A DNA stretch of 64,000 bases, taken from assembly GCF_018760365.1 (NCBI RefSeq), contig NZ_JAHIAB010000014.1, forward strand, positions 1 to 64,000. Direction: 5' to 3'. Source of the DNA: Pseudooceanicola endophyticus. GTDB lineage: Bacteria; Pseudomonadota; Alphaproteobacteria; Rhodobacterales; Rhodobacteraceae. Positions 1 to 64,000 of this stretch are shown here, piece by piece. Every line of letters starts with the position of its first letter. Position 1 is the first letter of the stretch. The notes beneath the pieces were generated by a model. The model had not been told where the DNA came from, ran no database searches, and saw only the letters and a program-made list of their open reading frames with translations. A program made the translations under genes and the position numbers.

Positions 1-65
1 TCCTCCAGACGATCAGGGAAAAGCGTGACCTGGTCCCGGTCGATACCATTGATGAAACCCGCCAT
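1..65 (-). mobile_element. 5' end of an IS transposase gene (IS1182-like), cut by window edge
   Basis: Reading the minus strand from the ATG at 65 gives 21 codons that stay open to the window edge, starting MAGFINGIDRDQ and continuing through TLFPDRLE. This opening block (FI-G-DR-Q--LFP--L) is the usual N-terminus of IS1182-type DDE transposases. The catalytic DDE region lies outside the window, so whether the copy is intact is unknown. No terminal inverted repeat could be identified from this end. It borders an AT-richer accessory stretch, which fits a mobile-element boundary. Confidence 0.65.
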
Positions 66-261
66 CCCTGTCTCCTGCCGCCTTGCGAAAGCTTACCACG
101 GAACAGCGTTTCCACACAGCCTCGGCCCGAAGCCGACTTTCGTGGGCAGAAGAACTGCTACGGCGCGGCCCGACGTTGCCGCCGTTCGTTCATGGTGCAG
201 CATTCCAAGTGTGCTAGCCTCCACTGCGGCACAAGCTAACCTCGAATCAAAGAGCATCCGA

Positions 262-492
262 ATGGCCACCTATCAGAGAATCCAAGAACAGACGAAAGCT
301 CGCTTTGGCTTCACTCCCAAGACTTGCTGGATCGCCGACATAAAGGCAGAGTTCGGTCTGACGCGTGGATCCGCTCCCAATAGGCTTGACCAGGGCTCCC
401 GTAAGCATCCGTGCCCTTCGCATCGCAGAGACGAGTTGACCACGATCATGACTGAACTCGGGGTACTCCCTGGGCGCACTAATCCCTCATAG
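262..492 (+). CDS. Small conserved hypothetical protein (76 aa)
   Basis: The protein starts MATYQRIQEQTKARFGFTP and contains KTCWIADIKAEFGL followed by APNR and PCP segments. I recognise this pattern from small proteobacterial proteins of about 70 residues of the form M-tY-eIQ--v---GFtpktCWIAhvK---gl----APNR----R--PCP. They are often found on mobile or accessory DNA and have no assigned function. The frame is open upstream to position 25, but that extension has no family similarity, so I place the start at 262, behind an AAAGAG stretch. The ORF ends 127 bases before the convergent peroxiredoxin stop. Confidence 0.65.
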   Translation: MATYQRIQEQTKARFGFTPKTCWIADIKAEFGLTRGSAPNRLDQGSRKHPCPSHRRDELTTIMTELGVLPGRTNPS

Positions 493-619
493 AACGGCCC
501 TCTCCCGACCTTCGCGAGGTTCGGCCTCGCTGCGGCGCAGCTTCCCCAAACCGGCCATCGGTCGCATCGTGCAGCATGTTCTGGCACGCCAAGGTCAGCT
601 GAGCGGACGGAGCGGACCT

Positions 620-1132
620 TCAGTTCCCGCCAGGTGCCTGCGTTTTAAGATAAGCAAGAACATCTTCAGCGTTCTTTGCAGGTTCAGAAACCGGTGACAT
701 GACATGAACGATCACGCCGTCCTTCAAGATCATGGTCATTCGTTGCAGCAATGTCATGCCTCCCGCTTCAAACGTAGACGCGCCGATGGCCTTCGCGAGC
801 TGTAGATGCGCATCTGACAAGAGCGGGAACGGGAGGTGAAGGCGCGCAGCCGCCTCGGCCTGATAAGCTGTGTCCTGAGTGGACAGTCCAAAGAGGAAGG
901 TTCCTCCAGCTTGTTTCAATTCGGCATAGTGATCGCGGAACGCGCACGATTGAGGGGTGCAGCCCCGAGCGCCTGGTATGAGATCCCAGCCCTCGATGGG
1001 GGCCGCATCTGGCGGGCTTGTCCTGGGATAGGCGTAGACCACCCCGATACCCGCGAGATTCGACAGATCAACATCTGTCCCATCAGTAGCGGGGAGTAGG
1101 ATGGAAGGAAGGCGAGTGCCGGGAGAGATCAT
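620..1132 (-). CDS. Peroxiredoxin, PrxQ/BCP type
   Basis: This is a thioredoxin-fold peroxidase of 170 aa that reduces hydrogen peroxide or alkyl hydroperoxides in the cytoplasm. The segment GARGCTPQSCAFRDHY matches the PrxQ active-site block (usually PGCT-E-C-FRD). Cys58 would be the peroxidatic cysteine and Cys63, five residues on, the resolving cysteine, the same spacing as Cys45/Cys50 of E. coli BCP. The block is preceded by an unusual PRTSPPDAAPIEGWDLI insertion. The frame is open for a further 88 codons upstream, but the ATG at 1132 is preceded by AAGGA at proper spacing and begins the family N-terminus (MISPGTRLPSILLPATDG). It is a lone minus-strand gene in an AT-richer stretch. Confidence 0.85.
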   Translation of the reverse strand: MISPGTRLPSILLPATDGTDVDLSNLAGIGVVYAYPRTSPPDAAPIEGWDLIPGARGCTPQSCAFRDHYAELKQAGGTFLFGLSTQDTAYQAEAAARLHLPFPLLSDAHLQLAKAIGASTFEAGGMTLLQRMTMILKDGVIVHVMSPVSEPAKNAEDVLAYLKTQAPGGN

Positions 1133-1462
1133 GACGTATCCTTTTAAACGTAAGGATAACACCCCGCTAAGCATTCGAGTGCAAAGCACCGCAGGTTCCT
1201 CGCCCAAGCGAGCCGGGTCCGAGGAGCGTGGACGGCCCGTATCGAACATTTCTGAGGCGTGGAGTGGGCGCTGGCGGCCGGAGCTTGACGACCGATGGAT
1301 TGGCTGCCTTACTCTACTACGTTCTATCGTCCAACCTTCAGCTTCAATCCCTTGCATCTTCCCCCGTAGGATCTGCATGGTTGAAGGTTTACTCAATTCC
1401 CGCGGATTCGATAGAAAAATAGTGATGCCTCGGGCCTACATAGAATAATCGGCGGAAATACA
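1133..1462. other. 330-base gene-free stretch
   Basis: This is the divergent intergenic region between the peroxiredoxin and the SEC-C protein gene. Short open frames exist on both strands, but none resembles a protein family or has a convincing ribosome binding site. It should hold the promoters of both flanking genes; AT-rich spots occur near 1140-1160 and 1415-1445. Confidence 0.5.
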
Positions 1463-2632
1463 ATGAACCACGCATCGCTCGTCGCGCCACGGCTTTCTCT
1501 CTTCCACCGCAGACTATCTCCTCTGGAGAAGATGGGGAGGAATGAGCGATGCTGGTGCCGATCCGGCAAAAAGTTCAAGCACTGTCACCTTGTTCGCGAG
1601 GCACTTGAACCAATAAATGTATTTGAACAGGAGCAGCGGATGTTTGCAGAGCTTCGAAACGGCTATTGCTCACTTCCTGCAGCTGACCCTTGCAGTTCGG
1701 AAATTATAAAGGCCCATACGATCCAAAGGAGGGGCGGGCTCGCTGCGATCTCTGATAGTAATCATGTTCTAACCGTAAAGCCACGAATGAGAGACATGAT
1801 ACAGTCGAGCGGGAAGCCGCAACCCCGGAAAATTGGGCTCAAAGATGCATCAGTTTTTCCCGGATTCTGCAGCAAACACGACTCCGAAACTTTTAAACCT
1901 ATAGAGGGTAAGACGCTCAATTTCGAATTGAGCTCAGCGTTTCTCTTCTCGTATCGCGCTATATCCTACGAACGTTACTCTAAGGAGGCAGAGGGGCGCT
2001 TCAACGCGATGATGCGAGAAGTCGCTGATCGCGGACAGCCATTTAGGAAACAGGCTGCGATGCAGTCTTTTCTATACGATGTATCGGTTGGTATAGAAAT
2101 GGGAAAAAGAGATATGGAGCGAGCGAAAGGCAACTTCGACAATTTGTTTTTGACTGGCGGCTACGATGGCTTCCATTATTGCGGTGTTCGCTTCGACCGC
2201 GTCCTTCCAATTGTTGCATGTTGCGCCTTCCACCCTGAATTTGATCTTTCTGGAACTCGCTTGCAGCAGTTAGGTCAAAATAAGGTTGAGCTGGATACCG
2301 TGACACTGACTGTTACAGCCTTTGAGGGCAATACAGTTGCGATTTTTGGCTGGATTGGGCCGGATGATGGGCCGGCTCGGTCCCTATCGGACTCCCTACT
2401 GGCCATCGCAAGCGATCGCCAAGCCGATGCCCTGATACGCCTTCTATTCATACACACGGACAACCTATTTCTGAACCCGACTTGGTGGGACGGCCTTCCT
2501 AATAAACACAAAGTTGCGCTCAATAATATGACACGCAGTGGAACAACGATGCGCGAAAGGACGGCGGCTGAGTATAGCAACGCCACCTTGGATCTTTTCC
2601 CAGCGGAGGCCATGGAAAAAGTAGCGGAATAG
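1463..2632 (+). CDS. SEC-C motif protein with HNH-like Cys/His cluster, unknown function
   Basis: The 389-aa protein opens with a SEC-C zinc-binding motif: GRNERCWCRSGKKFKHCH, with Cys30, Cys32, Cys41 and His42 as likely ligands. SEC-C is best known from the SecA C-terminus and occurs in many accessory proteins. A second Cys/His set follows, Cys77 and His85 (PCSSEIIKAHTIQ) and Cys136/His139 (FCSKHD). This looks like an HNH/treble-clef arrangement, but I cannot show nuclease activity. The remaining 240 residues are not recognised. The start at 1463 has only a weak GGCGG ahead; an ATG at 1532, directly before GRNERC and after GGAG, is a good alternative (366 aa). The gene is clearly AT-richer than the rest of the window, pointing to recent acquisition. 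Confidence 0.6.
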   Translation: MNHASLVAPRLSLFHRRLSPLEKMGRNERCWCRSGKKFKHCHLVREALEPINVFEQEQRMFAELRNGYCSLPAADPCSSEIIKAHTIQRRGGLAAISDSNHVLTVKPRMRDMIQSSGKPQPRKIGLKDASVFPGFCSKHDSETFKPIEGKTLNFELSSAFLFSYRAISYERYSKEAEGRFNAMMREVADRGQPFRKQAAMQSFLYDVSVGIEMGKRDMERAKGNFDNLFLTGGYDGFHYCGVRFDRVLPIVACCAFHPEFDLSGTRLQQLGQNKVELDTVTLTVTAFEGNTVAIFGWIGPDDGPARSLSDSLLAIASDRQADALIRLLFIHTDNLFLNPTWWDGLPNKHKVALNNMTRSGTTMRERTAAEYSNATLDLFPAEAMEKVAE

Positions 2633-2809
2633 GACCGTTTAATCTACCGAGTCGCTCTTAACCTTGTCGAATAAGGCGGTCGATCGTGTGCATTGTCTCA
2701 AGCAATTGCGGACATTCATGCATTGAGCAGCTACAGTCTGTTGTCCGCCGTCCTGGTCTTTTTTTTGGCAGCGCTCCTCCGGAATGAGCGGATGACGGCT
2801 TTGGCTTAA

Positions 2810-3235
2810 TGCTGCAGCTGTCACGCGGCAGCGCCGCAAGTCTGCTATCCGCCCAACCTGAGCCTCATGTTGCAGGACAGGCGCGCCGGGATCTTCCTGG
2901 CCGAGGTGGAGGGGCAGATTGCGGGCCTGGCCTCTGGAAGCCTGACCTGCGATGTCGAATTTGGCTGGGCTTGCGAACTGGAGGACCTCTATGTCCGCCC
3001 CGCTTTCCGGGGACGCGGCCTGGCACGCCGGCTGGCCGAAACCGTTCTGGCCTGAGCCGCAGCGCAGGGCGCGCAAGAGGTCTGCCTTGTGATCACACCC
3101 GAGGCCGAAGCCGGCCAGGGCCTGACCGCCTTCTATCGCAAGCTGGGGTTTGCCGACAGTCGCCGGATCACGATGTATCGAAGCGCCCACCGTGATCCGG
3201 GCCGAGGCCCCGCGCAGGACCGGACTCAGGCGTAG
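2810..3235 (+). pseudogene. GNAT-family N-acetyltransferase remnant
   Basis: One frame encodes most of a GNAT fold. It has a strand region (GIFLAEVEGQIAGLA), then the acetyl-CoA-binding motif A (DLYVRPAFRGRGLARRL), then an in-frame TGA at 3053-3055. The same frame continues with the C-terminal half (GLTAFYRKLGF, then MYRSAH) to a stop at 3235. The N-terminus is also interrupted by TAA at 2807, and no good start precedes the coding similarity. The simplest reading is a decayed acetyltransferase with at least one nonsense mutation. A short product from the ATG at 2867 would lack the C-terminal half of the fold. The 3' end overlaps the convergent SDR gene by 10 bases. Confidence 0.7.
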
Positions 3236-4113
3236 GCCTGCGCCTTCAGATCCTCCAGCAGCGACGGGCCCCGGGGCACCCAGCCCAGCTCGGCCCGCGT
3301 CCAGGCGCTGCTGGCGGGCATGTCGAGCCCGGCAAAGCCGGCAAGCCAGCCCAGCCGGGCCGCCAGCGCCTCCGCGTCCAGGGAGACCAACGGCAGGTCG
3401 AGCCCCTCGGCCAGCACTTCGGCCACGGAGCGCATCGGCACGCCTTCCTCTGCCACGGCATGGAAGCGCGTGCCGGCGGGTCCCTTGTCGAAGGCCATGG
3501 CATAAAGGGCGGCGACATCGCCGACATGGGCGGCGGGCCAGCGGTTCCTGCCCTCGCCCAGGATCGCCACAGCGCCGATCTGGCGCGAGATCTCGATATA
3601 GGGGCTGATCAGGCCCTGGCGCCGGGTGTCATGGACCTGCGGCAAGCGCATCACCCGGGCATTCACGCCCTGCTCCAGCAACGGTCGCAGCGCGAGCTCC
3701 GTCGCGATGCGGGGATTGGGATGGTCGGTGTCGAAATTCGCCTCCTGGGCCAGCTGCCCGGGCCCGGCATCACCCATGCCTGTGCCCGAGGTCACCATCA
3801 GCGGTCGGTCGGACCCCTTCAGCTCGGTCCCCATGGCGGCAATCACCCGGGCGTCCTTTTCGCAATTGGCCAGGAAATTGGCAAAGTTGTGGTCGAAGGC
3901 AGTGTGGATCACCGCATCGCATTGCGCGGCGCCACGGGCCAGGGTTTCGGGCGCTTCGAGGCTGGCCATCCAGGGGGTGGCCCCTGCCGCACGAAGACTC
4001 TCCGCGCCGGCCTCGGACCGGGTCATGCCCAGAACCTCGTGGCCGCGCGCCAGCAGCTCGGGCAGGATGCGGGCACCGATGAAGCCGGTGGCGCCTGTCA
4101 GGAAAACACGCAT
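3226..4113 (-). CDS. SDR-family NAD(P)-dependent epimerase/oxidoreductase
   Basis: This is a 295-aa atypical/extended short-chain dehydrogenase-reductase with an N-terminal Rossmann motif GATGFIG (residues 7-13) for NAD(P). A TSGTGMG segment sits where catalytic Ser/Thr residues occur in extended SDRs. The canonical YxxxK is not clear, so the substrate is unknown; relatives act on sugars or small carbonyls. The start at 4113 follows GGAG. It is divergent from the XRE/MmyB-type regulator at 4211, a common pairing in which that regulator controls the neighbouring SDR. An inverted repeat overlaps its translation start region. Confidence 0.8.
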   Translation of the reverse strand: MRVFLTGATGFIGARILPELLARGHEVLGMTRSEAGAESLRAAGATPWMASLEAPETLARGAAQCDAVIHTAFDHNFANFLANCEKDARVIAAMGTELKGSDRPLMVTSGTGMGDAGPGQLAQEANFDTDHPNPRIATELALRPLLEQGVNARVMRLPQVHDTRRQGLISPYIEISRQIGAVAILGEGRNRWPAAHVGDVAALYAMAFDKGPAGTRFHAVAEEGVPMRSVAEVLAEGLDLPLVSLDAEALAARLGWLAGFAGLDMPASSAWTRAELGWVPRGPSLLEDLKAQAYA

Positions 4114-4210
4114 GTCGAACGCTCCTTGGTTGTTCGACGCAAGATATCGGCCTAGAGTTTATCCTGTTAAATACGTGACTTTATACTGTTATAAATTCCA
4201 ACAGGATGCC
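4114..4210. promoter_or_regulatory. Divergent promoter/operator region with inverted and direct repeats
   Basis: The 97 bases between the SDR and its regulator carry two repeat systems. GTCGAAC (4114-4120) and GTTCGAC (4132-4138) form a perfect 7-bp inverted repeat with an 11-nt spacer, directly on the SDR ribosome-binding region. Closer to the regulator, TTTATCCTGTTAAA (from 4158) and TTTATACTGTTATAAA (4180-4195) form a near-direct repeat whose CTGTTA cores lie 22 bp apart, about two helical turns. ATCCTGTT (4161-4168) is also the inverse of AACAGGAT (4200-4207). These are plausible operators for the HTH regulator; binding is inferred. Confidence 0.5.
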
Positions 4211-5032
4211 ATGCCGCAAGATGACAATGCCCTGGGCCGGTTCCTGCGCGACCGGCGCACCCGGCTGGACCCCGCCAGTTTCGGCTTTGACACCGGGCGG
4301 CGACGCACACCGGGCCTGCGCCGCGAGGAGGTGGCGCAGCGCGCCAACATCAGCCCGACCTGGTACACCTGGCTGGAACAGGGCCGCGGCGGCGCGCCTT
4401 CGACCGATGTGATCGAGCGCATCGCCCGTGGCCTGATGCTGACGGAACCCGAGCGGGAACATCTGCACGTTCTGGCCTTCGGACACCCGCCAGAGGCCAG
4501 CTACCGCGCCGAGGATCACGTCACCCCCCGGCTGCAAAGGGTGCTGGACGGCATTCCCCAGGGGCCCGCCATCATCATCAATGCGACCTGGGACGTGCTG
4601 GCCTGGAACCGGGCCGCCGCCCGCCTGCTGACCGATTACGCCGCCCTGCCGAAACCGCAGCGCAACGTGCTGCGGCTGGTGTTTTCGCGCGCGGGACAGC
4701 AGAGCAACACCAGCGACTGGTTGTCGGTCTGCCGTTACCTGGTCGGCACGTTCCGCGCCAGCGTCGCGCGTGCCGGGGCCAGCCAGGACGTCACCCAGCT
4801 GGTCGAGGAACTGTCCGCGCTCAGCCCGGTGTTCCGCGATCTCTGGGCGGAAAACGCCGTCACTGCCCATGGGGACGGGATCAAGCGGCTGCATCACGCG
4901 GTGCTGGGCCTGATCGAGATGGAGTTCTCGACCTTCACGGTCGAGGGGCGCGCGGACCTGACCCTGCTGGTCTACAGCCCCGCCACCCCCGAAACCGCCG
5001 CCCGCATCCGCGATCATCTGGCCCGGGATTGA
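4211..5032 (+). CDS. XRE-family regulator with MmyB-like ligand domain
   Basis: This is a 273-aa DNA-binding regulator. Residues about 8-75 form an XRE helix-turn-helix with the family signature RTPGLRREEVAQ, then ISPTWYTWLEQGR. Residues about 100-265 match the MmyB-like ligand-binding region (IINATWDVLAWNRAAARL). Relatives typically repress or activate an adjacent, divergently transcribed dehydrogenase, which fits the SDR next door. The start at 4211 follows AGGAT; the long upstream open frame is antisense to the SDR and is not coding. The effector is unknown. Confidence 0.85.
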   Translation: MPQDDNALGRFLRDRRTRLDPASFGFDTGRRRTPGLRREEVAQRANISPTWYTWLEQGRGGAPSTDVIERIARGLMLTEPEREHLHVLAFGHPPEASYRAEDHVTPRLQRVLDGIPQGPAIIINATWDVLAWNRAAARLLTDYAALPKPQRNVLRLVFSRAGQQSNTSDWLSVCRYLVGTFRASVARAGASQDVTQLVEELSALSPVFRDLWAENAVTAHGDGIKRLHHAVLGLIEMEFSTFTVEGRADLTLLVYSPATPETAARIRDHLARD

Positions 5033-5221
5033 ACGGACCGGCCCCACCCGGGCCCCCTCTGGCGCGCAGAGCTTGGGCGATTTCCGCCCTGGCGCGTGCC
5101 CAAACACCTGCCCCGCCCCGCCCGACCCCGGGAGGCAATTGAAATTCTTCGAAAAACGCGGATCATGGGGAAAAGAACTTTCCCGGAAGACCTGCCGGGG
5201 CAACAGACGGCAGAGCAGAGC

Positions 5222-6850
5222 ATGGCATCCCTACTAGTCATCTTCCAGATCGGTGGCGCGGTGGCGCTGCTTCTTTTCGGCCTCGGGCTGGTGCGCGACG
5301 GCGTGACCGTCGCCTTCGGCATCCGGCTTAAGACCGCGCTTGGCCTGGGCACCCGCACCGGCCCAAGGGCCTTTCTGGCCGGGCTGGTGGCGACGCTGGG
5401 GCTGCAATCCTCGACCTCGACCGCGCTGCTGACGGCCTCTTTCCTGGAACGTCAGCTGATCGCCGACAGGATGGCGCAGATCGTGCTTCTGGGGGCCAAT
5501 GTCGGCACGGCGCTGACCGCCCTGGTGATCTCTCTGGGCCTGGATGCCATTGCGCCGGTGCTGCTGCTGGGCGGGTTCGTGGCCAGCCGGCGGACCTCGC
5601 CTCTGGCTACCGGCAGCGGGCGGGCCCTGATCGGCCTCGGCCTCATGCTGCTGTCGCTGTCGCTGCTGGAGGCGGCCACCGCGCCGCTGCGCAGCTCGGC
5701 CGAGATGCAGGCCTTCCTGCACATGCTGGACGGCGCCTGGCCGGTGGCGCTGATCTTTGCCGCCGGGCTGGCGGCGGTCTGCTCTTCCTCGCTCGCGGCG
5801 GTCATGCTGGTGGCCTCGCTCGATCTGCCCTCGGGGCTGTGCGTCGTGCTGGTGCTGGGCGCCAACCTGGGCGGGGCGATCCCGCCCGTGCTGGTCAGCG
5901 CCAAGTCGGCCATCGCGGCGCGGCGACTGACCTTGGGAAATCTCTGCGTCCGGGCCGCCGGATGCCTCTGCCTGCTGCCCTTCGCCGGTCCCTTCGGCCA
6001 GCTGCTGCAGGCGCTGCCCCTGCCCTTCACCGGCCTCGCCGTCGAGGCGCACCTGGTCTTCAACATCCTGCTGGCGCTGTGCATCGCGCCCTTCACCGGC
6101 CCGCTGACCCGGGGGCTGGAGCGGCTGCTGCCGCCCCCCGAACCTCAGGGCGACACGCCGCCGCAATGGCTGGACGAGGCGGCGCTGGAACAGCCGCTGC
6201 TGGCGCTGGCGGGTGCCGGGCGCCAGGCCTTGGCCATCGGGGATGACATCGCACGGATGCTGGACCTGACGCGGCTGGCCTTCTCAAAGAACGATACCAC
6301 CCCCCTGACCGAGGTCGCGGCCCTGGAAAACCGCGTCGACCTGCGCCAGCAGCAGGTCAAGACCTACCTGTCTCGCCTCGGCCAGAGCGCCGATGAAAGC
6401 GAGCGCCGCCGCGCCATCACCATCCTCGACTACGTGATCAACCTCGAACATGTGGGCGACATCATCGAAAAGGGCCTGGCCGCCAATGTCCGCAAGAAGG
6501 TCGGCCTGCAGCTGCGCTTTTCCGATGCCGGCTACCAGGAGCTGGACGGGATGTTCCTGATGACGACCGAGACCCTGCGCCTGGCCCAGACCATCTTCAT
6601 GACCCGCGACATGGAGCTGGCCCAGCAGCTGGTCCAGCAGAAGGTCGAGATCCGCAACCGCGAGCGCCAGTCGGCTCAGCGGCACCTGGTGCGTCTGCGA
6701 GAGGGCCAGCGCAATGCGCAGGAAACCTCCTCCCTGCACCTCGATCTGCTGCGGGACCTGAAGCGGATCACCGCGCATCTGGTCGCCGTTGCCCATCCGA
6801 TCCTCGACGAGGAAGGCCTGCTGATCGAAAGCCGGTTGCGCAATCACTAG
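5222..6850 (+). CDS. Na/Pi cotransporter family protein with PhoU-like C-terminus
   Basis: This inner-membrane protein is predicted to couple sodium movement to phosphate. Residues 1-320 are two inverted hydrophobic repeats of the NptA/YjbB type, the first with LQSSTSTA (61-68) and the second with the matching CSSSLAAV, the hallmark QSS-type substrate motifs. Residues about 340-540 are soluble helices with heptad-like spacing (a PhoU-like domain) of the kind that links such transporters to phosphate control. I chose the ATG at 5222 because membrane segment 1 begins there. An ATG at 5165 would add 19 polar residues and cannot be excluded. The gene stands alone and ends at a perfect 10-bp hairpin. 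Confidence 0.85.
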   Translation: MASLLVIFQIGGAVALLLFGLGLVRDGVTVAFGIRLKTALGLGTRTGPRAFLAGLVATLGLQSSTSTALLTASFLERQLIADRMAQIVLLGANVGTALTALVISLGLDAIAPVLLLGGFVASRRTSPLATGSGRALIGLGLMLLSLSLLEAATAPLRSSAEMQAFLHMLDGAWPVALIFAAGLAAVCSSSLAAVMLVASLDLPSGLCVVLVLGANLGGAIPPVLVSAKSAIAARRLTLGNLCVRAAGCLCLLPFAGPFGQLLQALPLPFTGLAVEAHLVFNILLALCIAPFTGPLTRGLERLLPPPEPQGDTPPQWLDEAALEQPLLALAGAGRQALAIGDDIARMLDLTRLAFSKNDTTPLTEVAALENRVDLRQQQVKTYLSRLGQSADESERRRAITILDYVINLEHVGDIIEKGLAANVRKKVGLQLRFSDAGYQELDGMFLMTTETLRLAQTIFMTRDMELAQQLVQQKVEIRNRERQSAQRHLVRLREGQRNAQETSSLHLDLLRDLKRITAHLVAVAHPILDEEGLLIESRLRNH

Positions 6851-6881
6851 GGCCAAGGGACGGGACGTCCGGACAGGAGTT

Positions 6882-6905
6882 CGGAGGCAGGTTGTCCTGC
6901 CTCCG
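6882..6905. terminator. Perfect 10-bp hairpin between convergent genes
   Basis: CGGAGGCAGG (6882-6891) pairs perfectly with CCTGCCTCCG (6896-6905) around a TTGT loop. It lies between the convergent stops of the Na/Pi transporter and the DoxX gene, so it probably ends transcripts from one or both sides. There is no clear T run on either strand, so an intrinsic terminator is likely but not certain. Confidence 0.6.
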
Positions 6906-6931
6906 CGCGTGCTTTGCAAAGATCGGCGGGC

Positions 6932-7504
6932 TCAGAATTCCTTGCCGAGCCTGCGATCGAGAGAGAAGTATCCGCCCCCGAAGGCCGCGATCAGAGCGGC
7001 ACCGGCAGCCCAGAACAGCGAGGCATAGATTGCCTTTTCCTGGATCCGGGCCCCGAAGGCGGCCCCGGCATCCTTCAGGAAGGCCGCCTGCGCGCCGGGC
7101 GTCAGAAGGTCGGGGTTCTGGCTCAGGTAGGCCAGGCCGTCCGGGGTCAGGAAGGTCTCCGGGTAGGGATGCGAGATGTGGAACCACAGGGTGATCAGCA
7201 GCATCACCGCATTGGCCAGCGCTACCGGGCGGGTCAGCAGGCCGACGGCGATCATCATGCCGCCGAAGAACTGCATGGCCGCCAGCAGCGGCGACCAGAA
7301 CCAGCCCGGGTACATGCCCAGAGATTCCACGAAGCCCGACTGCGCCAGAGGGGCGATGATCTTGGGCCAGCCCGCGATGATCAGGCTGATGCCGATGGCC
7401 AGCCGGAAGCCCAGCCAGCCGACGGGTTCGGCGAAGCGTGAATAGACCGGGGACAGGAAGGGAATGATCATCCTGTCACGCGGCGGAAGGAAGATATTGG
7501 CCAT
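6932..7504 (-). CDS. DoxX family membrane protein
   Basis: This is a 190-aa inner-membrane protein with four hydrophobic segments in the DoxX pattern: a first helix with LGFRLAIGISLIIAGWPKI, then an FFGGMMIAVGLLTR helix-loop block. A periplasm-facing insert (residues about 110-150) separates the last two helices. DoxX proteins are related to the DoxD subunit of thiosulfate:quinone oxidoreductase and are linked to redox or thiol stress, but most bacterial members have no proven activity. It stands alone, reads away from the GntP permease, and starts at 7504. Confidence 0.8.
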   Translation of the reverse strand: MANIFLPPRDRMIIPFLSPVYSRFAEPVGWLGFRLAIGISLIIAGWPKIIAPLAQSGFVESLGMYPGWFWSPLLAAMQFFGGMMIAVGLLTRPVALANAVMLLITLWFHISHPYPETFLTPDGLAYLSQNPDLLTPGAQAAFLKDAGAAFGARIQEKAIYASLFWAAGAALIAAFGGGYFSLDRRLGKEF

Positions 7505-7859
7505 GCGTCTTCTCCTCGGTTGGAGTGAAGTCCCTTGGACAGGACCTGAAGCCTCGACGGCGCGTCGGGTCCGGTCCTGGCAACAGGTCTGCGCCCAAAC
7601 GCCCCTGGGCAGAATGATTCAGATCAAATTCTCCTTCCGGTGCGCCACCCTCACGACTCCGTGATTCCCGCGGGTCGTTCCGCGGCACAACCCATGGCGT
7701 CGCCCTTTGCGGCACCTCCCTCGGGGATTGCAAAAATGTACAGGCGCCCATGCCCCGGTCCGCGGCCGGAAGGGGGGTTCTGGCCTCCTCTCACAGCCCG
7801 TAGCATCCGGTTCGGGCCGGAGGAGAACATGGCCCGCCACAGCCGTGAGGAGGAGCTGC
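7505..7859. other. 355-base divergent intergenic region
   Basis: This stretch lies between the doxX-like gene and the GntP permease gene and should carry both promoters. Open frames crossing it on both strands show no family similarity. I see no convincing RNA element or repeat beyond short GC-rich inversions. The relatively AT-rich segment at about 7615-7635 is the likeliest promoter area. Confidence 0.5.
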
Positions 7860-9245
7860 ATGGGTCTTTTCGGGATCATTCTGTCATTGTGCCTGCTGAT
7901 GTACCTGGCCTACCGGGGCATCAACGTCCTGATCCTGGCGCCGCTTCTGGCGCTGCTGGCGGTGCTGCTGGCCGGGGGCGTGCCGGTGCTGGGCACCTAT
8001 ACCCAGGTCTTCATGAAAAGCCTGGGCGGCTACATCATCACCTATTTCCCGCTGTTCCTGCTGGGGGCAATCTTCGGCAAGGTCATGGCCGACGGGGGCG
8101 CCGCCCGCGCCATCGCCGAGCGCATCGTCGACTGGACCGGCAAGAGCCGCGCCATCCTGGCCGTGGTGCTGGCCTGCGGGGTGCTGACCTACGGCGGCGT
8201 GTCGCTGTTCGTGGTGGCCTTCGCGATCTACCCGATTGCCAATGCCCTGTTCCGCCGCAGCGACATCCCGAAACGCCTGCTGCCCGCCGCCATCGCACTT
8301 GGCTCCTTCACCTTCACGATGACGGCCTTCCCGGGCACGCCGGCCATCCAGAACGCCATTCCGATGCCCTATTTCGGCACCAACGTCTTTGCCGCGCCGG
8401 TGCTGGGGACGCTGGCGGGCCTGGTGATGCTGGCCGGGGGCACCTACTGGCTGCACCGCCGCGCCGTGGCCGCCAATGCCCGCGGTGAGGGCTACGGGGA
8501 TCACGGCGCCACCTCGGCCGACAGCACCCTGCCCGAGGATGCCAAGCTGCCGGGCTTTGCCGCCGCCATCACCCCCGTCGTCGCGGTGATCGTGCTGAAC
8601 GCGATCTTCACCTACCTGATCATCCCGAACATGAGCGCCGCCTACCTGGCCGAGCCGCGCTACGGCGCGACTTCCCTGACCAAGGTAGCGGGGATCTGGG
8701 CGATCATCGTGTCGCTGAGCGTGGCAATCCTGCTGGCCATCGCGCTGAACTGGAACCGCTTCGCCGACGTGAAAGAGACGATCAATGCCGGCACCATGGG
8801 CTCGCTCCTGCCGGTGTTCAACACCGCCTCCGAAGTGGGCTATGGCGCCGTCATCGCCTCGCTTCCCGCCTTCACGCTGATCCGCGACGGGGTGCTGGGC
8901 CTCTTCCCGCACAATCCGGTCGCCTCGCTTGCCGTGGCGGTGAACGTGCTGGCGGGGATCACCGGATCGGCCTCGGGCGGGATGTCGATCGCGCTGGCCG
9001 CGCTTGGGGACCAGTTCGCCCAGATGGGGCAGGCCCAGGGCATCAGCATGGGGCTTCTGCACCGGGTCACCGCGCTCAGCTCGGGCGGGTTCGACGCGCT
9101 GCCCCACAACGGTGCCGTCATCACGCTGCTGGCGATCACCGGGCTGACCCACAAGAAAAGCTACGGCGACATCTTCGTCGTCGCGGTGGCGATCCCGGTC
9201 CTTGCGACCATCATGGTCATCGTGCTGGGCTCCCTGGGGCTCTGA
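7860..9245 (+). CDS. GntP-family permease
   Basis: This is a 461-aa inner-membrane symporter with 12 or more hydrophobic segments. It belongs to the GntP (gluconate:H+ symporter) family, whose members carry gluconate, hydroxybutyrate or other small hydroxy acids. Typical family features are the N-terminal YRGINVLILAPLLALLAV stretch, the AFPGTPAIQNAIP loop and the GSASGGMSIAL and GGFDALPHNGAV segments near the C-terminus. The start at 7860 follows AGGAGGAG; the long upstream open frame is non-coding. A GC-rich hairpin follows the stop and separates it from the patatin gene. The substrate cannot be assigned from sequence; an organic or hydroxy acid is most likely. Confidence 0.85.
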   Translation: MGLFGIILSLCLLMYLAYRGINVLILAPLLALLAVLLAGGVPVLGTYTQVFMKSLGGYIITYFPLFLLGAIFGKVMADGGAARAIAERIVDWTGKSRAILAVVLACGVLTYGGVSLFVVAFAIYPIANALFRRSDIPKRLLPAAIALGSFTFTMTAFPGTPAIQNAIPMPYFGTNVFAAPVLGTLAGLVMLAGGTYWLHRRAVAANARGEGYGDHGATSADSTLPEDAKLPGFAAAITPVVAVIVLNAIFTYLIIPNMSAAYLAEPRYGATSLTKVAGIWAIIVSLSVAILLAIALNWNRFADVKETINAGTMGSLLPVFNTASEVGYGAVIASLPAFTLIRDGVLGLFPHNPVASLAVAVNVLAGITGSASGGMSIALAALGDQFAQMGQAQGISMGLLHRVTALSSGGFDALPHNGAVITLLAITGLTHKKSYGDIFVVAVAIPVLATIMVIVLGSLGL

Positions 9246-9267
9246 GGGGCCGCGGGGCATGGCCGGT

Positions 9268-9291
9268 GCCCCGCCCGTGCCCGGGCGGGGC
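9268..9291 (+). terminator. GC-rich hairpin after the GntP permease gene
   Basis: GCCCCGCCCG (9268-9277) and CGGGCGGGGC (9282-9291) form a perfect 10-bp stem with a 4-nt loop, followed by CATTTCTG. It lies 23 bases after the permease stop and ahead of the patatin gene. The T run is short (three), so termination may be partial. Confidence 0.6.
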
Positions 9292-9407
9292 CATTTCTGC
9301 CAGCGGATTGACCACGCGGACCCAAAGGGAAGCGCCCTATGCGGGAATCCCTGACATATGGCGCAACTCAGCGTTACCCTGATCCTGTTCCGATAAGAGG
9401 ATCCGAT

Positions 9408-10916
9408 ATGCCCGAGACTCCGATCAAGGTTGCCATTGCCTGCCAGGGCGGCGGCGCGCAGACCGCCTTCACCGCCGGCGCCCTTTCCCATCTTCTTGCC
9501 CGCCAGCAGGAGGCCGACTGTCCTTTCGAGGTCGTCGCGCTCAGCGGCACCTCGGGAGGAGCGCTCTGTGCCGCGTTGGCCTGGCACGACCTGATCACCG
9601 GCCTGCCCGAGAACGGCCCCCCGATGGTCGAACGCTACTGGACCACGGCCTATCCCGCCGGCAATGCCGCCCCCGACTGGCCCCGCGCGGCAGAGCTTGA
9701 CCTGCAGGATCTGGCACGGGGACGGGTTCCGGGACAGCACCTGGCGGCCTGGGCCCGCAACCGGGCCGGTCGTCAGAGCGCCGAGTTTCTTGAGGCCGCG
9801 ACCCGGGCCACGCCGTTCCATGTCTCGCTCGGCCTGCGGCCCGACTACTGGCACCGCCTGTTCCAGGAAATCGACCGCAGCCTGCCCGGGGTGACGGCCA
9901 CAGCCATGGTGCCGATGGCCCGTCGGGCCCTGTCACTCTGGGCCGCCAACCCCTGGCTGCCCGGCGCCCCGGTGACGGCGCAGCTGGCCGCAGGATGGAT
10001 GGACCTTTCTCCCTGGCATCGGGTCAGCGTGCTGGCGCCCGAGGCGCCGCCGCTGGGCCGGCGCGACTACGACATCCAGACCGCCTTCCGGACCGTGGTG
10101 GGCCAGTATCTGGACGCATCCGCCCTGACGGCCATCGGCACCGGGCTGGACGCGCTGGAGCAGGCCGGTCAGAGCGCGCCGAAACTGCTGATCGGCGTGA
10201 CCGACGCCACCACCGCCTTCACCAGTGGCGCCGATGCCCCCGGAGCAAAGATCCCCGAGGATCCGGCGCTGCGGGCCCGCCACAAGGGGATGCGGCTGGA
10301 GCCCGACCGGGAACAGCGCGCCGATGCCACCAACATGCATGTGCTGGACGGGGCGACCTATCTGGACCGGCTTCTGGACTGCCTGATGGCCAGCGGCGCC
10401 ATTCCCGACGTGATGCGCGCGGTCGAGATGACCATAGACGGGCGCCCGTGCCAGCTGTGGGATGGCCTTTATGCCACCAATCCGCCGATCTACCCGCTGC
10501 CCGATGTCCATGGCGACACTTCCGACGCCAATCCCGAAGAGATCTGGGTGATCCGGATCAACCCGATGAAGATCGCCCGGCCCCCGACCGATCCGCCCGC
10601 CATCGCCGATCGCCAGAACGAGCTGGAGGGCAACCTGTCGATGCTGCAGGAGATCCGGCACGTGATCCGGATGGGCGAGCTTGGGGTGGAAACCGCGGGC
10701 AAGCGCTATCGCCCGATCACCTTCGGCTTCATCGACATGGCCGCCGATATCGCAGCCGATCTGGACCGGCTTACCAAGATCGACACGTCGCAGGCCCAGG
10801 TGCAGCGCCTGTTCGACCATGGTGCCGAGCAGATGCAGGATTTCCTTGCCCGCTGGAGCCGCGTGACGGCCGAAATGGCGGCGGTGCCCGCAGCCCGGAC
10901 AGAGGCCGCCGAGTAG
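9408..10916 (+). CDS. Patatin-like phospholipase
   Basis: This 502-aa protein is a serine acyl hydrolase of the patatin family. The oxyanion-hole glycines are in QGGGAQTAF (residues 13-21), and the nucleophile is Ser49 in GTSGG (47-51), the GxSxG elbow. The dyad aspartate is most likely Asp352 in WDGLYATNPP. There is no signal peptide, so a cytoplasmic role on membrane lipids or stored polyester/lipid is expected. The start at 9408 follows AGAGG; 23 upstream codons in the same frame lack similarity. Its position after a GntP permease resembles sets linked to hydroxybutyrate use in related bacteria, but no dehydrogenase gene is present here, so that link is only a suggestion. Confidence 0.85.
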   Translation: MPETPIKVAIACQGGGAQTAFTAGALSHLLARQQEADCPFEVVALSGTSGGALCAALAWHDLITGLPENGPPMVERYWTTAYPAGNAAPDWPRAAELDLQDLARGRVPGQHLAAWARNRAGRQSAEFLEAATRATPFHVSLGLRPDYWHRLFQEIDRSLPGVTATAMVPMARRALSLWAANPWLPGAPVTAQLAAGWMDLSPWHRVSVLAPEAPPLGRRDYDIQTAFRTVVGQYLDASALTAIGTGLDALEQAGQSAPKLLIGVTDATTAFTSGADAPGAKIPEDPALRARHKGMRLEPDREQRADATNMHVLDGATYLDRLLDCLMASGAIPDVMRAVEMTIDGRPCQLWDGLYATNPPIYPLPDVHGDTSDANPEEIWVIRINPMKIARPPTDPPAIADRQNELEGNLSMLQEIRHVIRMGELGVETAGKRYRPITFGFIDMAADIAADLDRLTKIDTSQAQVQRLFDHGAEQMQDFLARWSRVTAEMAAVPAARTEAAE

Positions 10917-11050
10917 AAGCCGCAGGTTTTCTTAACCGAATATCAACTTAAGGTTGCAATGTGAGCGATTCCGATATCTGATATATCCCGAGGCCGGCCA
11001 TGTTTCCCTTGCCGTTCGCGGCACCTTCGGTACCCGACAGACGTCCGGTC

Positions 11051-11104
11051 GGCCTCATCCCCCGCCAAAGGTCCCCCGAAAGGCGACAGGGGCCTCATCC
11101 CCCG
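11051..11104. repeat. Short direct repeat at the LysR gene 3' end
   Basis: GGCCTCATCCCCCG occurs at 11051-11064 and again, identically, at 11091-11104, 40 bp apart. The second copy overlaps the stop of the LysR gene. The 178 bases between the patatin stop and the LysR stop contain no gene; an AT-rich patch with GATATCTGATATATC lies at 10973-10987. No function is assigned. Confidence 0.45.
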
Positions 11105-12048
11105 TCCGGATCATCCGCCAGGGCCGCGTCCCAGTAGGGCCGCCGCCCGATGGTCTCCGTCAGGAATTCCAGGAAGGCGGTCACCTTCAGCGCCCGCAGC
11201 CGGGTTTCCGGCAGCAGCACGTGGATCGCCCCCTCCTCCTGATCCGAAAGCGCCGTCCAGTCCTGCATCACCGGAACCAGCTGGCCGTCCTGCAAGGGGC
11301 CATGCAGCACCCAGGTGGGAAACAGCACCAGCCCCTGCCCGGCCACGGCGGCGGCGATCAGGCTTTCGGCATCGTTGCCGCGCAGGTTGCCCGCCACCGG
11401 CTGCGCCAGGAAGGCCCCCGGACCTTGCCGGAACATCCAGGGCCTGGCCCCATGACCTCCCTTGTAGATCAGACAGTTGTGCCCCAGCAGATCCGCAGGC
11501 ACCCGGGGAGTCCCGTGCTGCGCCAGATACGCCGGCGCGGCGGCCAGCACGTAGGTCTGTGCAGCCAGACGGCGGCTGATCAGGCGCGACTCTTCCAGTA
11601 CGCCGATCCGCACCACCACATCCGCCCCGTCCGCCACCGGATCGACGAAGGCATCCGTCAGCACCAGCTCGACCTCCAATGCCGGATGGCGGGCCTGGAA
11701 CGCCGCCAGATGCGGCGCGATGTGGCGGCGCCCAAAAGCCACCGGCGCGTTGACCCGCAGCGTGCCGCGCGCCGTTTGCGCCCCGTCGCGCACCTCCTCG
11801 CCGGCCATGTCCAGCAGCAACAGCGCCTCGCGCACAGACTCCAGGTAGCGCGCGCCATGATCGGTCAGCCGCAGCGCCCGCGTGTTGCGCACCAGCAACG
11901 TCTGGCCCAACCCGGCCTCAAGCGTGCTGACATGGCGCGAAACGGAAGAGACCGGCAGCCCGGTCCGCCGCGCCACCTCGCTGAAGCTGCCCCGGGTCGC
12001 GACCTCGACGAAAAGCCGCAGGGCGGTCAGGTGGATATCCTTGCTCAT
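11095..12048 (-). CDS. LysR-family transcriptional regulator
   Basis: This 317-aa regulator has an N-terminal winged helix-turn-helix (residues about 8-66: FVEVATRGSFSEVARRTGL, then SSVSRHVSTLE) and a periplasmic-binding-like effector domain (about 90-300). It resembles the CrgA/PA-type LysR subgroup that usually controls the adjacent divergent gene. Here it diverges from the two YdcZ-type transporter genes with 83 bases between, which contain the AT-rich probable operator (GAATTTCCTGAATTG). The effector is unknown, possibly a substrate of the transporters. Confidence 0.85.
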   Translation of the reverse strand: MSKDIHLTALRLFVEVATRGSFSEVARRTGLPVSSVSRHVSTLEAGLGQTLLVRNTRALRLTDHGARYLESVREALLLLDMAGEEVRDGAQTARGTLRVNAPVAFGRRHIAPHLAAFQARHPALEVELVLTDAFVDPVADGADVVVRIGVLEESRLISRRLAAQTYVLAAAPAYLAQHGTPRVPADLLGHNCLIYKGGHGARPWMFRQGPGAFLAQPVAGNLRGNDAESLIAAAVAGQGLVLFPTWVLHGPLQDGQLVPVMQDWTALSDQEEGAIHVLLPETRLRALKVTAFLEFLTETIGRRPYWDAALADDPDGG

Positions 12049-12131
12049 GATGGAAAGATGTTTTCCGAATTTCCTGAATTGTTGTTCATGATCGACTGAA
12101 TTAGCAGCCTCCGCAAGTCAACGGAGGCGCA

Positions 12132-12563
12132 ATGAAACAGTTACTGACCCTGGCCGTGGTCCTGGCCGCCGGCATGGGCCTGTCCGTCGAGGCGGGCCTG
12201 CTGGGCCCGCTGGGAGAAATGGTGGGCCACATGTCCGCAACCTTCTGCATCTTCCTGGTCGGCAGCCTGCTGCTGTCTCTGGCGCTGATCTTCGCGCCGC
12301 GCCGGTCGCTGCCGCAGCTCTTCTCTCAGCCGCGCTGGATGCTGAACGGCGGGGTGCTGGGCCCGGTCTACGTGGTGGTGATCACAACCGCGACGCCGCT
12401 TCTTGGCGTCGGCACCACGATGGTGGCCATCCTCTTCGGCCAGGTTGCCACCGGGCTGCTGCTGGATCACTTCGGCGCCTTCGGAGCCGCGCGTCAGAAG
12501 GTCGACGGCTACCGGCTGGGCGCGCTGGCGCTGATCGCCGGGGCCCTGGCCCTCATTCATTGA
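12132..12563 (+). CDS. DMT-superfamily YdcZ-type transporter, first of a pair
   Basis: This 143-aa membrane protein has four or five hydrophobic segments, half the size of a classical DMT exporter. It matches the DMT_YdcZ pattern, with a small-residue-rich first helix (LAAGMGLSVEAGLLG) and a VGTTMVAILFGQVATGLLLDHFG block near the C-terminus. Such proteins occur as tandem pairs that probably form a heterodimeric transporter, and the next gene, 9 bases on, is the partner. Both are divergent from a LysR gene that probably controls them. The substrate is unknown. Confidence 0.8.
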   Translation: MKQLLTLAVVLAAGMGLSVEAGLLGPLGEMVGHMSATFCIFLVGSLLLSLALIFAPRRSLPQLFSQPRWMLNGGVLGPVYVVVITTATPLLGVGTTMVAILFGQVATGLLLDHFGAFGAARQKVDGYRLGALALIAGALALIH

Positions 12564-12572
12564 AGGACACGA

Positions 12573-13034
12573 ATGATGAGCTTTCTCCTGATTTTCCTGG
12601 CGCTGATGGGCGGCGCGGCGCTGTCGGTGCAATCCTCGGTCAACGGTCGGCTGGGCGGCGCGGTGGGTCTGCTGACCACCGCCTGGCTGACCTTTGTGCT
12701 GGGGGCGCTGATCAGCGTGCTGCTGATGCTCTTCGCCCAGCCGCCGCAGGCGATGACGCTGCTTGACGCGCCGCGCTGGCAGCTGACGGGCGCCTTCTTC
12801 GGTGTTTTCTACATCGTCGCCATGGTATTTTCCGTGCCCCGCATCGGGATTGCCGCGGCCACCGTCGCGGTGATCACCGGCCAGCTGACCATGAGCCTGC
12901 TGATCGACAATTTCGGCTGGCTGGAGAATGCGCGCATCCCGCTTGATCCGCACCGTTGGGCCGCCATTGCTTTGCTGTTCGCGGCAATGGCGCTGATCTA
13001 TACCGGCAACCGCAAACGCGAAGCCGCCGGCTGA
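12573..13034 (+). CDS. DMT-superfamily YdcZ-type transporter, second of a pair
   Basis: This 153-aa membrane protein with about five hydrophobic segments is a paralogue of the preceding gene. Both share the pattern of an NGRLGG-like or GLLG-like first loop, an RW-LTGAFFGVFYIVAMVFS helix and a final IAAATVAVITGQLTMSLLIDNFGW block. Translation can start at either of two adjacent ATGs (12573 or 12576) behind AAGGA. The pair likely acts as one transporter. The stop is followed by a 13-bp perfect hairpin ahead of the MFS gene. Confidence 0.8.
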   Translation: MMSFLLIFLALMGGAALSVQSSVNGRLGGAVGLLTTAWLTFVLGALISVLLMLFAQPPQAMTLLDAPRWQLTGAFFGVFYIVAMVFSVPRIGIAAATVAVITGQLTMSLLIDNFGWLENARIPLDPHRWAAIALLFAAMALIYTGNRKREAAG

Positions 13035-13071
13035 TCGGCCCCCAAGCCGCCGTCATGTCGCAAAGCCACGC

Positions 13072-13109
13072 GCAAATGCCGCCGTTGCCTCAGCTTCGGC
13101 GGCATTTGC
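13072..13109 (+). promoter_or_regulatory. Perfect 13-bp hairpin in the leader of the MFS gene
   Basis: GCAAATGCCGCCG (13072-13084) and CGGCGGCATTTGC (13097-13109) pair perfectly around a 12-nt loop. The hairpin lies 38 bases after the second YdcZ stop and 45 bases ahead of the MFS start. There is no T tract, so it is either a weak terminator, an RNA-processing or attenuation structure, or a protein-binding palindrome. Its presence argues against the upstream MFS start at 13055. Confidence 0.6.
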
Positions 13110-13153
13110 ACGCGACGATTCCGCAGCGTCACCCCCTGCGGAGCCATCGCCTC

Positions 13154-14419
13154 ATGATCACCGTCCTGTCCGGCGTCTGGGCCCTGCTGCTGGGCATCGT
13201 GCTCATCATGCTGGGCAACGGGATGCATTTCACCCTGATCGGCCTGCGCGGCGATCTGGAGGGGTTCAGTGCCACCGCGCTGGCCGTCATCACCTCGGGC
13301 TATTTCGTGGGCTTCCTGTCGGGGGCCCGCATCACGCCGACGCTGATCCGCCGCGTCGGGCATGTCCGGGTCTTCGCGGCCCTCGGCAGTTTCATGTCCG
13401 CCGGCCTGATCGCCTTTCCGCTGCTGACCGAGCCCTGGGCCTGGACCCTGCTGCGGCTGCTGGTGGGCTTTTGCATGTCGGGCGTCTATGTCACCGCGGA
13501 AAGCTGGCTCAACCACGCGGCCACCAACGAGACCCGCGGCAAGGTCCTGTCGGCCTACATGATCGCGCAGACCATCGGGATCATCGGCGCCCAGGGCCTT
13601 CTGACGCTGGGCGACGCCGGCAATGCCGCGCTCTTCATCGGGGCCTCGATCCTGGTCTCGGTCTCCTTCGCGCCGATCCTGCTGTCGGTGACCCCGGTCC
13701 CCACGGTCGAGGTCACCCGCCCGATGCCGCTGGCCAGGCTGTTCCGGGCCGCACCGCTGGGCACGGTGGGGATCTTCCTGCTGGGCGGAGCCTATGCCAC
13801 CCAGTCGGGCATGAGCGCGGTCTTCGGCGCCCAGATCGGGCTGAGCGCGGCGCAGATCGCCCTGCTGGTGGCCATGCTCTTTACAGGGGCGCTGGTGCTG
13901 CAATATCCGATCGGCTGGCTCTCGGACCAGATGGACCGCCGCAAGCTGATCTGCGGCGCCGCCATCGTCGGCGCGGCGGCCTGCGTTCTAGGCTGGTTCA
14001 CGGGCGGCAGCCTGTGGATGCTGCTGCTGGCCGCCTTCTTCGCCGGCGGCGTGACGACGCCGCTTTACGCGCTTCTGCTGGCCTTCACCAACGACGCGCT
14101 GGCGCCCGAGGACATGCCCGCCGCCTCGGGCGGGCTGGTCTTCACCTTCGGGCTTGGCGCGATCGTCGGCCCGCTGGCCGCAGGCTGGACGATGCAGCGG
14201 CTGGGCCCGGATGCCTTCTGGCTGGTGCTGACCGTGACCTTTGCGGCCATCGCGCTCTATGCGCTCTACCGCATGACCCAGCGGGCCGCCGCCCCGCCCG
14301 AGGACACCGAGAGCTACCTCAACCTGCTGCCAACCAGCAGCGTCGTCGCGGTGGAGGCGGCGGGCAACTGGTCCGCCGACCAGGCCGGAGAGGAGAGCCA
14401 TCCGGGCCCGACCGGCTAA
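13154..14419 (+). CDS. MFS transporter
   Basis: This 421-aa major facilitator has 12 predicted membrane helices. The first begins directly at the chosen start (MITVLSGVWALLLGIVLIML), and the helix 4-5 region carries RLLVGFCMSGVYVTAESWLN, typical of the YcaD/TsgA-like MFS subgroup. Upstream in-frame ATGs (13055, 13076) would add polar residues encoded by a strong hairpin, so 13154, about ten bases after CGGAG, is preferred. The substrate is unknown. It may be co-transcribed with the YdcZ pair unless the hairpin ends transcription. Confidence 0.8.
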   Translation: MITVLSGVWALLLGIVLIMLGNGMHFTLIGLRGDLEGFSATALAVITSGYFVGFLSGARITPTLIRRVGHVRVFAALGSFMSAGLIAFPLLTEPWAWTLLRLLVGFCMSGVYVTAESWLNHAATNETRGKVLSAYMIAQTIGIIGAQGLLTLGDAGNAALFIGASILVSVSFAPILLSVTPVPTVEVTRPMPLARLFRAAPLGTVGIFLLGGAYATQSGMSAVFGAQIGLSAAQIALLVAMLFTGALVLQYPIGWLSDQMDRRKLICGAAIVGAAACVLGWFTGGSLWMLLLAAFFAGGVTTPLYALLLAFTNDALAPEDMPAASGGLVFTFGLGAIVGPLAAGWTMQRLGPDAFWLVLTVTFAAIALYALYRMTQRAAAPPEDTESYLNLLPTSSVVAVEAAGNWSADQAGEESHPGPTG

Positions 14420-15491
14420 GCGCCGCGGGCTCTCGCTCGCTGCCAGTCCGCCCGTCAGGTCTGACAGATGGACGGGCCGCGCGCCATCGCGCGCACCGGG
14501 GCGGCTTTTACCGACAGTTCCACGGGACGAGGAAATGGCCGCATTTTTCACCAAGCTGCCGCCGATGTAGCTGTGGAACCGGTGTCAGTCGCCGACCTGC
14601 TCCGGGAAGGCAAGGCGATGGTCCCGAAGGCTGAACATCACGCCTGCGCCGGGCGCGGCCTCCGGTGAGTCCAGCCGTTTCGCCATCGGCGCCTCCCGTG
14701 CTCCCCCCATCCCCGGTCGGCGTTTCACAGCCGCAACGCGCCCATGCCGATCGAGGAAGGCGCGTCCTCAACCTGATCTGTAGCTATGGGCCCGGCGCCG
14801 CCGTCCTGTGCCGCCCAGGGCTGGAACGTCGAACAGACCGAGCTGACCCGGGCGAGTTGCCCGCGCCCTGCCGGCATTCCAAAACCTCGGCGCTTTCCGT
14901 CCCTGCCAGTGCCTTGCGCAGGTTGTGCGCGGTGGGTCCGTGGCCCTGGCGAATGTGCGGTCGGGCAGCCGCTTCTGCCCGCCCATCAGCCACCGCGCGC
15001 CGGATTGCAGGGCTGCGGCCCCTTCCCTTCGGCAGCACGGCCATCGGGTCCCGGACCAGACGCCGCCGGAAGGGAAGCAAGCACCGCGCCGGGGCGCCGG
15101 ATCGGCGGCAATTGGCCGGTGCAGATCCCTGGCGGCGGGGCAATGCAGGATCCGTGTCCCCGGAGCCTCTCGGGACTGCGCCGGAAAATAGCCCGCCCTG
15201 CCGTCCCGGATCCGCAGGGGCACCTTCCCGGGGACCCGGAATGGACAGGGCAGACAGAAACCATCCAAATAACTGATTTATTGACACAATGCAGGATACA
15301 GGTCGCCCAGGCGCCCAATGCAGGAAGGCCCGAAACCTGATCGTGGCCGGTCCTGCATCGTGATCCCGTCTGTCCAATTTCATGAATCAGGACGCTGCCA
15401 CCACCGGCCCCCGGCTATCCGGGTTCAGGGCGGCGAATTCCCGCTGCCGGCCCCGACCAGCTTCTCCCGACCAGCTTCCGCGGACAGGATC
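14420..15491. other. 1.07-kb gene-free region ahead of the biosynthetic cluster
   Basis: No open frame here resembles a protein family; long frames on both strands are GC-bias artefacts with atypical composition. I see no RNA gene or insertion sequence. The last 230 bases become AT-richer (AAATAACTGATTTATTGACA at 15266-15285) and carry three ATGCAGGA-type motifs, so the promoter of the cluster is expected there. The rest could be degenerate coding sequence, but I could not match it. Confidence 0.5.
15285..15358 (+). promoter_or_regulatory. ATGCAGGA repeat array ahead of the biosynthetic cluster
   Basis: ATGCAGGA occurs at 15289-15296 (within CACAATGCAGGATA) and 15318-15325 (within CCCAATGCAGGA), and inverted (TCCTGCAT) at 15351-15358. 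The last two form a perfect inverted pair with a 25-nt spacer. The same octamer family, with the same spacer, is found ahead of the exporter operon at 31.3 kb. A TTGACA at 15281-15286 overlaps the first copy, but no good -10 follows at standard distance, as expected of an activator-dependent promoter. Binding by the cluster's AraC regulator is inference. Confidence 0.45.
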
Positions 15492-16451
15492 ATGCCGACA
15501 CTCAGCCACATCTTCCTGCCCAGCCTGCCCGGCGACCGGGTGCCGCTGGCGGCCCTTGGGGACAGCCACGGTGTCAGCCCCCGTGCCGCTTCGATGTATG
15601 GCCGTTTCTTCGGCCTGCAAGAGGTGGCCCTGACCCCCGCCCCGCTTACCGAGATGCTGAGCGACGTGCTGGCCCCGGCCCGGGACCGCGTGCGGGCCCA
15701 TGGCGCGGGCCCGGGCACGCTGGTCTACTGCAAGACCCAGACCCACAACACCTTCGCCGACCGGAACTGGCTGCGCGGGCTGGCCGATGCCCAGGGGATG
15801 CACGACTGGGAGGTCGCCTCCCTCTCGATGACAAGCTGCGCCTCGGCACTGGTGCAGATGCATCTGGCCGCCAGCAGCCGCTCCGGCGGACCGCTGATCG
15901 TGATGACCGGAGAGAAGGCCTTCCACCCGTGGGTGAACCGCCTGCCGGTGGGGCTGCTGGCCGAACGTCCGGCCTGTGCGGTCTTCAATGCCGGCCCCGG
16001 CGGGTGGCGTGTCTCGGGCACCGCCAGCACCCATCTGGCGCGCTTCCATGTCAATGCCGATGCCATGCCCGCCGCCGAACGTCAGGCCCTTCAGGCCATC
16101 TACGCCGAGCGCCTGGGCCAGTTCGTCGAGGACTGCCTGGAGCGCTGGCGCGACCGGATCTCGGGGCGGATGGTCTTTCTGCCCCACAACCTCAACCGTC
16201 CGGTGACCGATGCGCTGATCCGGCGCCTGGGCTGGCAGGACAACAGCTTTCACGGCGATCTCGCCCGGACCGGCCATGCCTATTGCTCGGACGGGTTCCT
16301 CAACCTCGCGGCCTTCGAGGCCGCCGGCCACACCGCCGACCAGGTGCTGCTGATGGCCGCCGGGACCGGCGTCACCTTCGCCACCTGCCTGCTGGACCGC
16401 CTGCCCGCAACCGACCCCGAAGCAACCGAGCCGACAAGGACATTCCCATGA
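15492..16451 (+). CDS. KAS III (FabH-like) condensing enzyme, first gene of the cluster
   Basis: This 319-aa protein has the thiolase fold of the FabH type. FabH enzymes condense an acyl-thioester starter with a malonyl-ACP extender; relatives transfer acyl groups to other nucleophiles. Likely catalytic residues are Cys116 in MTSCASAL, His232 in LPHNLNR (the HxxN position) and His262 in TGHAYCSDGFLNL. FabH normally has Asn at the third site (GNTSA), so the His is a departure shared with two other KAS proteins here. The start at 15492 follows CAGGAT. Its stop overlaps the ATG of the next ACP gene (ATGA), so they are translationally coupled and may act together. Confidence 0.8.
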   Translation: MPTLSHIFLPSLPGDRVPLAALGDSHGVSPRAASMYGRFFGLQEVALTPAPLTEMLSDVLAPARDRVRAHGAGPGTLVYCKTQTHNTFADRNWLRGLADAQGMHDWEVASLSMTSCASALVQMHLAASSRSGGPLIVMTGEKAFHPWVNRLPVGLLAERPACAVFNAGPGGWRVSGTASTHLARFHVNADAMPAAERQALQAIYAERLGQFVEDCLERWRDRISGRMVFLPHNLNRPVTDALIRRLGWQDNSFHGDLARTGHAYCSDGFLNLAAFEAAGHTADQVLLMAAGTGVTFATCLLDRLPATDPEATEPTRTFP

Positions 16452-16720
16452 ACGAGACCATCTCTGCCGCCATCCGCGACGCCCTGAGCGAAGTGACCGA
16501 GCGCCCCGCCGCCGCCCTGACCGCCGAGACGCGCTTTGACCGCGACTACGACCTCGACAGCTACATGTTCGTGCAGTTCCTGCTGACCCTGGAGGACAAG
16601 CTGCCCGGGCTGCGCTTTGCCCCCGAAGACATCGGCCAGGCCGATTTCAACACCGCCGGGACCCTGGCCACCCATGTCGAAGCCGCGCTGATCCGGGCCG
16701 GGGCACGCGCAGATGCTTGA
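16448..16720 (+). CDS. Acyl carrier protein 1
   Basis: This 90-aa carrier protein has the phosphopantetheine attachment site Ser38 in DYDLDSYMFVQ, matching the acidic D-S-L/Y pattern of ACPs. It should be activated by the Sfp-type transferase encoded at 39140. It overlaps the KAS III gene by four bases and the next gene by eight, so the three are tightly coupled. It would carry a growing acyl or aminoacyl chain for the adjacent condensing enzyme; the cargo is unknown. Confidence 0.85.
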   Translation: MNETISAAIRDALSEVTERPAAALTAETRFDRDYDLDSYMFVQFLLTLEDKLPGLRFAPEDIGQADFNTAGTLATHVEAALIRAGARADA

Positions 16721-17357
16721 TATCGCACGCGCTTCCTCCCTCGCGGGTGCGGTGCTGGCCATGGCCCGCGCCGCCGGCCCCGCCCCGGCGCTGGAGCTGG
16801 CCTGCGAGGGGCTGAGCGGGTGCCCGGGCTACCTTGCTCCGGGGCGTCACGCCCTTCATGCGCTGGATGCGGCGCTGGTGGATCCGGCCTGCCCCGATCA
16901 GCCGCCCGCGATCCTGAGGACCGCCACCGACCCCGCGCTGGCCGCCTTCGGGCTGCGCCTGTCGGAACTGGCCCCGTGCCCGCCGCTGGCGCCGCTGCCC
17001 GAATGTGCCCAGCTGGCCCTGGCGCTGCGGCTGGGCCTGCTGGCACGGATCCTCGACCTGGCCTTCCGCCATCTGGAAACCCGCGAGATCTTTGGCCAGC
17101 GCGCGACCCATCTGCAGCTGATCAAGGCGCGTTTCTCGGCCGGGGGCGCCTTCCTGGCCCGGATGGAAACAGAGCTGTCGCTGGGCCCCGTCGCCGCGCC
17201 CGGCCTCCTGCATGACGAGATCGACCGCCACACCATCCAGGCCGCCAAGCTGATGGGCGGGCACGGCTATCTCGAAGGCAGTTTGCACGGGCTGGAATAT
17301 TGCTCCCAGATGATCCGGGCGGTCTACGGCGCCCCCGTGCCGGAGCATCCCGCATGA
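16713..17357 (+). CDS. Acyl-CoA dehydrogenase C-terminal-domain-like protein
   Basis: At 214 aa this is about half the length of an acyl-CoA dehydrogenase. The second half matches the C-terminal helical bundle (LGLLARILDLAFRHLETREIFGQ, then IQAAKLMGGHGYLEGSLHGLEY), including the GGxGY block that contacts FAD in full enzymes. The N-terminal helical and beta domains are absent, replaced by about 90 Ala/Pro-rich residues. It may pair with the full-length dehydrogenase (38007) or the fused one (20612), or be a non-catalytic scaffold. There is no frameshift: the gene is cleanly overlapped on both sides (ATGA with the next gene), arguing for a functional short protein. Confidence 0.65.
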   Translation: MLDIARASSLAGAVLAMARAAGPAPALELACEGLSGCPGYLAPGRHALHALDAALVDPACPDQPPAILRTATDPALAAFGLRLSELAPCPPLAPLPECAQLALALRLGLLARILDLAFRHLETREIFGQRATHLQLIKARFSAGGAFLARMETELSLGPVAAPGLLHDEIDRHTIQAAKLMGGHGYLEGSLHGLEYCSQMIRAVYGAPVPEHPA

Positions 17358-17944
17358 GCATCGCCCAGAGGCCCCCGCGCGCGCCCGGTGCCGCCCTGAT
17401 GGCCGCCGGACGGCTGCCCTTCCGAGCGGACCTGCATCCGGACGAGGCCGCGCCCGAAGCCTGGCGCGCCCTGACCGCCTCCGGCCCGGAGCCCCTTGCG
17501 GTGCGTCGTGCGGGCTTTGCCGGACCCGACGGCGGCCTGCTGCCCCATGCCCCCGGGCTGCGCGGGCTCTGGGACCGGCTCCAGGCCGGGCTGGCGCCGC
17601 AGGCGCACCGTCCGCTTGGGCTGATCTACCTGCACCGGGGCCACCAGTTCGATACCGCCAGCCCGGTTCTGGCCGATCTTCTGCGGCTGATCGGCCATCG
17701 CGGCGCCGCCTGGGCGCTGCGGGCCGAAACCCCCGCGGCCCTGGCCGACGCGCTGGATCTGGCCCGCCAGATCGCCACCCTGCGCGGCCCCCTGCTGGTG
17801 CTCAGCGATCCGACACGGCGGCTGCCGGACCCCGCGCGCCCCTGCCCGGCCCTGCGTTTCCTGCTGCTGGGCCTGCCCGAAGACCATCGCCCCGCCGCCC
17901 GCCTGCCTTCCCCCTCCCGTTCCCTCGTGCAGGAGACTGCCTGA
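17354..17944 (+). CDS. Truncated KAS-like protein lacking the active-site Cys
   Basis: I first could not assign this 196-aa protein. Comparison with the KAS III encoded at 23907 shows a shared pattern: LIYLHRGHQFDTASPVLADL here against LILSHGQPLLFAPGSAPARRL there, then AETPAALADALDLA against QHNCSGLFWALDLA. The cysteine position is Pro127 (or Thr126), and the C-terminal half with the catalytic His residues is missing. It therefore looks like a solitary N-terminal thiolase half-domain without catalytic residues. A structural partner or chain-length-factor-like role is possible. Both ends overlap neighbouring genes, so it is a designed member of the operon rather than debris. Function is unknown. 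Confidence 0.55.
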   Translation: MSIAQRPPRAPGAALMAAGRLPFRADLHPDEAAPEAWRALTASGPEPLAVRRAGFAGPDGGLLPHAPGLRGLWDRLQAGLAPQAHRPLGLIYLHRGHQFDTASPVLADLLRLIGHRGAAWALRAETPAALADALDLARQIATLRGPLLVLSDPTRRLPDPARPCPALRFLLLGLPEDHRPAARLPSPSRSLVQETA

Positions 17945-19308
17945 TGTCCTCCGTCGACGCCCCGACCCTGACGCCGGCCAAGATGCCCTCGATCCCCGGG
18001 GTCCTCGGGCAGATCTTCGCCCTGGCCATTCCCTTTGCCCTGGGCGCCGCCATCACCTCGGCGCTGAACCTCGGCAAGATCGCCCTGCTGGCGCGGGCCC
18101 CCGACACCGGCGCGCTGCAGGTTCTGTCGCTGCTGCAACCCGCCTTCATCCTGATCCTGGCCATGATGGAGGCCCTGGCCATCACCAACCAGGTGTTCAG
18201 CGCCCGGTCGCGCCATGCCTGGCCGCGCCGGGGCGTGAGGCGCGCCACGCTGCGGCTGGGCGGCACCGGGATCGTGATCTTCCTGGGCGTCGCCGCCGCC
18301 GGGCAGGCGCTGGCCCTGCTCTGGCCGACGACGGACCCGACCCTGCGCACCATGCTCGACCATGCCGCGCCCTTCGTGCTTTCGATGATCCCCTTCGTAC
18401 TGTTCGACATCTGCTACGGCGCGCTGCGCGGCCAGGGCAAGGTGCTGGCCGGCCTGCTGCCCTTCGCCGCGCTGGTGGCGGTCGACCTGGCCGTCACCTG
18501 GACCCTGGTCAGCCGCTTCGGCTGGGGCTTCGAGGCGGTGCTGGCCGGCAATGTCACCGGCGCCCTGCTGATGCTGCCGGTGATCGCGCTGCTGCTCTGG
18601 CGCGCGACCCGCCATGCGGACCCGGTCCCGGACCAGCCCTTCCGGATCCGCCTGAAGCAGCTCCAGATCGGCGTCGGCCTGCCGGTTTTCAGCTCTCTCG
18701 TGGTCGGTTTCGTCAGCTCTTCGGTGATCTTCCCGCTGCTGTCGCACCTAGGTCAGGAGGGCGCCTCGGCCTTCCTCGTGGTGCTGCGCTACCGCATCGC
18801 CTTCATGATCCCCGCCATCGCCATCGGCTCGGCCATCGCGATCCTGGTCAACCAGCAGGCCGAGGCGGGCCCGCAGGCCCACCCCCGCACCGCCACCCGC
18901 TACCTTTGCTGGGGGATCGGTGCCATGCTGATCCTCTATGCCGGGGCGACGGCCCTGCTGCCGCTGTGGCCGGCCCCGCTGGACCTGCTGGTGCCGGCGC
19001 GCTCGCAAACCCTGCATGCCGCGACCGAGGGGATGTTCCGCCAGCTTCTGGTCACCTTCTTCCTGGTTGCCGCCTCGGCGATGTTCCAGGTCATCCTCGA
19101 ACAGCTGGGCCGGGGTGTTCAGGTCCTGATCATCGCCATCGTGACCGAGCTTGGCACCTGCGCCGCGCTGCTCTGGGCGATGACGCGGGGCGCCGATCAG
19201 ACGGCGGTGATCGCGGTGATGATCGGCTTTGCCGCCCTGGGCTTCGTGCTGCTGGCGGGCCAGGTCGTGGTGCTGATGCGCCGCATGGGAGGCCCCGATG
19301 CGGTCTGA
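17944..19308 (+). CDS. MATE-family efflux transporter
   Basis: This 454-aa inner-membrane protein has 12 predicted helices and the two-lobed MATE pattern. The first lobe has a FALGAAITSALNLGKIALLARA region and a GALRGQGK loop; the second has matching segments (MIPAIAIGSAIAILVNQQAEAG). MATE proteins export drugs and secondary metabolites using sodium or proton gradients. Its place inside the biosynthetic operon, sharing one base with the previous stop, suggests it exports the product or an intermediate and may give self-protection. Confidence 0.8.
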   Translation: MSSVDAPTLTPAKMPSIPGVLGQIFALAIPFALGAAITSALNLGKIALLARAPDTGALQVLSLLQPAFILILAMMEALAITNQVFSARSRHAWPRRGVRRATLRLGGTGIVIFLGVAAAGQALALLWPTTDPTLRTMLDHAAPFVLSMIPFVLFDICYGALRGQGKVLAGLLPFAALVAVDLAVTWTLVSRFGWGFEAVLAGNVTGALLMLPVIALLLWRATRHADPVPDQPFRIRLKQLQIGVGLPVFSSLVVGFVSSSVIFPLLSHLGQEGASAFLVVLRYRIAFMIPAIAIGSAIAILVNQQAEAGPQAHPRTATRYLCWGIGAMLILYAGATALLPLWPAPLDLLVPARSQTLHAATEGMFRQLLVTFFLVAASAMFQVILEQLGRGVQVLIIAIVTELGTCAALLWAMTRGADQTAVIAVMIGFAALGFVLLAGQVVVLMRRMGGPDAV

Positions 19309-19350
19309 GCGCACCCGCCGCCCCCCGGTCCGCCCCCCGGAGGCCGGACC

Positions 19351-20292
19351 ATGCTGAGGATCCTCGATATGGCCCTGGCCTATCCCGCCCGCGAACAGCG
19401 CCTCTCCGAGCTGGAGACAGAGCTGGCGCTGTCGCGCAATCAGATGCGCATGTACGACCGCTTCTTCGGCTTCGACCGCTTTCGCTGCGACCCCGGCGAA
19501 CCCCTGGCCCGTCTGACCGACCGGGCCGCCCGCGAGGTCCTGGCACGCAACCCCGGTCAGGATGACCGCCTGTCGCATGTCCTGCATTGCCACACGCTGA
19601 TGAACACCGCCGTCGCGGGGGGCGAAACCTCGGACGTGCTGGGCGGGTTCCGCGACCGCGGCCTCGAGGTGTTCAGCGCCACGATGAACCACTGCGCCAC
19701 CGGCGTTTCCATGCTGGGGATGCTCTCGCACCTGCTGGATGAGGGCCAGGCGGCCCTGATCCTGATCGGCGAAAAGGCCTTCCACCCGGCGATCCGGGTG
19801 ATCGAGAACACCACCATCATGGGAGAGGCCGCCGCCGCGATCCTTGTGGCCCAGGAACCTGCCCGACCGGCCCGCGGCAGCTACGAGGTGCTGGGCACCC
19901 ATGTGCTGCATGAAACCAGCTTCTGGAAGAACACCGGCCTGCGCGGAGAGCCCTATCTGGAGGGGTTCGACACGATCTACCAGGATTTTGCCTGCGCCGG
20001 CATCGCCCGGGCGCTGCAACGTTTCGGACGCGAGGCCGGGCAGATCCGCATGGTCATGCCGCACAATGTCAACCTGCCGTCGTGGTTCCACATCGCCAGC
20101 GCCACCGGTCTGAGCCGCGCGCAGATCCAGCTTTCGACGATTGCGCGCTACGGCCACTGCTTCGGCGCCGATCCCTTCATCAACCTTGCCGAGACAGCCG
20201 CCAGCGGCGCGCTCGATCCCGGCGACCAGGTCCTGCTGTACAGCATCGGGCTGGGGGCCACGGCCTCCTGTGCGCTGCTGCAGGTGAACTGA
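19351..20292 (+). CDS. KAS III (FabH-like) condensing enzyme
   Basis: This 313-aa thiolase-fold enzyme is a paralogue of the 15492 product; both share MYxRFFG near residue 35-40 and GEKAFHP in the middle. Catalytic candidates are Cys115 in TMNHCATG, His238 in MPHNVNL and His269 in YGHCFGADPFINL, again with His where FabH has Asn. An acidic GEAAAAILV segment matches the dimer/cap region. The ribosome binding site GGAGG (19339-19343) lies in the loop of a GGTCCG/CGGACC hairpin (19327-19350), which may temper translation. Substrate unknown; probably loads or extends the ACP encoded next. Confidence 0.8.
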   Translation: MLRILDMALAYPAREQRLSELETELALSRNQMRMYDRFFGFDRFRCDPGEPLARLTDRAAREVLARNPGQDDRLSHVLHCHTLMNTAVAGGETSDVLGGFRDRGLEVFSATMNHCATGVSMLGMLSHLLDEGQAALILIGEKAFHPAIRVIENTTIMGEAAAAILVAQEPARPARGSYEVLGTHVLHETSFWKNTGLRGEPYLEGFDTIYQDFACAGIARALQRFGREAGQIRMVMPHNVNLPSWFHIASATGLSRAQIQLSTIARYGHCFGADPFINLAETAASGALDPGDQVLLYSIGLGATASCALLQVN

Positions 20293-20327
20293 CCGCCCGA
20301 CCCCGCCCAATCCCCAGGAGACCGACC

Positions 20328-20609
20328 ATGCCCCCCGACATTTCCCCCATTCTGGACAGCCTGCGCGACATCGGGCTTGGCCCGCAACGACTGGAGCGCG
20401 CCCGTCAGGACTGCGTGCTTTTCGGCCCCGGCGGGCTGCTGAACTCCATCGAGCTGGTGCAGTTCATCGCCAGCCTGAGCGAGCAGAGCGGCATCGACGC
20501 CTTCGAGTTCATGGAAGGGTTCCAGCCGGGCACCGAGGGGATCCTCAGTTCCGTGGGCCGGCTGCAGGCCTTCCTGGCCGAACGCGCGCCGCAGGCAAGG
20601 GCAAGCTGA
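20328..20609 (+). CDS. Acyl carrier protein 2
   Basis: This 93-aa carrier protein has the likely phosphopantetheine serine Ser40 in GLLNSIELVQFI, a close variant of the DSLxLV site, followed by acidic helix III residues. The start at 20328 follows CAGGAG. It sits between a KAS III gene and the decarboxylase-dehydrogenase fusion, two bases ahead of the latter, so its cargo is probably the substrate or product of both. Confidence 0.8.
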   Translation: MPPDISPILDSLRDIGLGPQRLERARQDCVLFGPGGLLNSIELVQFIASLSEQSGIDAFEFMEGFQPGTEGILSSVGRLQAFLAERAPQARAS

Positions 20610-20611
20610 CC

Positions 20612-23056
20612 ATGGATGGCACCTTCGATCTCGCGGCGCAGCAGCCGGACCTGGCCGGGCGGATGGCCCGGGCCGCCGGGCTTTTCGGCACGCCCTTCTA
20701 CCTTTACGACGGCGATGCGCTGCGCGCCCGCGTCGCGCAGCTCCGCACGGCCCTGCCCGGGGTGGCGTTCTTCTATTCCCTCAAGGCCAATCCCAACCTC
20801 TCTGTCGTGTCCCGCCTGATCGCCGCCGGGGCCGGCGCCGAGGTCTGCTCAAGGCTGGAACTGGAAACCGCGCTGGCTGCCGGGGCCCCGCCGGACCGCA
20901 TCCTGATGGTCGGCCCGGCCAAGTCTGCGGACGAACTGGCCCGCGCGGTCGATCTGGGCATCGCCGCCATCGTGGCGGATTCCCTTGATGAACTGGAAGA
21001 GATCGACGCCCTGGCCCGGGCGCGCGGCACCGTCCAGCCCGTCGCCCTGCGGATCAATCCCGATTTCAGCGCGACGGGCGCCCGCCTGTCGATGGGCGGG
21101 CGGGCCACCCAGTTCGGGCTGGACCAGCCGCTGCTGCCCGATACCCTGACCGCCCTGCGGGCGCTGCCGGGCCTGCGCCTTGCGGGGCTGCATGTCTACA
21201 TGGGCACCCGGATCCTGTCGCCCGAGGTGATCGCCGCCAATACCCGCCAGATCCTTGCGCTGGCCGATGAGATGCTGGCGGACGGGCCGCTCGATTTCGT
21301 CGATGTCGGCGGCGGTTTCGGCGTGGCCTATCACGAGGGCGAGGTGCCGCTGGATCTGGCAGCCGTGGCGGGGGCGCTGAACCCGATGATCCGGGCCTTC
21401 CGGGCGCGCCATCCCGGCACCCGCGTCGCCATCGAGCTGGGCCGCTACATGGTGGCCGAGGCCGGTATCTTCGTCACCCGCATCCGCCGCAACAAGCGGA
21501 CCAAGGGCGAGCAGTTCGCGATCTGCGACGGCGGCTCGAACCTTCATGCGGCGGCGGCCGGCCAGGGCTTCATGCGCCGGAACTTCCCCATCAGCCTGCA
21601 TGATGCGGAGGGCCAGCCGCGCGCCGGCACCCCCGAACGCTGGAGCGCCACCGGCCCGCTTTGCACCCCGATGGATGTCATCGCCTCGGGGATCGAGCTG
21701 CCCGCGCCGCGCCCCGATGACCTGCTGTGCCTGCACCATTCGGGCGCTTACGGGCCCAGTGCCTCTCCCACGGACTTCCTGGGTTTCGGCGCCCCCGCCG
21801 AGGTCATTGCCGATGGCGACCGGCTGAGCCTGGCCAGCCCGGCCCCGCGCTGGCAGGAGCGGCTTTCGCGACAGCAGCCCCTTTCCGCGCCGCCTTCCGC
21901 CGCGCCCCTTGTGCTGCCCGCGCCCTTCGATCACCCGGCGCTGGCGCGGCTGGACGGGCTGCGGGCGCTGTTCGAGCGCACCGGAGCCCGGCTGGAGGAG
22001 GATCCCGCGGCCTGCGCGGACCTCTGGCAAGAGCCGCTGGTCCGGGCGCTGACCACGATCGGCGTGCCCGAGGCCTTCAACGGTTTCCCGCTGTCGCAGA
22101 CGCCCCTCGGGCTGAGCGAGTGCCCCTATCCGCTTCATGTGGCGATGATCGAGCGGCTGGCGCGGATGGACGCAAGTTGCATCCTGGCGCTTCAGGGCCC
22201 CTCGCTTTCCGGCGGGGCCGTGCTGGCCATGGGCACCCCCGACCAGCAGGCGCGCTTCTTCGCCCCCTGGCGCGACGGGCCGCAGGGCACCTTCTTCGCC
22301 GTCACCGAGCCCGAGGTGGGCTCCGATGCCTCGGCCGGGCGCACCCGCATCGACACCGACTCCGAGGGCCGCATGTGGCTGAGCGGAGAGAAGATGCTGG
22401 TGGGCAACATCGCCCGGTCCTCGGTCGGGCTGGTCTTTGCCCATCATGCCGGTTCGCGCCGGGCGGCGCTGGTCCTGCTGGAGATGGACCGCCTGGCGCG
22501 GGAGATCCAGAACGGCCAGCTCGGGATCGCGCGCCTGCCCACCAACGGGCTGCGCGGCGCCGATTTGGCGCGGATCACCATGGAACGCCTGCCGATCGAT
22601 CCCGGGATGATCCTGGGCGATGGCAGTACCGCCACGCTGCGCGACGGCTTCATGGCGATCAACGGCGTGTTCGAGCGCAACCGCCCGGTGGTGGCGGCAC
22701 TCGCGCTTGGCAACGGTCGGGGCATTCTGGACCGGCTGGCCATCGCCGGGGCCACCGGCTTTGCCGATCTGGAACGGCGTCACCTGGCGCTGCTGCACCG
22801 GCTGGCCGGGGTGCTGGAGGATTATGCCGAAGGCCGCCCCCGTGCCCATCGCATCAGCCAGATCAAGCTGCAGGCGGTCGCCTTCTCGGATGCGCTGGCC
22901 GCGCGCATTCCCGCCCGGGCGCCGCAGGCGCTGCTGGCGGATCCGCTGCTGCGCCGCAAAATGCGCGATGCCCGGGCCTTCGAATACATGGAGGGAACCT
23001 CAAGCATCCACCTACTGAACGCCTTCCGGGCCTTTGCCGCGCAGGTGCCGGCATGA
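20612..23056 (+). CDS. Fusion: PLP fold-III decarboxylase + acyl-CoA dehydrogenase
   Basis: This single uninterrupted 814-aa protein has two enzymes. Residues 20-410 are an alanine-racemase-fold, LysA-like decarboxylase. It has the PLP lysine Lys58 in FYSLKANPN, a phosphate loop GGGFGVAY (233-240), ELGR (275-278), the catalytic Cys351 in GPLCTPMD, and Tyr380 in HHSGAYG. Residues about 438-814 are a full acyl-CoA dehydrogenase, with a FAVTEPEVGSD flavin/substrate block and a C-terminal EYMEGTSSIHLLN carrying the usual catalytic Glu (Glu794). A Pro/Ala-rich linker joins them. LysA-like enzymes such as BtrK decarboxylate an amino acid bound to a carrier protein. The fusion suggests decarboxylation then alpha,beta-oxidation of the same aminoacyl-ACP; that sequence is inference. 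It is coupled (ATGA) to the next gene. Confidence 0.85.
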   Translation: MDGTFDLAAQQPDLAGRMARAAGLFGTPFYLYDGDALRARVAQLRTALPGVAFFYSLKANPNLSVVSRLIAAGAGAEVCSRLELETALAAGAPPDRILMVGPAKSADELARAVDLGIAAIVADSLDELEEIDALARARGTVQPVALRINPDFSATGARLSMGGRATQFGLDQPLLPDTLTALRALPGLRLAGLHVYMGTRILSPEVIAANTRQILALADEMLADGPLDFVDVGGGFGVAYHEGEVPLDLAAVAGALNPMIRAFRARHPGTRVAIELGRYMVAEAGIFVTRIRRNKRTKGEQFAICDGGSNLHAAAAGQGFMRRNFPISLHDAEGQPRAGTPERWSATGPLCTPMDVIASGIELPAPRPDDLLCLHHSGAYGPSASPTDFLGFGAPAEVIADGDRLSLASPAPRWQERLSRQQPLSAPPSAAPLVLPAPFDHPALARLDGLRALFERTGARLEEDPAACADLWQEPLVRALTTIGVPEAFNGFPLSQTPLGLSECPYPLHVAMIERLARMDASCILALQGPSLSGGAVLAMGTPDQQARFFAPWRDGPQGTFFAVTEPEVGSDASAGRTRIDTDSEGRMWLSGEKMLVGNIARSSVGLVFAHHAGSRRAALVLLEMDRLAREIQNGQLGIARLPTNGLRGADLARITMERLPIDPGMILGDGSTATLRDGFMAINGVFERNRPVVAALALGNGRGILDRLAIAGATGFADLERRHLALLHRLAGVLEDYAEGRPRAHRISQIKLQAVAFSDALAARIPARAPQALLADPLLRRKMRDARAFEYMEGTSSIHLLNAFRAFAAQVPA

Positions 23057-23910
23057 ACATCACCCTCGATCCCGCAACCCTGGTGGCCCGGGACTTCGGT
23101 TGCCTCGAACCGGCCCAGCCCGAATGGCTGGACCAGCGCGCCTACTGGGAGGATTTCAATGCCCGTTTCTTCCGCTCGAACGGGCGCAGCTATGCCCCCG
23201 AGCGCGACAGCAACGTGCTGAACTGGCTCAGCGCGCCGGACCGCGCGCCCTTCTCGGCGATGACCGGAGAGCTGCTGGCGACGCTGGAACAGCGCGCGGA
23301 CCTGTCCGACATCGACATCGTGATCCTGGCGCACTGGCTGCCCGACCTGCACCTGGGCACCTCGGTCACCAATTTCGCCCTTCACCGTCTGGGGCTGGAG
23401 GACGGCTTTGGCTTTGCCATCTCCGACCGGGGTCTCTCGGCGCCGCTCTTCAGTCTGGATTGCGCGGCGCGCTACCTGCGCGACGGGCGTCGCAAGGCGC
23501 TGCTGCTGGTGATGGACCAGCGCCACCTGCTTTACCGCTCCGAGGTGGTCGACCGGCTCAACCCGGTGAATTCCGCCGCCGCCTTCCTGCTGGAGGAAAA
23601 CGGCACGGGCCTGCGCTACGAAGGCTACGCCCGCCGCCCCGGAACACCGGCTGCGGATGTGCCGGGGGCGGTGGCCGACCTCTGCGTCCGGCACGGGCTG
23701 GCACGGGCCGATGTGGCCGTGATCGCACCGCCCGCGCTTTGCCCGGCGCTGGCCGGGGATGGCCCGGTCACGGCCAGCCGGCCCGAACGGCTCTGCGCCG
23801 CGCCCTTCGCCGCACTGGCGGGCGTGGGCGGCCAGGACGTGATCCTGCTGTCCCACGAGGGCGAGACCCTGACCAGCCTGGTGCTGCGCGCCGGGACCCG
23901 CCCGGCATGA
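23053..23910 (+). CDS. KAS III-like protein without catalytic residues (partner subunit)
   Basis: This 285-aa protein has a recognisable thiolase-like core. Residues 85-145 (VILAHWLPDLHLGTSVTNF, then SDRGLSAPLFSLDCAARYL) line up with the active KAS III encoded next (QHNCSGLFWALDLAQVIL). The cysteine position is Leu128. The HxxN motif and the third-site His are also lost (LCAAPFAALAG replaces GHCYVCDPFLLL). It is translationally coupled to the active KAS at 23907. This mirrors PqsB/PqsC and KS/chain-length-factor pairs, in which one subunit lacks catalytic residues. A heterodimer with the next product is the best guess. Confidence 0.65.
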   Translation: MNITLDPATLVARDFGCLEPAQPEWLDQRAYWEDFNARFFRSNGRSYAPERDSNVLNWLSAPDRAPFSAMTGELLATLEQRADLSDIDIVILAHWLPDLHLGTSVTNFALHRLGLEDGFGFAISDRGLSAPLFSLDCAARYLRDGRRKALLLVMDQRHLLYRSEVVDRLNPVNSAAAFLLEENGTGLRYEGYARRPGTPAADVPGAVADLCVRHGLARADVAVIAPPALCPALAGDGPVTASRPERLCAAPFAALAGVGGQDVILLSHEGETLTSLVLRAGTRPA

Positions 23911-24923
23911 GGATGCGACTGAGCGCCCTTGCCAGCCACGTGCCCGCCGGGCGCCTGTCCTGCGAGGAGATCATCGCCGATGCCGGTGGCAGCCGCGCCG
24001 AGGCCCGGGTGTTCCGGCGGCTGTTCGGCATCGACCAGGTGGCGGCGCTGACGGAGACCGAGAGCCTGGACGCGGGCTTTCTTCAGGTCCTCGACCTGCT
24101 GGAAGCCCGGGCCCCCGGGCTGCGGCCCGAGGTGCTGATCCTCTCCCATGGCCAGCCGCTACTTTTCGCGCCGGGCAGCGCCCCCGCGCGGCGGCTGGCC
24201 GCGCTGCATCCGCTGCTGAGCGGCGTGCGTCGCTGCCACGAGGTGGACCAGCACAATTGCAGCGGCCTGTTCTGGGCGCTCGACCTGGCACAGGTCATCC
24301 TGAAGGCGGGCCTGGCAGGCTCCGTGCTGCTGCTGGGCGGCGATGGCCATCCCGGGCTGCGTCCCGGGGCGCGCTACGTGCCGGGCTGCACGCTGATGGG
24401 CGATGCCTTCTGCGGCATGATCGTGACGCGCGACGGCGACGGGCCGCAGATCAGCCCGCCGGTGCTGCGCACGCATCCGGAATTCTCGGCCGGGCGGGCG
24501 GGCAGCAGCAGGGAAATGGGCGTCTTCTTCGCCGCCCATGGCGGCATCGTTGCCGGGGCCCTGGCGGCGGCGGGTTTCGATCCCGACGGACCGGGCCGGC
24601 TGCTGCCGCACAATGTCAACCGGCTGGCCTGGCAGGGCTACTGCAGCGACCACGGGCTGGACCCTGCGCGCGTCGACCTCGGGCTGCTGCCCGATATCGG
24701 CCATTGCTACGTCTGCGATCCCTTCCTGCTGCTCGACCGGCTGCCGGTGGCCGCGCGCAGCGCCCCCGCGCCCCTGACCCTCCTGTCGGTGGGGATGGGC
24801 GGCTATGTCGGCGCCTGCCGCCTGGGCAGTGCCCGGGCGCTGGCCACCCCTCCGAAACGCTCCACCGTCCCGGTCCCTTCCGAAAAGGATCCCGTGCCAT
24901 GCCCGCATTCCCAACCCTGCTGA
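23907..24923 (+). CDS. KAS III (FabH-like) condensing enzyme, active subunit of a likely pair
   Basis: This 338-aa thiolase-fold enzyme has Cys118 in DQHNCSG, His235 in LPHNVNRLAW and His266 in IGHCYVCDPFLLL, plus a GMGGYVGAC C-terminal glycine loop. It is preceded by a Cys-less homologue with ATGA overlap, suggesting a heterodimer. The last 25 bases overlap the start of the AMP-ligase gene. It probably uses an aminoacyl- or acyl-ACP supplied by the ligase/ACP pair that follows. The His at the third site is shared with the other two active KAS proteins here. Confidence 0.8.
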   Translation: MRMRLSALASHVPAGRLSCEEIIADAGGSRAEARVFRRLFGIDQVAALTETESLDAGFLQVLDLLEARAPGLRPEVLILSHGQPLLFAPGSAPARRLAALHPLLSGVRRCHEVDQHNCSGLFWALDLAQVILKAGLAGSVLLLGGDGHPGLRPGARYVPGCTLMGDAFCGMIVTRDGDGPQISPPVLRTHPEFSAGRAGSSREMGVFFAAHGGIVAGALAAAGFDPDGPGRLLPHNVNRLAWQGYCSDHGLDPARVDLGLLPDIGHCYVCDPFLLLDRLPVAARSAPAPLTLLSVGMGGYVGACRLGSARALATPPKRSTVPVPSEKDPVPCPHSQPC

Positions 24924-26410
24924 CCAGCTTCCTGCCCGAGGCCGCCCGCCAAAGCCCCGACGCTGCGGCGATCATGGATCCGCACGCCGCGCTCAGCTAT
25001 GCGGACCTTGCCCGTGCCGCCGCGCGCATCGCCGTGGCACTGGAAGCGCGCGGCGTGCGTCGCGGCGACCGGGTGATCCTGAGCCTGCCGAACTCGGTCG
25101 GATTCTGCGCCGGGTTCTGGGGCATCCTTCATGCCGGGGCGGTGGCGGTGCCGCTGCATCCCGAAACCCCGGTCGGCAAGTTGCGCTTCATCCTGGACAA
25201 CTGCACGCCCACGGCGATCCTGGCTGCGGGCCCGGGCGCCGAGGCCGCGCGCGCCGCCCTGAACGATGCGCCGGCCCTGCCGCTGATCGACCCTGCCGCC
25301 TTCCTGACCGAGGGACCGGCCCCCCTGCTGGCCCAGCCCCCGCTGCTGGATCGGGACCTGGCCGCGATCCTCTATACCTCGGGGTCCACCGGAGAGCCCA
25401 AGGGGGTGATGCTGTCGCATCTCAACATGACCAGCGCCGCCCGATCCGTGGCGCACTACCTGGGCTACCGCGCCACCGACCGGATCTTCACCGCCGTCCC
25501 GATGACCTTCGACTACGGGCTGCACCAGCTGACCATGGCCGCGCTCACCGGCGCCTCCGTGGTGGCCGAGGCCTCTTTTGCGCAGCCCTTCTTCAGCCTC
25601 AAGCGACTGGCCGACAGCGCGGCCACGGTGCTGCCGCTGGTGCCCTCCATGGTGCCGATGATCGCCCCCCTGGCCGAGCGGTTCGACCTGTCGAAGCTGC
25701 GGCTGGTCTCTTCCACCGCCGCAGCGCTGCATGTCGGGCTGATCGACCAGCTGGAACGCTTGCTGCCCGCCGCCACGATCTTTTCCATGTACGGGCTGAC
25801 CGAATGCCACCGCTGCACGTATCTGCCGCCCGAAGAGCTGGAGCAGCGGCGCGGATCCGTCGGCGTCGCCATTCCCAACACCGAGCTCTGGGTGATCGAC
25901 GCGGAGGGGCAGCCGCAGCGCCGCGGTGCCACCGGAGAGCTGGTGATCCGTGGCAGCACCGTCATGCAGGGCTACTGGAAGAACCCCGAGGCCACCGCCC
26001 GGCGGCTGAAGCCCGGCCCCTTCCCCGGAGAGCAGGTGCTGCACACCGGCGACATCTGCCGCCTGGACGAGGACGGCTTCCTGCATTTCGTCAGCCGCTC
26101 TGACGATGTGCTGAAGATCCGGGGCGAAAAGGTGGTGCCCGCCGAGGTCGAGGCGGTGCTGGCCGCCCATCCCGAGGTCTCTGCCGTCTGCGTGCTGGGG
26201 GAAAGCCACCCGGTGCACGGCGCGCTCTGCATCGCCCATGTCGCCGCCCCGCCCGACAGCCGCGATCGCCTGCTGGCCTGGTGCCGCGCGCGGCTCGATC
26301 CCCATGCGGTGCCAGGCCGGATCACCCTGCACGACGCGCTGCCGCGCAACCAGAACGGCAAGATCGACCGTGCCGCCCTGCGTACCCCGGCCCTTCAGGC
26401 CGCCGAATGA
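24899..26410 (+). CDS. AMP-forming acyl/aminoacyl ligase
   Basis: This 503-aa ANL-superfamily enzyme has a P-loop-like A3 motif LYTSGSTGEPKG (about 158-169), an A4 region MTFDYGLHQLT, A5 YGLTEC, A7 HTGDICR, A8 LKIRGEKVVPAEVE, and A10 NQNGKIDR with the catalytic Lys. The FDYGLHQLT block resembles the ligase that accompanies a carrier protein and a LysA-like decarboxylase in exosortase-A-associated loci. The same three functions occur here (ligase, ACP, decarboxylase), suggesting it activates an amino acid for carrier-bound decarboxylation. The Asp of FDYG is the residue that usually holds the alpha-amino group. The next gene is an ACP, its likely partner. Confidence 0.85.
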   Translation: MPAFPTLLTSFLPEAARQSPDAAAIMDPHAALSYADLARAAARIAVALEARGVRRGDRVILSLPNSVGFCAGFWGILHAGAVAVPLHPETPVGKLRFILDNCTPTAILAAGPGAEAARAALNDAPALPLIDPAAFLTEGPAPLLAQPPLLDRDLAAILYTSGSTGEPKGVMLSHLNMTSAARSVAHYLGYRATDRIFTAVPMTFDYGLHQLTMAALTGASVVAEASFAQPFFSLKRLADSAATVLPLVPSMVPMIAPLAERFDLSKLRLVSSTAAALHVGLIDQLERLLPAATIFSMYGLTECHRCTYLPPEELEQRRGSVGVAIPNTELWVIDAEGQPQRRGATGELVIRGSTVMQGYWKNPEATARRLKPGPFPGEQVLHTGDICRLDEDGFLHFVSRSDDVLKIRGEKVVPAEVEAVLAAHPEVSAVCVLGESHPVHGALCIAHVAAPPDSRDRLLAWCRARLDPHAVPGRITLHDALPRNQNGKIDRAALRTPALQAAE

Positions 26411-26438
26411 CCCACCCCGCACAGCAAAGGACATCCTG

Positions 26439-26753
26439 ATGGAAACCGCCGTTCACCCCGCCCTGCCCGCCACCGCCACGCCCCGGATCGCCCGGATGCA
26501 ATCCCTCGTCATCGCCGCCCTGGTCGAGCTGCTCGACATGGAGGACGACAGCCAGGTCGGGCCCGACACCCGCCTGGAAGAGGACCTTGGCATCGACAGC
26601 GGCCTGCTGCTGGAACTGTTCATGATGATCGAGGAGCAGCAGCCCGAGATCCGCATCGACCCGGCCAACCTGCGCCCCGAGCATTTCACCAATGTCGCCA
26701 GCTTCGCCGCCATGATCGCCGGAACGCTGCAACCGGAACAGGCCCGCGCATGA
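26439..26753 (+). CDS. Acyl carrier protein 3
   Basis: This 104-aa protein has a clear carrier-protein site: Ser54 in EDLGIDSGLLLEL, preceded by the DTRLEEDLGID signature. It has a 20-residue N-terminal extension not usual for ACPs. It lies between two adenylating enzymes and overlaps the second by four bases (ATGA), so it is probably loaded by one or both. The start at 26439 is weakly marked (AAAGGAC). Confidence 0.85.
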   Translation: METAVHPALPATATPRIARMQSLVIAALVELLDMEDDSQVGPDTRLEEDLGIDSGLLLELFMMIEEQQPEIRIDPANLRPEHFTNVASFAAMIAGTLQPEQARA

Positions 26754-28285
26754 GCGCCCCGGGCCTGACGGCGGCGCGGCTGATCGCCGAAACCCACCAG
26801 GGCTTTGCCGCAAGGCCCGGCCTGGCCTGCCGCACCCGCAGCGGCGATCTGAGTTTTGCCGCCCTGCACGCGGCCTCGGCGGCGCTGGCCGGGCAGCTGG
26901 CCAGCCTGCCCGGGGCCACCGCGCGGCGCCCGGTGCTGATCTGGGGCCACAAGGACCTGCGCTATCCCATCGCCTGGTGGGCCTGCCTGCTGGCCGGCAT
27001 GGCGCTGGTCCCGGTCGAACGCGACACCCCCGAAGCCCGGATCCGCCAGATCGCCCGCACCTGCGGCGCCGGGGCCTGCCTGGTGGCCGATGCCGCCCCC
27101 GGGGCCGCCGCCCGGCTGCGCGCCCTGCTGGATCTGCCGGTGCTGGAGGTCGATCCCGCCGCCACCCCCGCCACGGCGCTGCCGCCCTGTCCGGCCCGGC
27201 CCGAAGATGTGGCCTACATCATGTTCTCCTCCGGCACGCTGGGACAGCCCAAGGGCATCCGGATCAACCATGCCAACCTGGCGGATTTCGTGCTCTGGCT
27301 CGATGATCTTCTGCCCGAGCCCGTCGCGGGCGTCAGCGGCACGATCCGGCACTGCTTCGATGTCTCGCTGTTCGAACTCTGGACGGGCTGGCGCCGTGGC
27401 GTGCCGCTGAGCGCGCTCGATCACGGGGATTTCGCGGATTCCACCGGCTACATCGCGCGTCTGGCCACCGATCGCACCGGGCTCTGGGTGTCCACCCCCT
27501 CGATCATCCGGCTGATGCTGAAGAACCGCCGCTTCACGGCCGCGACCCTGCCGGCGCTGCGCACCTTCCTGTTCTGCGGAGAGCCGCTGACCCGGCAGAT
27601 CGTCGCCACGCTGTTCGAACGTTTCCCCGGGGCCCGGGTGATCAACACCTACGGCCCCACCGAATGCACCGTCGCCGTGACCTCGGTCGACATCACGCCC
27701 GCCCACCTGGCCGATGGGCAGGCCCTGCCCATCGGTCGGGCCCGTCCGGGCACCACCCTGACCACCCCCGACGGGGCGGCGCAGGGCGAGATCATGATCG
27801 CGGGACGTTCGGTCGGTCCGGGCTACCTGGGCCAGCCCGACCGGCAGGCCCGCGCCTTTCCCGCCCCCGGGCATTACCGCTCGGGCGACCAGGGCCGCTG
27901 CGATGCCGATGGTACCTGGCACTTCCTGGGCCGTCAGGACCGCGAGGTGAAGATCCAGGGGATGCGCATCGACCTGAACGAGGTCGAGGCCCATATCCGC
28001 GCTCAGCCCGGGGTCGAGGACGTCATCGTCGAACCCCACATGCTGCGCGGCGAGGCCCGCGCCCTCAATGCCTATGTGCTGGGGGCCGGTCGGCCCGACC
28101 TGCCCGCCCTGGCCGCCACCCTGGCACGCGATCTGCCGCCCTGGCTGGTGCCGCGCTTCTGGTATGCGGGCTTCGATGCCGGGCTCAATGCCAATTCGAA
28201 GCTTGACCGCAGGCAGCTGGCCCGGGCGGCGGATGACGCGACCTGGAAACATGTCCATGTCGCCGCCCCCCAGCCGCTCTCCTGA
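26750..28285 (+). CDS. Stand-alone adenylation enzyme (DltA-like)
   Basis: This 511-aa NRPS-type adenylation domain has no condensation or carrier domain. Motifs are A3 FSSGTLGQPKG, A4 HCFDVSLFELW with the Asp that recognises an alpha-amino group, A5 YGPTEC, A7 YRSGDQG, A8 GRQDREVKIQGMRIDLNEVE and A10 NANSKLDR with the catalytic Lys. The overall pattern is closest to DltA, the D-alanine:carrier ligase. It probably charges the carrier protein encoded immediately upstream with an amino acid; substrate-specificity residues cannot be read reliably by eye. It is followed by the P450-like gene. Confidence 0.85.
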   Translation: MSAPGLTAARLIAETHQGFAARPGLACRTRSGDLSFAALHAASAALAGQLASLPGATARRPVLIWGHKDLRYPIAWWACLLAGMALVPVERDTPEARIRQIARTCGAGACLVADAAPGAAARLRALLDLPVLEVDPAATPATALPPCPARPEDVAYIMFSSGTLGQPKGIRINHANLADFVLWLDDLLPEPVAGVSGTIRHCFDVSLFELWTGWRRGVPLSALDHGDFADSTGYIARLATDRTGLWVSTPSIIRLMLKNRRFTAATLPALRTFLFCGEPLTRQIVATLFERFPGARVINTYGPTECTVAVTSVDITPAHLADGQALPIGRARPGTTLTTPDGAAQGEIMIAGRSVGPGYLGQPDRQARAFPAPGHYRSGDQGRCDADGTWHFLGRQDREVKIQGMRIDLNEVEAHIRAQPGVEDVIVEPHMLRGEARALNAYVLGAGRPDLPALAATLARDLPPWLVPRFWYAGFDAGLNANSKLDRRQLARAADDATWKHVHVAAPQPLS

Positions 28286-28329
28286 TCCCGTTCCCTTCCG
28301 CCGAACCCGCGCCCCCGGAGGTCCCGACC

Positions 28330-29679
28330 ATGCCCGAACCAACCATCCCCGTCTTCGATGCCAGTTCCGAGGTCCACCAGAACCTCGGCCTGCTGAAGGT
28401 CGCCGCCATGGCCACCCGCCAGCATGGCGATGTCGTCACCATCCGTGCCAGCGACCAGCGCGCCATGACCCTGCTGGGCGGCACCGCCGCGATCCGCTAC
28501 TGGAAGGCGCATCAGGGCCATTTCCTGAAGGAGATGGGGGATGTCGCCAGCAATGCGCGGATCACCCGGATCCTGCTGGGTGACCGGCTGGAACAGCCCG
28601 ACATGCTGCCGGTCTGGGACCGGGTGCGCTGTGCCCTGGCCAGCGCCGGGCAGCACTGGGACGGCTGGGCCGAGGCCGCGCTTTCAGGGGCCAATGACCG
28701 CCTGTGCACCCAGATCGCGCAGGCCGAAGGGGCGCTCGACCTGCGGCCACTCTGCGGCCTTTGGGCGCTGCGCAGCCTGGCCCCCGCCGTGCTGGGCGAC
28801 AGCCTGCCCGAGGCCGAGCTGCTCCAGGGCCTTGCCGATGTCGAGCGGTTCTACTTCTCCATGAGCACCCGCGACGCCGAAGAGACCGCCCACCCCGAGC
28901 AGCTGGAAGAGTTCCGCACAGCGCGCGGTTTCCTCGACCGTGCCATTGCCGCCGGGCTGGAAACGATGAAGCCCGGCGACGACAGCGTGCTGGCCACCGC
29001 CGCCGCCGCCCTGCCCGAGGATATGGACGCGGCCACGCGGATCGCCTGCCTGCGCCCCGGCATCGGACGGATGCTGCTGGAAAAGCTGAACATCGAGGGG
29101 CTGGGCCTGCTCTGGGCGCTGGTGCACCTGGCACAGGATCCCGCCCTGGCCGAGGCGCTGACGCAGGAGAACGCGCAGAGCGATCCCGATGCCCCCGATG
29201 CCGCGACACCGCTGACGTTGTCGGTGGTGCGCGAGGCCCAGCGGATGTATCCCGAACTGCCCTTCATCTACCGCGTCACCACCTGTGCCGTGTCGCTGGC
29301 CGGCCATGAGATTCCGGCGGGCACGACCGTGCTTTTCGCCCCCTGGCTGACGCATCGCGATCCCCGCTACTGGAGCACGCCCGAGCGCTTCGACGGGCGC
29401 CGCTTCCTGGTCGCCCCGGAGGAAAAGAGCAGCTTCCTGCCCTTCGGCACCGGCCCCCGGGTGCGGGCCCGCGATGCTTTCCTGACCCGCCAGATGGTGC
29501 TGGCCCTGCGCCGCATCGCCCGCGATTTCCGCCTGACCCTCGCGCCGGAGTGCAAGCGCGGCAGCCTGCGGCCGATCCTGCGCTCGACTCTGGCGCCGCG
29601 TGGCCCGGTGCCTGTGCGCTTCGCCGCCGCCGGGACAGCCTCCGCCCAGTTCGTTTCCGTGCTGGAGGACCTGCAATGA
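28330..29679 (+). CDS. Cytochrome P450 homologue lacking the heme-ligand cysteine
   Basis: The 449-aa protein has the P450 architecture. The K-helix ExxR is present (Glu302-Ala-Gln-Arg305 in REAQRMYPELPF), as are the PERFDGRRF segment and the heme loop FLPFGTGPRVRARDAF. In the canonical FxxGxRxCxG the Cys would be residue 379; here it is Arg, and the following Gly position is Arg381. The I-helix shows EGLGLLWALVHLAQDP instead of the AGxE/DT oxygen-activation motif. So thiolate heme ligation and normal oxygenase chemistry are unlikely. Known Cys-less P450 homologues such as EryCII and DnrQ act as partner proteins. A partner or scaffold role, or new chemistry, is possible. RBS GGAGGT; coupled (ATGA) to the next adenylation gene. 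Confidence 0.75.
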   Translation: MPEPTIPVFDASSEVHQNLGLLKVAAMATRQHGDVVTIRASDQRAMTLLGGTAAIRYWKAHQGHFLKEMGDVASNARITRILLGDRLEQPDMLPVWDRVRCALASAGQHWDGWAEAALSGANDRLCTQIAQAEGALDLRPLCGLWALRSLAPAVLGDSLPEAELLQGLADVERFYFSMSTRDAEETAHPEQLEEFRTARGFLDRAIAAGLETMKPGDDSVLATAAAALPEDMDAATRIACLRPGIGRMLLEKLNIEGLGLLWALVHLAQDPALAEALTQENAQSDPDAPDAATPLTLSVVREAQRMYPELPFIYRVTTCAVSLAGHEIPAGTTVLFAPWLTHRDPRYWSTPERFDGRRFLVAPEEKSSFLPFGTGPRVRARDAFLTRQMVLALRRIARDFRLTLAPECKRGSLRPILRSTLAPRGPVPVRFAAAGTASAQFVSVLEDLQ

Positions 29680-31211
29680 CCGGTTTCCTCGACCGCATCG
29701 CGCAGGCGATCCGAAGCACCCCTGCGGCACCGGCGCTGGTTACCGGCGGGCAGATCGTCAGCTTCGCAGCCCTGGGGCGGCGGATGCAGGCCATCCGCAC
29801 CGCGCTGGCACGGGATCCCGGCCTGCCGGGGCCGGTTCTGGTCAGCGGGCACAAGGAAGCCGATGCGGTCGCGGCGATGCTGGCCTGCATGTTCGCAGCC
29901 CGCCCCTTCGTCTTCGTCGACCGTGCCAATCCGCCCGAACGCGCCGCCCTGCTGGCCCGGCTTTCGGGCGCCGGGGTGGTCGTGGCCGCCGGGGCGCCGA
30001 ACACCCTGCCGGATCTGCCCCGGATCCGCGCCGATGCCCTTCCCGATGTCGCCGCCGAAGCCCCCGTGCCCCGCGACCCCGGGGCGGCCCTTTACGTCAT
30101 CTTCACCTCCGGCAGCACCGGAACCCCGAAAGGCGTGCCGATCAGCTTGGCCAATTACCAGGCTTTCGATGCCTGGTACGGCCCGCTCCTTCAGGCCACG
30201 CCCGAAGCGCCGGCCCCGGGCGTCGCCGGCGCCCATGTCAACCACGCGAGCCTCGCCTTCGACATGGGCATGCTCGACCTGTGGTCGACGCTGGCGCTTG
30301 GCCGACCGGTGATCCTGCTGGATCATGCCGACAACATCCTGCCCCGCCGCAACATCGCCGCGCTGACCGCCCATCCCGGGGTGCAGGCGCGCAGCTGGTT
30401 CAGCACCCCGTCCATGCTTCAGATCCTGTGCACGGACCCGGCCTTCGGCGCCCGGACGCTGCCGGGGCTGCGCTGCTTCTTCACCGGAGGCGAGATGGTG
30501 CCGCGCAGCCTGGTGCGCAGCCTCTGGACCCGCTTCCCCGAAGCGCAGATCCGGCACGCCTACGGCCCGTCCGAAGCCACCTGCATGACCCATGTCCGCA
30601 CCCTGTCGGAGCGCGATCTGGAGGGCGAAGGCGTGCTGCCGCTGGGCCCCGCCCTGGGCAAGACGCGGCTGCGCATCCTCGATCCCGACGGTCGGCCCCT
30701 GCCCACAGGTACCACCGGGGAGATCGAGCTTTGCGGCCCGCAGGTCGTCGCCGGCTACAGCCCGCCCGACCATCCGGCCAACCGCGCCTTTTCCGGCACG
30801 ATGCCGGAGCGGCGCTACCGCACGGGGGACCTGGGCCACCTTGATCCCGAAGGCGGGCTGATGCTGGCCGGGCGGGCCGACCGGCAGGTGAAGTGGAACG
30901 GCAACCGGATTGAGCTGGACGAGATCGAACATGCGGCCCACCAGCTTGAGGCCGTTCATCGTGCCGCCTGCCTGGCCCAGACCTCCGACGGTCGGGTCAG
31001 CGGCATCGTGCTGTTCATCGAACCCGCCCCCGGGCAGCATCCCAGCCCCGAAAGCCTGGCGCTGGACCTGGGCCACCGGCTGACCCAGACGATGATCCCC
31101 CGCGACATCCGCCTTGTCTCGGACTGGCCGATGACGGTGAACGGCAAGCTCGACACCGGGGCGCTGGCACGGCGGGCCGCGGGCGAGGCGCCGCTTTCCG
31201 AACCGGCCTGA
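29676..31211 (+). CDS. Second stand-alone adenylation enzyme (DltA-like)
   Basis: This 511-aa ANL enzyme is of the same length as the 26750 product. Motifs are A3 FTSGSTGTPKG, A4 LAFDMGMLDLW (with Asp retained, so an alpha-amino acid is expected), A5 YGPSEAT, A7 YRTGDLG, A8 GRADRQVKWNGNRIELDEIE and A10 TVNGKLD with the catalytic Lys. It overlaps the P450-like stop by ATGA, which makes the P450-like protein a candidate partner. It ends the first long transcription unit; a 205-base gap with repeat motifs follows. Confidence 0.85.
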   Translation: MTGFLDRIAQAIRSTPAAPALVTGGQIVSFAALGRRMQAIRTALARDPGLPGPVLVSGHKEADAVAAMLACMFAARPFVFVDRANPPERAALLARLSGAGVVVAAGAPNTLPDLPRIRADALPDVAAEAPVPRDPGAALYVIFTSGSTGTPKGVPISLANYQAFDAWYGPLLQATPEAPAPGVAGAHVNHASLAFDMGMLDLWSTLALGRPVILLDHADNILPRRNIAALTAHPGVQARSWFSTPSMLQILCTDPAFGARTLPGLRCFFTGGEMVPRSLVRSLWTRFPEAQIRHAYGPSEATCMTHVRTLSERDLEGEGVLPLGPALGKTRLRILDPDGRPLPTGTTGEIELCGPQVVAGYSPPDHPANRAFSGTMPERRYRTGDLGHLDPEGGLMLAGRADRQVKWNGNRIELDEIEHAAHQLEAVHRAACLAQTSDGRVSGIVLFIEPAPGQHPSPESLALDLGHRLTQTMIPRDIRLVSDWPMTVNGKLDTGALARRAAGEAPLSEPA

Positions 31212-31280
31212 GCGGATCGCAAGAAAGGGCCTGTCCGGCCCGCGATGCATCGCCAGAGGGTGCACCGAAGCGACGTCCAA

Positions 31281-31343
31281 TATCCTGCATCCCCCTGAAA
31301 GAACGTGGTTTCACAATGTAGGACGCCCAAGATCACGCATTGG
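31281..31343 (+). promoter_or_regulatory. ATGCAGGA-type repeats ahead of the exporter/tailoring operon
   Basis: The 205-base gap before the exporter genes contains TATCCTGCAT (31281-31290) and, inverted, CACAATGTAGGA (31312-31323). TCCTGCAT (31283-31290) and ATGTAGGA (31316-31323) are 25 nt apart, the same spacing as the inverted pair ahead of the cluster at 15318-15358, though with arm order reversed. GCATTGGG at 31338-31345 inverts the CCCAATGC found at 15314-15321. This suggests a second promoter under the same regulator. Evidence is motif sharing only. Confidence 0.4.
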
Positions 31344-31416
31344 GTCGCAGATGGGCCAAGCCCCGGGACACAGTGCCTTCAGCCCGGGCAGCCCAGGCCC
31401 AGCAAAGGGAATCGCC

Positions 31417-32535
31417 ATGACACAGGCCTCTGACATACCGACCGGCAGCCGTTCTGCCACCAGCCTCGAAGCGCGGCTGCGCTCCCTCGCCATCGACCGC
31501 GACGCCCCGCAAGGCGCCCCTGTCCGGCGCAGCGGCTGGCTCTGGGCCGGCCTGGTTCTGTGCTGCGGTGGCGCCGCCGTGCTGGCCCTGCCGGAACTGC
31601 GCCAGACCCTGAGCGCAGGCCCGGCGGCCCCCGCCGAAACCCCTGCCGTCGCCGCCCCGGCCCTTGCCCTGCCGGTCCAGGCCCCACCCGCCGCTACCGT
31701 CCCGGCCATCGTCGGATCGGGCCGGGTGGTGGCGCCGCGCAGCGTGATCGTGCAGCCCGCCGTCGGCGGCACGGTCCTTTCCGTTGCGGTGCAGCCCGGA
31801 GCCCGGGTTCGCCAGGGCCAGGTGCTGCTGCGGCTCGACGATGCCAGCGCCCAGCTTTCGCTGCGTCTGGCCCAGGCCGCCGCCCGACAGGCCCGCGCCG
31901 AAGAGGCGCTGGCCCGGGCCAAGCTCTCGGCGGCGCAGGGCCCTCTGACGCGGTACGAGGCACTGGCCGCCCGCGGCGCCGGCACCCAGGCCGACCTGGA
32001 GGATGCCCGCGCCGAGGTGGCCGAGATGCAGCGCGCGCTCGAGGTTGCGCAGCGCGAGGCCGACAGTGCCGATCTGGAGGTCGACCAGGCCCGGGACACG
32101 CTGGCCCGTTACACGGTCCGCGCGCCCTTCGATGCCATCGTCACCGCGCTTCCGGCGGCCCCCGGCATGGTGCTGCCCGCAGGTTCCAGCGGCGGGGCGC
32201 TTGATGACGGGCTGATGACCCTTGTCGATGCCCGCCACCGCTTTGTCGATGTCGATGTGGCCGAGCGCAGCATCGCGGGAATTTCCCCCGGCATGACGGC
32301 ACATCTCAGCCTTGATGCCCTGCCCGAGCGCAGCATCGCCGCCCGCGTGACCGCCATCGCGCCCATCGCCTCTCCGGAGAAGGGGACCGTCACCGTGCGG
32401 GTGGAACCGGTCGGGGACGCCGGCACCGACATGCCGCTCCTGCGGCCGGGCATGACCGCCCGGGTCAGCTTCGACGCCGCCCCCACCGCCTCCGATCTCG
32501 AATCCTCCGCCCCGGACACAACTTGGAGCAACTGA
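31417..32535 (+). CDS. Membrane-fusion protein of an MFP-ABC exporter
   Basis: This 372-aa HlyD/MacA-type periplasmic adaptor has a single N-terminal membrane anchor at about residues 40-58, then a biotinyl-lipoyl-like half (IVQPAVGGTVLSVAVQPGAR, and the partner strand YTVRAPFDAIVTALP). An alpha-helical hairpin of Ala/Glu-rich heptads (about 145-225) lies between, with beta-barrel domains after. It bridges the ABC transporter encoded downstream to an outer-membrane channel not encoded here. The start at 31417 follows AAAGGGA. It opens the second transcription unit of the cluster. Confidence 0.85.
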   Translation: MTQASDIPTGSRSATSLEARLRSLAIDRDAPQGAPVRRSGWLWAGLVLCCGGAAVLALPELRQTLSAGPAAPAETPAVAAPALALPVQAPPAATVPAIVGSGRVVAPRSVIVQPAVGGTVLSVAVQPGARVRQGQVLLRLDDASAQLSLRLAQAAARQARAEEALARAKLSAAQGPLTRYEALAARGAGTQADLEDARAEVAEMQRALEVAQREADSADLEVDQARDTLARYTVRAPFDAIVTALPAAPGMVLPAGSSGGALDDGLMTLVDARHRFVDVDVAERSIAGISPGMTAHLSLDALPERSIAARVTAIAPIASPEKGTVTVRVEPVGDAGTDMPLLRPGMTARVSFDAAPTASDLESSAPDTTWSN

Positions 32536-32539
32536 GCCC

Positions 32540-33247
32540 ATGGACACCATCCACACCGATATCGAGCTTGCCTCGGTCAGCAAGAGCTATCCCCTGGGCC
32601 GCAGCCGCGTGCCGATCTTCGAGGATCTGACCCTGCACATTCCCACCGGCGATTTCCTGGCCATCATGGGGCCCTCGGGGTCGGGCAAGTCGACGATCCT
32701 GAACCTGATCGGCGGCATCGATCAGGCCGATGCCGGAACCATCTCCATCGGCGGCACCGCCCTTGGGCGGATGGGAGAGCGCGCGCTGACCCGCTGGCGC
32801 GCCCGCAACATCGGCTTCGTCTTCCAGTTCTACAACCTGATGCCCCGCCTGAGTGCGGCCGAGAATGTCGAGCTGCCGCTGCTGCTGACCCCGCTGTCGG
32901 CCCGGGAGCGGCGGGAACGGGTGCTCACGATCCTCGACATCGTCGGGCTGTCGGACCGCGCCCGCCACCTGCCATCGGAGCTTTCGGGCGGCCAGCAGCA
33001 GCGCATCGGCATCGCCCGCGCCGTCGCCAGCGATCCCCGCATCCTGCTTTGCGACGAGCCCACGGGCGATCTGGACCGCAAATCCGCGAACGAGATCCTG
33101 GACCTGCTTCAGATGCTCAACCGCGAGCTTGGCAAGACCATCGTGATGGTCACCCATGACGACAGCGCCACCCGCGTCGCCCGGCGCACGCTGCTGCTCG
33201 ACAAGGGGCGTTTCGTCGCCCGGCAGGAGATGCCGGCATGCGCCTGA
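32540..33247 (+). CDS. ABC exporter ATPase, MacB/LolD type
   Basis: This 235-aa ATPase has Walker A GPSGSGKST, signature LSGGQQQR, Walker B ILLCDEPTGDLD and switch His in VTHD. The DEPTGDLD form and length are typical of ATPases that serve FtsX-like permeases (LolD, MacB). It lies four bases after the adaptor stop and overlaps the first permease by ten bases, so all four exporter genes are coordinately translated. It should power export or extraction of the cluster product at the inner membrane. Confidence 0.9.
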   Translation: MDTIHTDIELASVSKSYPLGRSRVPIFEDLTLHIPTGDFLAIMGPSGSGKSTILNLIGGIDQADAGTISIGGTALGRMGERALTRWRARNIGFVFQFYNLMPRLSAAENVELPLLLTPLSARERRERVLTILDIVGLSDRARHLPSELSGGQQQRIGIARAVASDPRILLCDEPTGDLDRKSANEILDLLQMLNRELGKTIVMVTHDDSATRVARRTLLLDKGRFVARQEMPACA

Positions 33248-34398
33248 CCCCCTCCATGCTGCTGCGCCAGAACCTGACGCGCAACCTGACGCGCTCGGTC
33301 CTGATGATCCTGTGCATCGGCACGGCCTTCTTCCTTTTCGGGCTGCTGTCGAGCTTCCGCGCCGGTTTCGAGGGCAGCGAGGCGCGGGCCGACCGGCTGG
33401 TCGTCAGTTCCAAGGTGGGTGGCAACGAAACGCTGCCGCTGGCCTATCTTCAGGATCTCAAGGCGATGCCCGGCGTGGCGGCGGTGACCCATATCACCCG
33501 GCTGCGCGCCTATCGCAGCGCCGATCCGCGCGACATCCTTGGCGCCAATGCGGTCGATCCCGAAAGCTATGCCCGCGTCTATGCCGACACCTACCGCTTC
33601 ACCCCGGCGCTGATGCAGGCGCTGGCCGACAACCGTACCGGCGTTCTGGTGGGCCGCTCCCTGGCCGAGCGCGAGGGCTGGAAGACCGGCGATCGCATCT
33701 CGCTCACCAGTTTCGTGCATCCGAATGCCCAGGGCATGAGCTGGGGCTTTTCGGTGGCCGGCATCTTCGACGGCGCGGAGCCCACGGTGGACACCAATTT
33801 CCTGCTGCTGCGTTCGGACTATTTCAACACCGCCCTGGTGCGCGGCAAGGACCAGGTGAACCTGTTCGGCATCCTGCCCGCCCCCGGCACCGATCCCGAT
33901 GCGCTGATCCAGCGGATCGACCAGCGCTTTGCCAATTCCTCGGCCCAGACCCGCACCCAGAGCGAGACCGCCTACATGGGCGCCTTCCTCGAGCAGTTCG
34001 CCGATATCTCGACCATCGTGCAGCTGGTCTCGGCGGTGGCCTTCGCGACGATCCTGCTGATCACCGCCAACACGATGATCTTCGCGATCCGCGAACGCAC
34101 GCGAGAGATCGGCGTGCTGAAGGTTCTGGGCTTTGCCGGGCCCGCCGTCATGGGGCTGGTGCTGGCCGAGACGCTGGTACTGTTCTTGCTCGGGCTCGCG
34201 CTTGGGCTGGGGGCCACCGCCGCGGTGCTGCCACTGCTGGGCGGGGCGCTCTCCAGCATCGTGCCCGAGCTTTACCTGACACCGCGCGCGGTCGCCTCTG
34301 CCGTGGTCATCGCCGCCGTTCTGGCCCTGCTGACCGCCGCCGGGCCCGCCCTCAAAGCCCTGCGCCTGCCCGTCGCTTCCGCCCTGAAACAGAGGTGA
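33238..34398 (+). CDS. ABC exporter permease 1 (FtsX/MacB-type)
   Basis: This 386-aa protein has an N-terminal membrane helix (VLMILCIGTAFFLFGLL), a periplasmic domain of about 220 residues (MacB periplasmic-core-like) and three C-terminal helices (FtsX domain, about 255-375) with ERTREIGVLKVLGF, the coupling segment seen in FtsX permeases. It is followed four bases later by a second, different permease, giving a heterodimeric transporter of the LolCE/DevC type rather than a fused MacB. Confidence 0.85.
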   Translation: MRLTPSMLLRQNLTRNLTRSVLMILCIGTAFFLFGLLSSFRAGFEGSEARADRLVVSSKVGGNETLPLAYLQDLKAMPGVAAVTHITRLRAYRSADPRDILGANAVDPESYARVYADTYRFTPALMQALADNRTGVLVGRSLAEREGWKTGDRISLTSFVHPNAQGMSWGFSVAGIFDGAEPTVDTNFLLLRSDYFNTALVRGKDQVNLFGILPAPGTDPDALIQRIDQRFANSSAQTRTQSETAYMGAFLEQFADISTIVQLVSAVAFATILLITANTMIFAIRERTREIGVLKVLGFAGPAVMGLVLAETLVLFLLGLALGLGATAAVLPLLGGALSSIVPELYLTPRAVASAVVIAAVLALLTAAGPALKALRLPVASALKQR

Positions 34399-34402
34399 GA
34401 TC

Positions 34403-35608
34403 ATGCCCCTCCCGATGACCAGCTTCCTTCGCCAGACCCTGGCCCTGACCCGCTCCAACCTGCGCTCACTGCCCCGGCGCACCGGCATCGCCGCCTCCAT
34501 GGTGCTGTCGGTGGCACTGGTGGTGATCGTTCTGCTGGCCTTCCTGTCGATGGCCCAGGGCTTTCGCAGGACGCTGCAATCCACCGGCGCGCAGGACATC
34601 GCGGTGGTCACCAGCCGGGGGGCCTTCTCGGAAAGCACCAGCCGGCTGTCCACCCGCCAGATCCACATGCTGGAGGCCGCCCCCGGCCTGGCCCGCAAGG
34701 CCGATGGCCGCGCGCTGACCTCGGAGGAATTGCTGGTGCCGGTCGATGCGATCCGTACCAGTGACGGCCAGACCGCCACCCTGTCGATGCGCGGCGTGGC
34801 CCCGGGCGGCATGGCGCTGCACGAGGGGCTGACGCTTTCGCAGGGGCACATGTTCACCCCCGGCAGCGCCGAGATCATCGTCGGCGACCGGCTTGCGGGG
34901 CGTTACCGCGATCTCGGCATCGGCCAGCACATCTCGTTCGGGCATTCGACCTGGACGGTGGTCGGGCATTTCAGCGCCGGTGGCAGCGCCTTCGAGTCCG
35001 AGATCATGGCCGATGCGGGCACCGTGCAGGCCATGTTCGACCGCCCCGGAGATATCCAGAGCATGCGCGCCAAGCTGACCTCGGCCGCCGCCTTCCCCGC
35101 CTTCCGCGACTATGTGGAAACCACCCTCGACATGGGCCTTTCGGCCCGGACCGAGAAGGACTTCTTCGCCGCACAGGCCGGAAATGTCAGCCGGATCATC
35201 CTGTTCCTTGGCTGGCCGCTGGCGGTAATCATGGCCTTCGGCGCCGCCGTCGGCGCGATGACCACGATGCTGAGCTCGGTCTCGGACCGGCTGACCGAGA
35301 TCGCCACGGTGCGCGCCCTGGGCTATGCGCGCGGTCCGGTCTTCCTGGCGACGCTGGCGGAATCGCTGATGCTGACGCTGGTCGGCTGCGCTCTGGGCAG
35401 CGCGCTGGCCTGGGCCTGCCTGAACGGCTTCGGCGCCAGCACCCGCGGCGCCGGCAACACCCAGCTGGCCTTCCAGCTGACCTTCTCGGGGATGATCGTG
35501 GGTCAGGCCGTGGTGCTGGCGCTGCTGATCGGCGTTGCCGGCGGCGGGCTGCCGGCGCTGCGTGCCACCCGCATCCCGCTGCGCATCGCCATGTCGGGCC
35601 GGGGCTGA
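34403..35608 (+). CDS. ABC exporter permease 2 (FtsX/MacB-type)
   Basis: This 401-aa FtsX-type permease has an N-terminal helix (MVLSVALVVIVLLAFLSMA), a large periplasmic domain and three C-terminal helices with the coupling stretch DRLTEIATVRALGYARG. It pairs with permease 1 and the ATPase. The start at 34403 follows GAGGTGAG. The FAD oxidoreductase gene begins three bases after its stop, so export and tailoring genes share one transcript. Confidence 0.85.
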   Translation: MPLPMTSFLRQTLALTRSNLRSLPRRTGIAASMVLSVALVVIVLLAFLSMAQGFRRTLQSTGAQDIAVVTSRGAFSESTSRLSTRQIHMLEAAPGLARKADGRALTSEELLVPVDAIRTSDGQTATLSMRGVAPGGMALHEGLTLSQGHMFTPGSAEIIVGDRLAGRYRDLGIGQHISFGHSTWTVVGHFSAGGSAFESEIMADAGTVQAMFDRPGDIQSMRAKLTSAAAFPAFRDYVETTLDMGLSARTEKDFFAAQAGNVSRIILFLGWPLAVIMAFGAAVGAMTTMLSSVSDRLTEIATVRALGYARGPVFLATLAESLMLTLVGCALGSALAWACLNGFGASTRGAGNTQLAFQLTFSGMIVGQAVVLALLIGVAGGGLPALRATRIPLRIAMSGRG

Positions 35609-35611
35609 GCG

Positions 35612-36958
35612 GTGGCCGGGCGCCTCATCCCCCATCGCGACGCCGCCGCGCCGAAGCCGCAGGCCCTGCGCCATGCCATCGTCATCGGCGCGGGCATTGC
35701 CGGGTTGACGGCGGCCCGTGCCCTGGCGCGGCACATGGACCGGGTGACGCTGATCGAGACCGACCGCCTGGGCAGCGGCGCCGAACCGCGCCGCCGGGTG
35801 CCCCAGGCCGGCCATGTGCACGCGCTGCTTGATGCCGGACGCCAGGCGCTGGAAGCACTGTTCCCCGGCCTGGAGGAGACCGCGCAGGAGCAGGGCGCCG
35901 TGCTGCTGCCGGTCCGTTCGCGCTGGCGCAGCCATGACGGCCACGACTGGAGCGCCCCGCAGGACACCGGGCCCAAGGTGTTGTCGCAAAGCCGTCCGGC
36001 GCTGGAAGCGCTGCTGCGGGCGCGGGTACGGGCCCTGCCGGGCCTCGTGCTGCAGGAGGGCCGCGTTGAGGGTCTGGTCGCCGGGACCTGCCCGCCCGGC
36101 CATGCCCCCCGGATCACCGGCGTCCGGCTGAGTGGCGGCGCCCGGATCGCGGCCGATCTGGTCATCGATGCCACCGGGCGGGCCGGTCGCGGTGCCGACT
36201 GGCTGGCTGCCGCCGGCTTCGACCGGCCCCCCGAAACCCGAAGCGCCCCCCGGGTACGCTATGCCAGCACCCTTTTCACCCGCGCGGACAGGCTGCCCTC
36301 GGCCTGGCTGAAACTGGCCAGCCCGCCGCAGACCCGCGGCGCCGTGCTGGCCCCGATCGAGGGCGGGCGCTGGATCTTCACCCTGACCGACCGGTTCGGC
36401 GCTGCCATGCCCGGGGACGAAGCCGGCCTGCGGGCCGCCATCCTGGCGCTTGGCGACGGGCGCATCGCGGCGCTGCTCTCGTCCGAACGCCTGCTGGCGC
36501 CGATCCGGCATTTCCACATCGACACCGTGCGGCTGCGTGGCTTCGACAGCTGCCCGCCGCCATCGGGCTTCCTGCCCCTGGGCGATGCCATCGCAACCTA
36601 CAATCCCCTGCACGCCCAGGGCATGACCGCCGCGATCCTGCAGGCCAGCGCACTGGAGGAGGCCCTGGCAGGCGATGCGCGCGATGCCATGACCCTGCGG
36701 GAGCGCTACCTGCCCCGTGCCATGGGCATCGCCCGCGCCGCCTGGCGCATCGGCCTGGCGATGGACCTGACCTGGCCGCAGTTCTCGGGTCCCGCCGATC
36801 CCCAGGCCGAGGCGCTGGCCCGCAGCCTGCGCGCCGCCTTCGCCGCCTCGCTCCTGCGACCGCAACTCTGCCCCCCGATCGACCGCCTGCTGCATCTCAA
36901 CGACCTGGAGCTTGCCCCGGAGTTGCACTCCGGTCTCAGGCCCCCGGCGCTTTCCTGA
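35612..36958 (+). CDS. FAD-dependent oxidoreductase/monooxygenase
   Basis: This 448-aa flavoprotein has a Rossmann FAD motif GAGIAGLTAA (26-35), a VPQAGHVHALL block near residue 70 and an IDATGR segment near 190. GFLPLGDAIATYNPLHAQGM near residue 325 is the GD motif binding the FAD ribityl phosphate. The VPQ-HVHALL form is characteristic of a subgroup of FAD monooxygenase-like/reductase enzymes of the geranylgeranyl-reductase clan. It may oxidise, reduce or hydroxylate the cluster product; the reaction is not assignable. It uses a GTG start at 35612, three bases after the permease stop. Confidence 0.8.
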   Translation: MAGRLIPHRDAAAPKPQALRHAIVIGAGIAGLTAARALARHMDRVTLIETDRLGSGAEPRRRVPQAGHVHALLDAGRQALEALFPGLEETAQEQGAVLLPVRSRWRSHDGHDWSAPQDTGPKVLSQSRPALEALLRARVRALPGLVLQEGRVEGLVAGTCPPGHAPRITGVRLSGGARIAADLVIDATGRAGRGADWLAAAGFDRPPETRSAPRVRYASTLFTRADRLPSAWLKLASPPQTRGAVLAPIEGGRWIFTLTDRFGAAMPGDEAGLRAAILALGDGRIAALLSSERLLAPIRHFHIDTVRLRGFDSCPPPSGFLPLGDAIATYNPLHAQGMTAAILQASALEEALAGDARDAMTLRERYLPRAMGIARAAWRIGLAMDLTWPQFSGPADPQAEALARSLRAAFAASLLRPQLCPPIDRLLHLNDLELAPELHSGLRPPALS

Positions 36959-36973
36959 CCCCCGGAGACCGCG

Positions 36974-37996
36974 ATGAACCTCTACACCACCGCCCCCGCC
37001 TCGACCCGCTTCCAGCCCGGCAGCTACCTGGGCGCGGTCCGCGACCTGGCCCGCTGGAGCGAGGCCGCAGGGCTCGACGGTATGCTCATCTACACCGACA
37101 ACAGCCTGGCCGATCCCTGGTGCGTGGCCCAGACGGTCCTGGAAGGCACCCGGAATTTCCGACCGCTGATCGCGGTGCAGCCGCTCTACATGTCGCCCCT
37201 CGCCGCCGCGCGCAAAATCTCGAGCCTGGCGTTCCTTTACGGGCGCCGGGTCGCGCTCAACATGGTGTCGGGGGGCTTTTCCCGCGATCTTGAGCAGCTG
37301 GGCGACACGGCGGATCACGACACCCGTTACGACCGTCTGGTGGAATATACCCAGCTTCTGCAGGCGCTGCTGCGCGGCGGGCCCGTGACCTTCCAGGGCC
37401 GCTGGTACGCGGTGACGAACCTGACCCTGTCGCCGGCCCTACCCGAGGCGCTGATGCCGGAAATCTTCGTCTCGGGCGCTTCCGAGGCCTGTCAGGCGGC
37501 GGCCGTCAGCCTTGGCGCCACCCGGTTCAGCTATACCAGCCCCCCCGCCGATCTGGCGCGCCGGGCCCCGCTGCCCGGCGCCGGACGGCTGGGCCTGCGC
37601 GCCGGCATCATTGCCCGGGAGGACAGCCGCAGCGCCTGGACAGCGGCGCTGACCCGTTTTCCCGAAGACAAGCGCGGCCAGATGGCCCACCGCCTGGCCC
37701 GGCTGAAAAGCCAGTCCCGCTGGCATCGCGACATCTCGGAGCTGGCCGAGGCCCTGCCCGAAGCCCGTGACGGCGCCTACTGGCTGAACCCGATCCGCAA
37801 TTACCGGACCTTCTGTCCCTATTTCGTCGGCAGCCATGGCGAAGTGGCCGATCTGATCTGCGGCTACGACCAGCTGGGCTACACCACGCTGATCCTCGAC
37901 GTGCCCGAAAGCCGCGCCGACCTGGAAGAGGCGGTGCGCGCCGTCCGCCTGGCCCGGACCCTTCCCACCGGGCGCCTTGCCCTGCCCCAGGCCTGA
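36974..37996 (+). CDS. LLM-class (luciferase-like) flavin-dependent monooxygenase
   Basis: This 340-aa TIM-barrel flavin enzyme belongs to the bacterial-luciferase/SsuD superfamily. Evidence is the barrel entry (SEAAGLDGMLIYTDN), the LNMVSGGFSRDLEQLGDTADHD segment typical of SsuD-like enzymes, and the RYDRLVEYTQLLQALL helix. Such proteins use reduced FMN for monooxygenation or N-/C-oxidation and need a flavin reductase, not seen here. Start after CGGAG. It lies between two other redox tailoring genes. Confidence 0.8.
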   Translation: MNLYTTAPASTRFQPGSYLGAVRDLARWSEAAGLDGMLIYTDNSLADPWCVAQTVLEGTRNFRPLIAVQPLYMSPLAAARKISSLAFLYGRRVALNMVSGGFSRDLEQLGDTADHDTRYDRLVEYTQLLQALLRGGPVTFQGRWYAVTNLTLSPALPEALMPEIFVSGASEACQAAAVSLGATRFSYTSPPADLARRAPLPGAGRLGLRAGIIAREDSRSAWTAALTRFPEDKRGQMAHRLARLKSQSRWHRDISELAEALPEARDGAYWLNPIRNYRTFCPYFVGSHGEVADLICGYDQLGYTTLILDVPESRADLEEAVRAVRLARTLPTGRLALPQA

Positions 37997-38006
37997 AAGA
38001 ACCGCG

Positions 38007-39143
38007 ATGTTCCACACCACACTCTTCACCCCCGCCCACGAGGCCCTCAGGGAAGAGGTCTCGGCCTTCCTCGAGGCCGAGATCCTGCCCCACCATGCGG
38101 CGTGGGCCGCCGCCGGCGCCATCCCCCGGGAGGCCTGGCACATGGCCGGGCGCGCCGGGCTGCTGTGCCGAACCCTGCCGCGCGAGATGGGCGGCCACGG
38201 TGGCAGCTTCCTCGAGTCCGTCGTCATCATCGAAGAGCTGGCGCGGTTGCGCATCTCGGGCCTGCTGACCTGCCTGCAAAGCGATATCGTCGCCCCCTTC
38301 CTGCACCGGCTCGGCACCCGCGCCCAGCAGCAGGCCTGGCTGCCGGGCTTTGCCTCCGGCGCGGTGCTGGGGGCTGTCGCGCTGAGCGAACCCCAGGGCG
38401 GCAGCGACCTGGCCGGCCTCCGGACCACCGCCACCCGCCACGGCGAGGGTCTGGTGCTGGACGGGCGCAAGGCCCATATCTCCAACGGCTCGCAGGCCGA
38501 CCTGATGATCGTCGCCGCCCGCCGCCCCGGCGCGGGAGGCGAAAAGGCCATCAGCCTGGTCCTGGTCGAGGCCGAGCGCCCCGGTGTGACCCGCCGCGCG
38601 ATCCCCAAATCCGCCATGCCGGCGCTGAACACCGCCGAGATCGACCTGGACGGCTGCCTGGTGCCTGCCGCAAACCTGTTGGGCGCCGAGGGCACGGGAT
38701 TTCTCTACCTGATGACCTTCCTCGGCATGGAGCGGCTGGTGCTGGCGATCTATGCCCAGGCCTCGAGCGAGCGGATCCTGCGCGAGCTGATCGGCGATTG
38801 CGACGCCCGCGCCCTGCTGGAACACCAGAATACCCGTTTCTCGCTGGCGGATCTCTATGCCGACTGTGCGGTCAACCGCGCCTATCTGGACGGCTGCATC
38901 CGCGCCGCCGATGCCGGGCGCCCCGATCCCAAGGCCGCCTGCGTGGCCAAGCTGAGGACCACAAACACCCTGCGCCAGGCCGCCGCCCTGGGGGTGCAGT
39001 TCCGCGGCGCCGCCGGGATCAGCGGGGCGAGCGGGCAGCGGGCCACGCAGGACATGCTCGACAGTGCGGTGCAGTCGATCTGGGGCGGCACCAGCGAGGT
39101 GATGCGCGACGTCATTGGCCGCAGCCTGGGCAGCGTGCTGTGA
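38007..39143 (+). CDS. Acyl-CoA dehydrogenase family protein
   Basis: This full-length 378-aa acyl-CoA dehydrogenase has an N-terminal helical domain, a mid beta-domain with the flavin/substrate signature GAVALSEPQGGSDLAGL (about 120-136), and a C-terminal bundle ending in IWGGTSEVMRDVIGR. In cluster context it probably desaturates an acyl- or aminoacyl-ACP, as pyrrole-forming dehydrogenases do with prolyl carrier proteins. The GGTSE form of the last motif, without Glu at the MCAD position, is common in the FadE-type branch. It overlaps the transferase start by four bases (GTGA). Confidence 0.85.
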   Translation: MFHTTLFTPAHEALREEVSAFLEAEILPHHAAWAAAGAIPREAWHMAGRAGLLCRTLPREMGGHGGSFLESVVIIEELARLRISGLLTCLQSDIVAPFLHRLGTRAQQQAWLPGFASGAVLGAVALSEPQGGSDLAGLRTTATRHGEGLVLDGRKAHISNGSQADLMIVAARRPGAGGEKAISLVLVEAERPGVTRRAIPKSAMPALNTAEIDLDGCLVPAANLLGAEGTGFLYLMTFLGMERLVLAIYAQASSERILRELIGDCDARALLEHQNTRFSLADLYADCAVNRAYLDGCIRAADAGRPDPKAACVAKLRTTNTLRQAAALGVQFRGAAGISGASGQRATQDMLDSAVQSIWGGTSEVMRDVIGRSLGSVL

Positions 39144-39928
39144 CCGGAGCCGCCACCCCGCCTGTCGATGTGGAGATCTGGGGGGCCGAGGCGCCGGAAC
39201 GGCCCTGTGCCCTGAGCGATCGGCCCGGTCTGCTGTCAGCGGAGGAAGAGGCCCGCGCCGCCGCCCTGTCGGGCCGGGCCGCCCAGTGCTTTCGCCGCAC
39301 CCGGGGCCTGCTGCGGCACGCCCTGGCCCGGCGCCTGGCCGAGCTGCTGCCCGCGGACTTCCCTCCGGGCTTCCCGCCGGGCCGGATTCCCTTCGCCACC
39401 GGGCCCCATGGGCGCCCCGAACTGGCCGGCCCCGCCCGCCGCTCGGGGCTGCACTTCAACCTCAGCCATTCCGGCGACCGGGGCGTCATCGCGCTCTGTA
39501 CCGGGGCCGAGCCCGGCATCGACCTGGAACAGCTGCGCCCCCGCGCCGGGGCCCGCGCCGTGCTGCGCCGGCTGATGGCCCCGCAAGAGGCCGCGCATCT
39601 GCTGCCCCAGGACGGCCCCGCCTTCGAGGAGGGCTTTCACCGGCTCTGGGTCTGCAAGGAGGCGGTGATCAAGGCCACCGGAGAGGGGCTGAGCCGGTCG
39701 CTGGCCTCTTTCGTCGTCGATCCGGACCTGCCACGCCTGTTGCACGCCCCGCCGGGCCACTGGCACCTGGCCTGGCTGCCCGCCCCCCGGGGTTATCGCT
39801 GCGCCCTCGCGCTGCGCCGGGAACACCCCTTTGCGCCGGCCGGGATACGCATCCGTTTCCCCAGTGCGACAAAGGTCCAAGCGATTGAGACAAAAGACCT
39901 CCTAAATGGAACAGAATGTTGTGTATAG
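39140..39928 (+). CDS. Sfp-type 4'-phosphopantetheinyl transferase
   Basis: This 262-aa enzyme is predicted to attach phosphopantetheine from CoA to the serine of the cluster's three carrier proteins. Conserved blocks are FNLSHSGDRGVIAL, GIDLEQLRPR (Mg-binding Asp/Glu) and FHRLWVCKEAVIKATGEGL (the W-x-KE-x-x-K motif). The start is GTG at 39140, overlapping the dehydrogenase stop. The final 25 residues run into an AT-richer tail that is not part of the fold. Its presence supports dedicated carrier-protein chemistry in the cluster. Confidence 0.9.
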   Translation: MTGAATPPVDVEIWGAEAPERPCALSDRPGLLSAEEEARAAALSGRAAQCFRRTRGLLRHALARRLAELLPADFPPGFPPGRIPFATGPHGRPELAGPARRSGLHFNLSHSGDRGVIALCTGAEPGIDLEQLRPRAGARAVLRRLMAPQEAAHLLPQDGPAFEEGFHRLWVCKEAVIKATGEGLSRSLASFVVDPDLPRLLHAPPGHWHLAWLPAPRGYRCALALRREHPFAPAGIRIRFPSATKVQAIETKDLLNGTECCV

Positions 39929-40043
39929 TGAAGGTGCCGTCTGACTCGGCGCTTTTCCGCCCGGGCAATTCCTGCGGGGTCCGCCCCCTCCGTTGCGCCC
40001 CGGGCCCCCTGTATTTCGAAGGCTCCCAATTCCGGAGGCACAC

Positions 40044-41210
40044 GTGCTTTTATTCCCCCTGCCATTCCTGACCGGCTTCTTTCTAATCCTGGTCATGATC
40101 CGGCTGGCCCTGTCGATCGGGCGCAGCGTGCCGCCCCTGGTGCTGATCACCGCCGGCTTCTATGCGCTGCAATCCATCCTGCTGGGCATTCACTGGGGGT
40201 TCCATTCCCTGCCGCCGATCCTGCTGGCCTCGTTCTCCAACGTGCTGCCGATGCTGACCTGGCTGACCCTGAACGAACTTTCCGGGCGCTCCGGGCGTGG
40301 TCAGCAACTGGCGGTGCTGGCCGCCATCGTACTGGTGGTGGGGGCCGTGATCACCTGTTTCCAGGCCGATCTGTCCCATGCCGTCGATGTCATCGAAATC
40401 TCGGTCTACGCCCTGTGCGGCGCGCATCTGCTGTGGCTGGGCTGGGCGCGCAAGCTGGAATGGAACGAGATGCGCCCCCTCGATCTGGCGCTGCCGACGC
40501 AGCGCGCCTTCTTCCTGGCCGGGATGCTGCTACTGCTTTCGGCGGGGGTGGACGTGATGGTGGCCGTCGACATCAGGATCAATGACAGCCGCATGTCCTC
40601 GGCGGTGGTGGGCTATGCCAACCTGGCGCTGCTGATCATCCTGATCACCCTGTTCTTCCGCTTCGACGGCGCCGGACGCGATCCGGCGGGGGATCCGGCC
40701 CCCCTGCGCGCATCCCTGCCGTCCCATGGCCAGGCGACCATGCAGCAGGTCGCAACCCGCCCCGCGCCGCCGCCCGTCCCGCCCTCGGCAGACCTTGGCC
40801 CCTCCCCGGAAGAGATCCTCGACCGGCTTGATGCCGCCATGCGCGAAGATCACCTCTATCGCAACGAAAGCCTCTCGCTCAGCCAGATTGCCCGGCACAT
40901 CAAGGTGCCCTCGCGCCAGGTTTCCGGCGCGGTCAATTCCCTGCGGGCGATGAACGTGCCGCAATATGTCAACACCTTCCGTATCCACGACGCCTGCCGG
41001 ATGCTGGAAGAGACCGAGACCCCGGTCACCGAGATCGTCTTTGCCGTGGGCTTTACCACCAAGTCCAACTTCAACCGGGAATTCCAGCGGGTGACCGGCC
41101 TCAATCCCAGCGGCTGGCGGGCCCGGTCGCGCTCGGCCCCGGCACCCAGCCCGGGCGGCGGACGTGGCGCGGCGTTATTGCAGGCCGCCCCGGCCGACCA
41201 CGGCGCCTGA
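40044..41210 (+). CDS. Membrane-anchored AraC-family regulator
   Basis: This 388-aa protein has about seven hydrophobic segments in residues 1-205, then a Pro-rich linker and a C-terminal AraC double helix-turn-helix (about 275-365: LSLSQIARHIKVPSRQVSGAVN, then TEIVFAVGFTTKSNFNREFQRV, then GLNPSGWR). The arrangement suggests a membrane sensor tied directly to a DNA-binding domain. I place the start at GTG 40044 because GGAGG precedes it by five bases and the first membrane segment starts there; the frame is open from 39993 (TTG). Lying next to the cluster, it is the best candidate for its pathway regulator, perhaps acting at the ATGCAGGA repeats; this is inferred. Confidence 0.8.
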   Translation: MLLFPLPFLTGFFLILVMIRLALSIGRSVPPLVLITAGFYALQSILLGIHWGFHSLPPILLASFSNVLPMLTWLTLNELSGRSGRGQQLAVLAAIVLVVGAVITCFQADLSHAVDVIEISVYALCGAHLLWLGWARKLEWNEMRPLDLALPTQRAFFLAGMLLLLSAGVDVMVAVDIRINDSRMSSAVVGYANLALLIILITLFFRFDGAGRDPAGDPAPLRASLPSHGQATMQQVATRPAPPPVPPSADLGPSPEEILDRLDAAMREDHLYRNESLSLSQIARHIKVPSRQVSGAVNSLRAMNVPQYVNTFRIHDACRMLEETETPVTEIVFAVGFTTKSNFNREFQRVTGLNPSGWRARSRSAPAPSPGGGRGAALLQAAPADHGA

Positions 41211-41346
41211 GCGCGACCGGGCCGCGGCACCGCCCGATCAGGGGGCCAAACGTGATCCGGGACGTCCGCAAACGCGTTTCGGGTCGCGCGGCATCGGCCC
41301 GAAGGCGCATCTGGAGGCAAGTCGCAACCTTTCAGGAGCCTTCAAG

Positions 41347-41913
41347 ATGCGCTTCCACATCCGCCTTTCCCCCCGCCCGCTTCTGGCCCTGGCGCTGACC
41401 CTGGCCAGCCTTCAGCCCGCCCTGGCCGGCACCACCCGCCAGACGACCACCCTTCCGGACACGATCCGCAAGGTGCGGCTGGCCGGTGACGGCACCGCGC
41501 TGGCGCTCAGCACCGGCAGCGGGCGCGCCCTTGACGTCTCGGCCGAGGACAGCTTCGGCTGCCAGTTGACCGCCAGCCTCCGGCAGGAGGGCGACACGCT
41601 GGAGATCACCGTCAGCAAGGGCGGCCTGCGCCTGGGCTTCTGGTGCGATCCCGATGTCACTGTGGTCATGCCCGAGAACATGGATCTTGATATCGCGCTG
41701 CAAGACCTGGCGGCGGATCTGGGCGGCGATTTCTCGGATGTGAGCATCACCTCCGCGAATTCGGTGGTGAATTTCGACGGCAGCGCCGCGCATTTTTCCC
41801 TGAGCGGCAAGCGCGCGGCGGTGAAGCTGAACTTTGCCCCCGACATGGCCCGAGACGCGGTCAAGCTGGACGTGAAATCGCTGCTCTCCCAGGTCAGCTT
41901 CAAGGGCGCCTGA
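41347..41913 (+). CDS. Secreted protein of unknown function (DUF4097-like pattern)
   Basis: This 188-aa protein has a Sec signal peptide (basic start, LLALALTLASLQPALA, cleavage near residue 27). The mature part is beta-rich with alternating short hydrophobic repeats (VTVVMPENMDLDIALQDLAADL), like putative-adhesin DUF4097 beta-helix proteins; similarity is only by pattern. Start after AGGAG. It follows the AraC gene by 136 bases and ends at a weak GC hairpin. It may be co-transcribed with the regulator, but a link to the cluster is not shown. Confidence 0.55.
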   Translation: MRFHIRLSPRPLLALALTLASLQPALAGTTRQTTTLPDTIRKVRLAGDGTALALSTGSGRALDVSAEDSFGCQLTASLRQEGDTLEITVSKGGLRLGFWCDPDVTVVMPENMDLDIALQDLAADLGGDFSDVSITSANSVVNFDGSAAHFSLSGKRAAVKLNFAPDMARDAVKLDVKSLLSQVSFKGA

Positions 41914-41919
41914 GAGGCA

Positions 41920-41940
41920 GCGCCCCGGGCATGGGGGCGC
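41920..41940 (+). terminator. GC hairpin after the secreted-protein gene
   Basis: GCGCCCC (41920-41926) pairs with GGGGCGC (41934-41940) around a 7-nt loop, just after the stop at 41913 and before the convergent DUF3237 stop. There is no T run, so it is a weak candidate. Confidence 0.35.
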
Positions 41941-41965
41941 CCCGGGGACACCTGCGGGCCCGGGG

Positions 41966-42448
41966 CTACCCCTGCACGCACCAGCCGCGGATGATCACCG
42001 CCTGGCGCGCCGGGCGGGCGCTTTGCAGCGTGCCCAGGAACAGGCGCCGGTTCAGCACGTCCCACCGGCCCGCCGGCGCGGTAACCTGGATCCGAGAGAA
42101 GGCGTAGCGCCCGCCCTCTGCCGCCTCGTCGATGACGACCCGGTTGCGCAGGGTCAGCACCTCTGCGCTGCCCTCGATCTGCATCTCGTAAAGCGCATCC
42201 AGTTCCTTCACCCCGTCGGGGCGCAGGGTCTGGCGGTCCGCGCCGCCCGCAAGCACCTTGCCGCACAGCCCCTCGAAGCCGGGGCCACCGCGAAACTCTC
42301 CGCCCAGGATCGGCACGATGAAGCGCTGGCCGGCGGGACCGGCGCCCAGATCCTGCCGGTCGCCCACGTCGATCAGCGCCTCCCAGGCCAGGGTGCAGCT
42401 GGGGGGACAGGGCGGAACGCCGTCCAGAAGGGACATCGCATCGGTCAT
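41966..42448 (-). CDS. DUF3237 family protein
   Basis: This 160-aa beta-barrel-like protein of the DUF3237 family has a characteristic IPILGGEFRGGPGFEGLCGKVLAGGAD segment (residues 46-71), then IEGSAEVLTLRNRVV, and a C-terminal RLFLGTL. Members often neighbour transporters and hydrolases for organic or aromatic acids; no activity is established. It is translationally coupled to the LysR gene (ATGA overlap), unusual in that the regulator is first in the operon. It diverges from the TTT transporter operon and so probably belongs to the same catabolic set. Confidence 0.75.
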   Translation of the reverse strand: MTDAMSLLDGVPPCPPSCTLAWEALIDVGDRQDLGAGPAGQRFIVPILGGEFRGGPGFEGLCGKVLAGGADRQTLRPDGVKELDALYEMQIEGSAEVLTLRNRVVIDEAAEGGRYAFSRIQVTAPAGRWDVLNRRLFLGTLQSARPARQAVIIRGWCVQG

Positions 42449-43395
42449 TGGAAACTCCGGTGATCGGTATGGCTGAGGGTGTATTCGACGAAGCTGCGGG
42501 TGCCGCTCTGGGCCTCCTTCGGGTTCCAGACCAGCCCGAGCGGATCCAGCGGGACCTCGATCCCGGTGTTCAGCACCACCAGCTGGCCGGTCACGATCCA
42601 CGGCAGCGCAACGCTGTAGGGCATCATCGTGACCATGGTCCCCTCGCGCAGAAGCATCCACGACAGCAGCATCTGCCGCGACACCACCCGAGCCTGGGGC
42701 GCCGAGGCAAAGCCGTAGCTCTCGGCGATTTCCTCGTAGCGGCGGCGGGCCACGGTGGCGATGTGATTGGGCAGCCAGAGCGCCTCTCGAAGGGCCTCGG
42801 GGGGCACATGGTCCTGCCCGGCCAGCGGATGGGTGCTGGCGGCCACAACGACCAGGCTGTCGGTCTTGCAGGGCAGGAATTCCCAGCCCTCGGGCAGCAC
42901 CTCCGAAGCGCGACAGCACAGCAGGTCGACCTCTCCGCTGGCGATCGCGGCCTCCTGGTTCAGGCCGTAAACCTCGCTCAGCTGAAGCTGGATGGTGCGA
43001 TGCTGGCGGGCGAAATCGGGCAGCACCTCCTGCAGGATCGCGCCGGCCCCGGCGGTGGTGGCGGCCAGGCGGACAAGGGTGCTCTGGTGGTCGCGGCGCA
43101 GGATCACCGTCTCGGCGCTTTCCTGCACGGCGGTCAGGATGCGGCGCGCCACCAGCTCCAGGTCGCGGGCCAGCTCGGTCGGTTCGATCCCGCGGTTGTG
43201 GCGCAGGAACAGGGGCATGCCCACCAGTTTCTCCAGCTCGGCCACCAGTTGCGACATGCCCGGCTGGGTCATCCCCATCGACTCCGCCGCCCGCGCCATG
43301 CTGCGCAGATCGCAAAGCCGCACCAGCGCCTGCATGTGGCGAAACTTGCCCCGTGTCATCAGCCGCTGGATCAGCGCCTGGGTGTCTGTCGCCAT
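42445..43395 (-). CDS. LysR-family transcriptional regulator
   Basis: This 316-aa regulator has an N-terminal helix-turn-helix (LVRLCDLRSMARAAESMGMTQPGMSQLVAELE, about 24-55) and a substrate-binding-like effector domain. It is divergent from the tctC-hydrolase-tctC-tctBA operon with a 114-base AT-rich intergenic region that contains an 8-bp inverted repeat. It most likely senses the transported acid or its product and controls that operon, and itself together with the DUF3237 gene. Confidence 0.85.
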   Translation of the reverse strand: MATDTQALIQRLMTRGKFRHMQALVRLCDLRSMARAAESMGMTQPGMSQLVAELEKLVGMPLFLRHNRGIEPTELARDLELVARRILTAVQESAETVILRRDHQSTLVRLAATTAGAGAILQEVLPDFARQHRTIQLQLSEVYGLNQEAAIASGEVDLLCCRASEVLPEGWEFLPCKTDSLVVVAASTHPLAGQDHVPPEALREALWLPNHIATVARRRYEEIAESYGFASAPQARVVSRQMLLSWMLLREGTMVTMMPYSVALPWIVTGQLVVLNTGIEVPLDPLGLVWNPKEAQSGTRSFVEYTLSHTDHRSFQ

Positions 43396-43509
43396 GGATC
43401 CCCCTTTGATATAAGAAACGCTTTTGGCGTCCCATAATTTTTTATTTTCTGATTATATCACGCCTTCGTAAGCTGGCAATCGGAGGACTTTTCAAGGGAG
43501 GAGCAGAGG
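43396..43509. promoter_or_regulatory. Divergent LysR/TTT promoter region
   Basis: This AT-rich region carries TGATATAA (43407-43414) and its inverse TTATATCA (43453-43460). The second arm contains a minus-strand TATAAT (43452-43457), a good -10 for the LysR gene. Long A/T runs (43436-43450) lie between the arms. The arrangement fits a LysR operator/promoter; GGGAGGAG at 43496-43503 is the ribosome binding site of the first tctC. Confidence 0.5.
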
Positions 43510-44505
43510 ATGTCTGCAAACGCTTCGCGGATCACGCGGCGCGCCATGCTGGTCGCGTCGCTGGCAACCGGCCTGTCGCTGGGCTTGGGCCCGGCCATGG
43601 CGCGGGCCGCTGACTGGCCGAAAGGGCCGGTCCAACTGGTGGTGCCGGCCAAGCCCGGCGGCGGCACCGACAGTGCCGCGCGCATCGTGGCGGCCGCGCT
43701 GAAAGAGGTGATCCGGCGCCCGGTCATCGTGGTCAACCAGCCCGCCGGCGGCGGTGCCGTGGCGGCCGAGACGGTGCGCAACGCCAAACCCGACGGGCAG
43801 ACGCTGCTGTTCTATCACACCGGCCTGCTGTCCACCTACCGCACCGGCGGCTACGACCATTCGCCGGTGACCGATTTCAGCGCGCCGGTGATCATGCCGA
43901 TGCATGGCAGCTACGCGCTGGTCACCGGCCCGGACAGCGGCATCACCGACGTCAAGGCACTGGTGGCCAGGGCGATCGCCGAACCGGACAGCGTGACGCT
44001 GGGCGTGCAGATCCGCGGCGCCACCCATTTCATGGCCGGACTGCTGGAGGGCGATTCCGACGCCAGGTTCCGCATCGTCGACGCCGGAAGCGACAGCGAC
44101 AAGCTGGTTGCGGTCCAGGGCGGCCAGATCGATGCGGCCTTCGTCAACACCCCCTCGGCGCTGCAGTACCAGCAGGCCGGAAAGGCCCGCATCCTCGGCA
44201 CGATCTCGGGCGATCCGGGGCGCGATCCGGGTGCACCGGAGCTGCCCTCGGTCGACGAACAGGGCTATCGCGACATGGTGTTCGGCTTCATCTTCTTTGC
44301 CCTCGGGCCCAAGGCGCTTCCGGCGCAGACCCAGGCGCAGATCAACACCGCCTTCACCCAGGTCCTGACCGATCCCGGGGTGCTGGCCCAGTTCACCCAG
44401 ATGAAGATGCCGCTCAGCGTGCTGGGGCCGGAGGCCGGACAGGCGCGGCTGGCCCAGGACGATGCCCGGATCGCCCGGACCGCCCGGGTGCTGGGCTTCG
44501 AATGA
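43510..44505 (+). CDS. tctC: TTT-family periplasmic substrate-binding protein (first TctC)
   Basis: This 331-aa solute-binding protein of the tripartite tricarboxylate transporter family has an N-terminal signal with SRITRRAM, Tat-like, and cleavage near ARA-AD (residue 35). The mature start ADWPKGPVQLVVPAKPGGGTDSAAR is the family's ligand-loop signature. It binds a carboxylated solute in the periplasm for the TctAB membrane pair downstream. A second tctC lies two genes on, so one membrane unit may serve two binding proteins. The ligand is unknown. Confidence 0.9.
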   Translation: MSANASRITRRAMLVASLATGLSLGLGPAMARAADWPKGPVQLVVPAKPGGGTDSAARIVAAALKEVIRRPVIVVNQPAGGGAVAAETVRNAKPDGQTLLFYHTGLLSTYRTGGYDHSPVTDFSAPVIMPMHGSYALVTGPDSGITDVKALVARAIAEPDSVTLGVQIRGATHFMAGLLEGDSDARFRIVDAGSDSDKLVAVQGGQIDAAFVNTPSALQYQQAGKARILGTISGDPGRDPGAPELPSVDEQGYRDMVFGFIFFALGPKALPAQTQAQINTAFTQVLTDPGVLAQFTQMKMPLSVLGPEAGQARLAQDDARIARTARVLGFE

Positions 44506-44567
44506 TGCCATTACCTGCCGGCCTCCTCCTCTGACAGCGGGGCCGGCCCTTCCCAAGGAGATCCCAC

Positions 44568-45482
44568 ATGACACCCGAAGACCTGAGCCCGCTGGACCGC
44601 GCCCAGCTGGCCGAGAAGCTGCGCAGCAACCCGACGCTGACCTTCCGCAACACCCCCGAACAGCAGGCCCTGCTGGACAGGGTCACGGTGACGGAAAAGA
44701 TGATCCCGACCCGGCATGGCGATTGCCGCACCCTGCTGGTCACCCCACCCGAGGCCGGCGCCAATGCGCCGCTGTTCATCAACTTCCACGGCGGCGGTTT
44801 CGTGCGTGGACACGAGCTGCGCGATACGATCTTCAGCGCCGCAATTGCGCTGCGGACCGGCGCCAGGGTGCTGGACGTGGATTACCGCCTGGCGCCCGAA
44901 CACCGCTTTCCCGTCGCCTTCGAGGAATGCTACGACATGGTCGCCTGGGTCTTTTCCCATGCCGATCAGCTGGGCATCGACCCCGGGCGGATCGCCCTGG
45001 GAGGCCATAGCGCAGGCGGCAACCTGACCGCTACGATCACACTTAAAGCCCATCATACCGGTGACTTCCGGCCCGTTCTTCAGGTTCTGGATTACCCGTT
45101 CCTGGACGCCGCCACCGACCCCGAGGACAAGACCCCCGGGATCGAGGACGCGGTTCTGCCCTATGAACGGATGCGCAGCTTCAACCGGCTGATCCTGGCG
45201 GACCCGGCCGAGGCCCGGAACCCGTATCTTTCGCCCGTGTTCACCGACCCCGCACGCCTGCCGGGCATTGCCCCCGCGCTGGTGCTGGTGGCCGGTCTGG
45301 ACCCGCTGGCCGGTGAGGCCGAGCGTTATGCCACGATGCTGGTCGCCGCCGGGACAGAGGTGCGCCTGCGCAAGTTCCTCAACAGCCGCCACGGCTTTGT
45401 CACCAACGGTCTGGAAGAAGCCGCAGAAGCCCGCGACCTGATGGTCTCGGCGCTGAAAGAGGCCTTCGCGCGTCCGATCTGA
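44568..45482 (+). CDS. Alpha/beta hydrolase (HSL-type esterase)
   Basis: This 304-aa serine hydrolase of the hormone-sensitive-lipase group has the HGGGFVRG oxyanion motif (74-81), the nucleophile Ser148 in GHSAGG, an acid in GLDPLAGEAE and His in NSRHGF. It lacks a signal peptide. Between two tctC genes it probably hydrolyses an imported ester or lactone, or a CoA-free acyl compound, in the cytoplasm. Start after AAGGAG. Confidence 0.85.
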   Translation: MTPEDLSPLDRAQLAEKLRSNPTLTFRNTPEQQALLDRVTVTEKMIPTRHGDCRTLLVTPPEAGANAPLFINFHGGGFVRGHELRDTIFSAAIALRTGARVLDVDYRLAPEHRFPVAFEECYDMVAWVFSHADQLGIDPGRIALGGHSAGGNLTATITLKAHHTGDFRPVLQVLDYPFLDAATDPEDKTPGIEDAVLPYERMRSFNRLILADPAEARNPYLSPVFTDPARLPGIAPALVLVAGLDPLAGEAERYATMLVAAGTEVRLRKFLNSRHGFVTNGLEEAAEARDLMVSALKEAFARPI

Positions 45483-45518
45483 ACCGGGCCCGATCATCAT
45501 GTCTTTGGGAGGAGATAC

Positions 45519-46475
45519 ATGAAGATGCTCAAGACTCTGGCCGCTGCGGTTCTGGCCCTCGGGCTGGCCACGGCGGCTCAGGCGGCGGACTGGCCCAAGG
45601 GGCCGGTCCAGCTGCTGGTACCGGCGAAGGCGGGGGGCGGATCGGACCTGATGGCCCGGATCTTTGCCGATTACCTGCATTCGAAGATCCGCGTGCCGGT
45701 CGTGGTGGTGAACCAGCCCGCCGGCGGCGGAACACTGGCCTACGAGACCGTGCGCAATGCCAGGCCGGATGGGCAGACGCTGCTGTTCACCCATACCGGC
45801 CTGCTGGTGAATGCCCATACCGGGCGCTACGCCCACCCGGTGTCGGACTTCACCACCATCGCCATCGGGCAAAGCTATCCGCCGCAGGTGCTGGCGGTGG
45901 CCCCCGATGCGCCCTGGACGGATCTGAAGGATTTCATCCGGGACGCCCGCGCCCATCCCGACCGCTACAGTTTCGGCGTCTCGCTGGGCGGCACGTCGCA
46001 TTTCATCGCCGGCCAGATCATGGACGCCGAGGATGTGAAGCTGAAGCTGGTCGAGGCCGCCTCCGAAGTGGACAAGGTCGTGGCGCTTCAGGGCGGCAAT
46101 ATCGACATCGGCAACCTGAGCGCGGGGGCCGCGGCGCAATACGTGCAGGCGGGCAAGCTGAAGGTGCTGGCGATGATCGACAGGGATCCCGACCCGGCCT
46201 ATCCCGCTTTCGTGCCGGCGGTGCAGCAGGGGGTGAACGTCACATGGCTGGCGCCGCTGGTGCTGTGGGGACCGAAGGGCATGGACCCGGCGCTGGTCAC
46301 GCGGATCAACGGCATCGTCGCCGGGATGGCCGAGGATCCGGCCACGCGGGAACGGCTGGCGAAGATGTCGAGCCGCTTTGCCCCATTAGACGTGGCGCAG
46401 TCGCGCCAGCTGGTCGACGAAGAGGACGCCAAGATCGCCAGGCTGGCCGCAAGACTGGGCCTGGGCCGGGAGTGA
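45519..46475 (+). CDS. tctC: TTT-family periplasmic substrate-binding protein (second TctC)
   Basis: This 318-aa TctC-type protein has a Sec signal peptide (MLKTLAAAVLALGLATAAQA, cleavage before ADWPKG). It is a clear paralogue of the 43510 product: the mature starts are almost identical (ADWPKGPVQL, VPAKAGGGSDLMAR). It is closer to tctB/tctA and is probably the main binding protein. Two tandem hairpins follow its stop. RBS GGGAGGAG. Confidence 0.9.
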   Translation: MKMLKTLAAAVLALGLATAAQAADWPKGPVQLLVPAKAGGGSDLMARIFADYLHSKIRVPVVVVNQPAGGGTLAYETVRNARPDGQTLLFTHTGLLVNAHTGRYAHPVSDFTTIAIGQSYPPQVLAVAPDAPWTDLKDFIRDARAHPDRYSFGVSLGGTSHFIAGQIMDAEDVKLKLVEAASEVDKVVALQGGNIDIGNLSAGAAAQYVQAGKLKVLAMIDRDPDPAYPAFVPAVQQGVNVTWLAPLVLWGPKGMDPALVTRINGIVAGMAEDPATRERLAKMSSRFAPLDVAQSRQLVDEEDAKIARLAARLGLGRE

Positions 46476-46483
46476 GGAAACAG

Positions 46484-46535
46484 GCGGCGGGCGGATCTCT
46501 GCCCGCCGCACGGGGCCCGGACCGTCCGGTCCGGG
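46484..46535 (+). promoter_or_regulatory. Two tandem hairpins between tctC and tctB
   Basis: GCGGCGGGC (46484-46492) pairs with GCCCGCCGC (46501-46509) in a perfect 9-bp stem. CCCGGACC (46516-46523) pairs with GGTCCGGG (46528-46535) in a perfect 8-bp stem. They occupy the 76-base gap between the binding-protein gene and the membrane genes. Such structures can stabilise the upstream mRNA or attenuate downstream expression so that the binding protein is made in excess; that role is inferred. Confidence 0.6.
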
Positions 46536-46551
46536 ACGAGGAGGAGAGCAC

Positions 46552-47007
46552 ATGCAACGTATCGATCAACTCACCAGCCTGGTGCTGGTGGCGGTCGGGC
46601 TGATCGTGATCGCGATGACCAGCCGGATCACCTACACATCCTTTACCGACGACCCGGGGCCGAGGCTGTTTCCCTATCTCGGGGCGGCAGTGCTGATCCT
46701 GTCGGGCCTGTCGATCTTCGTGAAAGCCTGTCGCGACAAGCCCGGCAGCGCCATCCCCGTGGACCGCGCCCTGATGCTGCGCGGCGCAATGCTGTTCGCG
46801 CTGATGGGGCTTTACGCGCTGGCGATGAAGCTCGTGGGGTTCTACCCGGCGACGCCGGTCGCGGTCTTCGCGCTTTACTGGATGATCGCGGGCGCCAGTC
46901 GCCGCCTCTGGCGCGGCATCGTTCTGGGCCTGGCGACGACGCTGTTCATCTATCTTCTTTTCACGCTCGGGCTGCAATCCTACCTGCCCGAAGCCAGCCT
47001 GTTCTGA
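46552..47007 (+). CDS. tctB: TTT-family small membrane subunit TctB
   Basis: This 151-aa protein has four hydrophobic helices, the size and layout of TctB: LVLVAVGLIVIAMTSRI at the start, then PRLFPYLGAAVLILSGLSIF, a segment typical of the family. It forms the membrane unit with TctA, whose gene follows after seven bases. RBS GGAGGAG. Confidence 0.85.
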   Translation: MQRIDQLTSLVLVAVGLIVIAMTSRITYTSFTDDPGPRLFPYLGAAVLILSGLSIFVKACRDKPGSAIPVDRALMLRGAMLFALMGLYALAMKLVGFYPATPVAVFALYWMIAGASRRLWRGIVLGLATTLFIYLLFTLGLQSYLPEASLF

Positions 47008-47014
47008 GGCCGCC

Positions 47015-48499
47015 ATGATCCACGCATTCATCGACCTCGTGCATCCGCTGACCTTTGTCATCATCCTGGGCGCCTCGATCCTGGGGGTCATCCTGGGCGC
47101 CATTCCGGGCCTGTCGGGGGGGCTGGGCGTGGCCCTGCTGCTGCCCGTCACTTTCGGCATGGAGGCCGCAACCGGGCTGGCCATGCTGGTGGCCATCTGG
47201 GTGGGCGGCGTCTCGGGGGCCATGGTGGGGTCCATCCTTCTGGGCATCCCCGGCTCCCCTTCCGCCATCGCCACCTGTTTCGACGGCTATCCGATGACCC
47301 GCAAGGGACAGGCCGTGAAGGCGCTTGGCGCGGCGATCACCGCCAGCTTCCTCGGGACCTTCTTCTCGATCCTGATCGCCGCCTGGCTCAGCCCGATCAT
47401 TGCGGATCTGGCACTGAAGCTGGGGCCATGGGAATATTTCTCGCTCGGGTTCTGCGCCATTGCGCTTGTGGCTTCGCTGTCGCGGGACAATGTGGGCAAG
47501 GGCATGGCGGCGGCGGCCCTGGGCCTGCTGGCGGCCTGCGTGGGCTTTGCGCCCATCGACGGCACCGCGCGCTTCTCCTTCGGCAACATGTACCTCTCCA
47601 GCGGTTTCGACTTGATCGCCATGATGCTGGGCCTTTTCGCGCTGAAGCAGATCGTCATGGATTTCGCCCGCGGCACCCGCGCCGTGCAGAAGGTGGAGGC
47701 CCGAAACATCTCGGGCTTCGGCGTCACCTTGCAGGAATTCCGCGACAATGCCTGGAACCTGGTGCGCTCCTTCGGGATCGGCATCTGGATCGGTTTCCTG
47801 CCCGGCATGGGCGCCGCGCTGTCGAACATGGTGGCCTATGCCCAGGCCAAGAGCGCCTCCAAACATCCGGAGAAATTCGGCAAGGGCTGCATCGACGGCG
47901 TCTTCGCCTCGGAGGTGTCCAACAATGCCAGCGTCGGCGGATCCGTCATCCCGATGATCGCGCTTGGCATTCCGGGCGATGGCACCACGGCGATCCTGCT
48001 GGGCGGGCTGATGATCCACGGCATCCAGCCCGGCCCGCTGCTGTTCACCAACAACCCCGAGATCGTCTACACCGTCTTCGCCACGGCGCTGCTTTCTGCG
48101 GTGATGGTGCTGGTCGTGCAGTTCTTCGGGATGCGGCTGTTCCCGGCGATCCTGAAGGTGCCCTATCACTACCTTTATCCGCCCATCGTCGTGCTCAGCT
48201 TCGTGGGCGTCTTCGTGAATACCGGCGGGGCCTATATCTTTGCCATGCTGCTGGGCTTTGCCGCGCTTGGCATCCTGATGGACCTGGTCAAGCTGCCGAT
48301 CAGCCCCTTCATCCTGGCCTTCATCCTGGGGCCGATGCTGGAATCGAACCTGCGCAAGGGCTTCACCTATTCCACCGATGGCGCCTGGGCCTTCCTGACG
48401 CGGCCGATCTCGGCCGGGTTGCTGGCCATCGCGGTGTTCAGCATCCTGTGGCCCTACCTGAAGCCCCTGCTGATCCGCCGCCGGCTGTCCCACGGCTGA
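47015..48499 (+). CDS. tctA: TTT-family large membrane subunit TctA
   Basis: This 494-aa protein has about 12 helices and the two TctA repeat signatures: LGAIPGLSGGLGVALLLPVTF with GIPGSPSAIATCFDGYPM in the first half, and FLPGMGAALSNMVAYAQAK with GIPGDGTTAILLGGLMIHG in the second. It is the ion-coupled translocation subunit of the tricarboxylate transporter family. It ends the operon at a strong hairpin. Confidence 0.9.
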   Translation: MIHAFIDLVHPLTFVIILGASILGVILGAIPGLSGGLGVALLLPVTFGMEAATGLAMLVAIWVGGVSGAMVGSILLGIPGSPSAIATCFDGYPMTRKGQAVKALGAAITASFLGTFFSILIAAWLSPIIADLALKLGPWEYFSLGFCAIALVASLSRDNVGKGMAAAALGLLAACVGFAPIDGTARFSFGNMYLSSGFDLIAMMLGLFALKQIVMDFARGTRAVQKVEARNISGFGVTLQEFRDNAWNLVRSFGIGIWIGFLPGMGAALSNMVAYAQAKSASKHPEKFGKGCIDGVFASEVSNNASVGGSVIPMIALGIPGDGTTAILLGGLMIHGIQPGPLLFTNNPEIVYTVFATALLSAVMVLVVQFFGMRLFPAILKVPYHYLYPPIVVLSFVGVFVNTGGAYIFAMLLGFAALGILMDLVKLPISPFILAFILGPMLESNLRKGFTYSTDGAWAFLTRPISAGLLAIAVFSILWPYLKPLLIRRRLSHG

Positions 48500-48508
48500 G
48501 CGCAGAGA

Positions 48509-48532
48509 GCCCCCGGTCGCCGGACCGGGGGC
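48509..48532. terminator. Perfect 10-bp hairpin between convergent tctA and glyoxalase-related gene
   Basis: GCCCCCGGTC (48509-48518) pairs perfectly with GACCGGGGGC (48523-48532) with a 4-nt loop. It follows the tctA stop and precedes the minus-strand stop at 48546, so it may end both transcripts. No T run of note. Confidence 0.65.
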
Positions 48533-48545
48533 CCTGTGGCAGGGC

Positions 48546-48977
48546 TCAGGACGGGGCCATCCGCACCGTCAGCTGCGCGACCCCGTCCGAGGTGCGCCGC
48601 AGGCTACAACCATCCGCGCCGATGGTGCCACGCAGGCGGTGACGCCAGTTCGAGAAGCTTTCGAACCGCACGGTATCTACGGGCTGGTCAAGCGCGATCT
48701 CGACCTGGCGGTGCCCCTCGGGGCCCGAAAGGCCCACGATCCGGCCCCTGTAGGCCTGGCCAAGATATTCTCCGCGGACCCGCGCGCCCAGCGACAGCAC
48801 CGGCGGCGCATTGGCGAGGGCAAGCCGGGCGTGCAGCGTGTTCCAGTCGCGGGCGCCGTGCTGGCGCGCCACGAGTTCAAGGGCCTGGGCATGGCTGACA
48901 ACCGTGCCCTGCGCCTGCAGGGCCTGCCTGAGCGCACGGGCCTGGGCCTTGACGGCCTCAAGGGTCGGTCGGCTCAT
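48546..48977 (-). CDS. Glyoxalase-related small protein
   Basis: This 143-aa protein's N-terminal 60 residues match the glyoxalase-related domain: LEAVKAQARALRQALQAQG, then SHAQALELVARQHGARDWNTLHA. The C-terminal half is beta-rich (GRIVGLSGPEGHRQVEIALD) and probably a small barrel. Catalytic function is not established for the family. The start at 48977 follows GGGAGG; a longer frame upstream is not supported. It is a single gene. Confidence 0.7.
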   Translation of the reverse strand: MSRPTLEAVKAQARALRQALQAQGTVVSHAQALELVARQHGARDWNTLHARLALANAPPVLSLGARVRGEYLGQAYRGRIVGLSGPEGHRQVEIALDQPVDTVRFESFSNWRHRLRGTIGADGCSLRRTSDGVAQLTVRMAPS

Positions 48978-49307
48978 GCGGACCTCCCGGCGGGGGCATG
49001 GCCCGGGGCAAGGGGTCTGGGGGCACGCAGGATCGCGCGGCGTGCAGGAAGGGGGCTTCGTAAGATTTCGGCGGGTCCGACGGACATCGCTCATTCCTCT
49101 GCTGAGGCATTTCGGATCTGGAGGGAGCCTGCATTGCCCACCTGCGAAATGCATCGAGGGTGAGGGATCGTCTGTTCCGGGCTTCACCGTGACTTGCGTC
49201 CGCAGGCGGCAGGTGCCCGGCACCTCTGTTCTGCCTAGGCGGAAAGCGCCGCAAAGGCAAGCGCCGCGCAACGCGATGCGCCACGGGATCGAAACGGGGC
49301 GGGACAG
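48978..49307. other. 330-base stretch without a gene
   Basis: Between the glyoxalase-related gene and tRNA-Ser, open frames on both strands show no similarity. The minus-strand promoter of the glyoxalase-related gene should lie here, and the 3' part is the tRNA trailer. Nothing else is recognised. Confidence 0.5.
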
Positions 49308-49395
49308 TGGCGGAGGAGGTGGGATTCGAACCCACGGATGGTTGCCCATCGTCGGTTTTCAAGACCGGTGCAATCGACCACTCTGCCACTCCTCC
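49308..49395 (-). tRNA. tRNA-Ser(TGA)
   Basis: The minus strand folds as a class II tRNA. The 7-bp acceptor stem is GGAGGAG (5' end at 49395) with CTCCTCC (49312-49318), then discriminator G and an encoded CCA (49308-49310). The anticodon TGA is read at 49359-49361 in a CTTGAAA loop. There is a long variable arm and a GGTTCGAATCC T-arm. It reads UCA/UCG-type serine codons. The TctA end and the glyoxalase-related gene are on one side and the flavoprotein on the other; no integrase is adjacent. Confidence 0.95.
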
Positions 49396-49552
49396 GACGG
49401 GATGTCGTTTAGCCGCCGGTTTCCGATTCTGAAAGGCCCGGCCACGTTGCCGTAACGGCCCGGCCCTGCCCGCGCCCCTGCCCGCCGCAATCCCCGGTCC
49501 CGGGCGGGATCTGGCCGACAGGGGTCCGGTCACGCCCCTGTGACACCTTGAT

Positions 49553-49566
49553 TTGTCCTAGATCAA
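49553..49566 (+). promoter_or_regulatory. FNR/FnrL-like box ahead of the flavoprotein gene
   Basis: TTGTC-CTAG-ATCAA (49553-49566) matches the FNR-type consensus TTGAT-N4-ATCAA with a good right half and a left half like TTGAY with one mismatch. It also sits in a longer CTTGAT/ATCAAG inverted repeat. It lies 62 bases ahead of the start at 49628, a suitable place for an activating site. Control by low oxygen is a hypothesis that fits the neighbouring hydrogenase. Confidence 0.45.
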
Positions 49567-49627
49567 GGGCGGGGGTGATAGGATCACGTAGTACAAAGAT
49601 ACATTTGAAATTCATGGGACTTTCGAG

Positions 49628-51106
49628 ATGACACAAGACAGCCGAACCACAGACGTCCTTGTTCTTGGCGCCGGCGCCGGTGGCCTTGCCGCCGCCCTGA
49701 CGCTTGCCATTGCCGGCAAGAAGGTCCTCGTCCTCGAGAAGACCCCCGTCACCGGGGGCCGTGCCAACTACGCCGAAGGCGTCTTCGGGGTCGAGACCGA
49801 GATGCAGCGCGAGAACTGGGTGAACCTCAAGCGCGATGAAACCTACCGCGAGGAAATGACCGAGACCCGCTGGTCCGCCAATGCCCCGCTGGTGCGCCGC
49901 TTCCACAACAAGTCCGCCGAAACCATCGACTGGCTGCAACAGCAGGGCGTCGAGTTCGAGGGCCCCGAGACCATCGAATGGACCGCCAACCGCACCTGGC
50001 ACATCGCCAAGGGCCATGGCCGGCAGCTCTGCAAGACGCTGTTCGAGCGGCTGGAGACCTATCCCAACGCCGAACTGATCCGCAACATCTCTGCCAAGGA
50101 GCTGCTGACGGATGCGGCAGGCCGCGTCACCGGCGCCAAGGCCTACACCGCCGAGGGGGATGAGCTGGTCGTGACCGCCACCGACGGCGTGATCGTCGCC
50201 ACCGGCGGCTTTGCCAACAACCCCGAGATGATGGCGAAATACACCGAGGCCCCCGATCCGGTGCAATATGCCCCCATCGGTTCCGAAGGCGACGGCATCA
50301 CCATGGTGCACGGGCTGGGCGCGGATCTGGACTCCATCGGGGCAACGATGCTGCTGCCCGCGCTTGACCAGCACGTTAAAAAGATGGGCTGGGAGCAGAT
50401 GAACCTCTGCATCCTGGGCTGGCAGCCGCGCGCGATCTGGGTCGACCTGGCCGGGGAACGCTTCACCGCCGAGGACGTGGCCGTCGACTTCATCCATGCC
50501 GGCAACGCCGTGCACCGGGTCAAGCATTCCTGGACCATCATGGACGCCGCACAGCGCGACTACCTGATGAGCAAGGGTCTGGATGTCGGCCTGGGTGTGC
50601 TGGTCCCCGCCACCACCAAGGTTGCCGATTTCGACAAGTTCGTCGATTACGGCCTGGCCAATTGCGAAGGCGCCGTGGTCGTGGCCGAGGGGCTTGAAGA
50701 TCTGGCGAAACAGACCGGCCTGCCGCTGGAGACGCTGAAGCAGACGCTGACCACCTACAATTCCGACGTGGAGCACAACAAGGACAGTGGCTTTGCCAAG
50801 GATGAACGCTACCTGACCAAGCTGGACACCACGGGCAAGTTCTACGCCTTCCGGATGACCTACGGCATCCTGACCACGGTGGGCGGCATCCGGGTGAACA
50901 AGTACCTTCAGCCGGTGCGCCCCGACGCCAGCGTGATCCCCGGCGTCTATGTGATCGGCAATGATGCCGGCGGCATCTCGGCCCGCGACAGCTACACGCT
51001 GGGGGCGGCCTCCGGGACCAGCTTCGGCTTTGCCGTCAACGGTGGCCGGATGGCGGCCCAGCAGATCCTGGGCGAGGTCGAAGCCCCCGCCGTCGCCGCG
51101 GAATAA
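49628..51106 (+). CDS. Fumarate reductase/succinate dehydrogenase-type flavoprotein
   Basis: This 492-aa FAD protein has a dinucleotide-binding motif GAGAGGLAAALTLAIAGKKV (about 14-33), then GGRANYAEG, a GVIVATGGFANNPEMM block and a C-terminal GVYVIGNDAGGISARDSYTLGAASG segment. It is like soluble fumarate/urocanate reductases and ketosteroid-dehydrogenase relatives. There is no heme domain or signal peptide, so a cytoplasmic reductase needing an external electron donor is expected. The substrate is unknown. An FNR-like box precedes it and a strong intrinsic terminator follows. It faces the hydrogenase operon. Confidence 0.8.
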   Translation: MTQDSRTTDVLVLGAGAGGLAAALTLAIAGKKVLVLEKTPVTGGRANYAEGVFGVETEMQRENWVNLKRDETYREEMTETRWSANAPLVRRFHNKSAETIDWLQQQGVEFEGPETIEWTANRTWHIAKGHGRQLCKTLFERLETYPNAELIRNISAKELLTDAAGRVTGAKAYTAEGDELVVTATDGVIVATGGFANNPEMMAKYTEAPDPVQYAPIGSEGDGITMVHGLGADLDSIGATMLLPALDQHVKKMGWEQMNLCILGWQPRAIWVDLAGERFTAEDVAVDFIHAGNAVHRVKHSWTIMDAAQRDYLMSKGLDVGLGVLVPATTKVADFDKFVDYGLANCEGAVVVAEGLEDLAKQTGLPLETLKQTLTTYNSDVEHNKDSGFAKDERYLTKLDTTGKFYAFRMTYGILTTVGGIRVNKYLQPVRPDASVIPGVYVIGNDAGGISARDSYTLGAASGTSFGFAVNGGRMAAQQILGEVEAPAVAAE

Positions 51107-51118
51107 GCCCAAAGGAAA

Positions 51119-51152
51119 GCCCCCCGCCGGGATCTTCGGCGGGGGGCTTTTT
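51119..51152 (+). terminator. Strong intrinsic terminator
   Basis: GCCCCCCGCCG (51119-51129) and CGGCGGGGGGC (51137-51147) form a perfect 11-bp stem followed by TTTTT (51148-51152). It ends the flavoprotein transcript. It can also act for the convergent hydrogenase operon, whose last stop is at 51175, since AAAGGAAA lies on the other side. Confidence 0.9.
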
Positions 51153-51174
51153 CATGTCCGCTCCGAAAGGCCGC

Positions 51175-52911
51175 TCAGGCGATCTTCACCGAGACGATCT
51201 CTTCTCCGCCGCCGCCCAGCACATGCGCCGCGCAGGCCATGCAGGGATCGAAACTGTGGATGGTGCGCAACAGCTCCAGCGGCTGATCGGGGATCGCCAG
51301 GGTGTGATCGTCCAGCAGCGCCGCCTCGTAGGGGCCGGGCTGGCCCATCGGGTCGACCGGCCCGGCATTCCAGGTGGTCGGCACCACGGCCTGGTAATTG
51401 GTGATCTTGCCGTCCTCGAAGGTGATCCAGTGCGCCAGCGATCCGCGCGGCGCCTCCACATAGCCCACGCCCTGCGCCTTCTTCGGCCATTTCGAGGGGT
51501 TCCAGGCGCTGCCGTCGAAGGTCTTGAGATCCCCTTTCGCGATATTGGCCATCAGGCGATCCTGCCAGACCTGCATCCGCTCGCACATGATCTGCGCCTC
51601 GATGCCACGCGCCAGGATCCGGCCCATGGTGGAATAGACCGCCTCGAAGGGCAGGCCCAGCCGGCCAAGGATCTGGTCGGTCAGCTGGCCCGAGCGCGCC
51701 TCGCCCGCCGCGCGCATCACCACGAGACGCGCCAGCGGCCCGACTTCGATCGGGTGTTCGCGCCAGCGCGGCGATTTCAGCCAGGAATAGCCCCCCGCCT
51801 TCGAGAGATTTGCAAAGGGCGGCTGCGGCCCGTCATAGGCCAGCGTCGTCTCGCCCGCGTAGGGATGCAGGCCCTGATCCTTGCCGCCTTCGTAGCTGTA
51901 CCAGGCATTCGAGATGAATTCGCGGATCTGGTCCTGATCGCCCAGGTCGATGGGCCGGACCGAGGTCAGGTCGCGGTTCAGCACCACGCCACGCGGCACA
52001 CCGAAGCCGTTGTCCACCGTGCCGCCGAAATCGCCATAGGCCAGGAAGTTGCGCACCCCCTCGCCCCGGGTGAACCAGTCGGAATAGGCGCCCGCGATCA
52101 GCTCCAGGTCCGGCAGGTAAACGCGCGAGACGAAGGTATTCATCTGGGTGATCAGCGCCTGCACCTTCTGCAGCATGGTCAGGTTCACCGCCGTACCGTC
52201 GCCGCCGCCGGGCAGATCGCCCTCGCCCGCCGCAATGGCGCAGGGCACGCCGCCGACGACAAGGTTCGGATGCGGGTCCTTGCCGCCGAAGATCGCCATG
52301 ATCTTGCCGACATCGCGCTGCCATTTCAGCCCGTCGAGGTAATGCGACAGGACGATCAGGTTCACCTCCGGCGACAGCCGGTAACCCGGGTGATCCCAGA
52401 ACCCGCCCCGGAAGATGCCCAGCTGGCCCGAGTCCACCAGCGTCTTCAGCTGCGCCTGCACGGCGGTGAAATGGGACAGAGAGCTTTCGGGATAATCCTG
52501 CGCCGCCGCGATCCGCGCGGCCTCCGCCGGGTCGGCCTTCAGCGCCGAAACCGGGTTCACCCAGTCCATCGCCTGAAGGTGATAGAAATGCATGACGTGA
52601 TCCTGCACCAGCTGGCAGCCCGCCATCAGGTTGCGGATCAACTGGGCATTCTCGGGGATTTCGATCTTCAGCGCATCCTCGACCGCACGCACCGAGGCCA
52701 GGCCATGCACCAGCGTGCAGACCCCGCAGATCCGCTGCGCGAAGGCCCAGGCGTCACGGGGATCGCGGCCCTTCAGGATGATCTCGATCCCGCGGACCTG
52801 GGTGCCGGAACTGAGTGCCGAGATCACCCTGCCCGTCTCGTCCACGCCCGCCTCGATCCGCAGGTGGCCTTCGATCCGGGTCAGCGGATCGACAACGATG
52901 GTCTTGCTCAT
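51175..52911 (-). CDS. hynL: [NiFe] hydrogenase large subunit, Isp-type
   Basis: This 578-aa catalytic subunit carries the NiFe(CN)2CO site. The N-terminal L1 motif is RICGVCTLVHG with Cys62 and Cys65; the C-terminal L2 motif is DPCMACAAH with Cys557 and Cys560. His563 is followed by a 15-residue tail that the maturation protease would remove. The gene is last in hynS-isp1-isp2-hynL and overlaps isp2 by four bases. This gene order, with structural subunits split by two electron-transfer genes, is known from Thiocapsa roseopersicina HynSL. It oxidises or evolves H2; the small subunit's Tat signal places it outside the cytoplasmic membrane. Confidence 0.92.
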   Translation of the reverse strand: MSKTIVVDPLTRIEGHLRIEAGVDETGRVISALSSGTQVRGIEIILKGRDPRDAWAFAQRICGVCTLVHGLASVRAVEDALKIEIPENAQLIRNLMAGCQLVQDHVMHFYHLQAMDWVNPVSALKADPAEAARIAAAQDYPESSLSHFTAVQAQLKTLVDSGQLGIFRGGFWDHPGYRLSPEVNLIVLSHYLDGLKWQRDVGKIMAIFGGKDPHPNLVVGGVPCAIAAGEGDLPGGGDGTAVNLTMLQKVQALITQMNTFVSRVYLPDLELIAGAYSDWFTRGEGVRNFLAYGDFGGTVDNGFGVPRGVVLNRDLTSVRPIDLGDQDQIREFISNAWYSYEGGKDQGLHPYAGETTLAYDGPQPPFANLSKAGGYSWLKSPRWREHPIEVGPLARLVVMRAAGEARSGQLTDQILGRLGLPFEAVYSTMGRILARGIEAQIMCERMQVWQDRLMANIAKGDLKTFDGSAWNPSKWPKKAQGVGYVEAPRGSLAHWITFEDGKITNYQAVVPTTWNAGPVDPMGQPGPYEAALLDDHTLAIPDQPLELLRTIHSFDPCMACAAHVLGGGGEEIVSVKIA

Positions 52912-54272
52912 GAGGTCTTCTCTTTCTCGTCCAGCTGCTCGGCCACGAGGTCCAGCAGGCTGCCGACGCCGGTTTCGGCCCCGGCATCCTTGAAGCCGTG
53001 TTCAAAGGTCTGACGGCAGCCGGTGCAGGTCACATAGACCGTGTCGGCGCCGGTTTCCGCGACCTGGCGTTTCTTGATGTCGAAGGCGTGGTTGCGCAGG
53101 GTCTTCGCCCGCCCGATCAGCGCGACACCGCCGCCGCCGCCGCAACACCAGCTGTCGGGGCCATGATCGGCCAGCTCGTGCAGATCAAGGCCCAGGGCCT
53201 GCATGATCCGGCGCGGCGCATCCGAACGTCCGCTGCGCCGCGACACCTGGCAGGGATCATGGAACGTGACGCCATGGCCCTGCCCGTCCTTCGGCACCGG
53301 GCGCAGGTGCAACTGGCCCGCCTCCAGCGCCTCGGCCAGATATTCCGACATGTGCAGCACCCGGAACGGCAGCGCATGGCCCACGGTATTGGCGGCCTCC
53401 CACCGCATCTCGGTGTAGGAATGGCCGCATTCGGGCATGATCAGCACCTGCGCGCCGCAATCCGTCGCCGCCGCGACGATGGCCTCGGTGACGATCTTCT
53501 GGCCTTCCCGGTCCCCCGCGGTCAGCGAGACGTTGTCGGCATCGAAACCCTTGGTCATGAAGCTCCAGCGGACGCCGATATGGTTCAGCACCTTCGCGGT
53601 CGCGGCGATGGAATCGGGATACATCTTGAGGTCGATGGACGAGACCGCCGGGACCACCTCGGCCCGGGGTTCGTCCACATGCATCTCGACCCCGTGCTTT
53701 TCGCCGATCTCCAGCAGGCTGTCGCGCATCGCGTTGGGGGCGATGCCGAAGGGGCTGCCGGTCTCGCGCTCCTTGCCGGCCAGCGCGCCCAGATAGTCGG
53801 GCGGGACGAGCCCGGCGTCGAACATGCCGTGGCGGGCCTTTTCCACCAGATCGGCAATGTCGATCCCCGCCGGGCAGACCATGGTGCAGCGCCCGCACAT
53901 GTTGCAGCTGTCATAAAGCAGCTCCTGCCAGTGTTCGAGCTGCCCGAGGGAAACGCTGGGCGTCAGTCCGAACATCCGGAACAGCGGCGCAAAGGGGCCC
54001 ATCTGGCGGTTGTAGGCCTGCTTGAAGGGCTCGATCTTCCAGATCGGCGTGTATTTCGGATCGCCGGTCTCGACGTAGAACTGGCAGGCCTCGGCGCATT
54101 GGCCACAATGCAGGCAGGCTTCCATCCAGGTGGCGGCCTCGGGGCCGAAATCGGTGATGAAGCCGCGCATGGCGGCATCCAGACGGGTCTGGTCCTCCTG
54201 GCTGCGGCTTTCGGCGATGCGCCGGGTCGCGGGGGCGATCTTCGGCGCGCGGGACGGGGGCATCGGGCTCAT
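52908..54272 (-). CDS. isp2: Isp2-type iron-sulfur protein (HdrCD-like)
   Basis: This 454-aa protein is like heterodisulfide-reductase subunits. Residues 50-140 hold two [4Fe-4S] motifs (CLHCGQCAEAC and CNMCGRCTMVCP). The C-terminal region has a CCG domain, HDPCQVS...WCCGGGGG...CTGC, the cysteine-rich motif that binds a non-cubane cluster in HdrB/D; the first CCG copy is degenerate. It should pass electrons between the hydrogenase and the cytochrome-b-like Isp1, toward quinone or a disulfide-type partner. It overlaps both neighbours by four bases. Confidence 0.85.
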   Translation of the reverse strand: MSPMPPSRAPKIAPATRRIAESRSQEDQTRLDAAMRGFITDFGPEAATWMEACLHCGQCAEACQFYVETGDPKYTPIWKIEPFKQAYNRQMGPFAPLFRMFGLTPSVSLGQLEHWQELLYDSCNMCGRCTMVCPAGIDIADLVEKARHGMFDAGLVPPDYLGALAGKERETGSPFGIAPNAMRDSLLEIGEKHGVEMHVDEPRAEVVPAVSSIDLKMYPDSIAATAKVLNHIGVRWSFMTKGFDADNVSLTAGDREGQKIVTEAIVAAATDCGAQVLIMPECGHSYTEMRWEAANTVGHALPFRVLHMSEYLAEALEAGQLHLRPVPKDGQGHGVTFHDPCQVSRRSGRSDAPRRIMQALGLDLHELADHGPDSWCCGGGGGVALIGRAKTLRNHAFDIKKRQVAETGADTVYVTCTGCRQTFEHGFKDAGAETGVGSLLDLVAEQLDEKEKTS

Positions 54273-54928
54273 TGCAGGGCTCCTTTCCTGGCCTGCCGGG
54301 CGCCAAGCGCGGCGCGTCCGGCAAAGACGAAGACCACATGGGCCAGCTTGCCGAAGGGCAGCCAGATCATCAGCGCCTCGACCGACAGGATGTGCCAGGT
54401 CAGCAGGGTTTCGTAGGGCAGCAGGGTTTCCTCGGCCAGCAGGATGCCGGTCAGCACCGGGATCAGGGTCAGCAGGATCGACAGGTAGTCATCGACGTTG
54501 GACAGCAGCCGCAGCACCGGATGGGTCAGCCGCCGCAGGATCACCAGCAGCAGCGACACCAGCGTCACGCCGCTGGCGATGGCCACGATCCCCTTCGGCA
54601 GCGCCGGCCAGTCCAGCCCGGTGGCCTGGGTGACCAGCAGGATATGCGGCGCGCCCCCCAGCAGGATGACCGCCAGACCGATATGCATCGCATAGCCGAT
54701 GGTCACCGTCACCATGGTTCGCCCCAGGAAACTGCGGCGCGGGAAGCTGCGGGAGACCACCTGCCAGAGCGCCCCGGAGACCCGCCCCTTCGCATTGGGC
54801 CCCGATGCCGCCAGATCGCGGCGGAACGGCAGCAGCGCCACCCCGGTCAGCCGCCAGACCAGCCCGCAGACCATGATCAGCGTCGCGGCATACAGCGCGG
54901 GCCCGCGTGCGAAATCCAGAAGAGTCAT
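54269..54928 (-). CDS. isp1: Isp1-type cytochrome b-like membrane subunit
   Basis: This 219-aa membrane protein has five hydrophobic helices and resembles the gamma subunit of respiratory nitrate reductase (NarI-like), the Isp1 class. Candidate heme-ligand histidines are in YAMHIGL, RRLTHPVL, LTWHILS and GKLAHVV, positioned in helices. It would anchor the complex and connect it to the quinone pool. The start at 54928 follows AGGAGG; an ATG eight codons upstream is inside hynS. Overlap with hynS is ATGA. Confidence 0.85.
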   Translation of the reverse strand: MTLLDFARGPALYAATLIMVCGLVWRLTGVALLPFRRDLAASGPNAKGRVSGALWQVVSRSFPRRSFLGRTMVTVTIGYAMHIGLAVILLGGAPHILLVTQATGLDWPALPKGIVAIASGVTLVSLLLVILRRLTHPVLRLLSNVDDYLSILLTLIPVLTGILLAEETLLPYETLLTWHILSVEALMIWLPFGKLAHVVFVFAGRAALGARQARKGALQ

Positions 54929-56016
54929 GCCTCGTCCTCCTGCGCCTTCCATTCCTGCGCCAGCTGCCGCTCGACCGAGGCGCGGGCGCGCCGCGCCGCA
55001 AAGGCCGCCGCGCCGCCGATGGCGACACCGCCCGCCGCCGCCCCCGCAACCGCCCCCCAGGGTGGCCCCTCGCCCCCAGAAAGCGAGGTATAGAAGCTGC
55101 CCTTGTCCCAGAAATCGGGCTCAGAGCAGCCAAGGCAGCCGTGCCCCGACTGGATCGGGAAAGAGGTTCCGCCGTTCCATTTCAGGCTGGCGCAGGCGTT
55201 GTGCGTGGTCGGTCCCTTGCAGCCCAGCTCGAACAGGCACCAGCCTTGGCGCGCGCCCGCGTCATCGAAGCTTTTTGCGAACTTGCCCTGATCGTAATAG
55301 GGCCGCCGGTAGCATTGATCGTGGATCGTGGTGCCGAAATAGGCCAGCGGTCGGCCCTGCGCGTCCAGATCCGGCAGCTTGCCGAAGGTCAGGAAGTTCA
55401 CCAGAACGCCGGTCAGCACCTCGGGGATCGGCGGGCAGCCGGGGATGTTGACCACCGGCTTGCCGCCCACCAGCGCGCCGATGCCCGCAGCGCCCGTGGG
55501 GTTGGGCGCGGCCTTGGGGATGCCGCCATAGGCCGCGCAGGTGCCGATCGCCAGCACCGCCGCCGCGCCCTCGGCCAGCTCCGAAAGGATCGCCATGGGG
55601 CTGCGCCCGCCGATCATCGAATAGACCCCGTTGTCGGCCACCGGGACCGAACCGTCGACCGCCAGAAGGTAATTGCCGCGGTTCTCCTGCGCGACGGCCT
55701 TCAGCACGTCTTCGGCGGCGGTGCCGGCGGCGGCCATCAGCGTCTCCTGATAGTCGAGCGAGACGAAATCGAAGATCAGCCGCTCGATCCCCGGCGCCTC
55801 GGAGCGCGTCAGCGCCTCGAGGCAGCCGGTACAGTCCTGGAACGACAGCCAGATCAGCGACTGGCGCCGCGCCTTCGACAGTTCCTCGGCGATGGCGGGC
55901 GCGAAAGAGGGGGGCAGCGCCAGGCTGGTCGCGGCGGCGGCGGCGAATTTCAGCAGTGCCCGGCGGCTGATGCCCCGGCGCGACAGCTCCTGTCCCAGGG
56001 TGTCCTTCTGGCTCAT
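54925..56016 (-). CDS. hynS: [NiFe] hydrogenase small subunit, Tat-exported
   Basis: This 363-aa electron-transfer subunit carries a twin-arginine signal (SRRALLKFAAAAATS, residues 17-31). Cysteines for the proximal cluster are in DCTGCLE, GTCAAYGG and PGCPPIPE; the medial/distal ligands are in HDQCYRRPYYDQG, CLFELGCKGP and the GHGCLGCSEPDFWD stretch. A glycine/alanine-rich hydrophobic segment near 320-345 followed by Arg residues may be a C-terminal membrane anchor. It is first of the structural genes and overlaps the HupH-like gene by four bases. The large subunit is expected to be co-exported as a folded complex. Confidence 0.92.
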   Translation of the reverse strand: MSQKDTLGQELSRRGISRRALLKFAAAAATSLALPPSFAPAIAEELSKARRQSLIWLSFQDCTGCLEALTRSEAPGIERLIFDFVSLDYQETLMAAAGTAAEDVLKAVAQENRGNYLLAVDGSVPVADNGVYSMIGGRSPMAILSELAEGAAAVLAIGTCAAYGGIPKAAPNPTGAAGIGALVGGKPVVNIPGCPPIPEVLTGVLVNFLTFGKLPDLDAQGRPLAYFGTTIHDQCYRRPYYDQGKFAKSFDDAGARQGWCLFELGCKGPTTHNACASLKWNGGTSFPIQSGHGCLGCSEPDFWDKGSFYTSLSGGEGPPWGAVAGAAAGGVAIGGAAAFAARRARASVERQLAQEWKAQEDEA

Positions 56017-56390
56017 GTCTCTGCCTTTCCAGCGTCTTCCCCCGAGAGCACCCCGAGGCTTGCGCCTATGTCGGGGGCCGCCGCCGGAACGATTTCCGGC
56101 ACGGCGGCCACTTCCAGCAGGCGGGCCACCAGATGCCCCGCCCGGTCATGATGTTCGACCCACCAGACGCCGGAAAGCCGCGTTTCCTCGATGCGGCTCG
56201 GCCCCTCGGCCTCCAGTGTGATCACAATTTCTCCCTGCCCCAGAAGGGCGCGTAGCGCCTCTGTCTGGGCGGGCGCCATGGGCAGGCGCAGCAGGTCGAT
56301 CTGTCCGCTCTCTCCGCTCTCCAGAAGCTGTGCCAGCAGCATCCGCAACTCGGCCAGCAGGGCCTGCAGGAAGGGATCGTCACTTTGCAT
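56013..56390 (-). CDS. HupH/HyaF C-terminal-domain protein
   Basis: This 125-aa protein matches only the C-terminal part of HupH/HyaF hydrogenase-assembly proteins (ALRALLGQGEIVITLE, then ARIEET-like SRIEETRLSGVWWVEH). Full-length HupH proteins are about twice as long. They help deliver or check the small-subunit iron-sulfur clusters. Here the short form sits between the protease and hynS genes, overlapping both, and is probably a dedicated small-subunit assembly factor. The start at 56390 has a weak ribosome binding site and relies on coupling. Confidence 0.7.
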   Translation of the reverse strand: MQSDDPFLQALLAELRMLLAQLLESGESGQIDLLRLPMAPAQTEALRALLGQGEIVITLEAEGPSRIEETRLSGVWWVEHHDRAGHLVARLLEVAAVPEIVPAAAPDIGASLGVLSGEDAGKAET

Positions 56391-56889
56391 CGGACCAGCC
56401 CCGACTGATTTGCAAAACCATCTCGCAGGCGCGCGGCAGCGCTGCGGCCACGACCGGGCTGAGCGTTTCGCCCCAGTCCAGCACCGCCGGCTGGATCGCC
56501 ACGATGGCCAGATGCGGCGGCAGGCGCCCTTCCAGCCGCACGAGGCCCAGCAGATCCAGCAACCCCGCCTCATGGGCCGAGCTGCGCCCGCCGGTGGCGA
56601 AGCGCGCGGTCAGATCCTCCAGGCTCAGTTGCCGGACGGTGCCGGGCGCGGCGCCCAGATCGGCGGCATCGACGCAGATGCAGGCGGCGGATCTGGCCAG
56701 CGTATCGGCCAGACGAAACCCCATGGTGCCGCCGTCGATGGCGCGCAGCCCGGGGGCGCGTTGGGCCAGAAGCGCCTCGGCCACCCGCACGCCGATGCCG
56801 TCATCGCCCAGAAGCGTGTTGCCCAGCCCCAGAACAGTGGTGATCCCGGCCCCGCCAGCCGCGTGCAAGCCTGTCGCCCAGCTCGTCAT
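56380..56889 (-). CDS. Hydrogenase maturation endopeptidase (HupD/HyaD family)
   Basis: This 169-aa nickel-dependent-recognition protease is predicted to remove the 15-residue C-terminal tail of the large subunit after nickel insertion. Signature elements are VLGLGNTLLGDDGIGVRVAEAL (Asp/Glu region near residues 19-40), DGGTMGF, and DAADLGAAPG with the second metal-binding Asp. It is first in the operon that continues through the HupH-like gene to hynL. The order with the protease first is unusual compared with hup operons, where it follows the structural genes. Confidence 0.85.
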   Translation of the reverse strand: MTSWATGLHAAGGAGITTVLGLGNTLLGDDGIGVRVAEALLAQRAPGLRAIDGGTMGFRLADTLARSAACICVDAADLGAAPGTVRQLSLEDLTARFATGGRSSAHEAGLLDLLGLVRLEGRLPPHLAIVAIQPAVLDWGETLSPVVAAALPRACEMVLQISRGWSDAK

Positions 56890-57191
56890 GACAATGTCGT
56901 CCGTGCAGTTCCCTCGCTTCAGGATCCGTCCGATCGCGCCGCATTTGCAATTTGCAATGTCGTGATCGCTATCGGCTAAGTTGCATAAATCAATGCATTT
57001 TCAAGTGCATGACCTGAAGCGGGATCAGCATTTGCCCATTCCACCGGCAACACAAGTCAAAACACCGGGAAATCCCGGGCCCTCCCCGCGACGCGCTGCC
57101 GCACGGGCCCGGCCTGCCCCTGCGACGGCCTTGCCAGATGGCCCCCCCTGCGTCAGCCTGAACGGGCCCGGACATCTTCAGGAGGTTTCCG
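56890..57191. promoter_or_regulatory. Divergent hydrogenase/hypC promoter region
   Basis: This 302-base region should hold the promoters of the hydrogenase operon (minus) and hypC (plus). Visible structure: a tandem ATTTGCA repeat (56943-56956), CAATGTCGT twice (in ACAATGTCGTCC near 56891 and GCAATGTCGTG near 56954), and a palindrome TGCAT-N6-ATGCA (56982-56997) with a third TGCAT at 57006-57010. No clear sigma-54 or FNR site was seen. The AGGAGG at 57180-57185 is the hypC ribosome binding site. Confidence 0.45.
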
Positions 57192-57428
57192 ATGTGCATG
57201 ACCCTTCCAATGCAGGTGTGCCGCATTGACGGGCTGACCGCCCTCTGCACCGCCCGCGAGACCGAGCGCGAAGTCGGCCTGATCCTGCTGCAGGATGAAG
57301 GCCTGGCGCCCGGCGATCACGTGCTGGTGCACCTGGGCCAGGCGATCCGCAAGGTCTCGGCCGAGGAGGCCGCGACAACCTGGGAACTGCTGGACCAGAT
57401 CCTTGAGGCGGGCACCCTGCCCGCCTGA
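57192..57428 (+). CDS. hypC: HypC/HupF family hydrogenase assembly chaperone
   Basis: This 78-aa protein starts MCMTLPMQV, the HypC signature in which Cys2 (after Met removal) carries the Fe(CN)2CO unit or contacts the large subunit. The C-terminal GDHVLVHLGQAIRKVSAEEA stretch completes the OB-like fold. It delivers the iron centre from HypD to the hydrogenase large subunit. RBS AGGAGG. The other hyp genes (A, B, D, E, F) are not in this window, so this may be a hydrogenase-specific HypC/HupF copy. Confidence 0.85.
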   Translation: MCMTLPMQVCRIDGLTALCTARETEREVGLILLQDEGLAPGDHVLVHLGQAIRKVSAEEAATTWELLDQILEAGTLPA

Positions 57429-57430
57429 CC

Positions 57431-58243
57431 CTAGGCCAGCGGCGCCTCGATCAGCGGACCGCGCCGCTGCGTGCCCGAGGTCAGCATCTCGCGCACCTCT
57501 TCGGGCAGCTCGGGGCTGTCGGGGGCATAGAGCGCGCTGCGGCGCATCTCGGGCAATGGCGCGATGTTCTCTCCGAGGTATTCGAAGACGATCTCGGTCG
57601 CGGCGGGGGGACGCGGGGCGCGCGCCGCCACGCCTGAAACCACGCCGGTCAGGTGACGGATGCGGTTGTTGTAGCTGGGATAGAGGATGATCTGCATCAC
57701 CTCGTTGCGGGTCAGCATCTCCATCACCGTCATGAAGATCCGGTCGCCCAGCACGAAACAGGCGCCGTGATACTTGCAGGTGAACTTGCGCCGCCCCGGG
57801 CGCCCGACGCTCTCGATGATCTTCACGTTCATGCCGAAGGACGTTTCGTAGATCCGGCCAAGCGCCAGCAGGATCTGCCCGGGATGGGACATCGAGTTGT
57901 AATAGACCCGATAGTAGCCGGTATAGGCCATCAGGCTGCGCTGCGATTCCAGCCGGATGTCATGGGCCAGCGCCGAGACGACATCACGTTCCACCGTCGC
58001 CCCCATCCGCCCGGGACGCAGGCGCACCAGATCGGCGAACTGGCCATGGGGCAGCAGCAGCTCTCCCTCCTCGACGCCGAAGAAGTCGCACATCCGCTGC
58101 ATCAGCCGCAGCGAGGGGAAGGTATCGCCGTTCAGGTAACGGTTGAACTGGGAGCGGTTCACCCCCAGTTGCCGGCACACCTCGGCGATCGATTTATGAT
58201 AGCTGCACAGCAGCCTGAGATTGCGGGGCAAGTCCTGCGACAT
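57431..58243 (-). CDS. Helix-turn-helix (XRE-like) transcriptional regulator
   Basis: This 270-aa protein has an N-terminal HTH (about 5-60: IAEVCRQLGVNRSQFNRYLNGDTFPS, then MCDFFGVEEGELL) and a 200-residue C-terminal domain with SMSHPGQILLALGRIYETSFG and KYHGACFVLGDRIFM segments that I cannot assign. The ATG at 58243 follows AAGGA; the frame is open a further 83 codons upstream without similarity. It is convergent with hypC, only two bases apart, and divergent from the AGCS symporter, the likelier target. Confidence 0.75.
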   Translation of the reverse strand: MSQDLPRNLRLLCSYHKSIAEVCRQLGVNRSQFNRYLNGDTFPSLRLMQRMCDFFGVEEGELLLPHGQFADLVRLRPGRMGATVERDVVSALAHDIRLESQRSLMAYTGYYRVYYNSMSHPGQILLALGRIYETSFGMNVKIIESVGRPGRRKFTCKYHGACFVLGDRIFMTVMEMLTRNEVMQIILYPSYNNRIRHLTGVVSGVAARAPRPPAATEIVFEYLGENIAPLPEMRRSALYAPDSPELPEEVREMLTSGTQRRGPLIEAPLA

Positions 58244-58388
58244 TCGCCCATCCTTCGCTAGTTGATGCTTTTCCGTATCAAGGAGCGACAGGGGGGTGCA
58301 AGCTAGTGAAATGGCATTCCCGACGGCGCTGCCTAGTGTGCGCCGAAATCGCGCCCGGGGCCCGGGCCGCGCAGACCCTGGAGGACGC

Positions 58389-59816
58389 ATGGACTTTCTT
58401 GAAATGATCTTCGGCAAGATCGGAGACCTGACCTGGGGCTGGTCGCTGATCCCGATCCTGGTGGTTTTCGGCTGCTTCATCACCCTGGCCACCGGCTTCG
58501 TGCAATTCCGCTACTTCGGGCGGATGTTCCGGGTGCTGAGCCGGGCGAACAATTCCGCCGATCCCAACCGCATCTCGGCGCGCGAGGCGCTGCTGGTGTC
58601 GGTCGGGGGCCGCGTCGGCGGCGGCAATATCGCGGGTGTCGCGGTGGCGATCACGCTGGGCGGCCCCGGTGCCGTGTTCTGGATGTGGGCGGTGGCACTG
58701 GTCGGAATGGCGACCAGCCTTGTCGAATGCTCCATCGCGCAGCTTTTCAAGCGCAAGGTCGGTGAGCACAGCTTCCGCGGCGGTCCGGCCCGCGCCATCC
58801 TGCACGGCCTTGGCCCGCAGTTCCGCTGGCTGGCGGTGATCTACGCGATCTGCCTGATCGCGGCTTTCGGCCTGGGCTTCAACGCCTTCCAGGGCAACAC
58901 CGTGGCCGGCGCCATCCAGGACAGCCTCGGCATCGACCGGCTGTGGTCGGGCATCGCGCTGGCAATCGCCTCGGGGATCATCATCTTCGGCGGCATCCAC
59001 CGCATCGCCAAGGCTTCGGACGTGATCGTGCCGATCATGGCGGTGGGCTATCTGGCACTGGCGCTGCTGGTCATCCTGCTGCACATCGCAGAGGTGCCCC
59101 ATGTCTTCATGACCATCGTCAACAATGCCTTCGGCATTGAGCAGGCGGTCGGCGGCGGCATGGGCGCCGCGCTGGCACAGGGCCTGCGCCGCGGCCTGTT
59201 CTCGAACGAGGCGGGCCTGGGCTCGGCGCCGAACGTGGCGGCCACCGCAGAGGTGCGCCACCCGATCAGCCAGGGCATCACGCAGTCCTTCTCGGTCTTC
59301 ATCGACACCATTGTGATCTGCTCCTGCACCGCGTTCATCATCCTGCTGGGCGATGTCTACGTGCCGGGGGCGGAAAACATCGACGGCGTGGTGCTGACCC
59401 AGCAATCGCTGGTCTCGCTGCTGGGCGGTTGGGCGCAGTACTACCTGACGGCGGCAATCCTGCTCTTCTCGTTCTCCTCGATCATCTACAACTACTACCT
59501 GGGCGAAAATGCCCTGACGGTGCTGTGGAAGACCCCGGTGGCGATCCTGGTCTTCCGCATGGCGATCATCGTCATCGTCTTCGTGGGCGCGGTCGCCCCC
59601 GGCGCGACCTCGGTCTTCTTCTTCTCGGACCCGATGATGGGCGTGCTGGCGCTGGTGAACCTGCTGGTCATCATGATGCTGTTCCCGGTGGCGCTGCGGC
59701 TGCTGCGCGACTTCCACGGCCAGCTCAAGGCCGGGGTGGATCGCCCGCTGCTGAACCCCGACGACTACGCGGACCTCGACATCGACCGCGAGGCCTGGCG
59801 CCTCCCGGCCGAGTAA
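58389..59816 (+). CDS. AGCS-family sodium:alanine/glycine symporter
   Basis: This 475-aa inner-membrane symporter has about 11 helices. Family signatures are VGGRVGGGNIAGVAVAI near the N-terminus (the usual form is G-GNI-GV-AI), a central LFSNEAGLGSAPNVAATA loop, and LFSFSSIIYNYYLGENAL near the C-terminus. It couples sodium to uptake of alanine, glycine or related amino acids. Start after GGAGG. It is monocistronic, closed by a strong terminator, and divergent from the HTH regulator with 145 bases between. Confidence 0.88.
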   Translation: MDFLEMIFGKIGDLTWGWSLIPILVVFGCFITLATGFVQFRYFGRMFRVLSRANNSADPNRISAREALLVSVGGRVGGGNIAGVAVAITLGGPGAVFWMWAVALVGMATSLVECSIAQLFKRKVGEHSFRGGPARAILHGLGPQFRWLAVIYAICLIAAFGLGFNAFQGNTVAGAIQDSLGIDRLWSGIALAIASGIIIFGGIHRIAKASDVIVPIMAVGYLALALLVILLHIAEVPHVFMTIVNNAFGIEQAVGGGMGAALAQGLRRGLFSNEAGLGSAPNVAATAEVRHPISQGITQSFSVFIDTIVICSCTAFIILLGDVYVPGAENIDGVVLTQQSLVSLLGGWAQYYLTAAILLFSFSSIIYNYYLGENALTVLWKTPVAILVFRMAIIVIVFVGAVAPGATSVFFFSDPMMGVLALVNLLVIMMLFPVALRLLRDFHGQLKAGVDRPLLNPDDYADLDIDREAWRLPAE

Positions 59817-59842
59817 GCCGATTCCGATCCGCGCAGTGAGAA

Positions 59843-59870
59843 GGGGCCGCAGTGACAGCGGCCCCTTTTT
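59843..59870 (+). terminator. Intrinsic terminator after the AGCS symporter
   Basis: GGGGCCGC (59843-59850) and GCGGCCCC (59858-59865) form a perfect 8-bp stem with a 7-nt loop, followed by TTTTT (59866-59870). It lies between the symporter stop and the convergent aldehyde dehydrogenase stop at 59889. Confidence 0.9.
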
Positions 59871-59888
59871 CATGTCCGCAAGGCGCCC

Positions 59889-61313
59889 TCAGTGGGCGAT
59901 CATCACATGGCGCACGGCGGAATAATCCTCCAGCGCGTAGCTCGACATGTCCTTGCCGTAGCCCGATTGCTTCATGCCGCCATGGGGCATCTCGTTGGTC
60001 AGCATGAAGTGGGTGTTCACCCAGGTGCAGCCATATTGCAGCCGAGAGGCCACCTGCATCCCCCTGCCCACGTCCCGCGTCCAGACCGAGGAGGCAAGCC
60101 CGTAATCGCTGTCATTGGCCCAGTCGATCGCCTGATCGGCACTGTCGAACCGCGTGACCGAGACGACGGGGCCAAAGACCTCGCGGCGGACGATCTCGTC
60201 GCTTTGCAGGGCACCGGCGATGACGGTGGGCTGGTAGAAGAAGCCCGGCCCCTCGGGGATGGCGCCGCCGGTCGTCACCTCGATATGGGCGGCCTCGCGG
60301 GCGCGGGCGACGAAGCTGGCCACCCGGTCGCGCTGACGAAGCGAGATCAGCGGCCCGATCTCGTTCAGGCTGTCATCGCCCTCGCCGTAGCGGATCGAGG
60401 CAACCTGATCGCTGAGCGCGGCCACGAAACGGTCGTAGATTCCGGACTGCACGTAGATCCGGCAAGCGGCGGTGCAGTCCTGCCCGGCGTTGTAATAGCC
60501 GAAGGCGCGCAGCCCCTCGACCGTGGCCTCAAGATCGGCATCGTCGAAGACCAGCACCGGGGCCTTGCCGCCGAGTTCCAGATGGGTGCGCTTGATGGTC
60601 TTGTTGGCGGCCTCCAGGATCTTGCGCCCCGTCGCGATATCCCCGGTAAGCGAGATCATTGCCACCCCGGGATGGTTGATCAGCGCTGAGCCCACCGTCT
60701 CGCCCCGCCCAAGCACGATGTTGACCACCCCTTCGGGCAGCACCTCGGCAAAGATCCGGGCCATGGCCAGCGCGCTCAGCGGGGTCTGTTCGGAGGGCTT
60801 GAAGACCACGGTATTGCCGGCGCCAAGCGCCGGGGCCAGCTTCCAGGCCATCATCATCAGCGGATAGTTCCAGGGCGCGATGGAGGCGACGACGCCGATG
60901 GGATCGCGCCGGATCATCGAGGTATGCCCCTCAAGGTATTCGCCCGCCACAGGCCCGGTCATGCAGCGCACGGCCCCGGCGAAGAAGCGGAAACAATCGA
61001 CGATGGCGGGCAGTTCGTCCCCCAGGGCCAGGGCGCCGGGCTTGCCGCAGTTCAGCGCCTCAAGTGCCGCAAGGCTTTCCGCCTCGGCCTCGATCCGCTC
61101 GGCGATCTTCAGCAGGTAGCCCGAGCGCACGGCGGGCGTGGTGCGCGCCCAGCCCGGGAAGGCCTTCTGCGCTGCGGCCACCGCCTCGGAGACCTGCGCG
61201 ATGGAGGCCTCCGGCAGGGTGGTGATCACTTCGCCGGTGCGCGGATCAAGGATCGCTTCCTCGGTTTCCGTGCCCGTCACCAGCCGGGCGCCGATCAGCA
61301 TCTGGGTGTCCAT
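59889..61313 (-). CDS. Aldehyde dehydrogenase, gamma-aminobutyraldehyde dehydrogenase-like
   Basis: This 474-aa NAD(P)-dependent aldehyde dehydrogenase has [18 protein letters not shown] (cofactor-site block), the general-base Glu in [10 protein letters not shown] (about residue 250) and the nucleophile Cys in [11 protein letters not shown] (about 285). Sequence style ([23 protein letters not shown]) and its place after a PotABC-like transporter match the PatD/YdcW gamma-aminobutyraldehyde dehydrogenase of the ydcSTUVW arrangement. It likely oxidises aminoaldehydes from polyamine degradation to amino acids such as GABA. Confidence 0.85.
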
Positions 61314-61327
61314 GTTGGGGTCCTTCT

Positions 61328-62137
61328 CTATTTGTCGGAACCGGCGGTCTGCGCGCCGTCACGGGTCAGGTAATAGGCGGCCAGGATCGGCAGGATCGTC
61401 ACGATCACCACCGCCATGGCCACCACGTTTGTCACCGGACGCTGGCGCGGGCGCACCAGCTCTTCCAGCATCCAGATCGGCAGGGTCGTCTGGTTGCCGG
61501 CGGTGAAGGTGGTCACGATCACCTCGTCGAAGCTGAGCGCGAAGGCCAGCATCCCGCCCGCCAGCAGCGCCGTGGCAATATTGGGCAGGATCACCATCCG
61601 GAAGGTCTGAAGACCGTCGGCCCCCAGATCCATCGCGGCATCAATCAGCGCGCCCGAGGTACGGCGGAACCGCGCGACGGCGTTGTTGTAGACGATGACG
61701 ATGCAGAAGGTCGCGTGGCCCAGCACGATGGTCCAGGTGCTGAAGGGAACGTCCAGCAGCGCGAAGGCCGAGCGCAGCGAGATGCCGGTGATGATCCCCG
61801 GCAGCGCAATGGGCAGGATCACCAGAAGCGAGATCGCCTCGCGGCCAAAGAAGCGCGATCGCGACACCGCCGCAGCCGTCAACGTGCCCAGCACCAGCGC
61901 CACCACGGTCGAGATCGCGGCGACCTTCAGCGACAGGCCAAGCGCCTGCCAGACATCGGGCCGGTGCAGCGTGACGCCGATCCATTTCACGGTGAAGCCC
62001 GGGGGCGGCCACTGAAAGCTCTTCTCCTCGCTGGAGAAGGCATAGAGGAAGATCAGCGCGATAGGCGCGAGCAGGAAGACCAGCCCCGCGGCGGCGGCCA
62101 GGGTCAGGGCCAGGGGCGGGCGGCGCTCAGAGGGCAT
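61328..62137 (-). CDS. Polyamine-type ABC transporter permease (YdcV/PotC-like)
   Basis: This 269-aa permease has six helices and the binding-protein-dependent coupling motif [22 protein letters not shown] (EAA loop). A periplasmic [18 protein letters not shown] segment is typical of PotC/YdcV. The start at 62137 follows GGGAG and overlaps the preceding permease by 11 bases. It works with the permease and ATPase encoded upstream; the periplasmic binding protein is not in the window. Confidence 0.88.
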
Positions 62138-63074
62138 CGAAAGCTCCCATCCGGCGGGCACCCCAGAGATAAAGCCCCATGACCACGATCGGCACCACGG
62201 TGAAGGCGGCGGCCAGGGGGATGTTGCCGGCGGTGCCGTGCTGAAGATAGACCGCCTGCCCCAGGAACAGCCGGGAATTGCCGATGATCTGCGGCACGAT
62301 GTAATCCCCCAGCGTCAGCGAGAAGGTGAAGATCGACCCGGCCACCATGCCCGGCAGCGCCAGCGGCAGGATGATCATGCGAAAGCTCTGGCCGGGATGG
62401 GCGCCCAGATCGGCAGCGGCTTCGATCAGGCCGGGGGGCACGCGTACCAGCGCGGCCTGAAGCGGCATGATCATGTAGGGCAGCCAGATATAGAGGAAGA
62501 CCAGAAAGGTGCCCGCATAGCTGACCGACAGGGAATTGCCGCCGATCACCGGAAGGCCAAGGAAGGCGTCCAGGGCCCAGGTCAGGTGCAGCTTGGCGAA
62601 GATCCAGTTCAGGATCCCCTCTTTCGCCAGTACCAGCTTCCAAGCGTAGACCTTGACCAGGTAGCTGGACCAGAGCGGCAGCATGACCCCGACGTAGAAC
62701 AGCGCCTTCCAGATCCCCCGGGCATAGCGGGCCGCGAAATAGGCGATGGGAAAGGCCATTACCGCCGCCGCAAGCGTCACCGCCCCCGCCATCACCACCG
62801 TGCGCAGCAGGATGTCGAGGTTCGCGGGCCGCAGCAGCTCCCCGTAGGTCTTCAGGGTGAATTCCCGCACCACCATCCCCGAGAATTCGTCGATGGAGAA
62901 GAAGCTCTGGATCAGCAGGGCGATCAGGGCGCCGACATAGACGATGCCCAGCCAGAGCGTGATCGGCAGCACCATCAGGAAGACGAACATGCGCGGGCGG
63001 CGCAGGAGGCGATCCGCAAGGCGCGGCAGCAGCCCGGGGCGCGGCGCGAAGATCGCGGGGGCCTCTGTGCTCAT
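62127..63074 (-). CDS. Polyamine-type ABC transporter permease (YdcU/PotB-like)
   Basis: This 315-aa permease has six helices and an N-terminal cytoplasmic extension. Features are [21 protein letters not shown] near residue 60-80 (the PotB/YdcU periplasmic signature) and the EAA loop [24 protein letters not shown]. It forms the transmembrane heterodimer with the downstream permease. Its ATG overlaps the ATPase stop (ATGA). Confidence 0.88.
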
Positions 63075-64000
63075 GCCTCGGCCTCCAGCAGGTGCAGATG
63101 CTCGGGCGACCAGGCGATACGCACCTCGGCTCCCGCCTCGGGCGCGGCCTGCTGGGCGGGGATCAGCGCGCTCAGCCTCTGGCCGCGCAGCTCCAGCGTC
63201 AGCTTGGTCACGCGGCCATGGAAGAAGCGCCCGGTGACCCGCGCCGCCTGCCCCGCCGGATCCAGCCGGATATCCTCGGGCCGCAGGGAGGCCCACTGGC
63301 CGGGCGCGCCGATGCCCGCGACCTCGGCCGGGATGACATTGGACGAGCCCACGAAATCCGCCACAAAGCGCGAGGCCGGGCGGCGGTAGATCTGCGCCGG
63401 GGTGCCCAGCTGGCGGATGCGCCCCTCGGCAAAGACGGCAACGCGGTCGGCCAGCGACAGCGCCTCGTCCTGATCATGGGTCACCAGAACGAAGGTCAGC
63501 CCCAGCCGCGCCTGAAGCGCGCGCAGCTCTTCCTGCATCTGTTCGCGCAGTTTCAGGTCAAGCGCGCCCAGCGGTTCGTCCAGCAGCACCACCCGGGGCC
63601 GGTTGATCAGCGCGCGCGCCAGGGCAACGCGCTGGCGCTGACCGCCCGACAGCTCTCCGGCGCGGCGGGCGCCGAAGCCCGACAGCTCGACCAGCGCAAG
63701 GGCCTCTTCGGCGGCGGCGTGGCGTTCCCGCCGCCCCATGCCGCGCACCCGCAGCCCGAAGGCCACGTTGTCGCGCACGTTCATGTGCGGAAACAGCGCG
63801 TAGTTCTGGAACACGGTATTCACGTTGCGCAGGTAGGGCGGCACGCCCCGCGCGGAAGTTCCGAAGATCTCGATCTCGCCGGCGGTGGGCTGTTCGAAGC
63901 CCGCGATCAGCCGCAGGCAGGTGGTCTTGCCAGAGCCCGATGGCCCCAGCATGGCAAAGAATTCCCCGTCGCGGATCGCCAGATCGACCCTATCGACGGC
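63071..64000 (-). CDS. Polyamine-type ABC transporter ATPase (YdcT/PotA-like), 5' end outside window
   Basis: This partial gene (310 codons in the window) reads through the window edge; the ATG at 63952 lies at the Walker A and is not the start. Walker A is GPSGSGKTT, Q-loop VFQNYALFPHM, signature LSGGQRQR, Walker B VVLLDEP, H-loop VTHDQ, with a C-terminal TOBE domain (about the last 70 residues). PotA/YdcT ATPases drive polyamine or polyamine-like import. The upstream codons (AVDRVDLAIRDGEFFAM) continue the ABC fold, confirming 5' truncation by the window. Confidence 0.9.
   Translation of the reverse strand, partial: AVDRVDLAIRDGEFFAMLGPSGSGKTTCLRLIAGFEQPTAGEIEIFGTSARGVPPYLRNVNTVFQNYALFPHMNVRDNVAFGLRVRGMGRRERHAAAEEALALVELSGFGARRAGELSGGQRQRVALARALINRPRVVLLDEPLGALDLKLREQMQEELRALQARLGLTFVLVTHDQDEALSLADRVAVFAEGRIRQLGTPAQIYRRPASRFVADFVGSSNVIPAEVAGIGAPGQWASLRPEDIRLDPAGQAARVTGRFFHGRVTKLTLELRGQRLSALIPAQQAAPEAGAEVRIAWSPEHLHLLEAEA

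Follow-up and report, generated by a model that had tools for sequence, protein, structure and literature searches.

A predicted variant of the Dickeya vfm biosynthetic locus in Pseudooceanicola endophyticus

A dense, single-strand array of KAS III, carrier-protein and adenylation genes in Pseudooceanicola endophyticus raises the question of what it makes and whether it is related to any described pathway. The array occupies positions 15492–39928 of the window, the 64,000-nucleotide stretch of contig NZ_JAHIAB010000014.1 analysed here. The original prediction, made from the letters of the window, held that it matched nothing known. This was not borne out: most of its genes are shared, in conserved sub-blocks, with the vfm (virulence factor modulating) biosynthetic locus of the plant pathogen Dickeya, and by sequence comparison the cluster is almost certainly a variant of that locus. 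The vfm signal has not been isolated so far, according to the available portions of PMC9306890 and PMC13395407.

Orthology with the Dickeya vfm locus

Gene calling on the window returned 23 genes at 15492–39928, all on the plus strand (as are the flanking genes discussed below), with GC3 of 0.84–0.93 and overlaps of 1–25 bases between many of them, in agreement with the original prediction. As references, we used the loci of genomes G608, G497 and G682, taken as Dickeya-type vfm by published marks. Each carries exact published 10-residue VfmO and VfmP codes (group I in G608, group IV in G497 and G682) and a 187-residue AraC protein with RWIWR at residue 89, the published VfmE position being Arg89–Arg93; the 26 genes called in the G497 locus equal the published number. 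Vfm letters were assigned through gene order and these marks rather than from an annotated Dickeya record. In G608, the gene caller shortened VfmP and skipped VfmG, and tblastn recovers the full VfmP.

Between them, 14 genes of the window correspond to 15 vfm genes (A, B, C, F, J, K, M, N, O, P, T, U, V, W and Z), the counts differing because K and U, separate in Dickeya, form one fused protein in the window; the counterparts of Y and S are weaker. The sub-blocks A-Z-B-C, U-V-W and M-N-O-P are kept and the blocks are rearranged, so that the overall gene order differs from that of Dickeya-type loci. In the window, the VfmM, VfmO and VfmP adenylation genes are adjacent to that of the carrier VfmN in the order M-N-O-(P450-like)-P, and V is immediately followed by W in all 36 rows. 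A characterised cluster with the same ordered genes and a known product had been named as the decisive counterexample; vfm supplies most of the genes and the sub-blocks, but neither the overall order nor the product.

Compared with the Dickeya locus as described in the available portion of PMC9306890, the window shares three stand-alone adenylation proteins (M, O and P), carriers Z, N and, more weakly, Y, the KAS III proteins A, T and W, protein V, decarboxylase K, dehydrogenases B and U, the MATE exporter C, the ABC ATPase F and the phosphopantetheinyl transferase (PPTase) J. It lacks VfmI/VfmH, VfmE, VfmD, VfmQ, VfmX and a separate VfmL, and has in addition a Cys-less P450-like protein, luciferase-like (LLM) and FAD enzymes, a membrane fusion protein and a membrane AraC regulator. 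Because the extra oxidative enzymes have no Dickeya counterpart, the product probably differs from that of Dickeya. Several cluster proteins, that encoded at 20328 among them, have no Pfam or NCBIfam match, as might be expected of a new biosynthetic class without relation to any described locus; this reading is contradicted by the vfm orthology and the near-identical adenylation codes (below), and we consider it highly improbable. Aryl polyene, prodiginine and butirosin clusters were dropped as whole-cluster matches since their gene sets differ.

Condensing, carrier and tailoring proteins

The three anticipated Cys-bearing KAS III proteins were recovered by profiles and an aligned Cys: the VfmA-like (15492–16451, 33–35% identity) and VfmT-like (19351–20292, 38–39%) proteins through PF08541 and the VfmW-like protein (23913–24923, 40–43%) through PF08545, below its cut-off. 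The Cys-His-Asn triad of KAS III (FabH) is absent, with His at the Asn position. The resulting Cys-His-His set, also read in the VfmA-like protein, occurs in 42 of 42 VfmT-like and 36 of 36 VfmW-like rows scoring at least 120 bits, some species being counted twice; at a looser cut, second copies in G457 and G517 have Tyr at the His position. Of two further proteins described as KAS-like and Cys-less, the VfmV-like one (23053–23910, 39% identity) stands, its model (pLDDT 95.2) matching FabH with a Foldseek E of 1.3e-12; it has a Cys near the expected place that is not conserved across its family. The other (17354–17944), VfmS-like via shared relatives, was modeled with pLDDT 81.5 and resembles a portion of the thiolase fold only faintly (best E 5.3e-4). 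Profile-profile comparison gave no relation of either to KAS III (hhalign probability 3.4 and 0.3, respectively), so the suggested kinship comes from predicted fold only and is weak for 17354.

Three carrier proteins had likewise been expected. Two are identified by PF00550, the VfmZ-like protein (16448–16720, 45–46% identity, with an aligned DSY motif) and the VfmN-like protein (26439–26753, 31–33%), and the third, a small VfmY-like protein (20328–20609, 41% over 44 residues), by the aligned Ser of its NSI motif and its VfmY likeness. The PPTase (39170–39928) is VfmJ-like, with 36–38% identity over about 110 residues. Profiles also recovered the two flavin enzymes, an FAD-dependent oxidoreductase/monooxygenase-like protein (35612–36958) and an LLM flavin monooxygenase (36974–37996). 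The proposed trio of dehydrogenase-type proteins was upheld for 38007–39143, a whole acyl-CoA dehydrogenase family member with only a distant VfmR/VfmU relation, and for the C-terminal half of the 20612 fusion; 16752–17357 is a C-terminal half only (profile match E 3.8e-4), VfmB-like at 39–40% over 95 residues.

Exporter parts are present as predicted. The VfmC-like protein (17944–19308, 35–37% identity) is assigned to the MATE type weakly (NCBIfam E 2.1e-7, Pfam E 2.2). A second system comprises an HlyD/RND-type membrane fusion protein (31351–32535, the gene caller having picked a later start at 31579), an ABC ATPase of a widespread family (32540–33247) with 42% identity to VfmF, and two FtsX/MacB-type permeases (33238–34398 and 34403–35608), the first with a faint VfmG likeness (E 8e-4). 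Ketoreductases, acyltransferases and thioesterases gave no match among 25 proteins scanned with Pfam and NCBIfam profiles, in line with the original prediction, whose picture of a single conserved cluster activating amino acids on stand-alone carriers alongside KAS III-type proteins holds; a small nitrogen-containing product would naturally be expected.

Adenylation specificity and the decarboxylated unit

Three AMP-forming enzymes were found by profiles, as anticipated. Compared with the code variants in the available Table 1 of PMC9306890, the code of the VfmO-like protein (26750–28285, 43–45% identity; DVFVLCTVAK) agrees with vfmO3 at 9 of 10 positions and with each of four vfmP variants at 2 of 10, whereas that of the VfmP-like protein (29676–31211, 43–44%; DMLFFGACMK) agrees with vfmP4 at 9 of 10 and with each of three vfmO variants at 2 of 10. 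The two codes agree with each other at 2 of 10 positions, and neither is identical to any published variant; the VfmP code of G414 also equals none of these.

The pocket of the third enzyme, the VfmM-like ligase (24899–26410, 47–48% identity), is best matched by chains 3wv4 and 3wvn, which we take to be VinN (E 7e-20 versus 6e-7 for the next best). Vicenistatin is made with a modular PKS, and the cluster is without one; with the VinN/VinL/VinO system the ligase shares the pocket D and R positions, Ser299 being Thr. The two chains carry D, S and R spaced as the VinN pocket residues D230, S299 and R331 given in the available portion of PMC7756342. In the ligase, the set reads D205, T273 and R305, and D/T/R is kept in all 38 homologs, a count that includes the window protein. 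Thr stands in place of Ser, and the substrate may yet be glutamate or another diacid.

The 20612–23056 protein joins a PLP decarboxylase (50–51% identity to VfmK) to an acyl-CoA dehydrogenase (36–37% to VfmU). Among PDB sequences, its N-terminal half scores E 3.6e-75 with BtrK and 6.5e-45 with the highest-ranking diaminopimelate decarboxylase, which makes the predicted PLP decarboxylase one of BtrK type. Of the 40 loci or genomes for which a K-type protein was called, 14 have the K-U fusion, with L030, whose K ends at a contig edge, scored as unfused; in G316, where it is absent from the gene calls, tblastn also gives a single match. The fusion suggests that decarboxylation is tied to desaturation.

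Since BtrK acts on glutamyl-ACP in butirosin and this half has no closer relative of solved structure, the unit might instead be formed from glutamate, by a butirosin-like conversion of gamma-glutamyl to GABA. We regard this as unlikely: the ligase pocket is VinN-like, of the aspartate type, and the fused dehydrogenase suits the beta-alanine case of bolagladin. Moreover, the butirosin ligase BtrJ is an ATP-grasp enzyme, whereas the carrier-loading ligase here is AMP-forming and profile scans of the window proteins gave no ATP-grasp match. By analogy, a beta-amino unit of the aspartate type, beta-alanyl or dehydro-beta-alanyl on a carrier, is the probable outcome. In the available portion of PMC7756342, the bolagladin BolO/BolC/BolN/BolQ steps make dehydro-beta-alanine, and the joining step is a proposal. 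As described there, bolagladin and the cluster have in common a VinN-like ligase, a free carrier, a BtrK-like decarboxylase, an acyl-CoA dehydrogenase and KAS III proteins, a comparison of enzyme types by description rather than of Bol protein sequences; bolagladin differs in its modular NRPS and fatty acid, and the decarboxylase and dehydrogenase are a single protein in the cluster.

A P450-fold protein without the heme ligand

The predicted P450-like protein (28330–29679) was confirmed to have the P450 fold, with Arg in place of the heme-ligating Cys, the residue that marks a P450; none of the 26 Dickeya vfm proteins matches it. The missing Cys, together with the missing hydrolase VfmD, could be read as decay of a non-functional copy. 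This is most improbable: all 23 frames are open with strong codon bias, the catalytic and carrier residues are intact across the cluster in alignments, and the Cys loss is common to 11 of 25 rows of the family, from Rhodobacterales and Rhizobium/Mesorhizobium.

Sensing and regulation

Among the window genes, VfmI, VfmH, VfmE and VfmD have no match at E 1e-3. VfmD-like matches elsewhere in the host genome are weak (1.2e-6), and an alpha/beta hydrolase present in relatives is absent from the window. The predicted boundary of 15492–39928 was confirmed, except that it omits a membrane-embedded AraC regulator (40044–41210), the gene for which also adjoins several other alphaproteobacterial clusters. 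A simple hydropathy scan gave five hydrophobic segments in this protein and six to eight in relatives. The counts of a shared motif in the cluster intergenic regions were not clearly above those in shuffled controls.

Whether the product serves as a signal in P. endophyticus is evenly balanced. The absent Vfm sensing half (I, H and E), the extra P450-like, LLM and FAD enzymes and the MFP-ABC type exporter would all suit a vfm-related pathway to an antibiotic, siderophore or other effector, with AraC sensing a nutritional or stress cue; bolagladins, the closest chemical precedent, may act as siderophores, according to the available portion of PMC7756342. Against such a role, which we hold to be a real if somewhat less than even prospect, stand the VfmO and VfmP codes near-identical to those of signal-making Dickeya, the AraC gene beside several alphaproteobacterial clusters, and the lack of any TonB receptor match among the 25 scanned proteins.

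Proposed pathway

In all likelihood, the vfm-variant locus produces a small, Vfm-like molecule derived from amino acids and exports it; the proposed route is as follows. The PPTase (39170) would arm the carriers, and ligase 24899 would load carrier 26439 after adenylating aspartate, or a closely related amino diacid, on its side-chain (beta) carboxyl. The PLP half of 20612 would decarboxylate the loaded unit to a beta-alanyl thioester, which the fused dehydrogenase half would desaturate to a dehydro-beta-alanyl enamide, with N-acylation probably coming first. Two further amino acids would be loaded by 26750 and 29676, and the pieces joined by the KAS III proteins 15492 and 19351 and the adjacent pair 23053/23913. 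Tailoring by the flavin enzymes and the 38007 and 16752 dehydrogenases would be followed by export through the MATE and ABC systems. Finally, and with slightly less than even confidence, AraC 40044 might act as a sensor of the product, or of a related cue, that switches the locus.

We tentatively advance a broader combination, doubtful as a whole: rather than being peculiar to Dickeya, Vfm might belong as a single branch to a signalling pathway widespread among proteobacteria, its molecule containing an aspartate-derived dehydro-beta-alanine (enamide) and two amino acids joined via KAS III pairs, with an alphaproteobacterial membrane AraC one-component receptor replacing VfmI/VfmH and the heme-ligand-less P450 as a structural partner. 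The Cys-less P450 and the swapped sensing module are separate questions. The Vfm signal has resisted isolation. The VinN/BtrK/dehydrogenase reading offers a concrete chemical prediction, testable with three purified proteins.

Distribution and genomic context

The vfm locus is called Dickeya-specific in the available portions of PMC8860905 and PMC13395407 (July 2026), and we found no report of it outside Dickeya in the open-licence literature. Yet vfm-like gene strings were also recovered from Rhizobium, Mesorhizobium, Agrobacterium vitis, Xenophilus, Rahnella and Pseudomonas, accompanied by VfmH/VfmI in a Rahnella-like genome and Pseudomonas sp. GM50. Counts are of rows rather than independent events, some species or strains appearing twice (Tritonibacter L019/L028; Pseudomonas GM50 L126-127/L040; Xenophilus L125/L037; G010/L036; Rahnella L023/G722/L042). 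In G316, the caller missed most of the cluster and tblastn finds the genes in order. The tree includes 31 of 34 candidates, leaving out L036, G316 and L048, which have fewer than four of the five proteins. Within the family, to which Defluviimonas- and Gemmobacter-type bacteria also belong, distribution is patchy: the cluster is in 6 of 394 genomes, its own included, with no match in G192, the sole same-genus genome among them. In the relatives examined, the genes stay linked, which speaks against the possibility, raised at the outset, that they are scattered. Carriers of such loci among Rhodobacterales, Rhizobiales, Xenophilus, Rahnella and Pseudomonas offer further producers in which to search for the Vfm molecule.

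None of four repC matches in the genome lies on the window's contig (C6), and megablast of the cluster against plasmids gave fragments only. In Tritonibacter mobilis, an environmental relative, the cluster is plasmid-borne. Downstream of the AraC gene, 41347–41913 encodes a possible accessory secreted protein, and in L038 a relative of it (27% identity) adjoins the AraC gene; assignment of the 41347 protein as VfmX was rejected (profile-profile probability 0.1). The flanking LysR gene has no relative at 1e-40 in three genomes tried, and the flanking MFS gene has relatives of 55–56% identity in all three genomes tried.

The window encodes a rearranged vfm-like cluster

The 23-gene, one-strand string of the original prediction is present at 15492–39928, on the + strand throughout; gene calling gave open frames that show strong codon bias and in many cases overlap by a few bases, and family searches returned the family content that had been listed. 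Two KAS-like proteins described as lacking the Cys, 23053 and 17354, yielded nothing in profile comparison and are supported by predicted fold: the AlphaFold model of 23053 (pLDDT 95.2) matches FabH-type enzymes (E = 1.3e-12), and for that of 17354 (pLDDT 81.5) there is a weak match to a portion of the thiolase fold (E = 5.3e-4 at best). The protein called P450-like, 28330, does carry the P450 family signature, but Arg replaces its heme cysteine.

Fourteen window genes, named by start coordinate, match 15 proteins of the Dickeya virulence factor modulating (vfm) locus: 15492 (VfmA), 16448 (VfmZ), 16752 (VfmB), 17944 (VfmC), 19351 (VfmT), 20612 (VfmK in its N-terminal half and VfmU in its C-terminal half), 23053 (VfmV), 23913 (VfmW), 24899 (VfmM), 26439 (VfmN), 26750 (VfmO), 29676 (VfmP), 32540 (VfmF) and 39170 (VfmJ). 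Weaker matches link 20328 to VfmY (E = 2e-4) and, via shared relatives, 17354 to VfmS; 38007 bears only a distant likeness to VfmR/VfmU, and VfmG likeness reaches only E = 8e-4. VfmD, E, H, I, Q, X and a separate VfmL have no match among window genes at E = 1e-3. Compared with Dickeya, the window keeps sub-blocks, whereas the block order is rearranged: A Z B S C, T Y K-U V W, M N O (P450-like) P, exporter, J.

The VfmO-like code of the window, DVFVLCTVAK, agrees at 9/10 positions with vfmO3, and its VfmP-like code, DMLFFGACMK, at 9/10 with vfmP4, both D. poaceiphila variants (PMC9306890). Compared with any variant of the opposite protein, each window code agrees at 2/10 positions, as do the two codes with one another. 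Given these near-identical codes, the adenylation substrates probably match, or closely resemble, those used in that Dickeya group.

A predicted aspartate-derived unit

For the substrate pocket of the AMP ligase 24899, the best chains are 3wv4/3wvn (E = 7e-20; next chain, 6e-7), which we take to be VinN. These chains carry D, S and R spaced like VinN D230, S299 and R331 (PMC7756342). In 24899, D and R are kept and S is replaced by Thr, a D/T/R set found in 38/38 homologs, the window's own and Dickeya-type ones counted; on the chain match and these residues, the pocket of 24899 appears VinN-like. Among PDB sequences, the closest relative of the 20612 decarboxylase half is BtrK. In bolagladin biosynthesis, dehydro-β-alanine has been assigned to BolO (VinN-like), BolC, BolN (BtrK-like), KAS III proteins and BolQ (acyl-CoA dehydrogenase); bolN deletion abolished production and bolQ deletion gave the β-alanine form (PMC7756342). 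Unlike in bolagladin, the predicted BolN-like and BolQ-like activities reside on one polypeptide in the window, as they do in 14 of the 40 loci or genomes in which a K-type protein was called; tblastn indicates that K and U are also fused in genome G316. From the VinN-like pocket, the BtrK-like decarboxylase, the bolagladin precedent and the K-U fusion, we infer that the Vfm-type product would contain a carrier-bound, aspartate-derived β-alanyl unit, next converted to dehydro-β-alanyl. VfmM, N, K and U would be the Dickeya equivalents for these steps.

Among rows of at least 120 bits, VfmT-like (42/42) and VfmW-like (36/36) proteins have Cys-His-His rather than Cys-His-Asn; VfmA-like rows have Cys-His-His in 12/21, the His being lost in the other nine. 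Because V lies immediately upstream of W in 36/36 rows, the arrangement suggests that the two form a heterodimer. We would guess that the joining steps are performed by KAS III enzymes. That the product acts as a signal in the window's organism is a reasonable guess, with even chances of being right.

Distribution of related loci

A VfmT-type alignment used as query gave 57 loci in named genomes. Twenty, all proteobacterial (L027–L044, L064 and L076), have at least six window families in one string around the match; three actinobacterial loci (L050, L051 and L052) have six or seven at lower identity, and the remaining 34 have fewer. In the window's own family, 6/394 genomes, its own counted, have a VfmT-type match at 1e-10. 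The family also includes G010 and G361, the latter with a KAS III row identical to the Gemmobacter fulvus one. Homologs of VfmH, VfmI, VfmG and VfmX also occur in Pseudomonas sp. GM50 (L126–L127/L040), the Rahnella-like G722 (L104–L105), and G457 and G517 (L100–L103); by gene content, these loci are vfm-like, including the sensing half, beyond the genomes identified here as Dickeya-type. A search of open-licence papers found no report of vfm outside Dickeya.

In a tree of five proteins (31 taxa, 1922 columns), the window sits within Rhodobacterales sequences, close to Yoonia maritima and G302, the grouping of these three having a support of only 0.26. Dickeya groups with Rahnella/Pseudomonas, G457/G517 and Xenophilus.

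Searching plasmids with the fusion protein 20612 as query returned similar clusters from Tritonibacter mobilis, Gemmobacter fulvus, Rhizobium sp. and Agrobacterium vitis, and a related cluster from Rahnella. In Rahnella's family, 24899 has a match at E = 1e-80 in 12/343 genomes (the Rahnella genome counted), three of which, G608, G497 and G682, bear the published Dickeya marks. Their VfmO/VfmP codes are DAYVICTVAK/DMMFFAACVK (group I) in G608 and DVYVICTVAK/DLMFAGCCMK (group IV) in G497 and G682, the variants and groups being those tabulated for Dickeya (Table 1, PMC9306890). All three have RWIWR at residue 89 of a 187-residue AraC protein; the published VfmE motif occupies Arg89–Arg93. The G497 locus has 26 called genes, the published number, in the order Y K L M N O P Q R S T U V W X, J I H G F, E, D C B Z A (letters assigned from gene order, otherwise inferred).

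Features of the alphaproteobacterial branch

The K-U fusion occurs in much of this branch, the exceptions being A. vitis, G010/L036 and L038. The heme Cys is lost in 11/25 P450-like rows, from Rhodobacterales, Rhizobium or Mesorhizobium, and kept in 14/25 (Rahnella, Pseudomonas, A. vitis, G457, G517 and G316). An AraC regulator with 5–8 hydrophobic segments, some overlapping in a simple scan, adjoins the cluster in nine rows, which come from seven genomes or loci, and also in Tritonibacter and G316. The VfmD hydrolase is present in Tritonibacter, Gemmobacter, Rhizobium, A. vitis, G302 and G075; the window is without it, and its genome has only weak matches elsewhere.

Other observations

Some actinobacterial loci (L045–L063 and others of the VfmT set) combine a VfmT-like KAS III with a BtrK-like decarboxylase, dehydrogenase and ligase, and perhaps make other products carrying the unit predicted for the Vfm-type product. 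A VfmM-like ligase occurs among 76 Sinorhizobium plasmid records (H48–H60 being Sinorhizobium meliloti and Mesorhizobium), with ~50% identity across two thirds of the query among the matches listed. In L047 and L072 (Legionellales/Legionella MAGs), a VfmM-like ligase with the same D/T/R pocket shares the locus with a VfmT-like KAS III. The Rhizobium sp. plasmid cluster L021 has its VfmP-like gene in two pieces (L021:4107-5614; annotation and match) and two copies of the Cys-less P450-like protein. The window's genome contains a single marginal LuxI-family match (G000:C12:481225-481443, L137; 24.8 bits, cut-off 24). Downstream of the cluster, two TctC-like binding proteins, TctB/TctA-like membrane genes and a hydrolase at 43546–48499, assigned by eye, look like an unrelated uptake locus.
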